The notes under the pieces: model-generated
What the model saw: only the letters and a program-made list of their open reading frames with translations
What the model was told of the DNA's origin: nothing
The model's database searches: none
IMG/VR virus record: IMGVR_UViG_3300032241_002516
Location: 1 to 42,975 of that record
Strand: one strand, 5' to 3'
Source of the DNA: a virus
Length of the DNA stretch: 42,975 bases
Part shown: one piece after another, positions 1 through 42,975 of the stretch
How the letters are laid out: every line of letters begins with the position of its first letter
How positions within the stretch are numbered: the stretch's first letter is position 1
Program-made: the position numbers and the translations under genes

Positions 1-228
1 AGATACAATACATTCTTCTAATAATTCAAATTTTAATCCGTCTAAACCATATTTTTTTACAAATCGATTAAGTTGTTTATTATGATGTCTATTATTTTCT
101 AAAGCACTTTTATGTTCTTTAAATCTTTTATATAAATCATGAGCACTACCCACATAATATTTCTTATTAATATTATTTGTTATTTTATATATCCCGCTGT
201 TGATTTTGAAATCAATCAAATATTCCAT
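1..228 (-). CDS. GIY-YIG family nuclease, N-terminal part (cut by window edge)
   Basis: The frame opens with ATG at 226-228 and stays open for 76 codons to the left edge. The N-terminus carries the GIY-YIG core: GIYKITN near residue 12, KYYVGSA near residue 23, then KRFKEHKSAL with the conserved Arg and His-type positions, and a KQLNRFVKKYG segment. This domain cleaves DNA. In phages it is typical of free-standing homing endonucleases (SegA-like) and of some repair enzymes. The C-terminal DNA-binding part is outside the window, so homing cannot be told from another role. It lies downstream of the replicative helicase gene with a 97-nt gap, and a copy of the AATATTTAT-type element precedes it. 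Confidence 0.85.
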   Translation of the reverse strand, partial: MEYLIDFKINSGIYKITNNINKKYYVGSAHDLYKRFKEHKSALENNRHHNKQLNRFVKKYGLDGLKFELLEECIVS

Positions 229-240
229 AATTATTATTTA

Positions 241-250
241 TCATAAATAT
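241..250 (-). promoter_or_regulatory. Late-promoter-like element before the GIY-YIG gene
   Basis: Coding strand reads ATATTTATGA, 12 nt before the ATG. It is a variant of the recurring AATATTTATAA element, with G in place of A near the end, as in the copy at 8131. Confidence 0.4.
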
Positions 251-325
251 ATGGATTTTTTACTTCATGTAGACAGTTATATCACTTAGAATGCTTTGTT
301 CAATGTTCATAATTTTTCTTTTGTT

Positions 326-1699
326 TTATTGCGGTGTACTATTTAATTCAAAAAACTTTTGGCGAAGTTGCTGTTTATCAAAAACATCTATCTGTCCAGG
401 AATAACATTATTTTTAGGTTGTGTTGTTGGTTCTTCATCATCAACTATGCTATCGTCAACCTCAAAGTGACCGTTTGCTGTGTTTACTCTAACCGAGAAG
501 GTTAAACCATCCATTCCGTACCTATTTTTCATAATATGAAACCTACCAGTGCCATTAACTTTATCTTGACGTTTACGTGAGAGAGATATCGCTATATCAG
601 TGATCATTATTTTATCATATGATCCTGCGGCTTTATCACCCTCAATAATATCGTCTTTTGCACCTGCACGATTAACTTGAGAAACCGACCAAATTGGCAG
701 ATTTAATTCTCTTGCTAAACCTTTAGTGCCAAGATAAATATCATCAATTTCATCCTTTCGCTCACGATTATTTCTTTTTGATCTCAACAGATCAACATAA
801 TCTATAATAATCAAATCAGGTTTGAATCCTAAATCAATACATTTTTTAATGTGAGATTCTAATGTAGAAATTGTTGCTTTGCCTGGTGAGTATTCTCTAA
901 TAATAAGTTTACCGGGTAATTCAGCAATTGTTTCTTCTACTTTGGTTTTATAACGAGTAATTTTACTAACATCTATTTCTGTAAAAAACGCATCATAACG
1001 TCTTCCAACATAATCTGCACCTAATTCTAATGTGTAATGTATAACATTATATCCCATTTTTACAGCATGGCCTCCTAAAGCAATTAAGGACCAAGATTTA
1101 CCTCCACCAGGATTACCAAATATCAAGCCAAAATCACCCCCACCTATTCCACCTTGAAGCAATTCATTGAATTTATCCCAAGGAGTAGCAATAGGTGTTC
1201 TATGTTCTTCTCTATAACGCGATTCTGTGTCTTTTTCATATTCATGACCTATGTTTTTGTCTTGGCCTGCTTTTAAAGCATTATCAACCAAAATTCTAAT
1301 AGAATCATAATCACCAGCATTTAATAAATCAACACTACCTAATAGTGCTTTTTTCAATTGTTGGTTTTTACAAAAATTCCCAAATTCTTCTTCAACATAT
1401 TTCAAATCCTCGTCTGAAGATTTATATGCTTCTTTAAGTTGTTCTTTTATAGATAATTGTAATACTTCATTATCAATTTTTTTCAATTCTACTTTCAATA
1501 CTTCCATTGAAGGTACAGTGTGATATTTTTGATAATATTTTAATACTTCTCTAATAATCCATTTTTGGGCATTATTATCGAAATATTCTTCACTTAACAC
1601 ATCGTGAATGTTTAATAAAAATTCTTTGTGTGTTAATAATGAGGACAACACTTTGATCTGGAATCCTGGTCCATACTGTGATAAATTTATTAATGTCAA
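326..1699 (-). CDS. Replicative DNA helicase, DnaB/T4 gp41 type
   Basis: A 457-residue RecA-fold hexameric helicase that would unwind the fork 5' to 3' on the lagging strand. Residues 1-150 form the helical N-terminal domain. Walker A GNPGGGKS is at 195-202, Walker B LIIIDY at 296-301, and the SQVNR motif at 340-344. The C-terminal tail is hydrophilic and may contact primase or loader. The start is TTG at 1697-1699: an in-frame stop lies just upstream and no in-frame ATG precedes the conserved LINLSQYGPGFQIK segment. No separate primase gene is visible here. The start region lies inside one copy of a 32-bp repeat whose other copy follows the exonuclease gene, so the two genes were probably adjacent ancestrally. 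Confidence 0.93.
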   Translation of the reverse strand: MTLINLSQYGPGFQIKVLSSLLTHKEFLLNIHDVLSEEYFDNNAQKWIIREVLKYYQKYHTVPSMEVLKVELKKIDNEVLQLSIKEQLKEAYKSSDEDLKYVEEEFGNFCKNQQLKKALLGSVDLLNAGDYDSIRILVDNALKAGQDKNIGHEYEKDTESRYREEHRTPIATPWDKFNELLQGGIGGGDFGLIFGNPGGGKSWSLIALGGHAVKMGYNVIHYTLELGADYVGRRYDAFFTEIDVSKITRYKTKVEETIAELPGKLIIREYSPGKATISTLESHIKKCIDLGFKPDLIIIDYVDLLRSKRNNRERKDEIDDIYLGTKGLARELNLPIWSVSQVNRAGAKDDIIEGDKAAGSYDKIMITDIAISLSRKRQDKVNGTGRFHIMKNRYGMDGLTFSVRVNTANGHFEVDDSIVDDEEPTTQPKNNVIPGQIDVFDKQQLRQKFFELNSTPQ

Positions 1700-1710
1700 A
1701 ACTATTTATT
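1679..1710. repeat. 32-bp direct repeat, copy B (helicase start)
   Basis: Identical over 32 nt to 2638-2669. This copy contains the TTG start and first codons of the helicase gene. The two copies bracket the ART-like gene. Flanking bases differ on both sides, which fits a duplication created when the gene was inserted. Confidence 0.9.
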
Positions 1711-1806
1711 TTTAAAATGTGATTGTAAATAAAATATTTAATATTTTTTATTTTTGATTTCCCGGTAATATTAGTGATAAATTTTATTTTTTTAAATGAT
1801 AAATAG

Positions 1807-2625
1807 TTATATATCTACCACACTATCTATTTTTATGTCTCCTTTTAAATTTAATTCAATACCACTATAATTGTTTAAATTTAATAATTTTTCAATATCA
1901 TCTAACGAATACATATACCAATTAATTACTTTATCATAATCTTGAGGTTTAATTATAAATTTAACTTGAAATTTATTTTTTTTTAATGGTTTGTCAATTA
2001 AAATTGAAGGATAACTATAAGTAGGATTAGATTTAAAATATTCTTTAGTTTCAAAAGGAAATAAAAGTTTATTTAAATATCCTACAATACCTTTTGGATA
2101 TTTTTCAATTAATTTATTAATAAATTCTTTTTTAAGTATAGGTAATTCAGATTGTTTTTCTTTTACTTTTTTTTCTAAATCATTATTTACTTTATAAGGT
2201 ATATTTTTTTCTTTTAAAAAGGATACTGTTTTTTTAACTTTTGATTTTTGTAAAGTATTCATTAATATTACTTCCTTTAAATAATATAATATAGGAATAT
2301 ATGGATCATTAGTATAAAGTACAGTTTCTTCATATGGATCCCCATAAGATATAACTTTATAATCTTTTAATATTTTTTGTTTATCAAGTACTAAAATACA
2401 TTCATCCGTTGGATCGTCTCCACCAAATCTATTATTATCTTGAGTAAAAAATATTACATTTTTATATTCAGGTAAAATTCTTAATTTATCATAATTAAAA
2501 AAATAATTAATATTATTACTTTTAAGTTTATTAGATTCTATAATTTTTATACAGGATGTATATGAAGTCCAATGATATAATTCATTATTATTTACTCCCT
2601 CTAATAAATCAATTAATTTAATCAT
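1807..2625 (-). CDS. Putative ADP-ribosyltransferase-like cargo protein
   Basis: A 272-residue protein from the ATG at 2623-2625. The frame extends upstream to a TTG, but those 11 codons come from the duplicated helicase start, so the ATG is preferred. Residues 17-21 (YHWTS), 59-69 (FFTQD..RFGG), 79-85 (VLDKQKI) and 97-100 (PYEE) follow the H-[Y/T]-E layout of a small phage family with an ART-like fold, often seen as LYHYTS...LSTTR...VLDG...DE.E. This match is from memory and remote. The N-terminus MIKLIDLLE/G resembles a T4 capsid-targeting peptide ending in the gp21 cleavage motif (L/I)xE. T4 Alt is a packaged ADP-ribosyltransferase, so an injected effector is a reasonable hypothesis. It is Lys/Asn/Ile-rich and more AT-rich than its neighbours, suggesting late acquisition. 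It interrupts an otherwise tight replication operon. Confidence 0.5.
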   Translation of the reverse strand: MIKLIDLLEGVNNNELYHWTSYTSCIKIIESNKLKSNNINYFFNYDKLRILPEYKNVIFFTQDNNRFGGDDPTDECILVLDKQKILKDYKVISYGDPYEETVLYTNDPYIPILYYLKEVILMNTLQKSKVKKTVSFLKEKNIPYKVNNDLEKKVKEKQSELPILKKEFINKLIEKYPKGIVGYLNKLLFPFETKEYFKSNPTYSYPSILIDKPLKKNKFQVKFIIKPQDYDKVINWYMYSLDDIEKLLNLNNYSGIELNLKGDIKIDSVVDI

Positions 2626-2628
2626 ACA

Positions 2629-2638
2629 TATAAATATT
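2629..2638 (-). promoter_or_regulatory. Late-promoter-like element before the ART-like gene
   Basis: Coding strand AATATTTATA, directly after repeat copy A and only 3 nt before the ATG. The spacing is shorter than at other copies, so a transcript from here would be leaderless. It may instead be a remnant or a chance match in AT-rich DNA. Confidence 0.35.
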
Positions 2639-2669
2639 GATAAATTTATTAATGTCAAAACTATTTATT
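2638..2669. repeat. 32-bp direct repeat, copy A (exonuclease end)
   Basis: Identical to 1679-1710. This copy contains the TAG stop of the exonuclease gene (2661-2663) followed by a relic of the helicase start (TTG ACA TTA ATA). It records that the exonuclease and helicase genes once met here with a 2-nt spacer. Confidence 0.9.
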
Positions 2670-3704
2670 GAAACTATTTAATACTTTGAATGTATCGTTT
2701 AACCAATACTCTTTATTTTTAATTAAATGACCTAGGCCATCTTCACTGTAATATCGTAAAAATCCTTCAATATTCAAAGAAGGAACTTGTTCTTCTACAA
2801 TTTCTTCTAAAAATTCTTTTTCTACATCACCTAATAATGGATTTTTTAAGTTCATTATCTTAAAATTAGTCTCTAAACGACTTCTATCCATTACCACCCT
2901 AGAATAAACAACGTGTTCTTTATATTTAGAAGCACTTAATTCAAATAAATCATCTAAACTCATAGGTGTAGTCTGTAGTTCAGGAAATTTTTTAAATATT
3001 CCTTTTTCACCTAATCCTTTTACACCTGGTATTTTATCTGAATTATCACCTAAAAGTGTTTTGTATAAAATAAAATTTTCAGCTAATACTCCGAATTTGT
3101 TTTTAATCATTTCGCGGGTATAAAATTCCTTTTCAGTGGGACGATAAACAATAACGTTTTCATTTATTAACTGTAAGAAATCTTTATCACTTGAAACAAT
3201 ATATACTTTAGAGCCACATTTTTTAGGTAAAATATCGCTGTAATAAGCGATAATATCGTCGGCCTCAACTTTATCAATGGAAATGGTTTTAACGGGTAAA
3301 CAATCCAGATAATGTATTAATCTGCGAATTTGATCTACTTTAGCATCATTTTCATCTCCTAAATTTTCAAATACATCCCAATTTGTAATACGAGTTATGT
3401 GTCGGCCGGATTTATATTCGGGGAGTAGATTCTTCCTGCTTGAGGAAGAACCTATTCCGTCGAATACAATATACATTGCTGTAGGTTGAATTTGATGTAT
3501 CAAAGCACCTAAAGATCTTATAAAACCTCCTAAACCACCGATATGTGACCCTTTATCATTTATGAAATTTATCATAGCAAAGTTTCTCAAAAACAGATTT
3601 AATCCATCTATTAATAAAACTCGGTCATGTACTTTATCATCGGTTATTTCCTTCTCAGACATATTGTTAAGAAGTTTTAATAATTCTTTATTCTTCATCT
3701 TCAT
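2661..3704 (-). CDS. 5'-3' exonuclease / flap endonuclease, T4 RNase H type
   Basis: A 347-residue PIN/FEN-family nuclease expected to remove lagging-strand RNA primers. Metal-binding acidic residues sit in family positions: LLIDGLN 30-36, VFDG 80-83, VEADD 146-150 and SSDKDF 171-176. A helix-turn-helix (H3TH) DNA-binding motif follows, GDNSDKIPGVKGLGEKG, at about 219-235. The frame also has an upstream TTG and a later ATG; I chose the ATG at 3702-3704. The start overlaps the end of the recombinase gene by 17 nt, implying translational coupling. Length is near that of T4 Rnh (305 aa), with a modest N-terminal extension. Confidence 0.92.
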   Translation of the reverse strand: MKMKNKELLKLLNNMSEKEITDDKVHDRVLLIDGLNLFLRNFAMINFINDKGSHIGGLGGFIRSLGALIHQIQPTAMYIVFDGIGSSSSRKNLLPEYKSGRHITRITNWDVFENLGDENDAKVDQIRRLIHYLDCLPVKTISIDKVEADDIIAYYSDILPKKCGSKVYIVSSDKDFLQLINENVIVYRPTEKEFYTREMIKNKFGVLAENFILYKTLLGDNSDKIPGVKGLGEKGIFKKFPELQTTPMSLDDLFELSASKYKEHVVYSRVVMDRSRLETNFKIMNLKNPLLGDVEKEFLEEIVEEQVPSLNIEGFLRYYSEDGLGHLIKNKEYWLNDTFKVLNSFNK

Positions 3705-4782
3705 CAAAATCTGTGTTTAGTACATTTAAATTTTCTTCCCATTGTGAATTATCTTCTTGGATATCGTAAGTACCTTTTCCTAGAATACCAACCCATTCAC
3801 TTGAATGTTGATCTTTATATTTTTTAATTACATTTGGATCATCCTTGATAAAACCATGAACTGTACTGATAATAGTACCTTTTGTAGTAATACCATTAAC
3901 GTGATTTTTATCACATGCTACACGAGTACGTAAGGCAAATTCTACTTTTTTCTTATCCTTAATAGCCTCAATTTTAGATGTACCAGCGTTGGTAATATTA
4001 CCAAAAGTTAAACATAAAGAAGCATCATAATACATGGTATCACCACCTTTATTTGTCATCCTAACTTGTTCCATTGGTGTTTTAGGACGAGTATTACCTG
4101 TTTTATTTACAATAAGTAAAGTATTGGTATAAGGTGATGATTCTTTACGTGACATTACAATCTGTTGGTTTACAAAATTACCAAACTGATTAGCAATAGC
4201 ACCTGCATTCCACATAGCATCATTTTTACCATGGTCTAAACTCATTTGACAAGGTACTGAACCTATAGAATCCCATATAAATAAAAGATCATAAGGTAGA
4301 TCACCACGTTTTTGTTCATCTAAAAGATCAATGATGAAAACAGCGATATCTTCAATTGCATTCAATGTTGTACGGTCTCTATAAATAAAGAAACCTTCAT
4401 GATTTACAACATTTTCATTTTCATCTAAAACATCCACCATTTCAAAACCCATTGTTTTCCAGTGATTCCAATCGTGTTTCATTTCGGTGATAATCAACAC
4501 AGGTAAAACTCCCATTTTTTGTGCGCTTACAGCAGCCTCAATTGTGGTAGTGGATTTACCCGTGTTGCTTCTACCTCTTACAGTAACAATATGGCCCATA
4601 GGGATACCCGGTATGGAAAGTGTTTCTTGAAGAGCAGGTGAGAATGGTATCCAACGTTGCTCTTTAAATTTAATATTTGCAGATAATCCCTTTTTTTCCT
4701 TGAATTTATTCAAGTCAAACTTAGATCTAAGTTCGGAGGATACTGCTTCAGTCAGCGATGCTGATTTTTTAATTTTTGCCAT
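3688..4782 (-). CDS. uvsX: RecA-like recombinase UvsX
   Basis: A 364-residue strand-exchange ATPase of the UvsX/RecA family, used for recombination-dependent replication and repair. Walker A GRSNTGKS is at 70-77 and Walker B LLFIWD at 166-171. A glutamine-containing loop (NQFGNFVNQQIVMSR) follows, then LLIVNKTG. The C-terminus is acidic (DFDEDEE), as in UvsX, where it helps regulate ssDNA binding with gp32. The gene lies 16 nt after the SSB gene and overlaps the nuclease gene, so the three are probably co-expressed. No UvsY-like mediator was recognised in the window. Confidence 0.93.
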   Translation of the reverse strand: MAKIKKSASLTEAVSSELRSKFDLNKFKEKKGLSANIKFKEQRWIPFSPALQETLSIPGIPMGHIVTVRGRSNTGKSTTTIEAAVSAQKMGVLPVLIITEMKHDWNHWKTMGFEMVDVLDENENVVNHEGFFIYRDRTTLNAIEDIAVFIIDLLDEQKRGDLPYDLLFIWDSIGSVPCQMSLDHGKNDAMWNAGAIANQFGNFVNQQIVMSRKESSPYTNTLLIVNKTGNTRPKTPMEQVRMTNKGGDTMYYDASLCLTFGNITNAGTSKIEAIKDKKKVEFALRTRVACDKNHVNGITTKGTIISTVHGFIKDDPNVIKKYKDQHSSEWVGILGKGTYDIQEDNSQWEENLNVLNTDFDEDEE

Positions 4783-4798
4783 ATTATAACTTGTTTAA

Positions 4799-5644
4799 TT
4801 AATCTTCTTCATCAAACATTGCATCAAATTTGTCTGCTTTGCTTGTTGGTTTTTTGTTGGTGTTTAGGCTGTAGTTTTTAGGGGCTGACTTTGTTTCTTT
4901 TGATTTTTCCCAAGGTAAATCGCTTTCTGCTTCTTCACCTTTTCCTTCATCAATGATAGAACCTTCTTCTTCAGAATCTTCAGGATTCAACCATTCTTGT
5001 AGAGCTTGTTTCATCTCATCATAAGAATATTTCTTGAATATTTCCAACGGATTAGGTTGATTTTCCAACAATGATTTAACCAATGTTTTATCATCTGATA
5101 GTTGGGTTTGTTTTGTACGAGGCATAATAGATGTTTTATTATACTTTGTACCTGTTACTTCCGGTCCTACTGTGGTTAAAGCAATATCTCTACCTTCAGC
5201 AATATCAGTGAAATCACCAACATCTTCATTGTCTGCAAGGTTTAGAAAATCCATATAGGTTTCCTTTCCGAATTGCCATAATTTAACACCTTCATTTTCT
5301 TGACCACGTACTACTACCGGAGCAAATACACGGGTTTTAGGTTCCAATTTACCTGCTAAACGCCAATTTTCCTTGTCGTTTGTTTTACGAAGTTCCTTTG
5401 CAAATTCAACAATAGGATCCTTTTCACCCCAATTCATTGGAGAGATTATAGGTTTGCTTCCGATGTTATAGTGAATTAACACTTCGGTAAATGGGTTTTT
5501 CTTATTGTACTTGTTAGGTACTACGCGAATGGTTTGTTTACCAACGCTTGGTTTGAAGAACACAGGTTTCTTCTCACCGCCTCCTTTTCCTTTGGAGTTT
5601 GACTGCATTGCGCTAAGTCGGCTGCGAATTTCATTTAAATCCAT
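4799..5644 (-). CDS. Single-stranded DNA-binding protein, gp32-like
   Basis: A 281-residue protein with the gp32 layout. A short basic N-terminal arm (Lys/Gly-rich, residues 18-30) leads into an OB-fold core that begins with the family motif FFKPSVGKQTIRVVP at about 29-43. The tail is strongly acidic, ending in KFDAMFDEED; such tails recruit replication partners. The Cys/His zinc ribbon of T4 gp32 is not visible, as in several distant gp32 relatives. It would coat ssDNA and organise the polymerase, helicase and UvsX. The 55 nt before the ATG contain no Shine-Dalgarno sequence and nothing else I recognise. Confidence 0.88.
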   Translation of the reverse strand: MDLNEIRSRLSAMQSNSKGKGGGEKKPVFFKPSVGKQTIRVVPNKYNKKNPFTEVLIHYNIGSKPIISPMNWGEKDPIVEFAKELRKTNDKENWRLAGKLEPKTRVFAPVVVRGQENEGVKLWQFGKETYMDFLNLADNEDVGDFTDIAEGRDIALTTVGPEVTGTKYNKTSIMPRTKQTQLSDDKTLVKSLLENQPNPLEIFKKYSYDEMKQALQEWLNPEDSEEEGSIIDEGKGEEAESDLPWEKSKETKSAPKNYSLNTNKKPTSKADKFDAMFDEED

Positions 5645-5699
5645 AAACTAATTTTGTTTTATAACAATAATATAATAACCTATTTTCAAATAACCAAAC

Positions 5700-6149
5700 T
5701 TACAATTCTACTATCTTATAAATTTTAGTATTTAATTGTTTCAGTTCGTTATGATTTGTCAGCAAAATACAATTTTTATAATGCTGCCACTCAATAACAA
5801 ATTTATTATCAACTACACCACCATTTAATTTCTTAATTAATTCATTTAATGCATTAATAGTATATAATGTGTTGCTTTCTTTTTTTCTATGCACCAATAT
5901 TGTATTGGATGGAATGTCACTTACGTTGCCTTGTTCAACGTTATATGTAACTACGTACTCGTCTGTGCTCTTAATATAAAGCACAAACATTTTATTGTAC
6001 ATTATTGTATATGAATTTGTAATGTTTTCCACTAATGGATCAATTCCATCCATAGTAGTAAACGTACAAAACAATCTATTATTCAAATCTGTAATATTTA
6101 ATAGGTTAAAATTCTCCCTATAAATATTACACGGTTTATTCAAAGTCAT
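5700..6149 (-). CDS. Hypothetical protein in replication operon
   Basis: About 149 residues, not recognised. The ATG at 6147-6149 overlaps the polymerase stop by 14 nt; two further in-frame ATGs upstream, at 6176 and 6161, would lengthen it by 9 or 4 residues. The protein has alternating hydrophobic stretches, including KMFVLYIKS and EYVVTYNVE, that suggest a small beta-rich fold, and a helix near NALNELIKKLNGG. No signal peptide or membrane segment is seen. Its position between polymerase and SSB genes suggests a replication-associated role such as a clamp or accessory factor, but the sequence does not show this. Confidence 0.6.
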   Translation of the reverse strand: MTLNKPCNIYRENFNLLNITDLNNRLFCTFTTMDGIDPLVENITNSYTIMYNKMFVLYIKSTDEYVVTYNVEQGNVSDIPSNTILVHRKKESNTLYTINALNELIKKLNGGVVDNKFVIEWQHYKNCILLTNHNELKQLNTKIYKIVEL

Positions 6150-7404
6150 AATCTGATCCATAACTAAATTTAACATTCAACCCGCGTTGGCTGAATATGT
6201 TTTTGATTTGTTCTAAAATATCTTTTTCCGTATTGTCTGAATCAAATAAAAACGCATCATAAGTATATAATACCAATTTCGTGTTTTTATCTCTTAAAAC
6301 CTTTATTATATCTTTAATGATATAACCATTATTTGTAGTCTCCAAATTTTGCAAAAAATAATTAAATAATTTTTGCGGATTCATATCTTCCAGTTGATTT
6401 TTATAAAATACCTTAGTTGAATTCGAAACACACACCCATTGTTGGGTTTCAAACTCATTCCAAATCCTATCTATATACTGTTGTATTAATATAAAAAATT
6501 CCCACTGTTTATACTCCTTATATATTCCTCCATAAAGTTGTTTAAACATCAATTCTTTTGCTTGTTTTACCTCAACACCAGCATATTGAGCAAAAGCCTC
6601 ATAAATCGGTTTATCAAATTTATATCCCACCAATTGAGCAGCCAATGTTGGATGATAAGCGGAAACATCGATTTCTACAAATTGATCGTGTGAGGGTATG
6701 AAAGCCTGTCGGCAGCCGTTGTCTTTGTTTAAAGCTGCGAAATTAATGCCGTTAAAAGCATTTGAGGGGCGTCCTGTGGTGGTATGCAAATTATATTGTG
6801 TATAAATCTTACCATCTTGAATACTGAAATCATGATTGGTTGGTTTAAAGTATTGGTTAAATAGTGTTTCGTTTATTTTAATGCCATTTTTTTCGATAAA
6901 TAAAAACATTTGTTCTAAATTATCGCTTGGAGTTTTAATGCAATAATGTTTTATTTGCTCAAATATGGCTTCACATTTTTCATAGTGTTTAACTAGCGGT
7001 ATAACGCGGTTTACATCAAGTCGCGAAGAATACGTATTATAAAAATGCTTATGAACTTGGGTTGTGGGATGTATATACGTATTAGGGTGGTGTGGTAAGT
7101 TAATGCAGCATTTAAGTTGAAAATAATATAAAAACGTTTTCTTGTCTCTAACATATATTTCATCAAATTCTTTAAGTACTTGATTTATATGGCTTATACT
7201 TACGGATAGTGCCTCGCTGTGGTTGATACTTAATATGTATCCTTTTTCGTTTTCGTTTGTTAGTGGTTTTATATATACTAGCGATACTTTATTTAAAGCA
7301 GGATGTATTAAATCATTAAAGGGTATTACTTCTACAAACGCTCGTTTGTATTCGCGATAATAAAATGATTTGAGTTGGTCCGTATTTTCAACTAAATAAA
7401 ACAT
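6136..7404 (-). CDS. Divergent small family-A (PolI-like) DNA polymerase
   Basis: A 422-residue protein with family-A polymerase motifs. HTTTGRPSN is at 207-215; motif A FVEIDVSAYHP with catalytic Asp246 replaces the usual DYSQIE; an O-helix-like KQAKELMFKQLYGG at 280-293 matches the K...F..YG pattern; motif C YTYDAFLFD with Asp383 replaces the usual HDE. The Glu after the motif C Asp is replaced by Ala. The N-terminal 170 residues have no clear 3'-5' exonuclease motifs by eye. At under half the size of PolI, it is either a compact replicase or an accessory polymerase. It heads the replication operon and overlaps the next gene. Cys-rich stretches (KCCINL, HYC) are unexplained. Confidence 0.75.
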   Translation of the reverse strand: MFYLVENTDQLKSFYYREYKRAFVEVIPFNDLIHPALNKVSLVYIKPLTNENEKGYILSINHSEALSVSISHINQVLKEFDEIYVRDKKTFLYYFQLKCCINLPHHPNTYIHPTTQVHKHFYNTYSSRLDVNRVIPLVKHYEKCEAIFEQIKHYCIKTPSDNLEQMFLFIEKNGIKINETLFNQYFKPTNHDFSIQDGKIYTQYNLHTTTGRPSNAFNGINFAALNKDNGCRQAFIPSHDQFVEIDVSAYHPTLAAQLVGYKFDKPIYEAFAQYAGVEVKQAKELMFKQLYGGIYKEYKQWEFFILIQQYIDRIWNEFETQQWVCVSNSTKVFYKNQLEDMNPQKLFNYFLQNLETTNNGYIIKDIIKVLRDKNTKLVLYTYDAFLFDSDNTEKDILEQIKNIFSQRGLNVKFSYGSDYDFE

Positions 7405-7432
7405 AACCTATATTGTATCCCCACATGATAAT

Positions 7433-7457
7433 AAAAAAAGCTTGGATAACCAAGCTT
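7433..7457 (-). terminator. Rho-independent terminator
   Basis: On the coding strand an 8-bp stem AAGCTTGG/CCAAGCTT with a TTAT loop is followed by TTTTTTT. It ends the late transcription unit after the 194-aa gene and insulates the replication operon. Confidence 0.88.
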
Positions 7458-7515
7458 AATTTAAAGGAGGACTATGAGTAATTTTCCTTATTTTTATGTT
7501 AAAATTCTATTATAT

Positions 7516-8100
7516 TTAAGTACTAGGAGTAACAAATTGTTTTTTACCAGCAACAAAATCCTCACCATTTTTATCTAACCATCTTTTAGCTTTATTAATA
7601 GAACCAGCAACATCGTATTTATATGTTTTTTGTCCTGATATGTTGCCTATTTTTTTTCCATTATAATAAACATCGGTATCAATGTAATAAAAACTGTTAA
7701 GATTAGGTTTTTCACCCATGCTTGATAATACATAACCTTTAGTTTTTATATTGAAGGTTAAATCTGATGGTGTTGTGTAATCTTCATTATTTAAAAGATA
7801 AATATATTGTGTATTATTTTCTTCACTATTAGCAGAACTTTTTTCTGATTTTTTAGATAAAAATTTAAAATTAGAAGGTGGATATTTTTCTATTCCTTCA
7901 TTAACACGATGATTTTTTAGTACTTTACTTACTTTGTTTAGTAATGATTCGTCCATTTTAGATTCATCCATTTCCTCGTCCATATCGTAATTTTCATCCA
8001 TTTCCTCGTCCATTTTGGATTCATCCATTTCTTTATGTTGGTTTTCTTTAAGTAAACCAGCAAGTTTTTGCATTTTTTGAAATTCGTTAAGTTGTTTCAT
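7516..8100 (-). CDS. Putative packaged head protein with capsid-targeting N-terminus
   Basis: A 194-residue protein in three parts. Residues 1-19 (MKQLNEFQKMQKLAGLLKE) look like a T4-type capsid-targeting peptide ending in an LxE cleavage motif before Asn20. Residues 24-52 are an acidic repeat of MDE, MDES and MDEE units, similar to the acidic region of the prohead core protein in this window. The C-terminal 120 residues form a basic, Tyr-rich domain of unknown fold. The core protein ends with a matching segment, FERMQKLAGIKK. I infer targeting to the prohead with later cleavage. The body of the protein is not recognised. It is a monocistronic late gene, with its own promoter-like element and a terminator behind it. 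Confidence 0.65.
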   Translation of the reverse strand: MKQLNEFQKMQKLAGLLKENQHKEMDESKMDEEMDENYDMDEEMDESKMDESLLNKVSKVLKNHRVNEGIEKYPPSNFKFLSKKSEKSSANSEENNTQYIYLLNNEDYTTPSDLTFNIKTKGYVLSSMGEKPNLNSFYYIDTDVYYNGKKIGNISGQKTYKYDVAGSINKAKRWLDKNGEDFVAGKKQFVTPST

Positions 8101-8130
8101 TTTATTTTTTTTTTTATAAAATAATATTTG

Positions 8131-8140
8131 TCATAAATAT
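8131..8140 (-). promoter_or_regulatory. Late-promoter-like element before the 194-aa head protein gene
   Basis: Coding strand ATATTTATGA, 30 nt before the ATG. An unusually long T-run on the + strand (coding-strand A-run) lies between it and the start. Confidence 0.45.
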
Positions 8141-8166
8141 ACGACCCTTTAGTAAAATACCCCTAT

Positions 8167-8772
8167 TTATCTATAGTATTTTGTGTAATCGTTTTTAAGA
8201 TAATCGTTAAAACGCGGTAATTTTAGGTTTTTCATGGTTAAGTCAACTATGTTTCGATTTGTTTGAGCCACGGTTTGTTTATCACCTGATATAGACCATG
8301 GAATGTTGAATGGAAAATATAATTGCCATAATATGCTTGGGTCTTGGTTGATTAACAGGTTATATGTGTCTTGGCTAATTTCGGTATATGTTACCTCGTT
8401 GGTTTTTTTGCAAAAATATCTTACAAATTCGGTGTTTTTGTAATCTTGTAGGGTTGGTTGGGTTGGAAAATATGTTGGAACAATAGTAACCAATGTTGGG
8501 TTGATATTGTTTAAAGTATTGTAAGTAGCAGAATTGTTATTTGAAGCTAAATAGTTAAGATTATTTCCGTTGTTATTGGATGCTACTTGGTTTGGGGTAA
8601 TAGTAGCAACCACTAATTCTTCATTTGGTAAATCTTGAGGTGTTTTACCTGTAAAATATTGCCCTGTAGAGGTTTTCCAATAATACCCCGTATATAAATC
8701 TCCTGTTGATTTTATAGTAAAATCATTGTTGCTGTAGAGATTTGTTTTTATTTGAGATAATGGATAATACAT
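8167..8772 (-). CDS. Hypothetical baseplate/tail protein
   Basis: A 201-residue protein starting 2 nt after the stop of the hub-lysozyme gene, last in the baseplate operon. It is rich in Asn, Thr and Tyr. A central Asn/Gln-rich low-complexity part (about 63-95) separates an N-terminal segment (LYTGYYWKTSTGQYFTGKTPQDLP) from a C-terminal segment with QDPSILWQLYFPFNIPWSISGDK. Position and composition indicate a virion component of the baseplate wedge or fibre attachment. The sequence gives no further function. Confidence 0.65.
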   Translation of the reverse strand: MYYPLSQIKTNLYSNNDFTIKSTGDLYTGYYWKTSTGQYFTGKTPQDLPNEELVVATITPNQVASNNNGNNLNYLASNNNSATYNTLNNINPTLVTIVPTYFPTQPTLQDYKNTEFVRYFCKKTNEVTYTEISQDTYNLLINQDPSILWQLYFPFNIPWSISGDKQTVAQTNRNIVDLTMKNLKLPRFNDYLKNDYTKYYR

Positions 8773-8774
8773 AA

Positions 8775-11657
8775 TTAGGCTATGTTGTTATTTTCTTGAT
8801 TTAATACATTTAAAGCATATTTTATACGAGCATCATCATTTGCTTCTGATGGATTTGATCTTTCGTAATATTGTCTTATGGCTATAGTTGCATCTTTAAT
8901 ATTGGTAGTGGCTTTTATTTTATTGTATGCTGATTTTTCAGTAGTAGTTAATTCTGTCCAAACAAAATTAAGTTGAGTATCTAATGAATATGGGTTTGGT
9001 TGTTGTAAAAGGTTTGTTTTTCTAGCTCCTAACCATTGTGCTAAACCTATAGCTCCTATACTGTTGGTTGTTGTAGGATCTAATCTGCTTTCTTGATTAA
9101 AATTACCTACAAACCCTGCAGCTTGGAATGGTGTAAATCCTTTTGATATAAAGAATTTATATATTTTATCAGCATTTATTTTATCAATAACAGAAGAATT
9201 AGATGCAACAAAATTATTTGGTGTTTTTTGTCTAACTACTTTAGTAGAAAATGGATTAGAAGGTATAGCTAAAGATTCAATAATAGTAATCCATTGATTA
9301 TCTTTTATCTCATTTGTTATACCTTTAATTATAAATTCTAATGATTGAGGATAATTTGAAGGTAAAAACTCAGAACTAATTGTAAATTTTTGATAAATTT
9401 TTATTCCCGATAATCCATCTATTGTTAGAGATAAATTAAAAGGTATAAACCCTATTATTGCAGATGAAGCATCAGGGTTTGTTTTTTTCTTTTCCTGTGT
9501 AGACACATATTGGTCATATTCAGCAAATTGGGTATTGGAATTTAAAAATTTATTAATAACATCTGGATTGAAGGAAATAGGTTGGCCTGGGTTTGATGGG
9601 TCAACGGCTAAATCTTTTATAAAGTAATTAAAGGAATCTATTACTTCTTTATATTTTGTATTTAAATCTGGTTTAGTATTATCTGAGGTTTTTGGTTCTA
9701 GAGGGGTTACAAATTCTTCTTTAATTCTATCTGTTAAACCATTATTTAAAGTTGATAAAGCTGTTGAGTCTTGACCAGTAATATAACCATTAGCTTGAGC
9801 ACCAACCGTAATCATTGATGCTAAGTCAGGAGTAACAGTTGTAGTAAAATTTAAATCTCTAACTATACCAGCTGTTGTATCATTTCCTATTTGTTTATAA
9901 CCAAATATTTGAAATTCAACAGGGGTAGTTGATACTCCAGGGGAAATAATTTTTAAAATACTATCTCTATCAGATAAAGGAATTTCGTCTACATATTTTA
10001 TAATATTAAAATCTTCATCTACAACAGGTTCAATTTTATTATAATTACCTGTAGATTTACAAAAACCTTTACTAAATATTTGTAAAAAATCTATAAGTAC
10101 AACTTTTCCTTCTTTGCTAGATTGGTAAAGTCGGGTAAATTCATTAATAATATATTGTATATTAAAATATACATTCATGAAATAACCATAAGAATAAGTA
10201 GATGGAGGAAATGATTTTTTAAAATCTTCAGCCCCGGGTAATATAGTTTTATTAGGAGAATTAGGGAAGGTCCACTCTGTTTTAAACATGCATACACTAG
10301 GATCAGCACTAACTTGTCTATCGTATGTTGCTATTATATTATTTTTAACATCGGTAAAAATATTAATTATTTTTAAAGATGTATTATTTTTTAATTCAGC
10401 AAGGATATTAACTTGTAGTAAATTAAGAAAATATCCTAACCTAACATAATAATTACGATCTGTAGGATTTACTTTAGTTCCTCGAAAATCTATAGAAAGA
10501 GCATCTACTGTACCTTCATTATTCCATAATCTTATATTATCATTAACTGAAGATTTAGGTTGTTGGTCTATTTGTAGTTGAGTTAAATATAAAAGTTTTC
10601 CTATGTCTGATGAAGAAGCCCAGGCAGGAGTTGTTGAAGTTAATGTTGAGGGTGGAGTTGAGGTAGCAGGAGGTAAAGTTTTAGGTTTAATTAAAGATTG
10701 TTTAGCTTGTTGTATTGAAGTACGATAGGCAGGATCTGATAATTGTTGAATAGTAAAAGGTTTCCCTGTATATGGATCTATAACATTTAATTGCGTTTGT
10801 ATAGAATCTTTTAAAGCATTATTAAGTGCGGTTTGATCTATAACTGTGTCTAATTTAATGTTTCCTGAAAGAGTATTTGTTTTAAGTGATTCGATAATAT
10901 CACCTATTGTTCTTAGGGTTATAGTAATATTATAAATTAAATTTTTATCTATAGACCAAGTAAAATTTACTACTTTACACAAAGCAGCATCATAATTACC
11001 ATTAGATTGTAGGCGATATTGTTGGATTATAGGTAAAATTTGTGAGTATTTATATTTACCTGCTAAAAAATCATCAGCTAAACTAAATTGATTATCATAT
11101 ATCCAAGTACCATCATTTTCATAATACATTGTATTACCCCATTCTACTAAAACCGAATAACCTAGACTCATGTATAACATATTAATTATATCAAATTGAG
11201 TACGATTATAAGCTTTAATACCAATAGTAGCAGTTTTAAGAGAACCTCTGGTTTCTGTTTTTATATTAAAGGAAGTAATACCAGGCATTGGTTGTAAACC
11301 AAATTCTTTAGATCCACCTAAACCATAAGCAGCGTTATTAAGGGTTGAATTATCTCTAGCTATACCTTGATGTAATATGCCTGTATTTTGATCATACACA
11401 CCACCCATTAAAACAAATTCTTTAGCTAAACTAGATTTTTCTTGAGTAGGAATATTTGAATTTAATTTTTGTAAAATAGTATAACGTTCAGCATTAACAT
11501 CTACGGATGAAATTAATTTAACCCAACCAGTATTTGATGTTTGCCAAACAAGATTTTCATTATTTCTTTCTTTTTTTCCTTTTTTCTGTTGACGTATTTG
11601 TACTTGTTTTATTATTTCATCAGGAAATCCTTCCCCAATTATATTTGTAATAGCCAT
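8775..11657 (-). CDS. Baseplate hub protein with C-terminal tail lysozyme domain
   Basis: A 960-residue protein. The N-terminal part has a hub-like segment (GITSFNIKTETRGSLKTATIGIKAYN..QFDIINMLYMSLGYSVLVEWGN) typical of gp27-like proteins of marine T4-like phages. From about residue 832 there is a lysozyme-like domain of the phage tail lysozyme type (Pfam Phage_lysozyme2 as I recall): FTPFQAAGFVGNFNQESRLDP with candidate catalytic Glu856, then GAIGLAQW. It would form the central spike hub and locally digest peptidoglycan during injection, combining roles that T4 splits between gp27 and gp5. The middle includes a Pro/Thr/Ser linker near residues 325-350. It starts 4 nt after the LysM-like gene. 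Confidence 0.85.
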   Translation of the reverse strand: MAITNIIGEGFPDEIIKQVQIRQQKKGKKERNNENLVWQTSNTGWVKLISSVDVNAERYTILQKLNSNIPTQEKSSLAKEFVLMGGVYDQNTGILHQGIARDNSTLNNAAYGLGGSKEFGLQPMPGITSFNIKTETRGSLKTATIGIKAYNRTQFDIINMLYMSLGYSVLVEWGNTMYYENDGTWIYDNQFSLADDFLAGKYKYSQILPIIQQYRLQSNGNYDAALCKVVNFTWSIDKNLIYNITITLRTIGDIIESLKTNTLSGNIKLDTVIDQTALNNALKDSIQTQLNVIDPYTGKPFTIQQLSDPAYRTSIQQAKQSLIKPKTLPPATSTPPSTLTSTTPAWASSSDIGKLLYLTQLQIDQQPKSSVNDNIRLWNNEGTVDALSIDFRGTKVNPTDRNYYVRLGYFLNLLQVNILAELKNNTSLKIINIFTDVKNNIIATYDRQVSADPSVCMFKTEWTFPNSPNKTILPGAEDFKKSFPPSTYSYGYFMNVYFNIQYIINEFTRLYQSSKEGKVVLIDFLQIFSKGFCKSTGNYNKIEPVVDEDFNIIKYVDEIPLSDRDSILKIISPGVSTTPVEFQIFGYKQIGNDTTAGIVRDLNFTTTVTPDLASMITVGAQANGYITGQDSTALSTLNNGLTDRIKEEFVTPLEPKTSDNTKPDLNTKYKEVIDSFNYFIKDLAVDPSNPGQPISFNPDVINKFLNSNTQFAEYDQYVSTQEKKKTNPDASSAIIGFIPFNLSLTIDGLSGIKIYQKFTISSEFLPSNYPQSLEFIIKGITNEIKDNQWITIIESLAIPSNPFSTKVVRQKTPNNFVASNSSVIDKINADKIYKFFISKGFTPFQAAGFVGNFNQESRLDPTTTNSIGAIGLAQWLGARKTNLLQQPNPYSLDTQLNFVWTELTTTEKSAYNKIKATTNIKDATIAIRQYYERSNPSEANDDARIKYALNVLNQENNNIA

Positions 11658-11661
11658 AACT

Positions 11662-11985
11662 TTATTGATTTATTTGTTTAAATGCAGTTATCACATCTTG
11701 AGGATATGCAGGTATTCTAATTTGTATTCCTTCAGGTATTACTAGAGACATTTGAGGTAAATCTGAAGGGCTAACTGTTCCAGCAGTAGCGGTATTTGCT
11801 ATTGAAATAATCCACCATAATGAACTATCTCCATAATATTGTAGTGCTAAGACATCAAATCTATCTCCTTGAGTTGTATAAACATAAATGTCGTCTGAAC
11901 TTAGTGGAACTTCGGGATAACGTGAAGTTACATAAGCTAGTCTTCCATTTAATGAAGTTTGTGGTATATTTTGATATCTATTCAT
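11662..11985 (-). CDS. LysM-like baseplate protein (gp53/gpX-like)
   Basis: A 107-residue protein whose core, QGDRFDVLALQYYGDSSLWW followed by IANT and IPEGIQIRIP, is the LysM-like domain common in tail proteins (T4 gp53, P2 gpX). It probably binds peptidoglycan or joins baseplate wedges around the hub. The start directly abuts the preceding stop at 11986, and the stop lies 4 nt before the hub gene, so it sits within a tightly packed baseplate operon. Confidence 0.82.
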   Translation of the reverse strand: MNRYQNIPQTSLNGRLAYVTSRYPEVPLSSDDIYVYTTQGDRFDVLALQYYGDSSLWWIISIANTATAGTVSPSDLPQMSLVIPEGIQIRIPAYPQDVITAFKQINQ

Positions 11986-13719
11986 TTATTTATTAAGTGA
12001 ATTTAATTGAGAAGTATTACCTGTGGATTTGTAATTATAATTACTATTATTATCATTTATACCATTAGCTAAAGCTATAAAACGTTGATCCCCATATGTA
12101 TTATCATCTATTAAAGAAGCATTATCATTATATGTAGGACCTATTGTTTGTTTAGAAGGTATGAAGTTATGAATTGGAGTAAAGCTAAATCCTGTTACCT
12201 TTAAAATATGTGGCATTTCTTTAACCGTTGGATCATTATTACCTTCATCATTTATACCAATTTCCCAAGGTGATTCCATCGGTATATCATACGTAAGAGA
12301 GGTTATAAAACCAACCTGTTCGTATAAATATCCTCCTATGGTTAATTGAACTAAATTACCGGTCATGTAACCATTGCCGGTATAATCTGGGGCTAGATTA
12401 GAAGCGAGGTAATTTAATTTTTTATACATAGGTATAAGCTCCTCTTTTGATTGAGCAGCTACAGTCCATGACAATGATATTGTTCTTGTGAAATTATTAT
12501 ATGTGTAAAAACTTTCACCACGTCCTAGATAATTTACTTGGTTCCAATTCCCATTGTAAGAATCGGAGAAACTGTCAATAAATGCTCTAAAGTGCATGAA
12601 TGTTTTGGTATTAGGATCATCATTATGGATAGATGCTATCCTAAATTGTACAAGATCATTTACTATATCTTTAGTAGTAACAGCTGTACTTGAATATAAA
12701 TTTAAAGCATTTATTAAATCTACAGGTCCAATATCTGAACCTGAAGTATATGATATTAAATTTTTGTTTGTACTATTACCAGGTCCTAATTTACTTGTAC
12801 CTCCTATATTTACTCTAGCTTCAATGTTTTTAGTATTATAATCAGGGGTAAGAGGAGTAGCACCCGATTTGGTCGATTGTAAACTGATTCTTATTTTTTT
12901 TCTAAAATCTTGAATTGAAGGAGCACTTGGACGTGTATAGTTTTCAGTTACAGTTGTTTCAACACCATTGTTTTCTAATTGATTTGAGGTATAGGTGAAA
13001 ACATTTGTTGTATTTAAACTACTAGGATTATAAGTATTTGTTCTTTGACCTGTAGCAAATCTAATATTGGTATTACCAATACCTAAATTTGAACCAGGTC
13101 CTCCAGAGTAGGATATTAAATTAATTGTATCTTCAGGTATAGTAACATTATTTGTTTTATTGAATCCTCCGATACTGCTTCCTTGAATTTTTGATTCATA
13201 CAAAGCATATAATCTATTATTTAAAGCACCGTCTGGGGAATTTAACCATTCAAGATTATAATTTTCTATTTTAACTCCGTAAAGATTAGGATTATTAGAA
13301 CCTACACCAGTAAGTTCAAATGGATTTAAGCCTTGTTTCAAAACATGACCTCCAATAGATACAACACCAGCTTCAGCTAATGTTGAAAGTGGAGTATAAG
13401 CTCCCTCATTTAAAGGGCCTGTTGATGTCTGAGTGCGAACTGCTATACGTGAAAGTAAATTTTGTTTAGCAACAAAAAATACACCACTAGTAGATTTCGT
13501 ATCGGTAAACATTTTACCTAAACGTTCAACATCAATTATTGAATCTTGAATGGCGAAAGGGCCACCTCTTAATATATAATCGTTGTTTGAGTTTTGTAAA
13601 TCGTTAAAACTATCAGGAATAGGAGCTTTTATGTAAGGTTGATTACTATCCCCACCGCCTAAGGTGTCATTCCCATATTTCAGGGACTTTAAATTAGTTT
13701 GTAGATTAATTAAAGCCAT
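11986..13719 (-). CDS. Baseplate / tail-tube-associated structural protein
   Basis: A 577-residue virion-type protein, rich in Asn, Ser, Thr and Gly. The C-terminal 200 residues (YLGRGESFYTYNNFTRTISLSW, ELIPMYKKLNYLAS, LVQLTIGGYLYEQVGFITSLTYDIP) resemble tail-tube-fold or tube-initiator modules found with baseplate hubs in T4-like phages. A role like gp48/gp54 is possible but unproven. The start overlaps the stop of the preceding gene as TAATG. Its N-terminus, MALINLQTNLKSLKYGNDTLGGGDSNQPYI up to IRGGP-like DYILRGGPF, is an extended arm. Confidence 0.65.
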   Translation of the reverse strand: MALINLQTNLKSLKYGNDTLGGGDSNQPYIKAPIPDSFNDLQNSNNDYILRGGPFAIQDSIIDVERLGKMFTDTKSTSGVFFVAKQNLLSRIAVRTQTSTGPLNEGAYTPLSTLAEAGVVSIGGHVLKQGLNPFELTGVGSNNPNLYGVKIENYNLEWLNSPDGALNNRLYALYESKIQGSSIGGFNKTNNVTIPEDTINLISYSGGPGSNLGIGNTNIRFATGQRTNTYNPSSLNTTNVFTYTSNQLENNGVETTVTENYTRPSAPSIQDFRKKIRISLQSTKSGATPLTPDYNTKNIEARVNIGGTSKLGPGNSTNKNLISYTSGSDIGPVDLINALNLYSSTAVTTKDIVNDLVQFRIASIHNDDPNTKTFMHFRAFIDSFSDSYNGNWNQVNYLGRGESFYTYNNFTRTISLSWTVAAQSKEELIPMYKKLNYLASNLAPDYTGNGYMTGNLVQLTIGGYLYEQVGFITSLTYDIPMESPWEIGINDEGNNDPTVKEMPHILKVTGFSFTPIHNFIPSKQTIGPTYNDNASLIDDNTYGDQRFIALANGINDNNSNYNYKSTGNTSQLNSLNK

Positions 13720-13988
13720 TATTTAGGCAAATTGTTGATATATTGTGCAGGTGTTGCTCCGTTTAAATCTAACTGAGAGGGTTGAGGTAAAATATTGTTT
13801 ACCCCATCATTATATTCAGTATAAGCTGAGTTTACTTGAGGACGATTTGCACCATTTAAAGAATATGATGGTTGACCTCCGTCAGCGTGTAATTTAGATT
13901 GTTGAGTTGCTCCAGGATTAATTTCTGGTGTTACTCCGTCTAAGCTTAATGATGTTTTACCTGCTGTTAATAAATCTATTAGTCCCAT
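13719..13988 (-). CDS. Small tail-associated protein of unknown function
   Basis: An 89-residue polar protein (Asn, Gln, Pro, Gly-rich) without recognised domain, signal peptide or membrane segment. Its N-terminus MGLIDLL resembles that of the next gene product (MALINLQ), and both contain extended GG/PxI segments, so the two may associate or share an N-terminal binding arm. It is the first gene of the baseplate operon, preceded by a promoter-like element, and coupled to the next gene by TAATG. Confidence 0.7.
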   Translation of the reverse strand: MGLIDLLTAGKTSLSLDGVTPEINPGATQQSKLHADGGQPSYSLNGANRPQVNSAYTEYNDGVNNILPQPSQLDLNGATPAQYINNLPK

Positions 13989-14000
13989 ATTGTTTTTTGT

Positions 14001-14010
14001 TTATAAATAT
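14001..14010 (-). promoter_or_regulatory. Late-promoter-like element of the baseplate operon
   Basis: Coding strand AAATATTTATAA spans this site, 12 nt before the ATG of the 89-aa gene. No terminator separates it from the tape measure gene upstream, so read-through is also likely. Confidence 0.55.
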
Positions 14011-14016
14011 TTAAAA

Positions 14017-16380
14017 TTATTGAACTTTATATGAACCTACAGCCATTGCTGTACCCATTTTTGTACCGTTTAATGTTATTGTACCTTCTTTAGTTAATAG
14101 AGCGGTTAATATTCTATTTTGTTCGGTTAATAGTTGTACCATTTCATCGGTTCTACCTAATTTTGTACCACCCATTCCTACTACTGTATCTTGAGGCATT
14201 GATTTGACAATAAAATCTTGCTGAGTGGGCTGAGAGTTAATTGAAGTGGGTGTAGGGGCACCTGAAGTGGCATATCCTATACCTGCGCCTACTGCTGTGC
14301 TTGCTCCTAAAGCAGTAGCAAGTGTTCCTAATGATGCTGCTTGTAAAGGAATACCAGCTGCTGCTCCTATTCCTGTAAGATCAAGAATGGTACCTAAAGC
14401 AAGACCACCAATAGCGGCTGCTATTCCCATCTCGGCACCCTTAACTGCTCCTGATGTTTTACCTCCAGATTCGGCTTCACTTTTTGCTTTACTAATTAAT
14501 TTATCTATTTCTTTAACACGTTCATTATCTCCTTGTTCTAAAGCTTCTTTTCTTTGTTTTTCTAAATCTGCAGCTTTATCAGCAGCTGCTTGACCACCAC
14601 TTAAAAGATTAACAAATTTAGTTATTGCATCTACTAATTTATCTAAAACACCACTACTTACTAATCTCTCAAATGATTCTTTAGCTTTATCTAAAGCTTT
14701 ATTAAATTTTTCTTGAGCACTTTCTGCTAATTTTTGGGTATATAATCTATCTCCTAATATGCTTTTTATTGTTTCTTCACTTGCTTGTTGTTTTTTCAGA
14801 TCATCATATATTCCTTTTAATCCTTTTTTTTCAACATCTTTTAAATTCACCCCTGCTTTAGCTGCTCTATCACTTAATGCATTGAATTCTTCTTGTTTTT
14901 GAACCATGTTTACTAGTTCATCCCCATTTAAACCAAACACCTTAGCTTGAGCTTCAAGTTGGAAGGCATTCATTTTATTAAGTTCTGTAGATGTTAATCC
15001 TTGTTTGATTATTTCTTTACCTAAATTAACATAATCCCTGTTAAGAGCATAAGCTCTTGCTCTTTCAAGATTAAGATTTTTACCTGTTAGTAATTCGGCT
15101 TCAAGTTCATTAGAAATTGATGATTCAAAATCAAGTAAACTTCCAGCTATTTTTTTAGTATCTTCTAATGTTAAACCCATTAGCTGTAACTTAGCTACAC
15201 CTTTGGCTATTTCTTCTGTACTTCCATGAAATGATGATCTTAATTCACCTGTTGTTTTAGCTGCTGTTGACAATATTTTATTATTATCTAACATTATGTT
15301 TCTTTGCATACCAACAGCATATACACTTCCTAAAGTACTTTTGGTTATTTGTTCTTGAGTTTTGCCCGTTCTTAAAGTTTCTTTAAGTATATTTGATCTA
15401 GTTTCTTCATCCAATTGAAGATTATCTCTTAATATAGCATCTTGAATTAATGCTTGTTTACCAAATTCTCCTAAATCTTGGGTTAAATCTATTTGTGTTT
15501 CTAAAGCATTATTTATATCATTTAATGATTTAACAACTTGAGCTTGAGTTATTAATATTGACCCCTGAGTGTCTGCATATATTTTAGAAGCATTAGCAAT
15601 ACTATAGGTACGTTGTCTGACTGCTTCTGCTTCTTCAGCTGTTAATCCAAAATCTCTTCTAAATTTAGCTATTTGGGTAGATGCACCAAGTAAAGCATCC
15701 CAAAAGAATTTAGCTGTTTTAACAAGAATAGTAAATGCTCCTCCCACCAATACCGTAGGATCAAATAAACTATCTTTTATAGTTTTTCCTGTTTCTTTAA
15801 GCCCAGCTTTAAATACTGATGTTTTAGTAGAACCTTCTTTTGCTGATTCAGCTTGTACTTTAGCTAATACTTTTTCAGAATCTATAAGTTGACCTAAAAT
15901 AGGAATTTTAGTAAATCCTTTAAGTATTTTACCCGTATTACCTAACTTTCCATTTATTTTATCTGCTTGATTTGCTTGATCTTCTAATTCTTTAGTTAAT
16001 TCTTTTTCATACCCAATGGCTTCTGCTAATAATTTGTTCGCTTCTTCTTCATCAACTAATTCTGATTTTACAGCAATATTTAATTGAGTTTGAAGAGAAT
16101 TAAATTTAATTTGACGTTGTTCTATTTGTTTTTCAATATCTAAACGGGTTAAATTACCTTTATTAAGTTTAGATAAATTAGTTTCTATTAATGTAGAAGT
16201 TTTAGCCAAACTATTTAATCCTTTAGCAACGTCGTTTTCTAAAGATTTACTAAAATCATCAGTTGAAATTAAGGCATCATCAAATATCTGTCCTACTTGA
16301 GACGCTATACTACGAAGAGCATCTTCAACTATTTCTGCCGTTTCTCTGGCTTTCTTTTTTATATCTTCAGGTTTGGCCAT
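14017..16380 (-). CDS. Tail tape measure protein
   Basis: A 787-residue protein dominated by long amphipathic helices rich in Lys, Glu, Ala and Leu. It has hydrophobic segments near residues 205-235 (VLVGGAFTILVKTAKFFW) and 650-710 (Gly/Ala-rich, GIAAAIGGLALGTI and following). Long coiled-coil regions occupy the N-terminal 150 and the 550-640 region. Such proteins set tail length and help pass DNA through the membrane. At about 0.15 nm per residue, a tail near 110-120 nm is expected. The gene follows the chaperone pair, as in most tailed phages, and has its own promoter-like element 10 nt upstream. Confidence 0.88.
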   Translation of the reverse strand: MAKPEDIKKKARETAEIVEDALRSIASQVGQIFDDALISTDDFSKSLENDVAKGLNSLAKTSTLIETNLSKLNKGNLTRLDIEKQIEQRQIKFNSLQTQLNIAVKSELVDEEEANKLLAEAIGYEKELTKELEDQANQADKINGKLGNTGKILKGFTKIPILGQLIDSEKVLAKVQAESAKEGSTKTSVFKAGLKETGKTIKDSLFDPTVLVGGAFTILVKTAKFFWDALLGASTQIAKFRRDFGLTAEEAEAVRQRTYSIANASKIYADTQGSILITQAQVVKSLNDINNALETQIDLTQDLGEFGKQALIQDAILRDNLQLDEETRSNILKETLRTGKTQEQITKSTLGSVYAVGMQRNIMLDNNKILSTAAKTTGELRSSFHGSTEEIAKGVAKLQLMGLTLEDTKKIAGSLLDFESSISNELEAELLTGKNLNLERARAYALNRDYVNLGKEIIKQGLTSTELNKMNAFQLEAQAKVFGLNGDELVNMVQKQEEFNALSDRAAKAGVNLKDVEKKGLKGIYDDLKKQQASEETIKSILGDRLYTQKLAESAQEKFNKALDKAKESFERLVSSGVLDKLVDAITKFVNLLSGGQAAADKAADLEKQRKEALEQGDNERVKEIDKLISKAKSEAESGGKTSGAVKGAEMGIAAAIGGLALGTILDLTGIGAAAGIPLQAASLGTLATALGASTAVGAGIGYATSGAPTPTSINSQPTQQDFIVKSMPQDTVVGMGGTKLGRTDEMVQLLTEQNRILTALLTKEGTITLNGTKMGTAMAVGSYKVQ

Positions 16381-16390
16381 TTAGTTTATT

Positions 16391-16400
16391 TATAAATATT
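16391..16400 (-). promoter_or_regulatory. Late-promoter-like element before tape measure gene
   Basis: Coding strand AATATTTATA followed by AATAAAC, 10 nt before the ATG. It directly follows the T-run of the preceding terminator. Confidence 0.55.
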
Positions 16401-16426
16401 AAAAAGCATCACTTTCGCGATGCTTT
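16401..16426 (-). terminator. Terminator overlapping the chaperone stop codon
   Basis: Coding strand stem AAAGCATC/GATGCTTT with an 8-nt loop, then TTTTT. The TGA stop of the second chaperone frame lies inside the hairpin. Confidence 0.8.
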
Positions 16427-16738
16427 AGTTACGTATGTAGGTACGTTAATTTTTTTATTTTGTGATGCTACTTTTTTAGCTTCTTTATCTTTTACCCAAC
16501 TATCTTCATTTTCCTTTGATTTTGATTTATCGTACCATTCTTTTATTTTATTGAATGTGAATTTTCTTAACCAAATGGGCATATTGTATATAGTATCGTA
16601 ATCGTAACCACCATTTCCATGGAATACTATTTCGTGTATAGTAGAAAACAAAATTACGCGATATTCGCTAGCATTACTAGAGGTCAGGCCAAAAAAAGTT
16701 AAGATTAATTGGTATGTCGATGTCCTCCTCAACACCAT
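16409..16738 (-). CDS. Tail assembly chaperone, second frame (frameshift extension)
   Basis: A 109-codon open frame overlapping the 3' end of the gp26-like gene by 62 nt. The conserved-looking part starts after the overlap: TSSNASEYRVILFSTIHEIVFHG, then GGYDYDTIYNMPIWLRKFTFNKI. This resembles the small protein encoded after gp26 in T4-like phages (gp51 position). No ribosome binding site precedes the in-overlap ATG at 16736-16738, and the first later in-frame Met is deep in the domain (MPIW). Production as a C-terminal extension of the 245-aa protein, by +1 or -2 slippage at TTTTTTT, is therefore likely. The alternatives are an independent start at that ATG or a homopolymer sequencing error. 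It would chaperone the tape measure protein. Confidence 0.65.
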   Translation of the reverse strand: MVLRRTSTYQLILTFFGLTSSNASEYRVILFSTIHEIVFHGNGGYDYDTIYNMPIWLRKFTFNKIKEWYDKSKSKENEDSWVKDKEAKKVASQNKKINVPTYVTKASRK

Positions 16739-17414
16739 CTACGTTTATTTTCGTAGTTAAGTTAACATCTGGGGATATATCTTTAATGTATTTACGTAAT
16801 GCTCTTGAATCGGCGGCTAGCAAATTGTTTTCAACGAAATCACGTATATTACTTTTGTCTTGATTACCATCTACTGCAGTTATTTGGTATTTTAGTCGAG
16901 TGGTAACTTCAGAAGAAGCATTTTTGTTGATTTTTTTCAAACCTTCAATTTCTTGTTCGATAAGTTCATTATCTTTATCGGTTAATATTTTAAATTCTAC
17001 CTCAATATCTGATGTTGGTAGTTTAAATTTAAATGTACCTCTTGGTGTAACCAAGGTTGTATCGAATGGTTTGTTATCTAATGTAGATAAATCAACAGTA
17101 TGTTCTTTATTGGCGTAAGTAAACGTGTAATCTTTACCATAACCCAAAATGCGTGAAGATATAAGTAAGGCGTTTTTATCACCCGGTATTAAATCTTTAA
17201 CGCTAAATTTATTCATGATTAGCGCTTCAATAAGTTTATCTAATACAACACCTTGTTTAATGTAATTTTGGTTGGTTAAAATATCTTCTTCCTTAGCGGT
17301 CATATATTTCATTTCAATTTTTCCGCTTCTAAGTGGGGAATCTTGGGGATAAATTAAACCTTTTGAAGGTAATTCTACTGTTTCTGTGGGGAACTTTGAT
17401 TTGTTGTCTTCCAT
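16677..17414 (-). CDS. gp26-like tail assembly chaperone / baseplate hub protein
   Basis: A 245-residue protein with the T4 gp26-family N-terminus: FPTETVELPSKGLIYPQDSPL, then KMKYMTAKEEDILTNQNYIKQG and LGYGKDYTF. T4 gp26 was described as a baseplate hub subunit; its position just before the tape measure gene suggests a tape-measure chaperone. The protein ends INLNFFWPDL only four codons after a run of seven T, where a second reading frame opens. It has its own terminator-promoter pair upstream, so it starts a transcription unit. Acidic and lysine-rich helices fill the rest. Confidence 0.82.
   Translation of the reverse strand: MEDNKSKFPTETVELPSKGLIYPQDSPLRSGKIEMKYMTAKEEDILTNQNYIKQGVVLDKLIEALIMNKFSVKDLIPGDKNALLISSRILGYGKDYTFTYANKEHTVDLSTLDNKPFDTTLVTPRGTFKFKLPTSDIEVEFKILTDKDNELIEQEIEGLKKINKNASSEVTTRLKYQITAVDGNQDKSNIRDFVENNLLAADSRALRKYIKDISPDVNLTTKINVDGVEEDIDIPINLNFFWPDL
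16691..16697 (-). other. Candidate slippery site for programmed frameshift (T7)
   Basis: Coding strand AAC TTT TTT TGG. Because the run is homopolymeric, a Phe-tRNA on TTT can re-pair perfectly after a +1 or a -2 slip. Either slip puts the ribosome into the frame encoding GLTSSNASEY. The 0-frame stop TAG is at 16677-16679, just after the run. A GAGGAGG sequence lies about 26 nt upstream; this is farther than known stimulators, so its role is doubtful. Confidence 0.55.
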
Positions 17415-17440
17415 AAATTAATTTTAATAACTATTGTTTG

Positions 17441-17450
17441 ATATAAATAT
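17441..17450 (-). promoter_or_regulatory. Late-promoter-like element before the gp26-like gene
   Basis: Coding strand ATATTTATAT, 26 nt before the ATG and just behind a terminator. Confidence 0.5.
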
Positions 17451-17458
17451 ATAATAAT

Positions 17459-17486
17459 AAAAAAAGCTCGCAAAAAATGCGAGCTT
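17459..17486 (-). terminator. Terminator after the tail tube gene
   Basis: Coding strand 9-bp perfect stem AAGCTCGCA/TGCGAGCTT with a 5-nt T-rich loop, followed by TTTTTTT counting the stem-end Ts. The hairpin starts about 35 nt after the tube stop codon. Confidence 0.92.
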
Positions 17487-17520
17487 CCCTGAGGTATGAG
17501 TATAATATTTGACGGTATTC

Positions 17521-18009
17521 TTAGAAGTTAAGTATGCAATAATCTGGTTGTACTGTCATTGTAATGTTAACAGCTGTGTTTTCTGTATCCCAGTTATATT
17601 CACCAAAGTTAGATTCTGTAATTAATGCACCTTTGATAATCCATTCTGATACGATATCACCTACAGGACCTAATACGTCAAAAGTTAAATCTTTCTTATA
17701 GAAGTCAGAATAACCATCGCGACCAGTTACTGATTCGTGGTGTAAACGTACCCATTCCATTACTGATTGAGCACCAGAAGGAGTGATAGGATCAAATAAG
17801 GTAAATTGTATAGTTCCCCAAGTTGTTTTACCTTTTACAAAACGTTGAACGTTAATGTGATTTAAAGGAACTGTACCTTGAGTTAGTGTAACCGCACCTA
17901 CACCTTTAATTTCGTAAGCAGGAAATCCATCAATGTACATGATGAAACGGTTTGCTTGTTTTGGTTCAAACGCGGTAAAAAATATTTCGTTTGGGTTTAA
18001 TACTGCCAT
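17521..18009 (-). CDS. Tail tube protein, T4 gp19 type
   Basis: A 162-residue protein, the same length class as T4 gp19 (163 aa). The tube signature is clear: NRFIMYIDGFPAYEIKGVG near residues 20-38, then TWGTIQFTLFDPITPSGAQSVMEWVRLHHESVTGRDGYSDFYKKDLTFDVLGP. It stacks as hexameric rings inside the sheath. It follows the sheath gene and has its own promoter-like element and terminator, consistent with the high copy number needed. Confidence 0.93.
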   Translation of the reverse strand: MAVLNPNEIFFTAFEPKQANRFIMYIDGFPAYEIKGVGAVTLTQGTVPLNHINVQRFVKGKTTWGTIQFTLFDPITPSGAQSVMEWVRLHHESVTGRDGYSDFYKKDLTFDVLGPVGDIVSEWIIKGALITESNFGEYNWDTENTAVNITMTVQPDYCILNF

Positions 18010-18032
18010 TTTGTTTTGTTATTTATTTCTTG

Positions 18033-18043
18033 TTATAAATATT
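18033..18043 (-). promoter_or_regulatory. Late-promoter-like element before the tail tube gene
   Basis: Coding strand AATATTTATAA followed by CAAG, 23 nt before the ATG. The leader is A-rich (AAATAACAAAACAAA) with no Shine-Dalgarno sequence. Confidence 0.6.
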
Positions 18044-18051
18044 AATGAGTT

Positions 18052-18090
18052 AAAAAAGGTAACTACCTCCCATTATGCTGGGAAGGTAGC
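18052..18090 (-). terminator. Terminator overlapping the sheath stop codon
   Basis: Coding strand stem CTACCT-t-CCCA / TGGG-AGGTAG with a single bulge and 6-nt loop, then TTACCTTTTTT. The loop contains the TAA stop of the sheath gene. Confidence 0.8.
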
Positions 18091-19809
18091 TCCTGTTGGT
18101 AAAATGTTGAAATCTAAGTAAATAAATTCTGCAGTTTTGGTTGGTTGGATGTATATTTGACCTACTAATTGGTTTCTGTCAATTACATCAGGTGTATTGT
18201 TTGAATCATCCATTATTACCTTAAATGCGTATAAACCTTGTTGTTGTTGAACAGATGCTAAGTAAGGGTTAACTTGGCTTAAGAATTGATTTCTTGTTGC
18301 TTGTGTATTTTGTTCGAATACTAAGTTTTGAGCAACTTGAGAGATATAAGATTTAAGAGCAATTAACAAACGACGAACGTTTACACGGTCAAGTGCTGAT
18401 GCTTGTGTTTGTAGTGTTTTCTGACCATATACTACAACTCCGTTTCCAGGGAATGTTGCAATAGGGTTTACTTTATTGCTATATAATGTATCTCTGTTTG
18501 CTTGAGATAATTTTTGTTCAGCTCTGATTACTGTAGATAAACCACCTCTGTTTATACCAGCTGGTGCGAACCAAGGATCTGATACTTTATCTGTGTAAGC
18601 ATAAACACCACCTACCATTGCTGAAGCAGGAACCCATACGTTTTGACCAGAATCTGGATCTTGTGTTTGACACCAAGGCCAATATGAAGCAGCGTATGAA
18701 GTGTTTTTAGATAATGCTTGAGAAACAGTTGTTGAAAGTGAAGTACCGTAAGGAACTAAATCTAAAACAAATATATTATCACCTCTGTTTTGAGTATTGT
18801 TTATAATTGTTGTTGTTTCTGATGGTTGTAAACTATCTATCAAACCAGGAGCTAACATTACGTTGAACTTATAAGCATCAGAGTTTGACATTAAAGCAAT
18901 CATACCATCGTAACTTGCTGATGGAATACCTTGTACATAGTTTGGATTAGTACCACTTGTAATTTGATTGTAGAATGCAGTTTGACCATTGGTAAATAAA
19001 TTACCTGTAGCGCCACCAAATGAACCACTACCGTTTGCTGGTATAAATCCAACATATTGTGCTTGAGGAGCACCGTTATTATCTAAATAGTGTGGAGTTG
19101 GGTTAACAACTTGGCTTATTCTGATATAAGCGCTTCTATTTGCATAAGAACCTGAAATATCGATTTGGTTTGTTGTTGAATTATAATTTGTTGTGTAATC
19201 ACCAATTACAGCGGCTACGTAGTTTCCAGCAAATGGGTCTAATGATAGATTAGTCCAAGTTTCTAAAACAATAGGATTATTTGTATTATCATTACCACGG
19301 CGAACTAGTAAATCAAATGTACCTGAAGAGGTATTTGCATTTTGTATTTGCCATCTGATGTTATTAGATGAACCACTAGGTAATGAACCACTAGCATCTA
19401 ATGAACTTGAACTGTTCATTATGGTACCTTGGGATAATGTTGTGATTACAAGTGAACCAGAACCAACACTACTGCTGATCATAGGGTTACCTGTAACACC
19501 GTCTAAAGCGGTTGCTGAAGTAAAACTACCACTTACTACTCTTGATACTAATAGTGTTTGACCACCGTTTAAGAAATAGTTATAAGCAGCAATTGAAGTG
19601 AAGTAGGTATATACCTGACTTGCGCTAGTGAAAGTGGTACCAAATTTTGCTTGGTAATCACTGTAAGATGTACAAATAGTTGGTATATTTACCGGTCCTT
19701 TAACGGTAGGGCCTATAATAGCTGCACCAACAGCTATAGGATTTTGGGTGATAAATGACTGGTCATTTTCTATCGCTAATACGCCAGGAGAAACTAAAGT
19801 TGTTGCCAT
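18073..19809 (-). CDS. Tail sheath protein, T4 gp18 type
   Basis: A 578-residue contractile sheath protein. The N-terminus has the family pattern (VSPGVLAIENDQS, AAIIGPTVKGPVNIPT, FGTTF). The C-terminus, AEFIYLDFNILPTGATF, is the strand that links neighbouring subunits in the sheath mesh. The conserved core ARTLLIALKS-like segment appears as VNVRRLLIALKSYISQVAQNLVFEQN. Ser/Gly/Asn-rich surface insertions occupy about residues 100-280, typical of domains decorating the outer sheath. Monocistronic, with its own promoter-like element and terminator. Confidence 0.94.
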   Translation of the reverse strand: MATTLVSPGVLAIENDQSFITQNPIAVGAAIIGPTVKGPVNIPTICTSYSDYQAKFGTTFTSASQVYTYFTSIAAYNYFLNGGQTLLVSRVVSGSFTSATALDGVTGNPMISSSVGSGSLVITTLSQGTIMNSSSSLDASGSLPSGSSNNIRWQIQNANTSSGTFDLLVRRGNDNTNNPIVLETWTNLSLDPFAGNYVAAVIGDYTTNYNSTTNQIDISGSYANRSAYIRISQVVNPTPHYLDNNGAPQAQYVGFIPANGSGSFGGATGNLFTNGQTAFYNQITSGTNPNYVQGIPSASYDGMIALMSNSDAYKFNVMLAPGLIDSLQPSETTTIINNTQNRGDNIFVLDLVPYGTSLSTTVSQALSKNTSYAASYWPWCQTQDPDSGQNVWVPASAMVGGVYAYTDKVSDPWFAPAGINRGGLSTVIRAEQKLSQANRDTLYSNKVNPIATFPGNGVVVYGQKTLQTQASALDRVNVRRLLIALKSYISQVAQNLVFEQNTQATRNQFLSQVNPYLASVQQQQGLYAFKVIMDDSNNTPDVIDRNQLVGQIYIQPTKTAEFIYLDFNILPTGATFPA

Positions 19810-19840
19810 GTTTTTAAATTAATTTGATTTATGGTTTTAT

Positions 19841-19850
19841 TATAAATATT
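19841..19850 (-). promoter_or_regulatory. Late-promoter-like element before the sheath gene
   Basis: Coding strand AATATTTATA followed by ATAAAACC, 31 nt before the ATG. Confidence 0.6.
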
Positions 19851-19868
19851 ACACAACCATTCAAAAAA

Positions 19869-20120
19869 CTAATCTATTCCTGTAAACTCTCCTCTTTCTA
19901 TATTGATGGTTCCTTTACCATATTTGGCTTGTAATTTACCACCAATTTCGATCTCTTGTTGTTTTAAATCCGATAATTCTTTTATAAGGTCGTCTTTTTG
20001 CAATTCAAGATCTTGTATTGTTAACTCAATTATCCCGAAACGTTCTATTAATTCAGCGCGTTTATTTTGAGTATTTTTAAGTTCTTGTAATTCTTCTTGT
20101 GTTAAAACTTTTGTTACCAT
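19869..20120 (-). CDS. Small coiled-coil protein
   Basis: An 83-residue protein predicted to be one long helical hairpin: residues 6-66 show heptad-like spacing of Leu and Ile (LTQEELQELKNTQNKRAELI, LTIQDLELQKDDLIKELSDL). The C-terminus, KYGKGTINIERGEFTGID, is likely a small beta hairpin. I recall similar small proteins beside structural genes in marine T4-like phages, but their function is unknown to me. It starts 9 nt after the SHAEG fibre gene, so it may be an assembly factor or trimerisation partner of that fibre. Confidence 0.72.
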   Translation of the reverse strand: MVTKVLTQEELQELKNTQNKRAELIERFGIIELTIQDLELQKDDLIKELSDLKQQEIEIGGKLQAKYGKGTINIERGEFTGID

Positions 20121-20129
20121 ATGTTATTT

Positions 20130-21290
20130 TTAAATACTATTTATACTTATCAGTTTTGTATATTCTATTTTAGAAAACCAAGCTACATTATAAGTACCAC
20201 TACCTGTAACATATATTGCTAATCTATCATGACTATCATCAGCGGCTGCACTAGCTGAAAAAGAAGTGGCAGCACCTGTTGTTGGAGATAATGTAAGAGA
20301 ACTACCATCAAATACTGTTGTACCACCGTAATTTTTTATTATTGCATTTCCTTTAAATACTCTACTAATACCATTTGCTCCCGCGTCTAATGCAGTTCCC
20401 ATAACTGTTACATCTACAAAATAAGCAGTATTTACAGGAATTGTAAAATAATCATTACCTAGACTACTTGAAATAAGTAGTTCTGCAGGAGTTGTACCTG
20501 AGGTTTGGTTAGATAGTGATAAAATACCGTATTGTCCTAAAGGAGTACTAGATCTAGCCCATTCACTTACATGACTTGTATAAGCAGATATACCTCCAGC
20601 ATGTGAATATGATCCAGAAGATATTGTACTATATCCTTCAGCATGAGAACTAGCTCCAGAAGATATTGTACTATATCCTTCAGCATGAGAACTAGCTCCA
20701 GGAGATACAGTATTGGATCCTTCGGCATGTGAATATCCACCAGAAGATGTTGTATAATAACCTTCGGCATGTGAAGAATAACCATTAGCTAAAGTAGAGA
20801 ATCCTTCAGCGTGTGAATAAATACCAGAGGCTGAAGCATTTATTCCTTGAGCAAAAGATCCTGTTCCTGAAGCTACTACACTATCTCCCATTTCAAAGGA
20901 ACGTAGGTTATAATTGTATCGGAAATTACTAGAACCTGAAAGAGTAGAACCACTATTGAATTGTATTTGTTTATCTGCTCCACCAGCACTAGCTCCACCA
21001 GCACTTGATAAAGCATAAGATGCTGTTAAAGCATAAGAAGCACTAATTGATTGAGATGAATTTGCCGCCCAACTTGAAGTACCATAAAATCCTACTCCAG
21101 ATAAAGATGATGTAAAATCATTACCTTTAATAGAACCGGTCATAGCAAATGAACCAGATAAATTAATATTGTAAGCTACTACACCTGTAAAAGCATCAAC
21201 TGATTGTGAAACGTGCCATGATTCAATAATATAGTTTTGAGCTATTTGATCTATACTAGGAGTAAATATATTTTTTAATACGTTTGCCAT
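20130..21290 (-). CDS. SHAEG-repeat tail fibre / adhesin with YadA-head-like repeats
   Basis: A 386-residue fibre protein in three parts. An N-terminal attachment region (1-90) ends in ASYALTASYALSS. Next come about six 14-residue repeats, SHAEGxxTxxxGxxS, related to YadA/Hep_Hag head repeats, which build trimeric left-handed beta-rolls. The C-terminal knob begins SEWARSSTPLGQYG and resembles a domain common at phage fibre tips. It is Ser-rich. The start overlaps the stop of the TibC-like glycosyltransferase gene (TAATG), so modifying enzyme and fibre would be made together. This is the best single candidate for a glycosylated receptor-binding fibre. Confidence 0.82.
   Translation of the reverse strand: MANVLKNIFTPSIDQIAQNYIIESWHVSQSVDAFTGVVAYNINLSGSFAMTGSIKGNDFTSSLSGVGFYGTSSWAANSSQSISASYALTASYALSSAGGASAGGADKQIQFNSGSTLSGSSNFRYNYNLRSFEMGDSVVASGTGSFAQGINASASGIYSHAEGFSTLANGYSSHAEGYYTTSSGGYSHAEGSNTVSPGASSHAEGYSTISSGASSHAEGYSTISSGSYSHAGGISAYTSHVSEWARSSTPLGQYGILSLSNQTSGTTPAELLISSSLGNDYFTIPVNTAYFVDVTVMGTALDAGANGISRVFKGNAIIKNYGGTTVFDGSSLTLSPTTGAATSFSASAAADDSHDRLAIYVTGSGTYNVAWFSKIEYTKLISINSI
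20614..20697. repeat. Two identical 42-bp tandem repeats in the fibre gene
   Basis: 20614-20655 and 20656-20697 are identical and encode one 14-residue SHAEG unit each. More diverged copies continue on both sides. Recombination between copies would change the repeat number in frame. Confidence 0.9.
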
Positions 21291-22495
21291 TAATTTTTGT
21301 TATAAATATTCAAAAGCTTATCAATTGCATCAAATACTTTAAGAGGTTTAATGGTTTTGGTACATTCAAATTGTCGTGGCGTATCTTTATGTTTTGGGCA
21401 CCATTCCCAATCTCCGGCATCTAAACGGTGAGTATTGAAACATCCCGTACAAACATTAGTATCATAATTAAATATACGTTCACAATCTAAAAATTCGCTA
21501 AAAGGTTGACTAAAGCCTGATATCAATATTGTTGGTGTACCTATACTCCAGCTTAACCAACTTAAACCACTACCTAATCCTATATATAAATCAGCATATT
21601 TCAGATCCACCATTCTATCTTCAATAGGATAATTGCCTGTTTTATCTATAACATATTTTAAAGTTCCACCTAGTTTTGAATCATGCCATTTATCTCCTAG
21701 TTTTTCAGACGTAATCATTACTACTTTATAACCATGATCATTTAAATAATCTATTACAGCTTGCCAACCACCAGGATAATTCCAATATTTTGCATGTGCT
21801 GAAGCATGTGGAGCTATAACAACATATTTTCCATCAATTTGTTTAGATTTATTAGGAATTGTTATTTTTGGTTTAATTTCACTATATTTTAAACCTAATA
21901 TTTCTGTTGAGGTTTGTCCTAAAGGATATTGTTTAAAATCAATAGGAATTCTATTTTTATTTATAGTATGATCTTCATTGTAAAACCATCCAATAGAATA
22001 CATAGCATATAAATTATTTACTTGACTACCTGGATCTACAAATTCAATTTCAGGGTATTGGTCTTTAAACCAATTGTTGTGAAATGTAGAACATATTAAT
22101 TCACAATTATGTTTTTTTCTAAATTCATCAATATAAGGGAACCAAGCTAAAGTATCACCAATAGCACTTGAATCCATATGAATATAAACTCTTCTACCAT
22201 TAGCATCATAATCATGTTCAAAAACTAATCCATTTTCATCATATACTTCAATTCTCCAACCAACAAAATATTTTATATTTGTTTTTGTCCACATATTGTT
22301 TTTAAGTGTGGTTTCATGGATTGTTTTGTTGGTTTTTTTATCTATACACCTAACAATATATTCTTTATCATCGGGGCCTGTGATTTCAACAAAAGCACCA
22401 TCTATAAAATGGAAATTAAAATTATTTTTTCCTTTTTTAGATGATATATTCAATTGTTGAATATTATTATATTCCTTGATTAATATTTCTTTCAT
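21290..22495 (-). CDS. TibC/AAH-like protein O-heptosyltransferase (GT9-type)
   Basis: A 401-residue GT-B glycosyltransferase. The N-terminal 90 residues form a beta-rich domain (FHFIDGAFVEITGP..EYIVRCIDK). The GT9-like core includes MDSSAIGDTLAWFPYIDEFRKKH near 112, APHASAHAKYWNYPGGWQ near 229, and LYIGLGSGLSWLSWSIGTPTILISGFSQPF. A four-Cys cluster at 349, 352, 366 and 378 (CTGC..WC..C) matches the iron-binding finger of bacterial autotransporter heptosyltransferases, which transfer ADP-heptose to Ser of repetitive adhesins. Sugar and target here are inferred. It lies between two other glycosyltransferases and a Ser-rich fibre, overlapping both neighbours. Confidence 0.85.
   Translation of the reverse strand: MKEILIKEYNNIQQLNISSKKGKNNFNFHFIDGAFVEITGPDDKEYIVRCIDKKTNKTIHETTLKNNMWTKTNIKYFVGWRIEVYDENGLVFEHDYDANGRRVYIHMDSSAIGDTLAWFPYIDEFRKKHNCELICSTFHNNWFKDQYPEIEFVDPGSQVNNLYAMYSIGWFYNEDHTINKNRIPIDFKQYPLGQTSTEILGLKYSEIKPKITIPNKSKQIDGKYVVIAPHASAHAKYWNYPGGWQAVIDYLNDHGYKVVMITSEKLGDKWHDSKLGGTLKYVIDKTGNYPIEDRMVDLKYADLYIGLGSGLSWLSWSIGTPTILISGFSQPFSEFLDCERIFNYDTNVCTGCFNTHRLDAGDWEWCPKHKDTPRQFECTKTIKPLKVFDAIDKLLNIYNKN
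21301..21310 (-). promoter_or_regulatory. Late-promoter-like element inside the end of the glycosyltransferase gene
   Basis: Coding strand AATATTTATA followed by ACAAAAA, 10 nt before the fibre ATG. Here the element also encodes the last residues (NIYNKN) of the glycosyltransferase. It could boost the fibre over the enzyme. Confidence 0.5.
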
Positions 22496-23447
22496 ATACT
22501 TCTATTAATTCTTTTGAACGATTAAACCAAGACAAAGATCGAGCATGTTCTATAGAATTGCGTCTATATTGTCTGTAATTACCTATTATATCTTTTAAAC
22601 CGCGCACCAATTCAAACACATCTCTAGGTGCTCTCCACATTCCATAAAAATCAGTTTCCATTTCAATCCAACCATTTATAGGTAAACCGCAAGCAGCGGC
22701 TTCCAATATTGTTAAATTAGGATGACCTGCTTCCAATTCGCTTGGATGCATAAATATTGTATGATTTTGATACAAATCAAGCAATTGTTTTTGATCAGGA
22801 TCAAATACTATATCCAGTTTTGGATAACTGAATGTCCATAAATTTTCATTGAAAAAGTGTTTGTTGTTTGAAGGACCAGCTATTGTAATTGGTAAATCCA
22901 TAGCCATAGCTGCGGCAATAGCAAAACCAAATCCTTTTCTATCTCTACCAGAATGTCCACCCATTCCATTGTTTGCTACACAAAGCAATTTATGGTATTC
23001 TTTATCTAATTTTTCAGGATAAAAAAATGGAATTTCTTTTGGATAAAATTCATCTGTATTTACACCATGAGAAAAATACTGACATTTTGGATTATCAAAA
23101 TAGCTTACTAAAAATTTAGCAGGCATTAAAGATATAATTGAACCTTCTATTGCTTTCAAATTTTCTTGATAAACATAAGATTCTTTTCCATAATGGTAAA
23201 CATGATGATCATGTAATTGATAAATGTAAGGAATACCCTTTTTAGCCAAATCAATGGATAAATTAGCAACATGACAATGAACTATATCATAATCGCCTGG
23301 GTTTATTTCATTTACATATTTAATATCTACTTGGTGTCCTAATTTAATTAGGTTTTGAGTAAATTCCCATACTATTCGCTCTATTGCTCCCCAAGTAGGA
23401 GGTGGGATTGGGATACCACAACCAGGGTGTACTTGACAAATTTTCAT
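22467..23447 (-). CDS. Glycosyltransferase family 4-like
   Basis: A 326-residue GT-B glycosyltransferase. The N-terminus MKICQVHPGCGIPIPPPTWGAIERIVWEFTQ holds the glycine-containing acceptor loop and GAxE-type motif of GT4 enzymes. DYDIVHCHVANLS is at about 53-65. The C-terminal domain has HPSELEAGHPNLTILEAAACGLPI, the E(x7)E nucleotide-sugar-binding signature. It is 29 nt overlapped with the heptosyltransferase gene and begins directly at the stop of the 890-aa gene, so the three are one unit. The donor sugar cannot be told from sequence. Confidence 0.87.
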   Translation of the reverse strand: MKICQVHPGCGIPIPPPTWGAIERIVWEFTQNLIKLGHQVDIKYVNEINPGDYDIVHCHVANLSIDLAKKGIPYIYQLHDHHVYHYGKESYVYQENLKAIEGSIISLMPAKFLVSYFDNPKCQYFSHGVNTDEFYPKEIPFFYPEKLDKEYHKLLCVANNGMGGHSGRDRKGFGFAIAAAMAMDLPITIAGPSNNKHFFNENLWTFSYPKLDIVFDPDQKQLLDLYQNHTIFMHPSELEAGHPNLTILEAAACGLPINGWIEMETDFYGMWRAPRDVFELVRGLKDIIGNYRQYRRNSIEHARSLSWFNRSKELIEVYERNINQGI

Positions 23448-26120
23448 TTATTGTAAAAATATTAATGGATTATCTGTATTTGCGTCTTTTATTGTTTGTT
23501 CTATTATACTAAAACCAGGTAAGTGTTTAGTGTATATTTTTTCGGCTGTACCTATTCGTAACCTTGCTACATTACACATCCATAAATCTATAGCATCCCA
23601 AGGTGTTGTTTCTAGTAATTGTTTTATTTTAAACGTTTTTTCTCGCGTAATCAAATATGATTGTGCTGGTATAAATGGGGTGACATCTAAAAATATATCT
23701 TCGTATTTACCACCATTTAAATTTCTATCTTGCCATGGGTTTCCAAATCCAATAACATCCATATCTTTTTCTTTTGAGATACGTGCAAATCTAATTAAAG
23801 AATCATACAATTCTTGGTAATTAGAATCTATAACAACATCGCCCTCCACTATTAACACAAAATCATAATCAACATTGGTTTCATCGCAGATAGCGTTTTT
23901 ATGCGCTAAATAGCAACCATAATGTCCTGCGGCTAATTTATAGTATCCTGGTTTTTCTTGTACTACATCTGGACGATTACAATTGTGTTTTGGAGGGGTT
24001 TCTGTCCAAATTTTATTGATTTTTAAATCATAGTCTATACCCATTTGGTTGCAGAAATCTTTTATATTTTCTACAGAACGAATTTCCTTTGGATTGGTTT
24101 CAGGTTCTGTTGTTAGGTGCATTAATTTAATTTTAGGTCTAGGGTTTTTAACCTCCAATAAACCGTTATTTTGAATATCTTTTACCTCAAAATATCTTAT
24201 AAGATTATAACCTTCAACTCTATTTTCCATTTCAGAAAAATATATTGTTAATCCTTCTTTATATGGTATTATATCATACCAATCCAATTTACCTTCAACC
24301 TCTATAGCCTTATCATATATTGTTTGGTTTTTATCATCAATAACTACAATTTTAATAAATTTGTTTTCTTTGCTATTAGATATTCTAATAAAAGGAGCAA
24401 AAGTATTTGGGATGTTGGTAGGTAGTACTGTAAAATATTCTACACGTGAAAAATCAGTATGTTCAAATGTTTTTTCTATTTTTGAATTAAATGTACTTTC
24501 TTCTTCGCGGTATATATTTTCTATATTTTTAAAAGAATGGTAAAACATATTTTCTAAACCATTACTTTCACTACCTAACAATTTATATAATTGATCATAT
24601 TGTTCAGCATTTTCAACAACTGGAATAGTATTTACAAATGTTTCTGGTTTAATAGCAAAAAAGAATGTGTATAAACAATTTCCTTCATGTGCCTGGTATT
24701 TGCAAAAGTAAGCATTGCTGTTTTCTAGTTCTTTAGATATTTCGTTTACAAATTGTTCATCTTTTAAAATATAATCGTAATTTAAACAAAATGCCTTTTT
24801 AAATCCTAAACCATAAGCAAGTGAAACACCGTTGCTATAATTTGTGTAAACACTAGGGCCATGATACACATCATTGTTGTTGCCTCTTAAATTAACGTGT
24901 ACTTTATAATCAGGATGATCTGACCAATAATTGCAATAATATGAATGTTTGGTTAAAATATTATTGTTATCTAAAACAACATAATCTGCTATTTTACTTA
25001 ATTCTTGAGGAACAGGAATATGAGAAGTTAATATAACTTTACGTCCTGTTTTTTTAATTGCCTTAATACATTGTTTGGTAGATTCGATTATTATTTTTGA
25101 ACTAGGATAAGTTGAAATAACAAATATTTCTTCATCTTTATTTAAAAATGTTTTATCTAATCCTAAACTATCTAAAATTTTACCACAATTGGATTTAAAA
25201 TTATCAAAATTAAGATAACTTATATTATCAAACTTGTTGAAATAATTTAAATAAACTGGGAGATTATATATTAAAATAGGGATTTTATATGAAATAGCCT
25301 CGCGTATAACTAAAGGCATTGTTTCTTTATCTTGGTTTGTACCACGAGAGGTAAACAAAAATAAATCCATTGCTTGATAGAAATTCTCAACATCTGTTCT
25401 TTCATTCCACCATACAACATTTTCTGGTTTGGTTTTCATTAATGGTTTCCAATACCATTCAAAATTATCTGCTTGATTACCTACACAATGAAATATGATT
25501 TTTTCTTGTTGTAAAGCTTTAGCATATTCGAAAAATTCTTTTTGATTTTTTCGTGGTGTAAATAACCCAATATGTAAAACATGTTTATATTCAGGATCTA
25601 ATCCTAATTTTTCTAATGCCTTTGTTCTGTCAGGACGTTCAACATATTCTATTGGATATTCTACTAAAACAGAAGGAATGTTTATATCTTTGTATTGGTT
25701 TATTTGCCAATCAGATACAAACATAAATTTATCAGGAAAATATCTTTTTTGAGTTGTGTCGTAAGACGAATCGTGAGATGTTTCTACAATTTTATAAGTT
25801 CGTCTCGGGTCGTAAATAAAATCAGCAACCTTATCGTCCATAAACATTTCAGGAATTTCTTCCAAATGTATAATATCGGGTTGGGTTTTATTGATTATAG
25901 AAAACAATTGTGTTTTGTCTTCATATAATGTATAAAATTTTGAAGCAGGAAGTAAGTTTTTAATTTTGTTACGTTGAACAACTAACTTACCTCCTGTACA
26001 ATCTACCCATTCAACAAGGTAAATATCGAATTCGTTTTTAAGTAATTCTATTTTTTTAGTTAGATATTGCGGTAAACCACCTGTAGATAAGTGAGGGGCA
26101 ATGTATAACAATTTTTGCAT
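23448..26120 (-). CDS. Multidomain glycosyltransferase (GT4-like + GT-A-like + GT25-like)
   Basis: An 890-residue protein with at least three regions. Residues 1-310 are GT4-like (MQKLLYIAPHLSTGGLPQYL, VLHIGLFTPRKNQKEFFEYA, MPLVIREAISYKIPILIYN). Residues 325-560 look like a GT-A-type domain (IFVISTYPSSKIIIESTKQC, SNGVSLAYGLGFKKAFCLNYDY). Residues 560-670 are a beta-rich linker. Residues 670-890 resemble LPS-type GT25 enzymes (GHYGCYLAHKNAICDE, DFVLIVEGDVVIDS with the acidic donor motif). A single polypeptide may therefore build more than one linkage of a glycan, with the two following enzymes adding others. The target may be the flanking fibres, though phage-modified host glycans cannot be excluded. 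Confidence 0.8.
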   Translation of the reverse strand: MQKLLYIAPHLSTGGLPQYLTKKIELLKNEFDIYLVEWVDCTGGKLVVQRNKIKNLLPASKFYTLYEDKTQLFSIINKTQPDIIHLEEIPEMFMDDKVADFIYDPRRTYKIVETSHDSSYDTTQKRYFPDKFMFVSDWQINQYKDINIPSVLVEYPIEYVERPDRTKALEKLGLDPEYKHVLHIGLFTPRKNQKEFFEYAKALQQEKIIFHCVGNQADNFEWYWKPLMKTKPENVVWWNERTDVENFYQAMDLFLFTSRGTNQDKETMPLVIREAISYKIPILIYNLPVYLNYFNKFDNISYLNFDNFKSNCGKILDSLGLDKTFLNKDEEIFVISTYPSSKIIIESTKQCIKAIKKTGRKVILTSHIPVPQELSKIADYVVLDNNNILTKHSYYCNYWSDHPDYKVHVNLRGNNNDVYHGPSVYTNYSNGVSLAYGLGFKKAFCLNYDYILKDEQFVNEISKELENSNAYFCKYQAHEGNCLYTFFFAIKPETFVNTIPVVENAEQYDQLYKLLGSESNGLENMFYHSFKNIENIYREEESTFNSKIEKTFEHTDFSRVEYFTVLPTNIPNTFAPFIRISNSKENKFIKIVVIDDKNQTIYDKAIEVEGKLDWYDIIPYKEGLTIYFSEMENRVEGYNLIRYFEVKDIQNNGLLEVKNPRPKIKLMHLTTEPETNPKEIRSVENIKDFCNQMGIDYDLKINKIWTETPPKHNCNRPDVVQEKPGYYKLAAGHYGCYLAHKNAICDETNVDYDFVLIVEGDVVIDSNYQELYDSLIRFARISKEKDMDVIGFGNPWQDRNLNGGKYEDIFLDVTPFIPAQSYLITREKTFKIKQLLETTPWDAIDLWMCNVARLRIGTAEKIYTKHLPGFSIIEQTIKDANTDNPLIFLQ

Positions 26121-26175
26121 AACAATATTGTATTTCCAATAAATATAATAAATTTATATGGAAAATCCAAAAATA

Positions 26176-26445
26176 TTATATGCTTCCGCTTCCTGAAACT
26201 AAAGTAAGTCCTAGTTGGTTTGCTACATAGGTGGTTGGATACGAGTTATTACCGTCCCAATTTGTGTAGTTAGTTCCTGCTATGGCAATGACTCCGCTAT
26301 CATGTACAACACCGGATTCGTCTAAGACTTGCCATGATACTTTACATGCTCTATTAAAATCATCAGATATACTAGAAACTGATAGTTTGGTTACGTTTAC
26401 TGTGTCGCTATATTTCCATTTTACTGGAGAAATGTTTGTTGTCAT
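26176..26445 (-). CDS. Small virion-type protein, unknown
   Basis: An 89-residue beta-rich protein: alternating pattern VNVTKLSVSSISDD, CKVSWQVLDESGVVHDSGVIAIAGTNYTNW, then a Gly/Ser end. The WQVLDESG..VDSG type pattern suggests a single immunoglobulin-like or carbohydrate-binding-like sandwich. It follows the 127-aa gene by 11 nt in the unit headed by the 1360-aa collagen-like fibre, so it may be a fibre cap or head-decoration protein. There is no firm family assignment. Confidence 0.65.
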   Translation of the reverse strand: MTTNISPVKWKYSDTVNVTKLSVSSISDDFNRACKVSWQVLDESGVVHDSGVIAIAGTNYTNWDGNNSYPTTYVANQLGLTLVSGSGSI

Positions 26446-26456
26446 ATTTTATTTTT

Positions 26457-26840
26457 TTAACAAGTTACTTGATTTAAAGGTACTCCTAATGGGTCTATTT
26501 GAAAAGAAAACCCCTTATCTATGTAATAATACCATTGATTATTTCCGTTAAAAGCTACTCCTGCTGTACCAGGTGATAAGGTATAAAAACTACCGTCATA
26601 AGGAGATAAGTAAAGAATCCCTGTATTAGGGTCTGTAGGTCCGTTTGTACAAGCATCTAATGAACTTGCATAGGGTGTTAAACAAAAGTTTTGTGGTGTA
26701 CCAAAACCTAAACCTATAGACGTTCCTAGAATATTGTTTATTTCTTTAATTGATGTACCTGGAGCTCCTGCCTGGGATATGTTCACCCCATTGATTGTTC
26801 CTAAAACCAAAGTCGCATCTATGCCGTTTACTACTCCCAT
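26457..26840 (-). CDS. Small virion-type protein, unknown
   Basis: A 127-residue protein, Gly/Asn/Thr/Pro-rich, with four Cys (FCLTP, DACTNG and a C-terminal VTC). No domain was recognised. The middle segment, GILYLSPYDGSFYTLSPGTAGVAFNGNNQWYYYID, resembles short beta modules of fibre-associated proteins. It is encoded 12 nt after the 1360-aa fibre and before the 89-aa gene. A role in fibre assembly or tip formation is inferred only from position. Confidence 0.65.
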   Translation of the reverse strand: MGVVNGIDATLVLGTINGVNISQAGAPGTSIKEINNILGTSIGLGFGTPQNFCLTPYASSLDACTNGPTDPNTGILYLSPYDGSFYTLSPGTAGVAFNGNNQWYYYIDKGFSFQIDPLGVPLNQVTC

Positions 26841-26852
26841 GTTTTTATATTT

Positions 26853-29800
26853 TTATAATACTATGTAATCGTCTGATGGGTTAAAATAAACCACAATGCT
26901 ATTACTACTATAAGAGTTTCCGTACCACATCAAAAATCCTACTTTTCTTACCACTTCACCCGGTGTAAACGATGAAAGTACGTTTGTTATGTCTGTAATG
27001 CTACCAGATGCACCTGTATTGCTTTCGTCCATGTAAACAGGCATGCCTGTAGATGGTGATGCAAAGTCTGTATATCCTGATGTTAAATCTATACTATACA
27101 TACCTTGGAGTAATATTGAAGTAGTATTACCTGTAGTTGCTGTTTTTAAACAAATACCTAACATGTTTACTGAAGTATCTTGTTCTAATACTGCATCTGA
27201 TAAATCCCATTGTCCGCTACCGTTTCTAAAACACAGTTGGCCAGCAAATAGGTTATTGGCAGCAGTTTCGTTAGGTAGCGCAGTTCCGTTAAAATATCCA
27301 GATTGCCATGTGTTTGCTGGATCTAAAGTAGATACCATACCTCCAACGGGTTTATAAGTACCGTATGAAGAAGTAATAGCGCTATATCCTCCCAACAAAG
27401 CTTTTTGACTAGTTATGTATTGTACATTTGGAGTATCAGTAACAGCGTTAGAACCTGAAGTTAACACCATGTAATTTGGATAATCTCCAAAAGAACCTGT
27501 AATGTTACCACCACCTCCACCACCACCTGAACCTGTAGCTACAGTTATGTTAAAAGTAGAACCATTACCTTTTGTAAACGTTATGGTGTTTGAAGATACT
27601 GAAGCTGTGATTAAAGCATTTGGGGTATATGATGAAGTAGCTGAGTAAGAGGAACTTGCAGCAGAGTTTGAATTCGTAAATATCGAACCTGTTACATACG
27701 ATGCTGTTAATGCCTGGGTTGCATAAGAAGCGGTACCTAATAAAGAACCTGTAAATGAAGATGCTGTGATAGAACCACTTACTGTAAGAATATTAGATCC
27801 TATACTTGCGGATATAAAAGGAACACTTTGAACTTGGTTTGAGCTTGAAGCATAAACTAAATTACCAATATAGTTGTTAAAAGCACCACCGCTAATACCG
27901 GCTGTACCATTTATAGAAACACCTGAAGAACCAGTTGAACCTGAAGTACCAGAAGTACCAGCAACACCTGAAGTACCTGCTACACCGGATAAACCAGAAG
28001 AACCTGAAGTACCAGAAGAACCACTTGTTGTACTTGTACCAGAGGCACCATTACCACCGTTTGCACCATTTGAACCTGAAGTTCCTGAAGAACCAGAAGT
28101 TCCTGATATATTTGAAGATCCATTTGCACCAGCGTTTCCGTTTGTACCATTTGAACCTGTTGAACCACTTGTACCACTTATATTTGAAGCACCATTTGCA
28201 CCTGTAGCACCACTTGAACCGTTTGAACCGGATGTACCTGAAGTTCCACTTAGTGCACTTACACCTGAAGAACCTGCTATACCTGAAGTACCGTGGGTAC
28301 CTGAAGATCCTGAAGTTCCTGAAGAACCTGAAGTTCCGGATACACCAGAAGTACCATTTGCTCCTGTACCTGAAGTACCTGTTGAACCTGAAGTACCAGA
28401 AGTACCAGCAGCACCAGAAGTACCGTTTGCTCCTGTTAAACCATTTGAACCTGTTGTACCTGAAGAACCTGAAGTTCCAGATAAAGCAGAAGCACCATTT
28501 GCACCCGCAGCACCACTAGAACCGTTTGAACCTGAAGAACCAGATGTTCCAGATAAAGCAGAAGCTCCGAAAGAACCTGCTATACCTGTTGTACCCTGAG
28601 TTCCTGAAGAACCGGAAGTACCAGATGAACCTGAAGTTGTTGAATTGCCACTTGTACCTGCTGCTCCTGTTGAACCACTTGAGCCTGAAGAACCTGAAGT
28701 TCCTGAAGTTGCACTTAAGCCTGAGGCACCAGCACCACCATTTAAACCACTTGAGCCAGAAGTACCTGAAGAACCTGAAGTATTTGAACTACCACTTGTT
28801 CCAGCATTACCACTAGTACTATTGTTACCGCTAGAACCGTTTGAACCAGAAGAACCTGAGGTTCCACTTGTAGCGCTTGCACCACTAGCACCATTGTTAC
28901 CATTTGAACCAGAAGATCCAGATGAACCTGAAGAACCTGAGGTTGTACTCGCTGCACTTGCTCCTGTAGAACCACTATTACCTGTTGTACCTGAAGAACC
29001 AGAAGAACCAGAAGAACCACTTAAAGCAGATAAACCTATAGCGCCTGCTACACCACTTGAACCATTTGTACCTGAGGTACCTGAGGTACCTGAAGTTGAA
29101 GATATACCTGAAGTTGATGCTACACCTGAAGTACCAGCAGCACCTGAAGAACCTACAGAACCAGAAGAACCTGAAGTTCCAGAAACATTACTTGTACCTG
29201 ATCCACCAGCCGCACCATTTGAACCTGTTGTACCTGAAGAACCAGAAGAACCAGACAATGCGCTTGCTCCATTTCCACCAGCAGCACCACTAGAACCGTT
29301 TGTACCTGAAGAACCTGAAGTACCTGATAAAGCAGAAGCTCCGAAAGAACCTGCTAAACCTGAAGTACCCTGAGTACCAGATGAACCTGAGGTTCCTGAA
29401 GAACCTGAAGTTGAACTTAAACCTGAAGTACCGGCAGCACCACTGGAACCATTAGTTCCACTTGAACCTGAAGTTCCTGAAATATTTGAAGTACCACTAG
29501 CACCAGCATTACCATTTGTACCATTTGAACCTGTTGTACCTGAAGTACCTGATATGTTTGAAGAGCCATTTGCTCCTGCTATACCACTTGAACCAGCAGA
29601 ACCAGAAGTACCTGAAGTTCCGCTTATATTTGAAGATCCGTTAGCGCCTGCTACACCTGAAGAACCGTTTGTACCAGTTGAGCCTGAAGTACCAGACAAA
29701 GCGCTTGCTCCATTTGAACCTATATTTCCACTTGTACCAGAAGAACCAGAAGTTCCTGAAGAGGCAGAAGCTGCACTTGCTCCCGCTACACCTGTAGAAC

Positions 29801-30935
29801 CAGATGTTCCTGAAGAACCTGAACTACCACTAGTATTAGATAAAGCGCTTATACCTGCTGAACCTGCAACACCTGTTGTGCCATTTGAACCAGAGGTACC
29901 TGAAGTTCCGCTTATATTTGAAGCACCGTTTACACCTGCTACTCCATTTGAACCTGCAGAACCAGAAGATCCAGAGGTTCCTGAAATATTTGAAGATCCG
30001 TTAGCGCCTGCGGCACCACTAGAACCGTTTGTACCTGCTGAGCCTGAAGTTCCGCTTAAAGCCGAGGCTCCAAAAGAACCTGCTATGCCTGAAGTACCGT
30101 AAGTACCTGAAGATCCTGAAGTTCCTGAAGAACCTGAAGTTGAACTAATACCTGAAGTACCTGCGTTTCCGCTTGTTCCAGCTGCACCACTTGAACCATT
30201 TGAACCAGCAGAACCTGAGGTTCCTGAAGTTGTAGAAGCACCAGAAGCGCCAGCATTACCATTTGAACCTGTTGTACCCGTTGAGCCTGAAGTTCCTGAA
30301 GAAGCGGAAGCACCTGAAACGCCTCCAACTCCTGAAGAACCAGTTGTACCACTAGAACCTGAAGAACCACTTGTATTTGAAGATGCACTAGCACCGGCTA
30401 CACCTGTTGTACCACTAGAGCCTGAAGAACCACTTGAACCTGAAGTAACAGAAACACCGGAAGTGCCAGCTAAACCTGTAGAGCCATTTGAACCTGAAGA
30501 ACCACTTGTTCCACTTAAAGAACTAGCGCCGTTTGAACCAGCGGCTCCTGAAGTACCTGAAGAACCACCTGAACCTGAAGTACCAGAAGGTGAAGAAGTT
30601 GAAGTACCAGAAGTACCAGCTATACCTGAAGAACCATTTGAACCCGAAGATCCAGCAGTTCCGCTTGATGCACTAGCACCATTTGAACCATTAACACCTG
30701 AAGTACCTGATCTACCTGTTGTACCAGAAGAACCAGCTACCCCACTTGTACCCGAAGTGGCGTTTACATATCCTAAATTGTTTGTTGAGGGATTATAAGT
30801 AACAACATAAACTATATCCTGTGTGGGCAAAGTTGCCGCTAAAGGATTAGATCCTGATATTGTTAATGAACCTGTAATTTGGGAATTGCCCTGGTCTACA
30901 AGTAAACCATTTTTGACTCTAAATTCGTTTGCCAT
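26853..30935 (-). CDS. Collagen-like tail fibre (1360 aa)
   Basis: A 1360-residue fibre. Residues 1-60 are a short N-terminal attachment region (VKNGLLVDQGNSQITGSLTISG). Residues 62 to about 1015 are Gly-X-Y triplets made of Gly, Ser, Thr, Asn and Ala with almost no Pro or charge; every 8-10 triplets the first Gly is replaced (triplets such as NIS, ALS, TTS). A fibre stalk follows (FNNYIGNLVYASSSNQVQSVP, ASYATQALTASY), then a Gly7 linker and a C-terminal globular domain of about 190 residues, probably the receptor-binding or trimerising tip. The stalk junction is nearly identical to that of the 1716-aa fibre. The Ser/Thr-rich shaft is a natural O-glycosylation target for the adjacent enzymes. 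Confidence 0.85.
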   Translation of the reverse strand: MANEFRVKNGLLVDQGNSQITGSLTISGSNPLAATLPTQDIVYVVTYNPSTNNLGYVNATSGTSGVAGSSGTTGRSGTSGVNGSNGASASSGTAGSSGSNGSSGIAGTSGTSTSSPSGTSGSGGSSGTSGAAGSNGASSLSGTSGSSGSNGSTGLAGTSGVSVTSGSSGSSGSSGTTGVAGASASSNTSGSSGSSGTTGSSGVGGVSGASASSGTSGSTGTTGSNGNAGASGASTTSGTSGSAGSNGSSGAAGTSGNAGTSGISSTSGSSGTSGSSGTYGTSGIAGSFGASALSGTSGSAGTNGSSGAAGANGSSNISGTSGSSGSAGSNGVAGVNGASNISGTSGTSGSNGTTGVAGSAGISALSNTSGSSGSSGTSGSTGVAGASAASASSGTSGSSGTSGNIGSNGASALSGTSGSTGTNGSSGVAGANGSSNISGTSGTSGSAGSSGIAGANGSSNISGTSGTTGSNGTNGNAGASGTSNISGTSGSSGTNGSSGAAGTSGLSSTSGSSGTSGSSGTQGTSGLAGSFGASALSGTSGSSGTNGSSGAAGGNGASALSGSSGSSGTTGSNGAAGGSGTSNVSGTSGSSGSVGSSGAAGTSGVASTSGISSTSGTSGTSGTNGSSGVAGAIGLSALSGSSGSSGSSGTTGNSGSTGASAASTTSGSSGSSGSSGSNGNNGASGASATSGTSGSSGSNGSSGNNSTSGNAGTSGSSNTSGSSGTSGSSGLNGGAGASGLSATSGTSGSSGSSGSTGAAGTSGNSTTSGSSGTSGSSGTQGTTGIAGSFGASALSGTSGSSGSNGSSGAAGANGASALSGTSGSSGTTGSNGLTGANGTSGAAGTSGTSGSTGTSGTGANGTSGVSGTSGSSGTSGSSGTHGTSGIAGSSGVSALSGTSGTSGSNGSSGATGANGASNISGTSGSTGSNGTNGNAGANGSSNISGTSGSSGTSGSNGANGGNGASGTSTTSGSSGTSGSSGLSGVAGTSGVAGTSGTSGSTGSSGVSINGTAGISGGAFNNYIGNLVYASSSNQVQSVPFISASIGSNILTVSGSITASSFTGSLLGTASYATQALTASYVTGSIFTNSNSAASSSYSATSSYTPNALITASVSSNTITFTKGNGSTFNITVATGSGGGGGGGNITGSFGDYPNYMVLTSGSNAVTDTPNVQYITSQKALLGGYSAITSSYGTYKPVGGMVSTLDPANTWQSGYFNGTALPNETAANNLFAGQLCFRNGSGQWDLSDAVLEQDTSVNMLGICLKTATTGNTTSILLQGMYSIDLTSGYTDFASPSTGMPVYMDESNTGASGSITDITNVLSSFTPGEVVRKVGFLMWYGNSYSSNSIVVYFNPSDDYIVL
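27818..27929. repeat. Shared fibre junction module, copy 2
   Basis: Nearly identical to 32805-32917. Encodes GVSINGTAGISG plus NNYIGNLVYASSSNQVQSVP at the collagen-to-stalk boundary. Confidence 0.85.
27884..30752. repeat. Collagen-like Gly-X-Y coding repeat, second fibre
   Basis: About 2.9 kb of 9-nt-multiple repeats (coding strand GGT/GGA-TCT/ACT-TCA type units) encoding roughly 950 residues. Similar repeats occur at 32876-35638, so homologous recombination and in-frame slippage within and between the two genes are possible. Confidence 0.9.
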
Positions 30936-30962
30936 ATGTTACCTTTCACTTTCCAGGTTACT

Positions 30963-30972
30963 TATAAATATT
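30963..30972 (-). promoter_or_regulatory. Late-promoter-like element before the 1360-aa fibre gene
   Basis: Coding strand AATATTTATA followed by AGTAACC, 27 nt before the ATG. It overlaps the stop region of the upstream fibre gene. A GAAAGG sequence lies near the ATG, one of the few Shine-Dalgarno-like leaders here. Confidence 0.55.
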
Positions 30973-30973
30973 G

Positions 30974-33900
30974 TTATAATAGGTTTACAACCGTTTTTAT
31001 TGTCCATCCTGCTGTAGGAAACACTGTACTTAATACTATATTGGCTCCACTTAAAGAAGATGTTAAATAAACGTTTGATGTATTACCTATATCTAATGTT
31101 GTTACTTCATTTGATTGAATGCTACCACCATTCCATACGGTTATTATTTGACCCGCGCGAGCATTTGAACCAGATGATAAAGTATAATTGTAAAATGCTG
31201 AGGTATAAGAACCTGTAGCATTTGTTGATAATGTTTGAGCACCTGAGCCTAATGAGCTTGAATTTTGGTTTAAAATAGCTGATTGGCTTATGGTTAAAAC
31301 ATTACCATTAAAATATGATGATGTACTAGCGTATGAAGCAGATGTTGCAGTTGCTGCATTTCCAGAAATAGAAGCACTTATATAAGATAAGTTTTCCCAT
31401 TTTGTTGCAGTAGCATTATATACTAAAGCTTGACCATCTGTTGGACCAGATATCTGTACATCAGATAAACTTGCTAAAGTTGTAGTAATTGTAGAACCAC
31501 CACCTCCAGAACCTCCTACACCTCTAAACAATCCACCAGGGATTATAGAATAAGTAGATGAGTTTGTAAAGTTGGCATTATTTTGAACCAATATATATCC
31601 TAAAAATATAGCGTTTGCTGCAGTGTTAGGGGCTTCAACAAAAGATTCTATGTTTATGTTAGATAAAGCTGTTGCTTGGTTTGCGTATTGTTGATTACCA
31701 TAATAAACCACTATTGCTTTTGTAACACTATTAGGATACCAAAACACTCTTTGAATTGACCAACCTCTATTTGGTCCACTACTTGTTACTGCTGTTAAAA
31801 CACCATTATTAGAATATTGAGTAGGATCAATTGTAGGATAACCAGCACCTCCATTTATAAGATATTCCCATTGAGAACCAGAATCATAATATCTAAATAT
31901 TTTAGATACGTTTGTACCAGAATCTACTACATAAGAAGGATTATTTGGATCTGTTGTATAATTTGCACCAGGGGTATAAGCTGTACCACTTCCAACAACT
32001 AAACTACCTGTAGATGAACCACTTGGGGCTAAAGTAAAACCAGATAATTTTAAAGGTCCAAAAGCTCTATTGAATATATTTTGTGCTTGTTCAAAACCAT
32101 AGGCTAATGAAGGTTGGGTTTTAACACCGTTGATAGTAGAATTGTTTTGGAAAAGTATAACACCTACATTAATAATAGTATCAAATTGACCATCAGAAAA
32201 TGGAGTACCTTGTTGATATATATTTCCTGTAGCATTTATACCTACAAAAGCTTGATCATATGAAGCCGATAAAGGAGCAATACTAGCGGTTAAATTTCCC
32301 CAATTTACATAAGTTATTGTAGGATATGGGTTATTAGATAAACTTGCATTTAAATTAACTACAATACCTGAACCACTTCCTACTTGATAAACAGTAGAAG
32401 AAGCAGTTGATAATACACCACCATTTAATAAACCCGTATATAAATTACCTTCTATCCAACGTAAACGAGTTGTATTTGAATATCCTGAACCGTTTTGAGA
32501 AAAATATAAGTCATCTGTAGAACCAGATACAAAAATATAAGATCCTGAAATAGTAGTATCTATATTTTTATTAACAGGATCAAACTTGATAACACCGTTT
32601 GTTTCCATGTCACCGTATACTCTAATTGTAGGGGTTGAAGGTGTTGTGGTCGAACCCGATATTATGATTGAACCTGAAAGGGTTGTGTTTCCTAAGAGAT
32701 TATTGTTTCCTGTTTGTGTGGTTGAACCGGTTATATCTAAACTACCTGTTAATACTTGACTACCTGTTATATAAAATATAGAATTTTCTAAACTTGCAGA
32801 TAAGAAAGGAACACTTTGAACTTGATTTGAGCTTGAAGCATAAACCAAGTTACCAATATAGTTGTTAAATACAGCTCCGCTAATACCGGCTGTACCATTT
32901 ATAGAAACACCTGAAGATCCTGCTGTACCACTTGTACCTGAAGTACCGTTTGCACCAGCAATACCTGTTGAACCTGTTGTACCTGAAGAACCTGAAGTTC
33001 CTGAAGAAGCAGATAAACCACTTGCTCCAGCTAAACCGCTAGAACCAGAAGTACCAGTTGAACCAGAAGTACCAGATAAAGCGCTTGCTCCATTTGAACC
33101 TATATTTCCACTTGTACCACTTGAACCTGAAGTTCCTGAAGTAGCAGAAAGTGCACTTGTTCCTGCTACACCTGTAGAACCAGATGTTCCTGAAGAACCA
33201 CTTGTTCCTGAAGATGCGCTTAAAGCAGATAAACCATTTGAACCTGCAACTCCACTAGATCCGTTTGAACCGGTAGAACCAGAAGTTCCTGATATATTTG
33301 AAGATCCATTTATGCCAGTTGCGCCTGTTGAACCATTTGAACCTGTTGAACCTGAAGTTCCTGATAAAGCACTTGCTCCTGAAGAACCATCAACACCACT
33401 AGAACCATTTGTACCAGTTGAACCAGAAGTACCAGATAAAGCAGAAGCACCGCTTGTACCAGCTACACCTGTTGAACCATTTGTACCAGTTGAACCTGAG
33501 GTTCCACTAGTAAATGAATTTCCTGAAGTTCCTGCTATACCGCTTGAACCATTAGAACCAGTTGAACCAGAAGAACCGGAAGTAGCAGATAAACCACTTA
33601 ATCCAGAGACTCCGTTTGAACCTGAAGTACCTGTTGAACCTGAAGTTGAACTAGCACCTGAGGTACCGGCTAAACCAGTTGAACCGTTTGTACCTGTTGA
33701 ACCTGAAGTTCCGCTTAAAGCGCTTTCTCCTGAAGAACCTGCTATACCTGAAGATCCATTTGAACCTGTTGATCCAGATGTACCTGAGGTTGCACTTGCA
33801 CCTGATACTCCGGCTATACCACTTGAACCATTCGAACCTGTAGATCCTGAAGTTCCAGATATTGCTGAAGAACCATTTAAACCATTAGCTCCACTAGAAC

Positions 33901-36124
33901 CATTTGTACCAGTTGAACCAGAAGTTCCAGATAAAGCACTTAATCCATTTGTACCCGTAATACCTGTAGAACCATTTGAACCTGAAGTTCCTGAGGTTGC
34001 ACTTGCACCTGAAGTACCTGCTAAACCACTAGAACCAGAAGTACCAGTTGAACCTGAAGATCCTGAAGTTGAGCTAGCGCCTGAAGCACCGGCTACACCG
34101 TTTGAACCTATAGTACCACTTGAACCTGTTGTACCACTAGATGCGCTTAAACCACTTGCTCCTGCTACACCTGCTGAACCTGTCGTACCTGAAGAACCTG
34201 AAGTTCCTGAAGTTGCAGATAAACCACTTACACCTGCTGAACCTGTTAAACCAGTTGAACCATTTGTACCTGTTGAACCTGATGAACCTGAATTTGCAGA
34301 TAAACCTGAGGTTCCCGATAAACCAGCAGAACCGTTTGTACCTGAAGAACCTGAAGTTCCAGAAATATTACTTGTACCTGAAGAACCTACACCACCACTT
34401 GTACCATTTGATCCAGTTGAACCTGAAGTACCAGATCCTGTAGCAGAAGAAGTACCTGAAGAACCAACTCCACCACTTGTACCTGAAGATCCACCTGAAC
34501 CTGAAGTTGCAGATAAACCACTTGCTCCAGCTATACCTGAAGAACCAGATGTACCTGTTGAACCTGAAACTCCACTTGAAGAAGAAGTTCCTGAAGTACC
34601 ACCAGCACCAGTAGAACCATTTGAACCTGTTGTACCTGAAGTTGCTGAAAAACCACTTATACCAGCGGCTCCACTAAAACCACTAGAACCATTTGTACCT
34701 GAAGATCCAGAAGATCCACTTGTTCCACTTGTATTTGAAAGTGCGCTTAAACCTGCTGATCCAGCAACACCTGTTGTACCATTTGAACCTGTTGAACCTG
34801 AAGTTCCTGATAAACCAGAAATTCCGGCTGTACCATTTAAACCAGCGGAACCATTTGAACCTGTTGATCCAGAAGATCCACTTGCACCTGAGGCTCCGTT
34901 ATTACCACTACCACCATTTGAACCTGAAGTTCCTGAAGAACCAGAAGAACCACTAAGGGCACTACCCCCATTGTTTCCTGCAACGCCTGTTGAACCAGAT
35001 GTACCTGAAGAACCAGAAGTTGAAGATATCGCACTTAAACCAGATGAACCTGTTGAACCCGAAGTTCCAGAAACACCTGAAGATCCAGAAGAACCTGAAG
35101 TTGCACTTACATTTGAAATACCATTTGTACCGGCAATACCACTAGAACCATTTGAGCCAGTAGAACCAGAAGTACCTGAAATATTTGAAAGTCCATTTGC
35201 TCCTGCGTTTCCGCTTGAACCATTTGAACCAGATGAACCTGAAGTTCCACTTAAAACGCTTAACCCATTTGTACCTGCTATACCAGTAGAACCATTTGAA
35301 CCAGAAGATCCAGCTGTTCCACTTAAATTAGAAGTACCATTTGAACCAGCGGCACCACTAGAACCAACAGAACCTGTTGAACCTGAAGTACCACTTGTTG
35401 ATGAATTTCCAGAAATACCAGCTATACCTGTTGAACCATTTGAGCCAGTAGAACCAGAAGTTCCGGAAGTTGCAGATAAACCACTTGCACCACTTGCTCC
35501 TGAAGATCCGTTTGAACCTGAAGAACCTGAAGTACCTACAGTACCTGAAGAACCAGAAGAACCACTTGTACCAGAAGAACCAGCAGTACCTGCTGTTCCT
35601 GAAGTACCAGCAGAACCTGAAGTACCACCTGTACCTGAAACAGCACCTAAAGCAACTAATGTAAAATATGAAGGAGAATTTGAGGGAGTTTGACTACCAT
35701 TTGTGGTTTGGGTAACCAACCAAGTACTACCATTATAATATACAAGATCACCTTGTTCATAAGGAATACCATATATAAATCCACCTACCCATTTGTTTAT
35801 AAAATCACCATTTGAACCTGCTGTACCTGCGCTTCCTGAAGAACCTGAAGTACCAGAAAGACCTGATGAACCTGATGTACCATTATATCCTGAAGAGCCA
35901 TTTTTTCCTGAAGAACCTGAAGTACCTGCAACACCCGAAGAACCCATAGGGCCTGATGCACCTGAAGTACCTGATGTACCGTAGCTTAAACCTGAAGTAC
36001 CAGTTGTACCAGAAGTACCATAAGTTTGCCCAGATGTACCAGAAGAACCGGTTCCTCCAGTTCCACTTCCTTGTACTGTATATGCTCCAACGGGTACTTG
36101 GTCCAAAAATCTAACTCTAGCCAT
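30974..36124 (-). CDS. Collagen-like tail fibre (1716 aa) with carbohydrate-binding-like insert
   Basis: The largest protein in the window, 1716 residues. After an N-terminal segment (MARVRFLDQVPVGAYTVQG) comes a first Gly-X-Y stretch (21-106). A compact domain at 108-158 (W..GFIYGIPYEQGDLVYYNGSTWLVTQ..TPSNSPSYFTLVA) has the pattern of ChtBD3/CBM5_12-type modules. A second Gly-X-Y shaft runs from about 163 to 1082. The C-terminal 630 residues hold the stalk shared with the other fibre, beta-rich domains with GSITISG-type repeats, an LSDVQISGPTDGQALVYNATATKWEN module common in phage fibres, and ASYASTSSY segments. Only one Pro (GPM) was noticed in the shafts. Probably a long tail fibre directly downstream of the tail-completion genes. 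Confidence 0.85.
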   Translation of the reverse strand: MARVRFLDQVPVGAYTVQGSGTGGTGSSGTSGQTYGTSGTTGTSGLSYGTSGTSGASGPMGSSGVAGTSGSSGKNGSSGYNGTSGSSGLSGTSGSSGSAGTAGSNGDFINKWVGGFIYGIPYEQGDLVYYNGSTWLVTQTTNGSQTPSNSPSYFTLVALGAVSGTGGTSGSAGTSGTAGTAGSSGTSGSSGSSGTVGTSGSSGSNGSSGASGASGLSATSGTSGSTGSNGSTGIAGISGNSSTSGTSGSTGSVGSSGAAGSNGTSNLSGTAGSSGSNGSTGIAGTNGLSVLSGTSGSSGSNGSSGNAGANGLSNISGTSGSTGSNGSSGIAGTNGISNVSATSGSSGSSGVSGTSGSTGSSGLSAISSTSGSSGTSGSTGVAGNNGGSALSGSSGSSGTSGSNGGSGNNGASGASGSSGSTGSNGSAGLNGTAGISGLSGTSGSTGSNGTTGVAGSAGLSALSNTSGTSGSSGSSGTNGSSGFSGAAGISGFSATSGTTGSNGSTGAGGTSGTSSSSGVSGSTGTSGSSGIAGASGLSATSGSGGSSGTSGGVGSSGTSSATGSGTSGSTGSNGTSGGVGSSGTSNISGTSGSSGTNGSAGLSGTSGLSANSGSSGSTGTNGSTGLTGSAGVSGLSATSGTSGSSGTTGSAGVAGASGLSASSGTTGSSGTIGSNGVAGASGASSTSGSSGSTGTSGSSGLAGTSGASATSGTSGSNGSTGITGTNGLSALSGTSGSTGTNGSSGANGLNGSSAISGTSGSTGSNGSSGIAGVSGASATSGTSGSTGSNGSSGIAGSSGESALSGTSGSTGTNGSTGLAGTSGASSTSGSTGTSGSNGVSGLSGLSATSGSSGSTGSNGSSGIAGTSGNSFTSGTSGSTGTNGSTGVAGTSGASALSGTSGSTGTNGSSGVDGSSGASALSGTSGSTGSNGSTGATGINGSSNISGTSGSTGSNGSSGVAGSNGLSALSASSGTSGSSGTSGSTGVAGTSALSATSGTSGSSGTSGNIGSNGASALSGTSGSTGTSGSSGLAGASGLSASSGTSGSSGTTGSTGIAGANGTSGTSGTAGSSGVSINGTAGISGAVFNNYIGNLVYASSSNQVQSVPFLSASLENSIFYITGSQVLTGSLDITGSTTQTGNNNLLGNTTLSGSIIISGSTTTPSTPTIRVYGDMETNGVIKFDPVNKNIDTTISGSYIFVSGSTDDLYFSQNGSGYSNTTRLRWIEGNLYTGLLNGGVLSTASSTVYQVGSGSGIVVNLNASLSNNPYPTITYVNWGNLTASIAPLSASYDQAFVGINATGNIYQQGTPFSDGQFDTIINVGVILFQNNSTINGVKTQPSLAYGFEQAQNIFNRAFGPLKLSGFTLAPSGSSTGSLVVGSGTAYTPGANYTTDPNNPSYVVDSGTNVSKIFRYYDSGSQWEYLINGGAGYPTIDPTQYSNNGVLTAVTSSGPNRGWSIQRVFWYPNSVTKAIVVYYGNQQYANQATALSNINIESFVEAPNTAANAIFLGYILVQNNANFTNSSTYSIIPGGLFRGVGGSGGGGSTITTTLASLSDVQISGPTDGQALVYNATATKWENLSYISASISGNAATATSASYASTSSYFNGNVLTISQSAILNQNSSSLGSGAQTLSTNATGSYTSAFYNYTLSSGSNARAGQIITVWNGGSIQSNEVTTLDIGNTSNVYLTSSLSGANIVLSTVFPTAGWTIKTVVNLL
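32805..32917. repeat. Shared fibre junction module, copy 1
   Basis: Nearly identical to 27818-27929; only scattered substitutions are visible. Suggests duplication or gene conversion between the two fibre genes. Confidence 0.85.
32876..35638. repeat. Collagen-like Gly-X-Y coding repeat, first fibre (main shaft)
   Basis: About 2.76 kb encoding some 920 residues of Gly-X-Y with periodic Gly loss (triplets such as NLS, ALS, STS) every 8-10 triplets. The opposite strand stays open through most of this region because the repeat codons do not complement to stops. Confidence 0.9.
35651..35803 (-). other. ChtBD3/CBM5_12-like module within the fibre
   Basis: Encodes residues 108-158 of the 1716-aa fibre. 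The spacing of aromatic residues and the GD-VYYNGSTW core fits small carbohydrate-binding modules that recur in phage fibres. It splits the collagen shaft into a short and a long part. Confidence 0.5.
35807..36064. repeat. Collagen-like Gly-X-Y coding repeat, first fibre (short shaft)
   Basis: Encodes residues 21-106, including two Tyr-containing triplets (QTY, LSY) and one GPM triplet not seen elsewhere in the shafts. Confidence 0.85.
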
Positions 36125-36153
36125 GTATTGTTTTAAAAAAGTTTAATGTCTGT

Positions 36154-36163
36154 TATAAATATT
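36154..36163 (-). promoter_or_regulatory. Late-promoter-like element before the 1716-aa fibre gene
   Basis: Coding strand AATATTTATA followed by ACAGAC, 29 nt before the ATG; its first base overlaps the stop codon of the gp15-like gene. Confidence 0.55.
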
Positions 36164-37128
36164 TAAATTATGGTTGCTCTAGATGTAGATTGATCCATTT
36201 GAACAGCTCTTTGAACTTCTTGTTTTTTAATTTCTGTAGCTAAACCATCAGATGTTATTTGACCGTTAAATATTGCGTCATTAGACGTGGCTTCAATAGA
36301 AAATATTACTTTTGTTTTATCTGTAAATTTCTTAATAGCATTTAAGTCTTTTTGTAAAACATTAGGTATTAAATACCCATAAAGTTTTATAGTAAATGTA
36401 CTTTTAACTGATCTTTCCTCACTATCTGCTAGTTCATTTACAGTAGCAAATGAATCAATTCGCGCTTGGAATTGATATCTTTGAGGATCTCCCCAATATG
36501 CATCTGAAGCATAATTGATTGCTTCTACTATTTTGTTTAGCTGTTCTACGTAATAAGTAAATACAGTACAACTGTATTCTATAGTAACGTAGTCTGGCAT
36601 TATAGTTGCATAATATGTTTTTTGAGGTATTCTATTGTTTAAAACATTAAAATTAGAATAAGCATCCTTTGTTGAGTATTTTTTAGTAAATACTTCAAAC
36701 AAATTTGGATGATTTGCATCTAATTTATTGGCTATACTTCTATTTCTAGTTATATTATCGCGTTTAAAAACAAGTAAAGGAAGCATTGCTTTTCCTTTAG
36801 CATCTCTATAATATCCATCTTTTTGCATTGATTTCCATTTTTCAGGAGAACCATAAATTATAGGTACAGAAATTCTTTGCCCATTTTGTATTACAAAAGG
36901 TTGTATTACATTTTGAAAATAATATAAAATTGCCTCATCTATATCTTGAATACCAACACTAAAAGGTTTTACAGTATCTCCTTTAAAAGAAGTTTGTAAA
37001 GCTCTGTTTGTACTAGGATCAGTATAAGATAGGTTAGGATCACCTTGTTGAGGAGATGTAGGTACGTGTTGTTGTACACTAATCTCCCTTTGGGTTTTAG
37101 GTATCGGTTTTCTTCCTTGTGTTGCCAT
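36163..37128 (-). CDS. Tail completion / sheath stabiliser protein, gp15-like
   Basis: A 321-residue protein resembling T4 gp15 (272 aa), which caps the tail tube and sheath and joins them to the neck. Matching segments include YYFQNVIQPFVIQNGQRISVPIIYGSPEKW near residues 69-98 (gp15: VPITYASKEHF) and VTIEYSCTVFTYYVEQLNKIVEAINY near 175-200 (gp15: YELSIFTRYEDDMFQIVEQI). The N-terminal 50 residues are polar and probably flexible. The start follows the gp14-like stop by one nucleotide. Confidence 0.78.
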   Translation of the reverse strand: MATQGRKPIPKTQREISVQQHVPTSPQQGDPNLSYTDPSTNRALQTSFKGDTVKPFSVGIQDIDEAILYYFQNVIQPFVIQNGQRISVPIIYGSPEKWKSMQKDGYYRDAKGKAMLPLLVFKRDNITRNRSIANKLDANHPNLFEVFTKKYSTKDAYSNFNVLNNRIPQKTYYATIMPDYVTIEYSCTVFTYYVEQLNKIVEAINYASDAYWGDPQRYQFQARIDSFATVNELADSEERSVKSTFTIKLYGYLIPNVLQKDLNAIKKFTDKTKVIFSIEATSNDAIFNGQITSDGLATEIKKQEVQRAVQMDQSTSRATII

Positions 37129-37129
37129 A

Positions 37130-37657
37130 TTATGATAATCTAGCTTTAATAATATTAATACGATCTTGTGGAGCGTAATGTGTTCTAACTACTATTGAAA
37201 CATTATAACCAAAATTCTCTAAACCTGGGTTTAAAAGATTATTACCATTTGAATCATAGTTGGGATAATATGGGTTTTTACCAACAAATAATTGGTTTGA
37301 AATCACATTATCTACTTCAAAATAACCATTTTGATATTCTATAATATCACCTACTTGAGGAAATACATTTGCTTGTGTTAAATCATCAACTAAAAATGAA
37401 AACGAAGCACCCCAATCAAGATCTACACCAACACCATCTTGAATATAATTTTGGTTGCTTCGATCTATTAAACAAAATAAAAGAACAGGTTCTTGAAAAT
37501 AATGCCCATCAGTAGATTCACCATACATATTAACTTTAGTTTCAGTAATATTGTATTTGTAATAAACACATTGTTGGGAAATAATATTATCCATTACTTC
37601 TCTGTTCACATATCTGAACATACTAACATCTCTTGCTGAACCGAATAAAGCGCACAT
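37130..37657 (-). CDS. Neck protein, gp14-like
   Basis: A 175-residue protein placed as T4 gp14, between the gp13-like and gp15-like genes. Recognisable features: SARDVSMFRYVNREVMDNIISQ at the N-terminus, YGES-type segment, VGDIIEYQNGYFEVDNVISNQLFVGKNPYYP near 100-130, and NPGLENFGYNV. In T4, gp13 and gp14 form the neck that closes the filled head and receives the tail. It is shorter than T4 gp14 (256 aa). The assignment combines motif recall and gene order. Confidence 0.72.
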   Translation of the reverse strand: MCALFGSARDVSMFRYVNREVMDNIISQQCVYYKYNITETKVNMYGESTDGHYFQEPVLLFCLIDRSNQNYIQDGVGVDLDWGASFSFLVDDLTQANVFPQVGDIIEYQNGYFEVDNVISNQLFVGKNPYYPNYDSNGNNLLNPGLENFGYNVSIVVRTHYAPQDRINIIKARLS

Positions 37658-37684
37658 ATTATATCATTTTTTTTGTTTTATTTA

Positions 37685-38839
37685 TCAACCAATGAATATT
37701 TGAAGAGGAACATAATTGATTTCTTCAACTCTAGCTTTTGATTCTGCTGCTCTTCTTTCAAATAAAGCTTGTTTTGAAGTTTGATCAAAATATTCTCTTA
37801 ATCTTTGAATTAAAGCATCTTTAGTTGCTGTAGCAGAGGATAACAGATCTGCTTGGTTAAGTGTTACTTCTGAATTTGGAATAGGAACTGTACTATATTT
37901 TCCTCTTACATATCCTAACATTTCTTTTGATACAGCTAAAGTATATTCAAATATCCATTGGCGACCAATGGAATTTATATATGAATAAGTTGGATTACCA
38001 AAAGGAACATTTGATTCGTTTGTAACTTTATCAGGTGCTTGTACAATTGCACTATTTGTTCTTTCATCTAATAAAATATATTGAAAAGACAAATAAGAAT
38101 ACACATTACTATAATCAGGAATAGGAAATATTCTTAGTTTATTATTTATTAATTCAAAAGTATAGTTTGCTAAAGATACTTGATTATTAATTTCAACACC
38201 TTGTATTCCTTGTAATGTTAAACTTGTAGGTACCATTAAATAACCAGTAGCACCATATCCTAAACCTAAACCAGCGGCATATGCACCTATTGGTGGAACA
38301 CCTCCTAAACCAGCAAAAGCTGAAGGATCATATAATTGATTGATAGCAGGTGGTGGATAATAAAATACTCTTTTAATTTCAATCCCACCAGTAATGCTTT
38401 GAGAAATTGCCCAATCTCCTAAATCGTAATCTTGTACGCCTGGTTGTAAAGCAATAGAACCACTATACCAGTTTACATTACCACCAGTACCTGCTTCTTC
38501 AGCATATTGTTGAGATAAACGCACTATATTCGCAAATGAAGGCGTAATAAGCGCTTGGTTTACATTTGAGCCAGTAGGGGTGCCTTCTAAAGAAAGCATG
38601 TTGTCTCTAACCTTAAATGCGTAAAGTTCATTACCATAGGTTGTTACCGCTTCTTCAAAAGCAGTATAAAAATTTATATCTTGCAATTCAACTTCCTGGA
38701 TTGGGTATCCCATACGTTGAGCACAAAATTTTGCTACTTTATCAGCATCTACTTGAAATTGTGGATCGTTATCATAAAACCCAAATGGAGTGTCTCCGGG
38801 TTGAAATGATGATGATCCAGGCCATATTGGTACGTTCAT
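37685..38839 (-). CDS. Neck protein, gp13-like
   Basis: A 384-residue protein with the pattern DNDPQFQVDADKVAKFCAQRMGYPIQEVELQDINFYTAFEEAVTTYGNE, which I associate with gp13-like neck proteins of marine T4-like phages. It forms the head-tail connector ring. A Gly/Pro-rich insertion (about 165-210, GGVPPIGAYAAGLGLGYG) is likely a surface loop. The C-terminal helices (LIQRLREYFDQTSKQALFERRAAESKARVEEI) fit a ring protein. The gene order with gp14-like and gp15-like genes supports the call. Confidence 0.75.
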   Translation of the reverse strand: MNVPIWPGSSSFQPGDTPFGFYDNDPQFQVDADKVAKFCAQRMGYPIQEVELQDINFYTAFEEAVTTYGNELYAFKVRDNMLSLEGTPTGSNVNQALITPSFANIVRLSQQYAEEAGTGGNVNWYSGSIALQPGVQDYDLGDWAISQSITGGIEIKRVFYYPPPAINQLYDPSAFAGLGGVPPIGAYAAGLGLGYGATGYLMVPTSLTLQGIQGVEINNQVSLANYTFELINNKLRIFPIPDYSNVYSYLSFQYILLDERTNSAIVQAPDKVTNESNVPFGNPTYSYINSIGRQWIFEYTLAVSKEMLGYVRGKYSTVPIPNSEVTLNQADLLSSATATKDALIQRLREYFDQTSKQALFERRAAESKARVEEINYVPLQIFIG

Positions 38840-38845
38840 GTTTTA

Positions 38846-39271
38846 TTAATTTCCTATTATAAAATATTCAACAGTTGCAGAACCTGTTAAAGGTTCTAAA
38901 CTAATGGATGATATGTTGTTAAATACTAACCCACCAGCTATACTACTTGTCATTAAAGTTGTAGACATCATGTACGAGCTACCAGTAGCTAATACATAAT
39001 TCATACTTTCTGTTGGAGAAGATATGTTGATTACTACAGAAGTTGTAGTTGAATTATTAGTAATTCTACCATATTGAAAACTACCTGTTGAAAAAGTACC
39101 AGCAGAAGATGCGCTAGAAAAATTAAATATTGTTGTTAATGAACCTGAAGATATATTTAGGGTTCTATTATCTGTGTAATTAACATTACTTATGTTAAAA
39201 GTGGTTAAATTATTACTAACAACGTTATTTGTGTTTATACTTTCTAGTATTTGTAGATTAAAAGTGGACAT
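38846..39271 (-). CDS. Small Ser/Thr/Asn-rich virion protein, unknown
   Basis: A 141-residue protein very rich in Ser, Thr and Asn, with a regular beta pattern (FNISNVNYTDNRTLNISSGSLTTIFNFSS, TTSVVINISSP). It has no cysteines and no recognised domain. It ends in a hydrophobic strand (TVEYFIIGN), as do several virion decoration proteins. First gene of the neck operon, 9 nt after a promoter-like element. A decoration, collar or whisker protein is a guess; its composition would suit O-glycosylation. Confidence 0.65.
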   Translation of the reverse strand: MSTFNLQILESINTNNVVSNNLTTFNISNVNYTDNRTLNISSGSLTTIFNFSSASSAGTFSTGSFQYGRITNNSTTTSVVINISSPTESMNYVLATGSSYMMSTTLMTSSIAGGLVFNNISSISLEPLTGSATVEYFIIGN

Positions 39272-39280
39272 TGTTTTATT

Positions 39281-39290
39281 TATAAATATT
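39281..39290 (-). promoter_or_regulatory. Late-promoter-like element of the neck operon
   Basis: Coding strand AATATTTATA followed by AATAAAACA, 9 nt before the ATG, directly behind the T-run of the PhoH terminator. Same terminator-promoter arrangement as at 16391-16426. Confidence 0.6.
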
Positions 39291-39317
39291 AAAAAAGGGG
39301 TTCTAATTTAGAACCCC
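39291..39317 (-). terminator. Terminator after the PhoH-like gene
   Basis: Coding strand 7-bp stem GGGGTTC/GAACCCC with a 7-nt loop, then TTTTTT. Confidence 0.9.
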
Positions 39318-39343
39318 AATTAATCAAATAAATATAAGTTAAG

Positions 39344-40012
39344 TTATTTTCCGTATTCGTAATCCAATATTTTTCCAACTAAATCTGAACGGTGATTTGC
39401 GTGGAGTTTAATCCATTTAATTTCTTCAATTTTTTTAGATAATTCAATTGCGTAAGTTAAACCGTTAATTTCGCCGGTAGGTGATTTTATGTCAGTTTGC
39501 TCGTTATCTCCGTTTATCACGATTTTTCCGGTTTTACCTAAACGAGTTAAGATGGCTAACATTTCGGCCTTGGTAAGATTTTGTGCTTCTTCTACAATTA
39601 ATATGTCATCTATTGTTTTACCGCGAATAAATTGTACAGGAAGTGCTTTTATTTTTTCATCTTCTAGCAATTTTGATACTTCGTTTTTATCAGTACAGCA
39701 TTTGTTTAGATTTTCCAGTAAAGCTTCCATATAAGGATCGAATTTTTCATTTAAACTCCCTGGAAGAAAACCTAAACTTTTACCCACCTCAATAGCTGCG
39801 CGTGTATTGTATATACAATTTATTTGTTTTTTCTTAAGAAAATCTAAAGCTGATTGAGCACATACTAAACTTTTACCACTACCTGCTCTACCTGTTACTA
39901 TGACAATTTGGTTGTCTATTATTAAACGTTTGGCTTCTTTTTGTTCTTCGTTTAATTGAACGGAATTGATTGATTTTATCTCACTTTTACGTTCACGGTT
40001 TGGTTCTCGCAT
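39344..40012 (-). CDS. phoH: PhoH-like ATPase
   Basis: A 222-residue P-loop ATPase of the PhoH family, often carried by marine phages. Walker A GRAGSGKS is at 41-48, Walker B ILIVEEAQN at 137-145, and a sensor motif NGDNEQTD at 167-174. The N-terminal LNEEQKEAK resembles the helicase Q-motif, so a helicase-like or RNA-related activity is plausible; the role in phages is unsettled. It lies alone between the capsid and neck genes, flanked by terminators on both sides, and no AATATTTATAA element is close before it. The leader contains AATATGTATAAGAG, so different promoter control is possible. Confidence 0.9.
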   Translation of the reverse strand: MREPNRERKSEIKSINSVQLNEEQKEAKRLIIDNQIVIVTGRAGSGKSLVCAQSALDFLKKKQINCIYNTRAAIEVGKSLGFLPGSLNEKFDPYMEALLENLNKCCTDKNEVSKLLEDEKIKALPVQFIRGKTIDDILIVEEAQNLTKAEMLAILTRLGKTGKIVINGDNEQTDIKSPTGEINGLTYAIELSKKIEEIKWIKLHANHRSDLVGKILDYEYGK

Positions 40013-40053
40013 TTATAAAAACTTGGTTCTCTTATACATATTAGCAAAAATAT

Positions 40054-40080
40054 AAAAAAAGCCCGGGAAAACCCGGGCTT
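40054..40080 (-). terminator. Terminator after the major capsid gene
   Basis: Coding strand 9-bp GC-rich stem AAGCCCGGG/CCCGGGCTT with TTTT loop, then a T-run of seven. The strongest terminator in the window, fitting the most abundant transcript. Confidence 0.95.
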
Positions 40081-40102
40081 AATTTAATTTATCTATTCTA
40101 GA

Positions 40103-41827
40103 TTAAAGGGTATTTAAACCATTTATATAGATCTTAGCATAGAATTCGGGACGTAACATCTTCTTAGCGTAACGAGTTAATAGACCTTTACGTGGAGTGA
40201 AGGTATTAGGATCGTACACTAGAGGAGTCATGATTAACGGAATGTACGGAGCGAATACAGCACCTGCTTCTAAGAACTGAGTACCACGATATCCTAAAAG
40301 GATTAAGTTTTCAGTTACATATGGGTTCTTGTATACTTTGTAACGACCGTTGAATGAACCTATCTTTTGTACACCAAAAGCATATTCCATTTGATCAGCT
40401 TCACCATTGTTATTAGAAGCAAAACCAGGAATTGATTCGATGATAGTAGCAATTGTAGGAGAAATTACCATCCAGTTAGCACCACCACGTAGAGTTAATT
40501 GGTGAATTTTGTTTGATAATTTTTGGATTTTTGTTCCTAAAGTTTGGAACCATTGACCTTGTGTGTTATAGAAACTTGAACCATTTGATACTACACCACC
40601 AGTTGCAGTAACTATAGTATTATTAGCAGTTGACCAATATTCTGTACCAGCAGCAGCATCTTCAATTAACATATCTAAGATTTCTAAATCAATTTCCATT
40701 GAAATATACTCACTTAACATATTAGTTAATTCAGCTTCAGCATCGATGTTTTGGTAAGCATTTAAGTCTTGAGCAAACTCAGGAGTCCATACTGCTTTTA
40801 GTTTCTTAGTTTTAGCTGTAATCTCTTGAGATTCCATACCAATGTTAATTTCTGGAATAGAAATTGTAGTTGAACTTAAAGAGTTCGGAGTTGAGTAACC
40901 AGGTAAGTTACCAGTTTGAGTACCACCTTCTGTAATATCTTCAAAATCACCACGTGCGTTATCGTTAGTTAATTTGTTGTAGAAGATAGTAACTGGACCT
41001 GCTGGAGCAGCAGAGAAAGCTGTTGAAGTACCAGAAACATAAAAAGTAATAGTAGCGCCAGTATAGTTGTAAGTAGTAAACTGAGGTAAAAGATTAGCAA
41101 CAGTGAAACCACTACCACTTAATATAAAACCACGTACTGCATCAGGATCAAAGCTAGTTAAAGATGATGTAGGAACAGTAACAGCATAAACTTGGTTTGC
41201 TGCTTGAGAAGCTGAATAAGCTGAATCATAGTTTAAGTTAGCCCAAGAAGCTGAAACTACTGAACCTGTACCAGCGGCAATAGTAGGAAGTGTACCACCA
41301 CCACTTGAACCAGATACTTGAATTGAAGCTGAGAATTGGTTGGTAGAATAAGTGAAACGACCAGCTCCATAAAGACCACCTTGAGGAACGTTAGTTGAGA
41401 ATGGGAACTGAGAAGCAGTGTTACTAGTACCACCATAAAGTGATTGACCAGAGGTAAATGGATTCTTGCTAGTACCATATTGGAAATCTAGGAAGAATAC
41501 TAGACCTGAAGGTAGGTTCATTGGTTGAACTGAAACGAATTCTTTAGCGGCGATTTGACCAAACACCTTACGTACTAATGGTAAAGCGATACCTGACCAT
41601 TGCTCACCTTGACCTGGAGTGAAGAAAGCACCTGTACCAGTTGAAGAAGCTTCAGTTACTAATTGTTTTGCTTGGTTTTCAAGCATAAGGGACATATTGT
41701 TTCTGTCCATTTCATTCAAGCCTTCTAATAGGCCTGTTTTTTCCCATTTCTTAGCTAATCTAGCTGCATCACTTTGTAGTGATTTGTATGGGTTTGCAGA
41801 TTCTAATAATTGTTGAATTTGACTCAT
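40103..41827 (-). CDS. Major capsid protein, T4 gp23 type
   Basis: A 574-residue HK97-fold capsid protein. The N-terminal 59 residues are a helical propeptide (MSQIQQLLES..NEMDRNNMSLMLENQAKQLVTE) expected to be cut by the prohead protease between Glu59 and Ala60, close to T4's cut at 65/66. Mature sequence begins ASSTGTGAFFTPG and continues GIALPLVRKVFGQIAAKEFVSVQPMNLPSGLVFFLDF, a hallmark of gp23. A Ser/Thr/Gly-rich insertion (about 130-310) is probably an exposed domain. The C-terminus has PYIPLIMTPLVYDPNTFTPRKGLLTRYAKK. Preceded by the core-protein gene, as in T4. Confidence 0.95.
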   Translation of the reverse strand: MSQIQQLLESANPYKSLQSDAARLAKKWEKTGLLEGLNEMDRNNMSLMLENQAKQLVTEASSTGTGAFFTPGQGEQWSGIALPLVRKVFGQIAAKEFVSVQPMNLPSGLVFFLDFQYGTSKNPFTSGQSLYGGTSNTASQFPFSTNVPQGGLYGAGRFTYSTNQFSASIQVSGSSGGGTLPTIAAGTGSVVSASWANLNYDSAYSASQAANQVYAVTVPTSSLTSFDPDAVRGFILSGSGFTVANLLPQFTTYNYTGATITFYVSGTSTAFSAAPAGPVTIFYNKLTNDNARGDFEDITEGGTQTGNLPGYSTPNSLSSTTISIPEINIGMESQEITAKTKKLKAVWTPEFAQDLNAYQNIDAEAELTNMLSEYISMEIDLEILDMLIEDAAAGTEYWSTANNTIVTATGGVVSNGSSFYNTQGQWFQTLGTKIQKLSNKIHQLTLRGGANWMVISPTIATIIESIPGFASNNNGEADQMEYAFGVQKIGSFNGRYKVYKNPYVTENLILLGYRGTQFLEAGAVFAPYIPLIMTPLVYDPNTFTPRKGLLTRYAKKMLRPEFYAKIYINGLNTL

Positions 41828-41865
41828 TTTGTTTAAAATTTAATTGTTTTTAGTTTTTAGTTTTT

Positions 41866-42975
41866 TTACTTTTTAATACCGGCTAATTTTTGCATTCTTT
41901 CAAAAGCAGCATTAACTTCGATAATTGGTTGTTTTGTGTTTTGAGCACCAGCTATAACTTTAGAAGCCATTCCTCTTACAGATTCGTTTACTGGAGTTTT
42001 AGTTGTGTTGTTTAAACCTTCTAATACTGTTTCGTAAACTAGTTTAGCTTCGTTTTTAGTTTTTGCCTTATCAAAAGCTTCTAGTACTTTTACTTTTTGA
42101 GATTCGGTTAAGTTTTTAGCTTTAAACACTTTATTTGTATAAAGAAGTTTTGCGTTTAATAGATTAGTTTCCATAAGATCAGATTTAACTTGAGCTAATA
42201 CTTTGTAAGCTTCATCTAATTCTTTTTTCATTTCATCCATTTCTTCTTTCATAGTTTCATAATCGCTATTTTTCATAGCTTGATGTTTTGCTACTTTAGT
42301 GTAACCTGAATCTTTTGGATTTTTAGCGGTACCGTGACCTCTTTCTTTGTAGTGAACTTTTTCACCAGCTTGATGAGGAGTTTTTGTTTTTTCAGTGTAA
42401 CCTGAATCTTTAGGGTTTACTGCTTCATCCATGTCTTCGTACATACTTTCGTCTTCTTCACCTTCTTCGCCTTCAGCACCTGGTTCATTTTCCATTCCTG
42501 GATGGCCAGCTTCTAATTCGCCAGCTTCAACCATGTCATTGATTACGCTTTCGATGAATTCTTTAAGGTCTTCTTCAGACATGTTTTCAAGATCGATTTC
42601 GATGTCTTCTTCATCACCTTCACCTTTAGCTTCATTCAAATCAGTGTCGTTTACACCATTTGAAGCTACGTTTCCGTGAGCCATTTCGCCTTTAGGATCA
42701 TTGATTACTTCGTCCATGTTTTCTTCTTCCATGCCTAGTTCTTTTAATAACTCATCTAAGTTCATTTCGTCCATAGATTTTTCTTTTGATTCGTCCATGT
42801 CTTCAAATTGGGTTTTTTCTTCGTCCATTTCTTCATCCATGTCTTCATCTAGTAAACCTGCTTTTTCAAATACATCCGGATCTGTTAAATCTATCCAATT
42901 GGCTTTTATGTATGAAGCCTCACTCATGTCATCTATAGATTGCATGCAAAAATCATAATAATCTTTTTTGCTGAT
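41866..42975 (-). CDS. Prohead core/scaffold protein, gp22-like (may extend past right edge)
   Basis: From the ATG at 42943-42945 it is 359 residues, but the frame stays open to the window edge (residues ISKKDYYDFC precede the Met), so the protein may be longer. It is very acidic, with MDEE/MDES/EDMDE repeats at the N-terminus and near 165, two NPKDSGYT repeats (about 183 and 215), a coiled coil (YETMKEEMDEMKKELDEAYKVLAQVKSDL), and a C-terminal helical part (ETNLLNAKLLYTNKVFKAKNLTESQKVKVLEAFDKA) typical of T4-like scaffolds. It ends FERMQKLAGIKK, like the N-terminus of the 194-aa protein. The core shapes the prohead and is degraded before packaging. The order core then capsid supports gp22. 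Confidence 0.82.
   Translation of the reverse strand: MSKKDYYDFCMQSIDDMSEASYIKANWIDLTDPDVFEKAGLLDEDMDEEMDEEKTQFEDMDESKEKSMDEMNLDELLKELGMEEENMDEVINDPKGEMAHGNVASNGVNDTDLNEAKGEGDEEDIEIDLENMSEEDLKEFIESVINDMVEAGELEAGHPGMENEPGAEGEEGEEDESMYEDMDEAVNPKDSGYTEKTKTPHQAGEKVHYKERGHGTAKNPKDSGYTKVAKHQAMKNSDYETMKEEMDEMKKELDEAYKVLAQVKSDLMETNLLNAKLLYTNKVFKAKNLTESQKVKVLEAFDKAKTKNEAKLVYETVLEGLNNTTKTPVNESVRGMASKVIAGAQNTKQPIIEVNAAFERMQKLAGIKK

Follow-up and report, generated by a model that had tools for sequence, protein, structure and literature searches.

We identify a compact family-A DNA polymerase of the divPolA1 type, encoded at the head of a T4-like replication operon in a fragmentary phage genome; sequence and fold together give us high confidence in this assignment. 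The protein is a new member of an already published family and is very probably an accessory enzyme that helps the main replicase. Taken as a whole, the explanation that we favor, and consider reasonably probable, is a family-A polymerase that works beside the replicase and synthesizes short stretches of DNA without proofreading. The window, by which we mean the whole stretch of DNA analyzed here, is the entire 42,975-base IMG/VR record IMGVR_UViG_3300032241_002516; this record is a fragment, and the phage's own replicase lies outside its view.

Identification of the polymerase

The name divPolA1 was introduced on the basis of 14 genomes, including that of Flavobacterium phage immuto (Yutin et al., Virol J 2024, PMC11348598; preprint PMC11188092). 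The portion of that paper dealing with immuto-like phages describes divPolA1 as an accessory polymerase encoded in an operon, with a conserved palm, a truncated thumb, and an inactivated exonuclease domain (PMC11348598). In a full-text literature search, the name occurred only in this paper and its preprint, and no measured activity of any member was found. The features of the polymerase gene in the window are as follows.

6136..7404, minus strand: divPolA1-type compact family-A DNA polymerase, 422 aa (stop codon counted in; ORF, immuto homology, model, and Pol I fold match)
7015..7404, minus strand: N-terminal exonuclease-like domain, residues about 1 to 130 (in the model, the match to the Pol I large fragment starts at residue 1)
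6760..6777, minus strand: TGRPSN motif, residues 210 to 215 (T210, R212, P213, and N215 the same in all 123 members)
6649..6669, minus strand: motif A DVSAYHP, residues 246 to 252 (catalytic D246; H251 at the position of the Pol I steric-gate Glu710)
6529..6558, minus strand: motif B K..F..YGG (O-helix), K283-F287-Y291-G292 (conserved in 123 members)
6253..6261, minus strand: motif C Y382-D383-A384, within YDAFLF, residues 382 to 387 (Y382 and D383 100%)

The preliminary description of this DNA had recognized a family-A-like polymerase of 422 residues from the motifs TGRPSN, DVSAYHP, K..F..YGG, and YDAFLF, and had proposed a profile search and a structure prediction as checks; all of the motifs are present, and both analyses were run and bear out the assignment. 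As a lone query, the window protein is too divergent to give a meaningful match in Pfam, PHROGs, or the PDB; a profile of 97 homologs matches the Klenow fragment (E = 4e-10), and 49 of these 97 family members singly match the Pfam DNA_pol_A family (PF00476) at E <= 1e-3, the best with E = 2.4e-14. These matches, together with the invariance or near invariance of the motif residues (see below), indicate that the motifs did not arise by chance. The immuto homolog, which is annotated as "DNA polymerase family A", shares 37.6% identity with the window protein over 99% of the query (tblastn, E = 3e-77). The two proteins are alike in whole-length homology, motifs, operon, and accessory status, and they differ in sequence divergence only, the coresident replicase being unseen in the fragment that constitutes the window.

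Predicted fold and the exonuclease-like domain

An AlphaFold2 model of the 422-aa protein, computed from 94 homologs (the immuto row and two other rows were left out), has a mean pLDDT of 95.1 and a pTM of 0.91. Among the Foldseek matches listed for this model, the best are Pol I-type DNA polymerases (E = 5e-17), and a second structural aligner superimposes it on Mycobacterium smegmatis Pol I with a Z score of 25.5 and an rmsd of 3.6 over 386 residues, the alignment spanning model residues 1 to 422. The model thus predicts a Pol I-type layout, including an exonuclease-like N-terminal domain, in a compact protein. The structural matches listed are DNA polymerases, and T7-type RNA polymerases could sit beyond them. 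With 422 residues compared to about 580 for the Bst fragment, the model aligns end to end, and a thumb truncated as described for the family may account for the missing residues.

The columns corresponding to the Pol I exonuclease acids are occupied by V/I, K, and F in the family, with no conserved acids, in a register that derives from sequence and predicted secondary structure rather than from coordinates. The domain is apparently inactive as an exonuclease, and according to the passages of Yutin et al. on divPolA1, none of the three catalytic Asp residues of its exonuclease domain is retained (PMC11348598). A separate set of positions encoded in 6988-7404 (minus strand), H34, H62, K89, P136, and K139, shows 93 to 100% conservation (98 to 100% for H34, H62, and K89). 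The near invariance of these residues suggests that the domain may have retained a role other than that of an exonuclease.

Active-site residues

Conservation was counted over 123 nonredundant full-length members. Invariant throughout are D246 (Klenow D705), K283, Y291, R212, N215, Q352, E355, Y382, and D383 (Klenow D882); in motif B, K283 and Y291 reach 100%, F287 99%, and G292 97%. Polymerase activity is predicted from the conserved catalytic residues D246 and D383, which would form a two-metal palm site. The likeness to the large fragments of Klenow and Bst Pol I extends over the fold, the catalytic Asp pair, the Lys, Phe, and Tyr of the O-helix, the TGR motif, and the Gln of the motif near 849. 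The divPolA1 proteins differ from these fragments in being about 160 to 180 residues shorter, in having no recognizable exonuclease catalytic residues, and in the replacement of Glu710 by His, the replacement of Glu883 by Ser or Ala, and the loss of Arg754.

In a gap-free profile alignment of DVSAYHP to Klenow DYSQIEL, H251 falls on Glu710, and residue 384 falls on Glu883. Residue 251 is His in all 123 members and Glu in none, while motif C reads YD(S/A) in every one of them, with Ser (57%) or Ala (42%) and never Glu as its third residue. The substitution of YDA for the usual HDE, which the preliminary description had pointed out, is thus real, but it is normal for divPolA1 and not a quirk of a single protein. 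An equivalent of Pol I Arg754 is absent from divPolA1 members, just like those of Glu710 and Glu883, and the kinetics may differ greatly as a result. In the full-size PolAs of this phage clade, by contrast, Glu is retained at position 710, and motif C reads HDQ.

The PolA of phage Tt72 offers a biochemical reference (PMC9324360). It naturally carries Ser at the 883 position, and its S616A variant retains 76% activity; Ala at either catalytic Asp reduces activity to 4%, and Ala at the Glu710 equivalent reduces it to 35%. Hence, the missing Glu883 is compatible with an active polymerase, and since Tt72 PolA is active without the second of the Glu residues of motifs A and C, their absence is no bar to membership in family A. 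Tt72 PolA and divPolA1 are alike as phage family-A enzymes with a nonacidic residue at Glu883; unlike divPolA1, Tt72 PolA proofreads strongly and keeps Glu at the 710 position.

The replication operon and p158

In the window, the polymerase gene is followed by p158, gp32, UvsX, 5'-3' exonuclease, a lone 283-aa ORF, and gp41.

5700..6176, minus strand: p158, conserved protein (41-base overlap with the polymerase gene; no convincing Pfam match)
4799..5644, minus strand: gp32-like single-stranded-DNA-binding protein (phrog_224, E = 4e-12)
3688..4782, minus strand: UvsX-like recombinase (phrog_97, E = 4e-20)
2661..3707, minus strand: 5'-3' exonuclease, Pol I N-terminal family (PF02739, E = 3.4e-32; phrog_107, E = 1.8e-39)
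1807..2658, minus strand: 283-aa ORF between the exonuclease and gp41 genes (no family match)
326..1699, minus strand: gp41-like replicative helicase (phrog_19, E = 1.1e-77)

The T4-type neighbors named in the preliminary description, gp32-like, UvsX-like, and gp41-like, were all matched by their PHROGs (224, 97, and 19, respectively); the gene that it had called RNase H-like is also there but belongs to the 5'-3' exonuclease family just listed. The order p158-gp32-uvsX-exo-gp41 recurs in 46 of 48 nonredundant loci that extend 7 kb or more downstream. Profile searches found no counterpart of the 283-aa ORF in the other fetched loci.

The divPolA1 gene lies directly upstream of p158 in all 75 independently fetched p158 loci with enough upstream DNA, and the two genes overlap in 66 of them. 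We had considered exclusive co-occurrence as proof of a partnership, as p158 and divPolA1 are found in the same six phage records, but a gp32 control recovered the same six and only four distant ones besides. Co-occurrence is therefore mostly a clade marker, and the overlap of the two genes says more about a partnership. An AlphaFold model of p158 reached a pLDDT of only 59 and gave no structural match at E <= 0.001; such a poor model could mean that p158 folds with a partner. The protein contains a highly conserved HRKK..NTLYTINALN..I block. Membership in the operon speaks at most for shared expression and not for the site of action.

Replicases and primases of the relatives

All 11 relatives' records (77 to 484 kb) carry a separate full-size polymerase, which is PolB in 8 and a full PolA in 3. 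The full PolAs (778 to 786 aa) occur in immuto (NC_055915), G005 (the record of L066), and G007 (the record of L089). The preliminary description had advised a search for a gp43-like polymerase; no PolB was found in the 42,975-base fragment, and among the relatives, the 8 records just mentioned carry one. Of the two options that it had offered, a replicase swap and an accessory enzyme, the latter is the better, the replicase being separate in each of the 11 records. T4 gp43, a family B replicase, resembles divPolA1 in being encoded alongside gp32, UvsX, and gp41; it belongs to another polymerase family, and most relatives encode a gp43-type PolB separately.

A profile for the gp44 clamp loader gave a match in each of the seven tested records with PolB but in none of the three with a full PolA. 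A true exchange of the replicase thus seems to have taken place within the clade, apparently along with an exchange of the clamp loader, while divPolA1 stayed throughout. The sliding clamp profile phrog_223 matched only T4 and one relative and is too insensitive. The PolB of the 484-kb phage LR756508.1 (260623-266900) is split over two frames (1022 and 625 aa), a pattern that would result from an inserted gene or an intein.

Those annotated stretches of immuto that we consulted list no primase, and we considered a replacement of the primase by the small polymerase. This candidate was dropped, as a DnaG-type primase (phrog_47) was found in the T4 control and in 10 of 11 relatives' records, all but G009, with ten records shared with the polymerase search; accordingly, there is no missing primase to be accounted for.

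Distribution of the family

A tblastn search of 50,697 phage records recovered six relatives, namely, four Flavobacterium phage immuto records, Microcystis phage Mel-JY01, and one 484-kb uncultured phage. A single-sequence scan of viral contigs found no relatives; an alignment-based scan of IMG/VR did find them, with at least 574 confirmed, and scans seeded from other branches of the family confirmed at least 553 and at least 554, the overlap between scans being uncounted. Ten further matches in genome contigs (L245-L254), whose titles name a metagenome-assembled genome in nine cases and an uncultured bacterium in one, come from bacterial and archaeal assemblies (Flavobacteria, Winogradskyella, Rickettsiaceae, and Nitrosopelagicus) and are probably phage contigs binned with possible hosts.

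In their passages on divPolA1, figure alignments aside, Yutin et al. mention neither the His gate nor how widespread the family is nor the link to p158 (PMC11348598). In its description of barbavirus divPolA2, the same paper presents a comparable case, a divergent PolA of accessory status that accompanies a regular PolB and has no active exonuclease domain; by that description, divPolA2 is set apart by a variable gene neighborhood and an unrelated N-terminal domain (PMC11348598).

Proposed role and alternatives

We propose that divPolA1, like Pol I, would make short DNA stretches without proofreading. The neighboring 5'-3' exonuclease would remove RNA primers and divPolA1 would fill the resulting gaps, and/or, where UvsX has paired 3' ends into D-loops on DNA coated with gp32, divPolA1 would extend these ends; gp41 and the main replicase would then take over. 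The polymerase and 5'-3' exonuclease genes together would thereby recreate the activities of Pol I as separate proteins of one operon. The specific role in gap filling or D-loop extension is put forward tentatively: its place of action is read from the operon, and its function is read from gene order and residues.

Translesion synthesis and an altered choice of sugar are live rivals. As a translesion polymerase, divPolA1 would replace the replicase at damaged template bases by virtue of an open active site and the lack of proofreading. Translesion enzymes usually are accessory copies next to another polymerase, and this arrangement, the compact fold, and the lack of recognizable exonuclease residues are all in keeping with such a role. 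We nevertheless regard it as unlikely, as no lesion-bypass insert or damage-linked neighbor gene was found and the gene lies inside a core replication operon.

The His gate and YD(S/A) could instead point to a relaxed choice of sugar, that is, the use of ribonucleotides or RNA synthesis in the manner of T7-type RNA polymerases, and the invariance of H251 in divPolA1 alongside the Glu retained by full-size PolAs of the same clade would fit this. The Bst counterpart of E710 is E658. According to the titles of 4dqq and 4dqr, a Pol I E658A mutant has been crystallized with rCTP, and in Pol I, Glu710 keeps ribonucleotides out (PMC9324360). A bulky His may itself be the gate, however, the solved-structure matches listed are of DNA rather than RNA polymerases, and the relatives' phrog_47 primases leave no vacancy to be filled; we judge this reading to be quite improbable. 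Slightly more doubtful still is its elaboration into a distinct polymerase of two subunits, which would initiate UvsX-dependent replication and in which the His gate and YD(S/A) would confer relaxed sugar selectivity or RNA synthesis and p158 would be an obligate subunit replacing the shortened thumb.

The constant adjacency of p158 and the conserved H34, H62, K89, and P136 that the exonuclease-like domain keeps as its own would also suit a catalytically dead polymerase fold acting with p158 as a structural or loading factor; this is very improbable, as the invariance of both catalytic Asp residues and the conservation of motif B in the 123 members point to selection for catalysis. Least credible is the replicase swap of the preliminary description, in which the 6136-7404 product would be the replicative polymerase in place of gp43: the gene is grouped with gp32, uvsX, and gp41, and no PolB was found in the fragment, but the swap is not supported in view of the other full-size polymerase in every relative with a large record, the absence of recognizable proofreading residues, and a length about 160 residues below that of the aligned Bst Pol I fragment.

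The favored reading of divPolA1 as an accessory polymerase thus indicates that the enzyme encoded beside the T4-type module is a widespread accessory enzyme rather than a swapped replicase. With at least 574 IMG/VR stretches, divPolA1 is far more common than the 14 genomes on which it was first described would suggest, and the changes of Glu710 to His and of Glu883 to Ser or Ala, together with the p158 neighbor, give this named family concrete predictions on sugar selectivity, fidelity, and the need for a partner.

What the first reader, a model, noticed from the sequence alone, without database searches (positions are those of the whole stretch)
20130..36124. Candidate phage fibre self-glycosylation locus with a TibC-like heptosyltransferase
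Seen: three consecutive overlapping glycosyltransferase genes (890, 326, 401 aa) lie between two collagen-like fibres and a SHAEG-repeat fibre, and the 401-aa gene is coupled to the SHAEG fibre by TAATG. Known: the 401-aa protein resembles the TibC/AAH family, including a four-Cys finger; those enzymes put heptose on Ser of repetitive adhesins. Inferred: the phage decorates its Ser/Thr-rich fibres, which could stabilise them, mask receptor tips or hide them from host defences. An enzyme-fibre pair moved from autotransporter biology into a virion would be notable.
Basis: partly seen in the sequence, partly recalled or inferred. Interest (0 to 1): 0.85.

Follow-up and report, generated by a model that had tools for sequence, protein, structure and literature searches.

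The report
Phage collagen-fibre glycosylation cassette
A T4-like phage from an environmental sample carries a three-gene set of sugar-adding enzymes, one clearly in the family that puts heptose on bacterial adhesins, and comparison with many other phages suggests the enzymes coat the phage's own collagen-like, serine-rich tail fibres with sugar rather than the neighbouring SHAEG fibre that first drew attention.

Summary
The genes are there as described. The 401-aa protein is a genuine TIGR04414 (TibC/AAH) family member: 347 bits against a cut-off of 200, with the catalytic Asp, donor-binding Lys and Trp and all four finger Cys invariant in 22 phage sequences. The proposed pairing with the SHAEG fibre fails: only 1 of 60 related loci has a SHAEG-type gene between enzyme and sheath, 47 of 60 have no fibre there, and SHAEG fibres occur in phages without the enzyme. 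What travels with the enzyme is the Pro-free Ser/Thr collagen-like fibre. TIGR04414 occurs in 22 of 40 viral records picked only by a GTS/GSS repeat pattern, against 0/20 Pro-type collagen, 0/27 random and 1/28 sheath-relative records. Unrelated phages (a 735-kb phage, Microcystis phage Mel-JY01) and two Methylobacter chromosomes show the same pair. The 890-aa protein carries a GT25-type domain whose best structural matches are collagen glycosyltransferases (COLGALT1, mimivirus R655). Best reading: an O-glycosylation cassette for collagen-like virion fibres, heptose-first inferred. No chemistry is shown, exceptions exist, and an LPS or other target is not excluded. I found no earlier report of this pairing in the papers searched.

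The parts
21290..22495 (-). TibC/AAH-family protein O-heptosyltransferase (401 aa)
   Evidence: TIGR04414 347.4 bits (cut-off 200); PDB TibC 4rap E=1.9e-59; D114, K236, W313 and four Cys invariant in 22 phage homologues
21362..21451 (-). four-Cys finger of the 401-aa enzyme (C349, C352, C366, C378)
   Evidence: aligns to TibC iron-finger C339/C342/C358/C370
22467..23447 (-). GT4-type glycosyltransferase (326 aa); fused to the TibC domain in other phages
   Evidence: weak Pfam GT4 hits just below the cut-offs; conserved beside TibC and fused to it in L083, L542, L551, L553 and others
23448..26120 (-). 890-aa multidomain glycosyltransferase
   Evidence: GT4 domain, 'NYDYIL' domain, beta domain, GT25-type C-terminal domain
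25161..26120 (-). GT4 domain of the 890-aa protein (residues 1-320)
   Evidence: PF00534 48.2 bits; Foldseek GT4 enzymes
23451..24158 (-). GT25-type domain of the 890-aa protein (residues 655-890)
   Evidence: PF01755 hits 13 of 14 relatives, best E=2.1e-5 (the window member alone 19 bits, below cut-off 24); model pLDDT 86, pTM 0.86; top PDB matches COLGALT1 E=5.8e-8, TM 0.60, and mimivirus R655
26853..30935 (-). collagen-like fibre 1 (1360 aa): 270 GXY triplets, Ser/Thr-rich; proposed acceptor
   Evidence: PF01391 311 bits; S/T at about 67% of X and Y positions, no Pro in the triplets
30974..36124 (-). collagen-like fibre 2 (1716 aa): 293 GXY triplets, Ser/Thr-rich; proposed acceptor
   Evidence: PF01391 317 bits; one Pro in 586 X/Y positions
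20130..21290 (-). SHAEG-repeat fibre (386 aa), occupant of a variable slot; not the conserved partner
   Evidence: phrog_25468; no GXY repeats; absent from nearly all related loci
26176..26445 (-). 89-aa ORF between collagen fibre and cassette, unknown
   Evidence: ORF, no Pfam/PHROG hit
26457..26840 (-). 127-aa ORF between collagen fibre and cassette, unknown
   Evidence: ORF, no Pfam/PHROG hit
19869..20120 (-). 83-aa ORF conserved between cassette and sheath
   Evidence: found in most relatives in the same place
18073..19809 (-). tail sheath (context)
   Evidence: Phage_sheath_1 and phrog_23

Best explanation
The 890-326-401 genes are a late, virion-directed protein O-glycosylation cassette. 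Its acceptors are the Ser/Thr side chains of the long, proline-free collagen-like (Gly-X-Y) fibres encoded just upstream, before they trimerise and join the tail. The TibC-family enzyme makes the first protein-sugar bond (heptose from host ADP-heptose is the default guess; the exact sugar is open), the two GT4 domains and the GT25-type domain lengthen or branch the glycan, and FkbM-type methyltransferase modules in relatives cap it. The sugars would stabilise a triple helix that lacks Pro/Hyp, protect the fibre from proteases and shape its surface. Shown here: family membership, conserved catalytic residues, gene order, and association with Ser/Thr collagen repeats across unrelated phages and in bacteria. 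Inferred: the acceptor, the donor sugar, the order of steps and the benefit.
For: TIGR04414 membership and active-site conservation. Conserved GSS fibre-890-326-TibC-sheath order; 20 of 23 loci with enough upstream DNA have a GXY fibre upstream (19 of them Ser/Thr-rich) and 2 of the other 3 have one on the opposite strand. TIGR04414 in 22/40 records chosen only by a GTS/GSS repeat, against 0/27 random (Fisher p=5e-7), 0/20 Pro-type collagen (p=9e-6), 1/28 sheath relatives (p=5e-6). In the same records 16 of 22 windows of 20 kb around TibC hold an S/T-rich GXY gene, against 4 of 17 windows elsewhere that hold any GXY gene. 11 of 15 TibC clusters at 50% identity have an S/T-rich GXY gene nearby; 0 of 120 random loci do. 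LR756501 and Mel-JY01, found without regard to collagen, both have it next door. Methylobacter luteus and Methylobacter sp. BlB1 chromosomes: a gene for a protein with an apparent signal peptide and GTS repeats (PF01391 above cut-off in M. luteus) ends about 40 bases before a TIGR04414 gene. GT25-type domain matches collagen glycosyltransferases structurally.
Against: No biochemical or mass-spectrometric data. 18 of 40 GSS-repeat records lack TIGR04414, and those 18 have no more GT4 genes than random records (4/18 vs 5/27), so the modification is not required for every such fibre, although the records may be fragments. L037 has the cassette beside a Pro-type (GPQ) collagen, and one TibC clade (L137, L406, L563, L096, L105, L278) sits beside Pro-type collagen or none. 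GT25 structures in PDB are few and largely collagen enzymes, so the COLGALT1 match shows the fold class, not the acceptor. The position that sets donor stereochoice in TibC (P300) is Gly308 here in every relative aligned, so the sugar may differ. No heptose-synthesis marker (TIGR02199) above cut-off in 32 phage records searched, 31 of them TibC-positive.
Confidence: 0.66

Rival explanations
1. The enzymes modify host lipopolysaccharide or another surface glycan, for example to block superinfection, and sit in the tail region only because it is a hypervariable host-recognition region.
For: The 401-aa protein also scores weakly with LPS heptosyltransferase models; earlier work on pelagimyophages reads tail-region glycosyltransferases as O-chain modifiers (PMC7029224).
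Against: It scores ten times higher in bits with the protein O-heptosyltransferase model than with RfaQ, and far below the cut-offs of the LPS models; protein-acceptor features such as the four-Cys finger are kept; LPS modification does not predict an association with Ser/Thr collagen repeats, nor the Methylobacter collagen-TibC gene pair.
Confidence: 0.15
2. One reading: the 401-aa enzyme glycosylates the SHAEG fibre translated right after it, like TibC on TibA.
For: TAATG coupling in this phage; weak match of the SHAEG region to BimA, a trimeric autotransporter, whose partner BimC is discussed together with TibC in PMC11499645; one close relative (L002) has the same arrangement.
Against: 1 of 60 loci; 47 of 60 have no fibre in the slot; SHAEG fibres in TibC-negative phages. 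It may still be a secondary acceptor in this phage.
Confidence: 0.06
3. The acceptor is another virion protein, such as the tail sheath, which lies next to the cassette in most loci and varies in length.
For: Sheath is the nearest conserved downstream gene, with lengths from about 566 to 752 aa in complete-looking copies; capsid and tail-tube glycosylation is known in mycobacteriophages (Freeman et al. 2023, cited in PMC12619734).
Against: The cassette is found away from the sheath in L065/L076, LR756501 and Mel-JY01, where collagen-like genes remain close; related sheaths occur without the enzyme (1/28 have it).
Confidence: 0.08
4. The enzymes glycosylate the phage's DNA bases.
For: Many phages carry DNA glycosyltransferases (general knowledge).
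Against: No hydroxymethylation or other base-hypermodification gene turned up in the family searches made on this window (a fragment, and not all ORFs were scanned); placement among late tail genes; protein-acceptor family.
Confidence: 0.03

Closest known systems
TibC/AAH bacterial autotransporter heptosyltransferases (BAHT, TIGR04414; Yao et al. 2014, PMC4358343)
   Same: Same family by curated cut-off; catalytic Asp, donor Lys and Trp and four-Cys finger kept
   Different: Neighbour is a collagen-like fibre, not a beta-helical autotransporter; donor-choosing Pro/Ser position is Gly; usually accompanied by or fused to GT4, GT25-type and FkbM modules; phage-borne
Collagen glycosyltransferases COLGALT1/GLT25D1 and mimivirus R655/R699/L230
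   Same: GT25-type domain of the 890-aa protein matches COLGALT1 and R655 structurally; viral genes that modify viral collagen
   Different: Those act through hydroxylysine; these fibres have almost no Lys in the repeats and no lysyl hydroxylase was found in the cassette; 12% identity only
Glycosylated bacterial collagen-like proteins (BclA of Bacillus exosporium; reviewed in PMC8968730)
   Same: Gly-X-Y repeats glycosylated in a prokaryotic system, thought to aid hydration and stability
   Different: BclA repeats are of the GPT type with Pro (general knowledge); its enzymes were not compared here; spore, not virion
Virion glycosylation of mycobacteriophages (Freeman et al. 2023; not readable here, known through citation in PMC12619734)
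   Same: Glycans on phage virion proteins
   Different: Capsid and tail-tube C-termini rather than collagen-like fibres; enzyme families not compared here

Membership tests
TIGR04414 / BAHT protein O-heptosyltransferase | score above the curated model cut-off | tested here: met
   347.4 vs 200 bits; all 22 aligned phage members match the model
TIGR04414 / BAHT protein O-heptosyltransferase | catalytic base (TibC D110) | tested here: met
   D114 invariant
TIGR04414 / BAHT protein O-heptosyltransferase | donor-binding T226, K230, R286, W305 | tested here: met
   S232 (Thr in the two divergent phages), K236 invariant, R294 at least 90%, W313 invariant
TIGR04414 / BAHT protein O-heptosyltransferase | four-Cys iron finger | tested here: met
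   C349, C352, C366, C378 invariant
TIGR04414 / BAHT protein O-heptosyltransferase | N-terminal TibC beta-barrel domain | tested here: inconclusive
   PF21129 19 bits, below cut-off 27; PDB alignment spans it
TIGR04414 / BAHT protein O-heptosyltransferase | donor stereochoice residue Pro300 (TibC) or Ser294 (AAH) | tested here: not met
   Gly308 in all relatives aligned; TibC and AAH themselves differ here, so it bears on the sugar rather than on family membership
TIGR04414 / BAHT protein O-heptosyltransferase | autotransporter strand-loop-strand acceptor next door | tested here: not met
   neighbours are collagen-like and variable fibres; so it is a member of the enzyme family but not an autotransporter system
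TIGR04414 / BAHT protein O-heptosyltransferase | dodecamer, heptose transfer to Ser | not testable with these tools
   needs protein biochemistry
GT25 (PF01755) domain in the 890-aa protein | score above Pfam gathering cut-off | tested here: inconclusive
   19 bits vs 24 for the window member; 13 of 14 relatives match at E<=0.1, best 2.1e-5
GT25 (PF01755) domain in the 890-aa protein | GT25 fold | tested here: met
   COLGALT1 E=5.8e-8, TM 0.60 on a pLDDT 86 model
Collagen-like proteins (PF01391) | Gly-X-Y repeat above cut-off | tested here: met
   311 and 317 bits vs 27.2
Collagen-like proteins (PF01391) | triple helix formed | not testable with these tools
   needs circular dichroism or a structure

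The most novel reading that the evidence does not exclude
TibC-family O-heptosylation of proline-free Ser/Thr collagen repeats is a widespread prokaryotic and phage way of stabilising collagen triple helices without proline or hydroxyproline, used on virion tail fibres by unrelated aquatic phages and on secreted collagen-like proteins by bacteria such as Methylobacter.
Probability: 0.38. Interest if true: 0.88.

Novelty: new variant of a known kind. Interest (0 to 1): 0.72.

Why it matters
If true, it gives a specific protein acceptor to a class of phage glycosyltransferases often put down to host LPS or DNA modification, extends the TibC family from adhesins to collagen-like fibres, and suggests how very long collagen-like fibres with almost no proline could be stable. 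Microcystis phage Mel-JY01, an annotated phage with a recorded host, and the two-gene Methylobacter pair make it directly testable.

Tried and rejected
SHAEG fibre as acceptor: rejected as the general partner. A pure synteny artefact of one T4-like lineage: rejected, because the pairing recurs in 11 of 15 TibC clusters, other architectures (TibC fused to the 326-type GT, to a GT25-type domain, or inside 1,200-1,450-aa proteins), other genomic contexts and bacterial chromosomes. Any collagen repeat as partner: rejected as a general rule by 0/20 in Pro-type records, though L037 and one TibC clade are exceptions. A general GT enrichment in GSS records without TibC: not seen (4/18 vs 5/27). Phage-encoded ADP-heptose synthesis: no TIGR02199 match above cut-off in 32 records. 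The first genome-contig scan with the single sequence found nothing; the alignment scan worked. One search was a meaningless pattern test and is not used. PDB sequence searches with the 890-aa protein or the GT25-type domain profile gave no relevant hit. The mycobacteriophage virion-glycosylation paper is not held. Predicted pTM of the whole 890-aa model is low (0.43), so its domain arrangement is not interpreted.

Full report
What is there. The window is a 42,975-base IMG/VR record with T4-like genes: gp23 major capsid protein (251 bits), PhoH, tail-associated lysozyme, sheath and tube. All genes of the finding are on the minus strand. Transcription order: collagen-like fibre 1716 aa, collagen-like fibre 1360 aa, ORFs of 127 and 89 aa, the 890-, 326- and 401-aa enzymes, the 386-aa SHAEG fibre, an 83-aa ORF, sheath, tube. 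The 890 and 326 genes abut, 326 and 401 overlap by 29 bases, 401 and the SHAEG gene share one base. The closest cultured relative by sheath is Flavobacterium phage immuto (54% identity), so a Bacteroidota host is plausible but not shown.

The 401-aa enzyme. It matches TIGR04414, autotransporter strand-loop-strand O-heptosyltransferase, with 347 bits against a cut-off of 200 and solved TibC with E=1.9e-59. The eLife 2014 study (PMC4358343) names D110 as the candidate base, T226, K230, R286 and W305 as donor-binding, and C339, C342, C358, C370 as the iron finger. In 22 phage sequences the matching D114, K236, W313, C349, C352, C366 and C378 are invariant, R294 is nearly so and S232 takes the place of T226. 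The residue that sets donor stereochoice (Pro in TibC, Ser in AAH) is Gly308 throughout, so heptose is the default guess, not a proven donor.

The other enzymes. The 326-aa protein looks like a GT4 enzyme, with scores just under the Pfam cut-offs. The 890-aa protein has a clear GT4 domain, a middle domain I call NYDYIL after its motif, a beta domain, and a C-terminal domain with weak GT25 similarity, stronger in relatives (13 of 14, best E=2.1e-5). Its model (pLDDT 86, pTM 0.86) matches human collagen galactosyltransferase COLGALT1 first (E=5.8e-8, TM 0.60) and then mimivirus R655, a putative collagen glycosyltransferase. PDB holds few other GT25 structures, so I take this as fold class only. 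The modules are shuffled in relatives: the GT25-type domain may be absent, separate or fused to TibC; FkbM methyltransferase domains are fused to the 890-type protein in L032 and L037; the 326-type GT is fused to TibC in many phages.

Which fibre? Eighty loci were fetched with the 401-aa protein. The order fibre-890-326-TibC-83 aa-sheath-tube is conserved. Among 60 non-redundant loci with enzyme and sheath, 47 have less than 800 bases between them, hence no fibre, and only one has a HAEG-repeat ORF there. SHAEG-type fibres occur in TibC-negative phages: immuto, which has no TIGR04414 match in its whole genome, and Verrucomicrobia phage P8625. Upstream, 20 of 23 loci with more than 5.5 kb of DNA before the enzyme have a Gly-X-Y fibre; L037's is Pro-type; L065 and L076 have theirs on the other strand. 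Immuto itself has no run of five Gly-X-Y triplets in its tail region.

Test in the other direction. Viral records were picked only by a DNA pattern for GTS/GSS repeats, and those of 40 kb or more were searched whole for TIGR04414: 22 of 40 positive. Controls: 1 of 28 records picked by the immuto sheath, 0 of 20 picked by a Gly-Pro-X pattern and 0 of 27 picked by an arbitrary 14-mer; Fisher p between 5e-7 and 9e-6. The sheath and 14-mer controls include records shorter than 40 kb, and related records are not fully independent. In the positive records, 16 of 22 windows of 20 kb around TibC hold an S/T-rich Gly-X-Y gene (S/T at 0.59-0.98 of X/Y positions, Pro near 0), against 4 of 17 windows elsewhere in the same records that hold any Gly-X-Y gene. 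Gly-X-Y fibres in sheath controls without TibC have lower S/T (0.34-0.55) and often Pro. TibC domains form 15 clusters at 50% identity, 11 with an S/T-rich Gly-X-Y gene nearby; none of 120 random loci has one.

Independent cases. The 735-kb phage assembly LR756501 and Microcystis phage Mel-JY01 were found by the enzyme alone and both have collagen-like genes next to it. In LR756501 the TibC and 326-type domains are one protein; in Mel-JY01 GT4, NYDYIL, a methyltransferase-like stretch and TibC are one 1,227-aa protein, annotated only as 'methyltransferase FkbM'. In genome contigs, Methylobacter luteus and Methylobacter sp. BlB1 have a gene for a protein with an apparent signal peptide and GTS repeats ending about 40 bases before a TIGR04414 gene, and an Acidiferrobacterales MAG has a TIGR04414 gene about 1 kb from a short (SGTSGSS)n gene. 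The tree places the Methylobacter pair with Mel-JY01 (96/90) among diverse phages.

Mechanism. The fibres offer 361 and 402 Ser/Thr at X/Y positions, arranged mostly in blocks of seven triplets separated by one non-Gly triplet such as NIS or ALS, with virtually no Pro in the triplets. Collagen triple helices usually rely on Pro/Hyp; bacterial ones are thought to use hydration networks, and BclA glycosylation is thought to help (PMC8968730). I therefore propose that the TibC-family enzyme starts, and the GT4 and GT25-type domains extend, O-glycans on these fibres, stabilising and protecting them. Acceptor, donor and benefit are inferred.

What weighs against it. Eighteen of 40 GSS records lack the enzyme, with no GT4 excess over random. 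L037 and one TibC clade are linked to Pro-type collagen or none. No sugar chemistry is shown. No heptose-synthesis marker above cut-off was found in the phage records. Earlier authors read tail-region glycosyltransferases of pelagimyophages as host-LPS modifiers (PMC7029224).

Novelty. Virion glycosylation, collagen glycosylation and TibC-type O-heptosylation are each known. Their combination, a TibC-family cassette tied to Pro-free collagen-like phage fibres and also present as a gene pair in bacteria, I did not find described in the papers searched; most subscription journals are outside that library. I rate it a new variant of a known kind.

Noticed in passing
L082 (PP395634.1) 635-3052 + versus 739-2298 -: In Mel-JY01 the annotated 'hypothetical protein' WWT39287.1 lies antisense to an 805-aa collagen-like ORF (PF01391 179 bits) that is not annotated in full; the antisense call is probably spurious.
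   Followed up: partly
L082 4747-8430: WWT39291.1, annotated 'methyltransferase FkbM', is a GT4-NYDYIL-methyltransferase-TibC fusion.
   Followed up: partly
window 32862-35693 +: A 943-aa open frame antisense to the 1716-aa collagen-like gene, Pro/Val/Glu-rich: an artefact of the repeat.
   Followed up: partly
window 26853-36124 -: The collagen-like repeats have a mostly 24-residue period: seven Gly-X-Y triplets then one non-Gly triplet (NIS, ALS, ATS); regular interruptions that could be hinges.
   Followed up: no
L583 6935-9137; L584 6950-9170: Methylobacter chromosomal pair of a secreted-looking GTS-repeat protein with two similar conserved domains and a TIGR04414 enzyme.
   Followed up: partly
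L137, L406, L563, L096, L105, L278: A separate TibC clade with fused proteins of 760-1,250 aa that goes with Pro-type collagen or with no collagen.
   Followed up: partly
window 6136-7404 - and 5700-6176 -: 422-aa protein that by eye resembles part of a family A DNA polymerase, overlapping a 158-aa ORF; no Pfam hit for either.
   Followed up: no
window 18073-19809 - and relatives: Tail sheath length varies from about 566 to 752 aa in complete-looking relatives, so there are variable insertions in the sheath.
   Followed up: no
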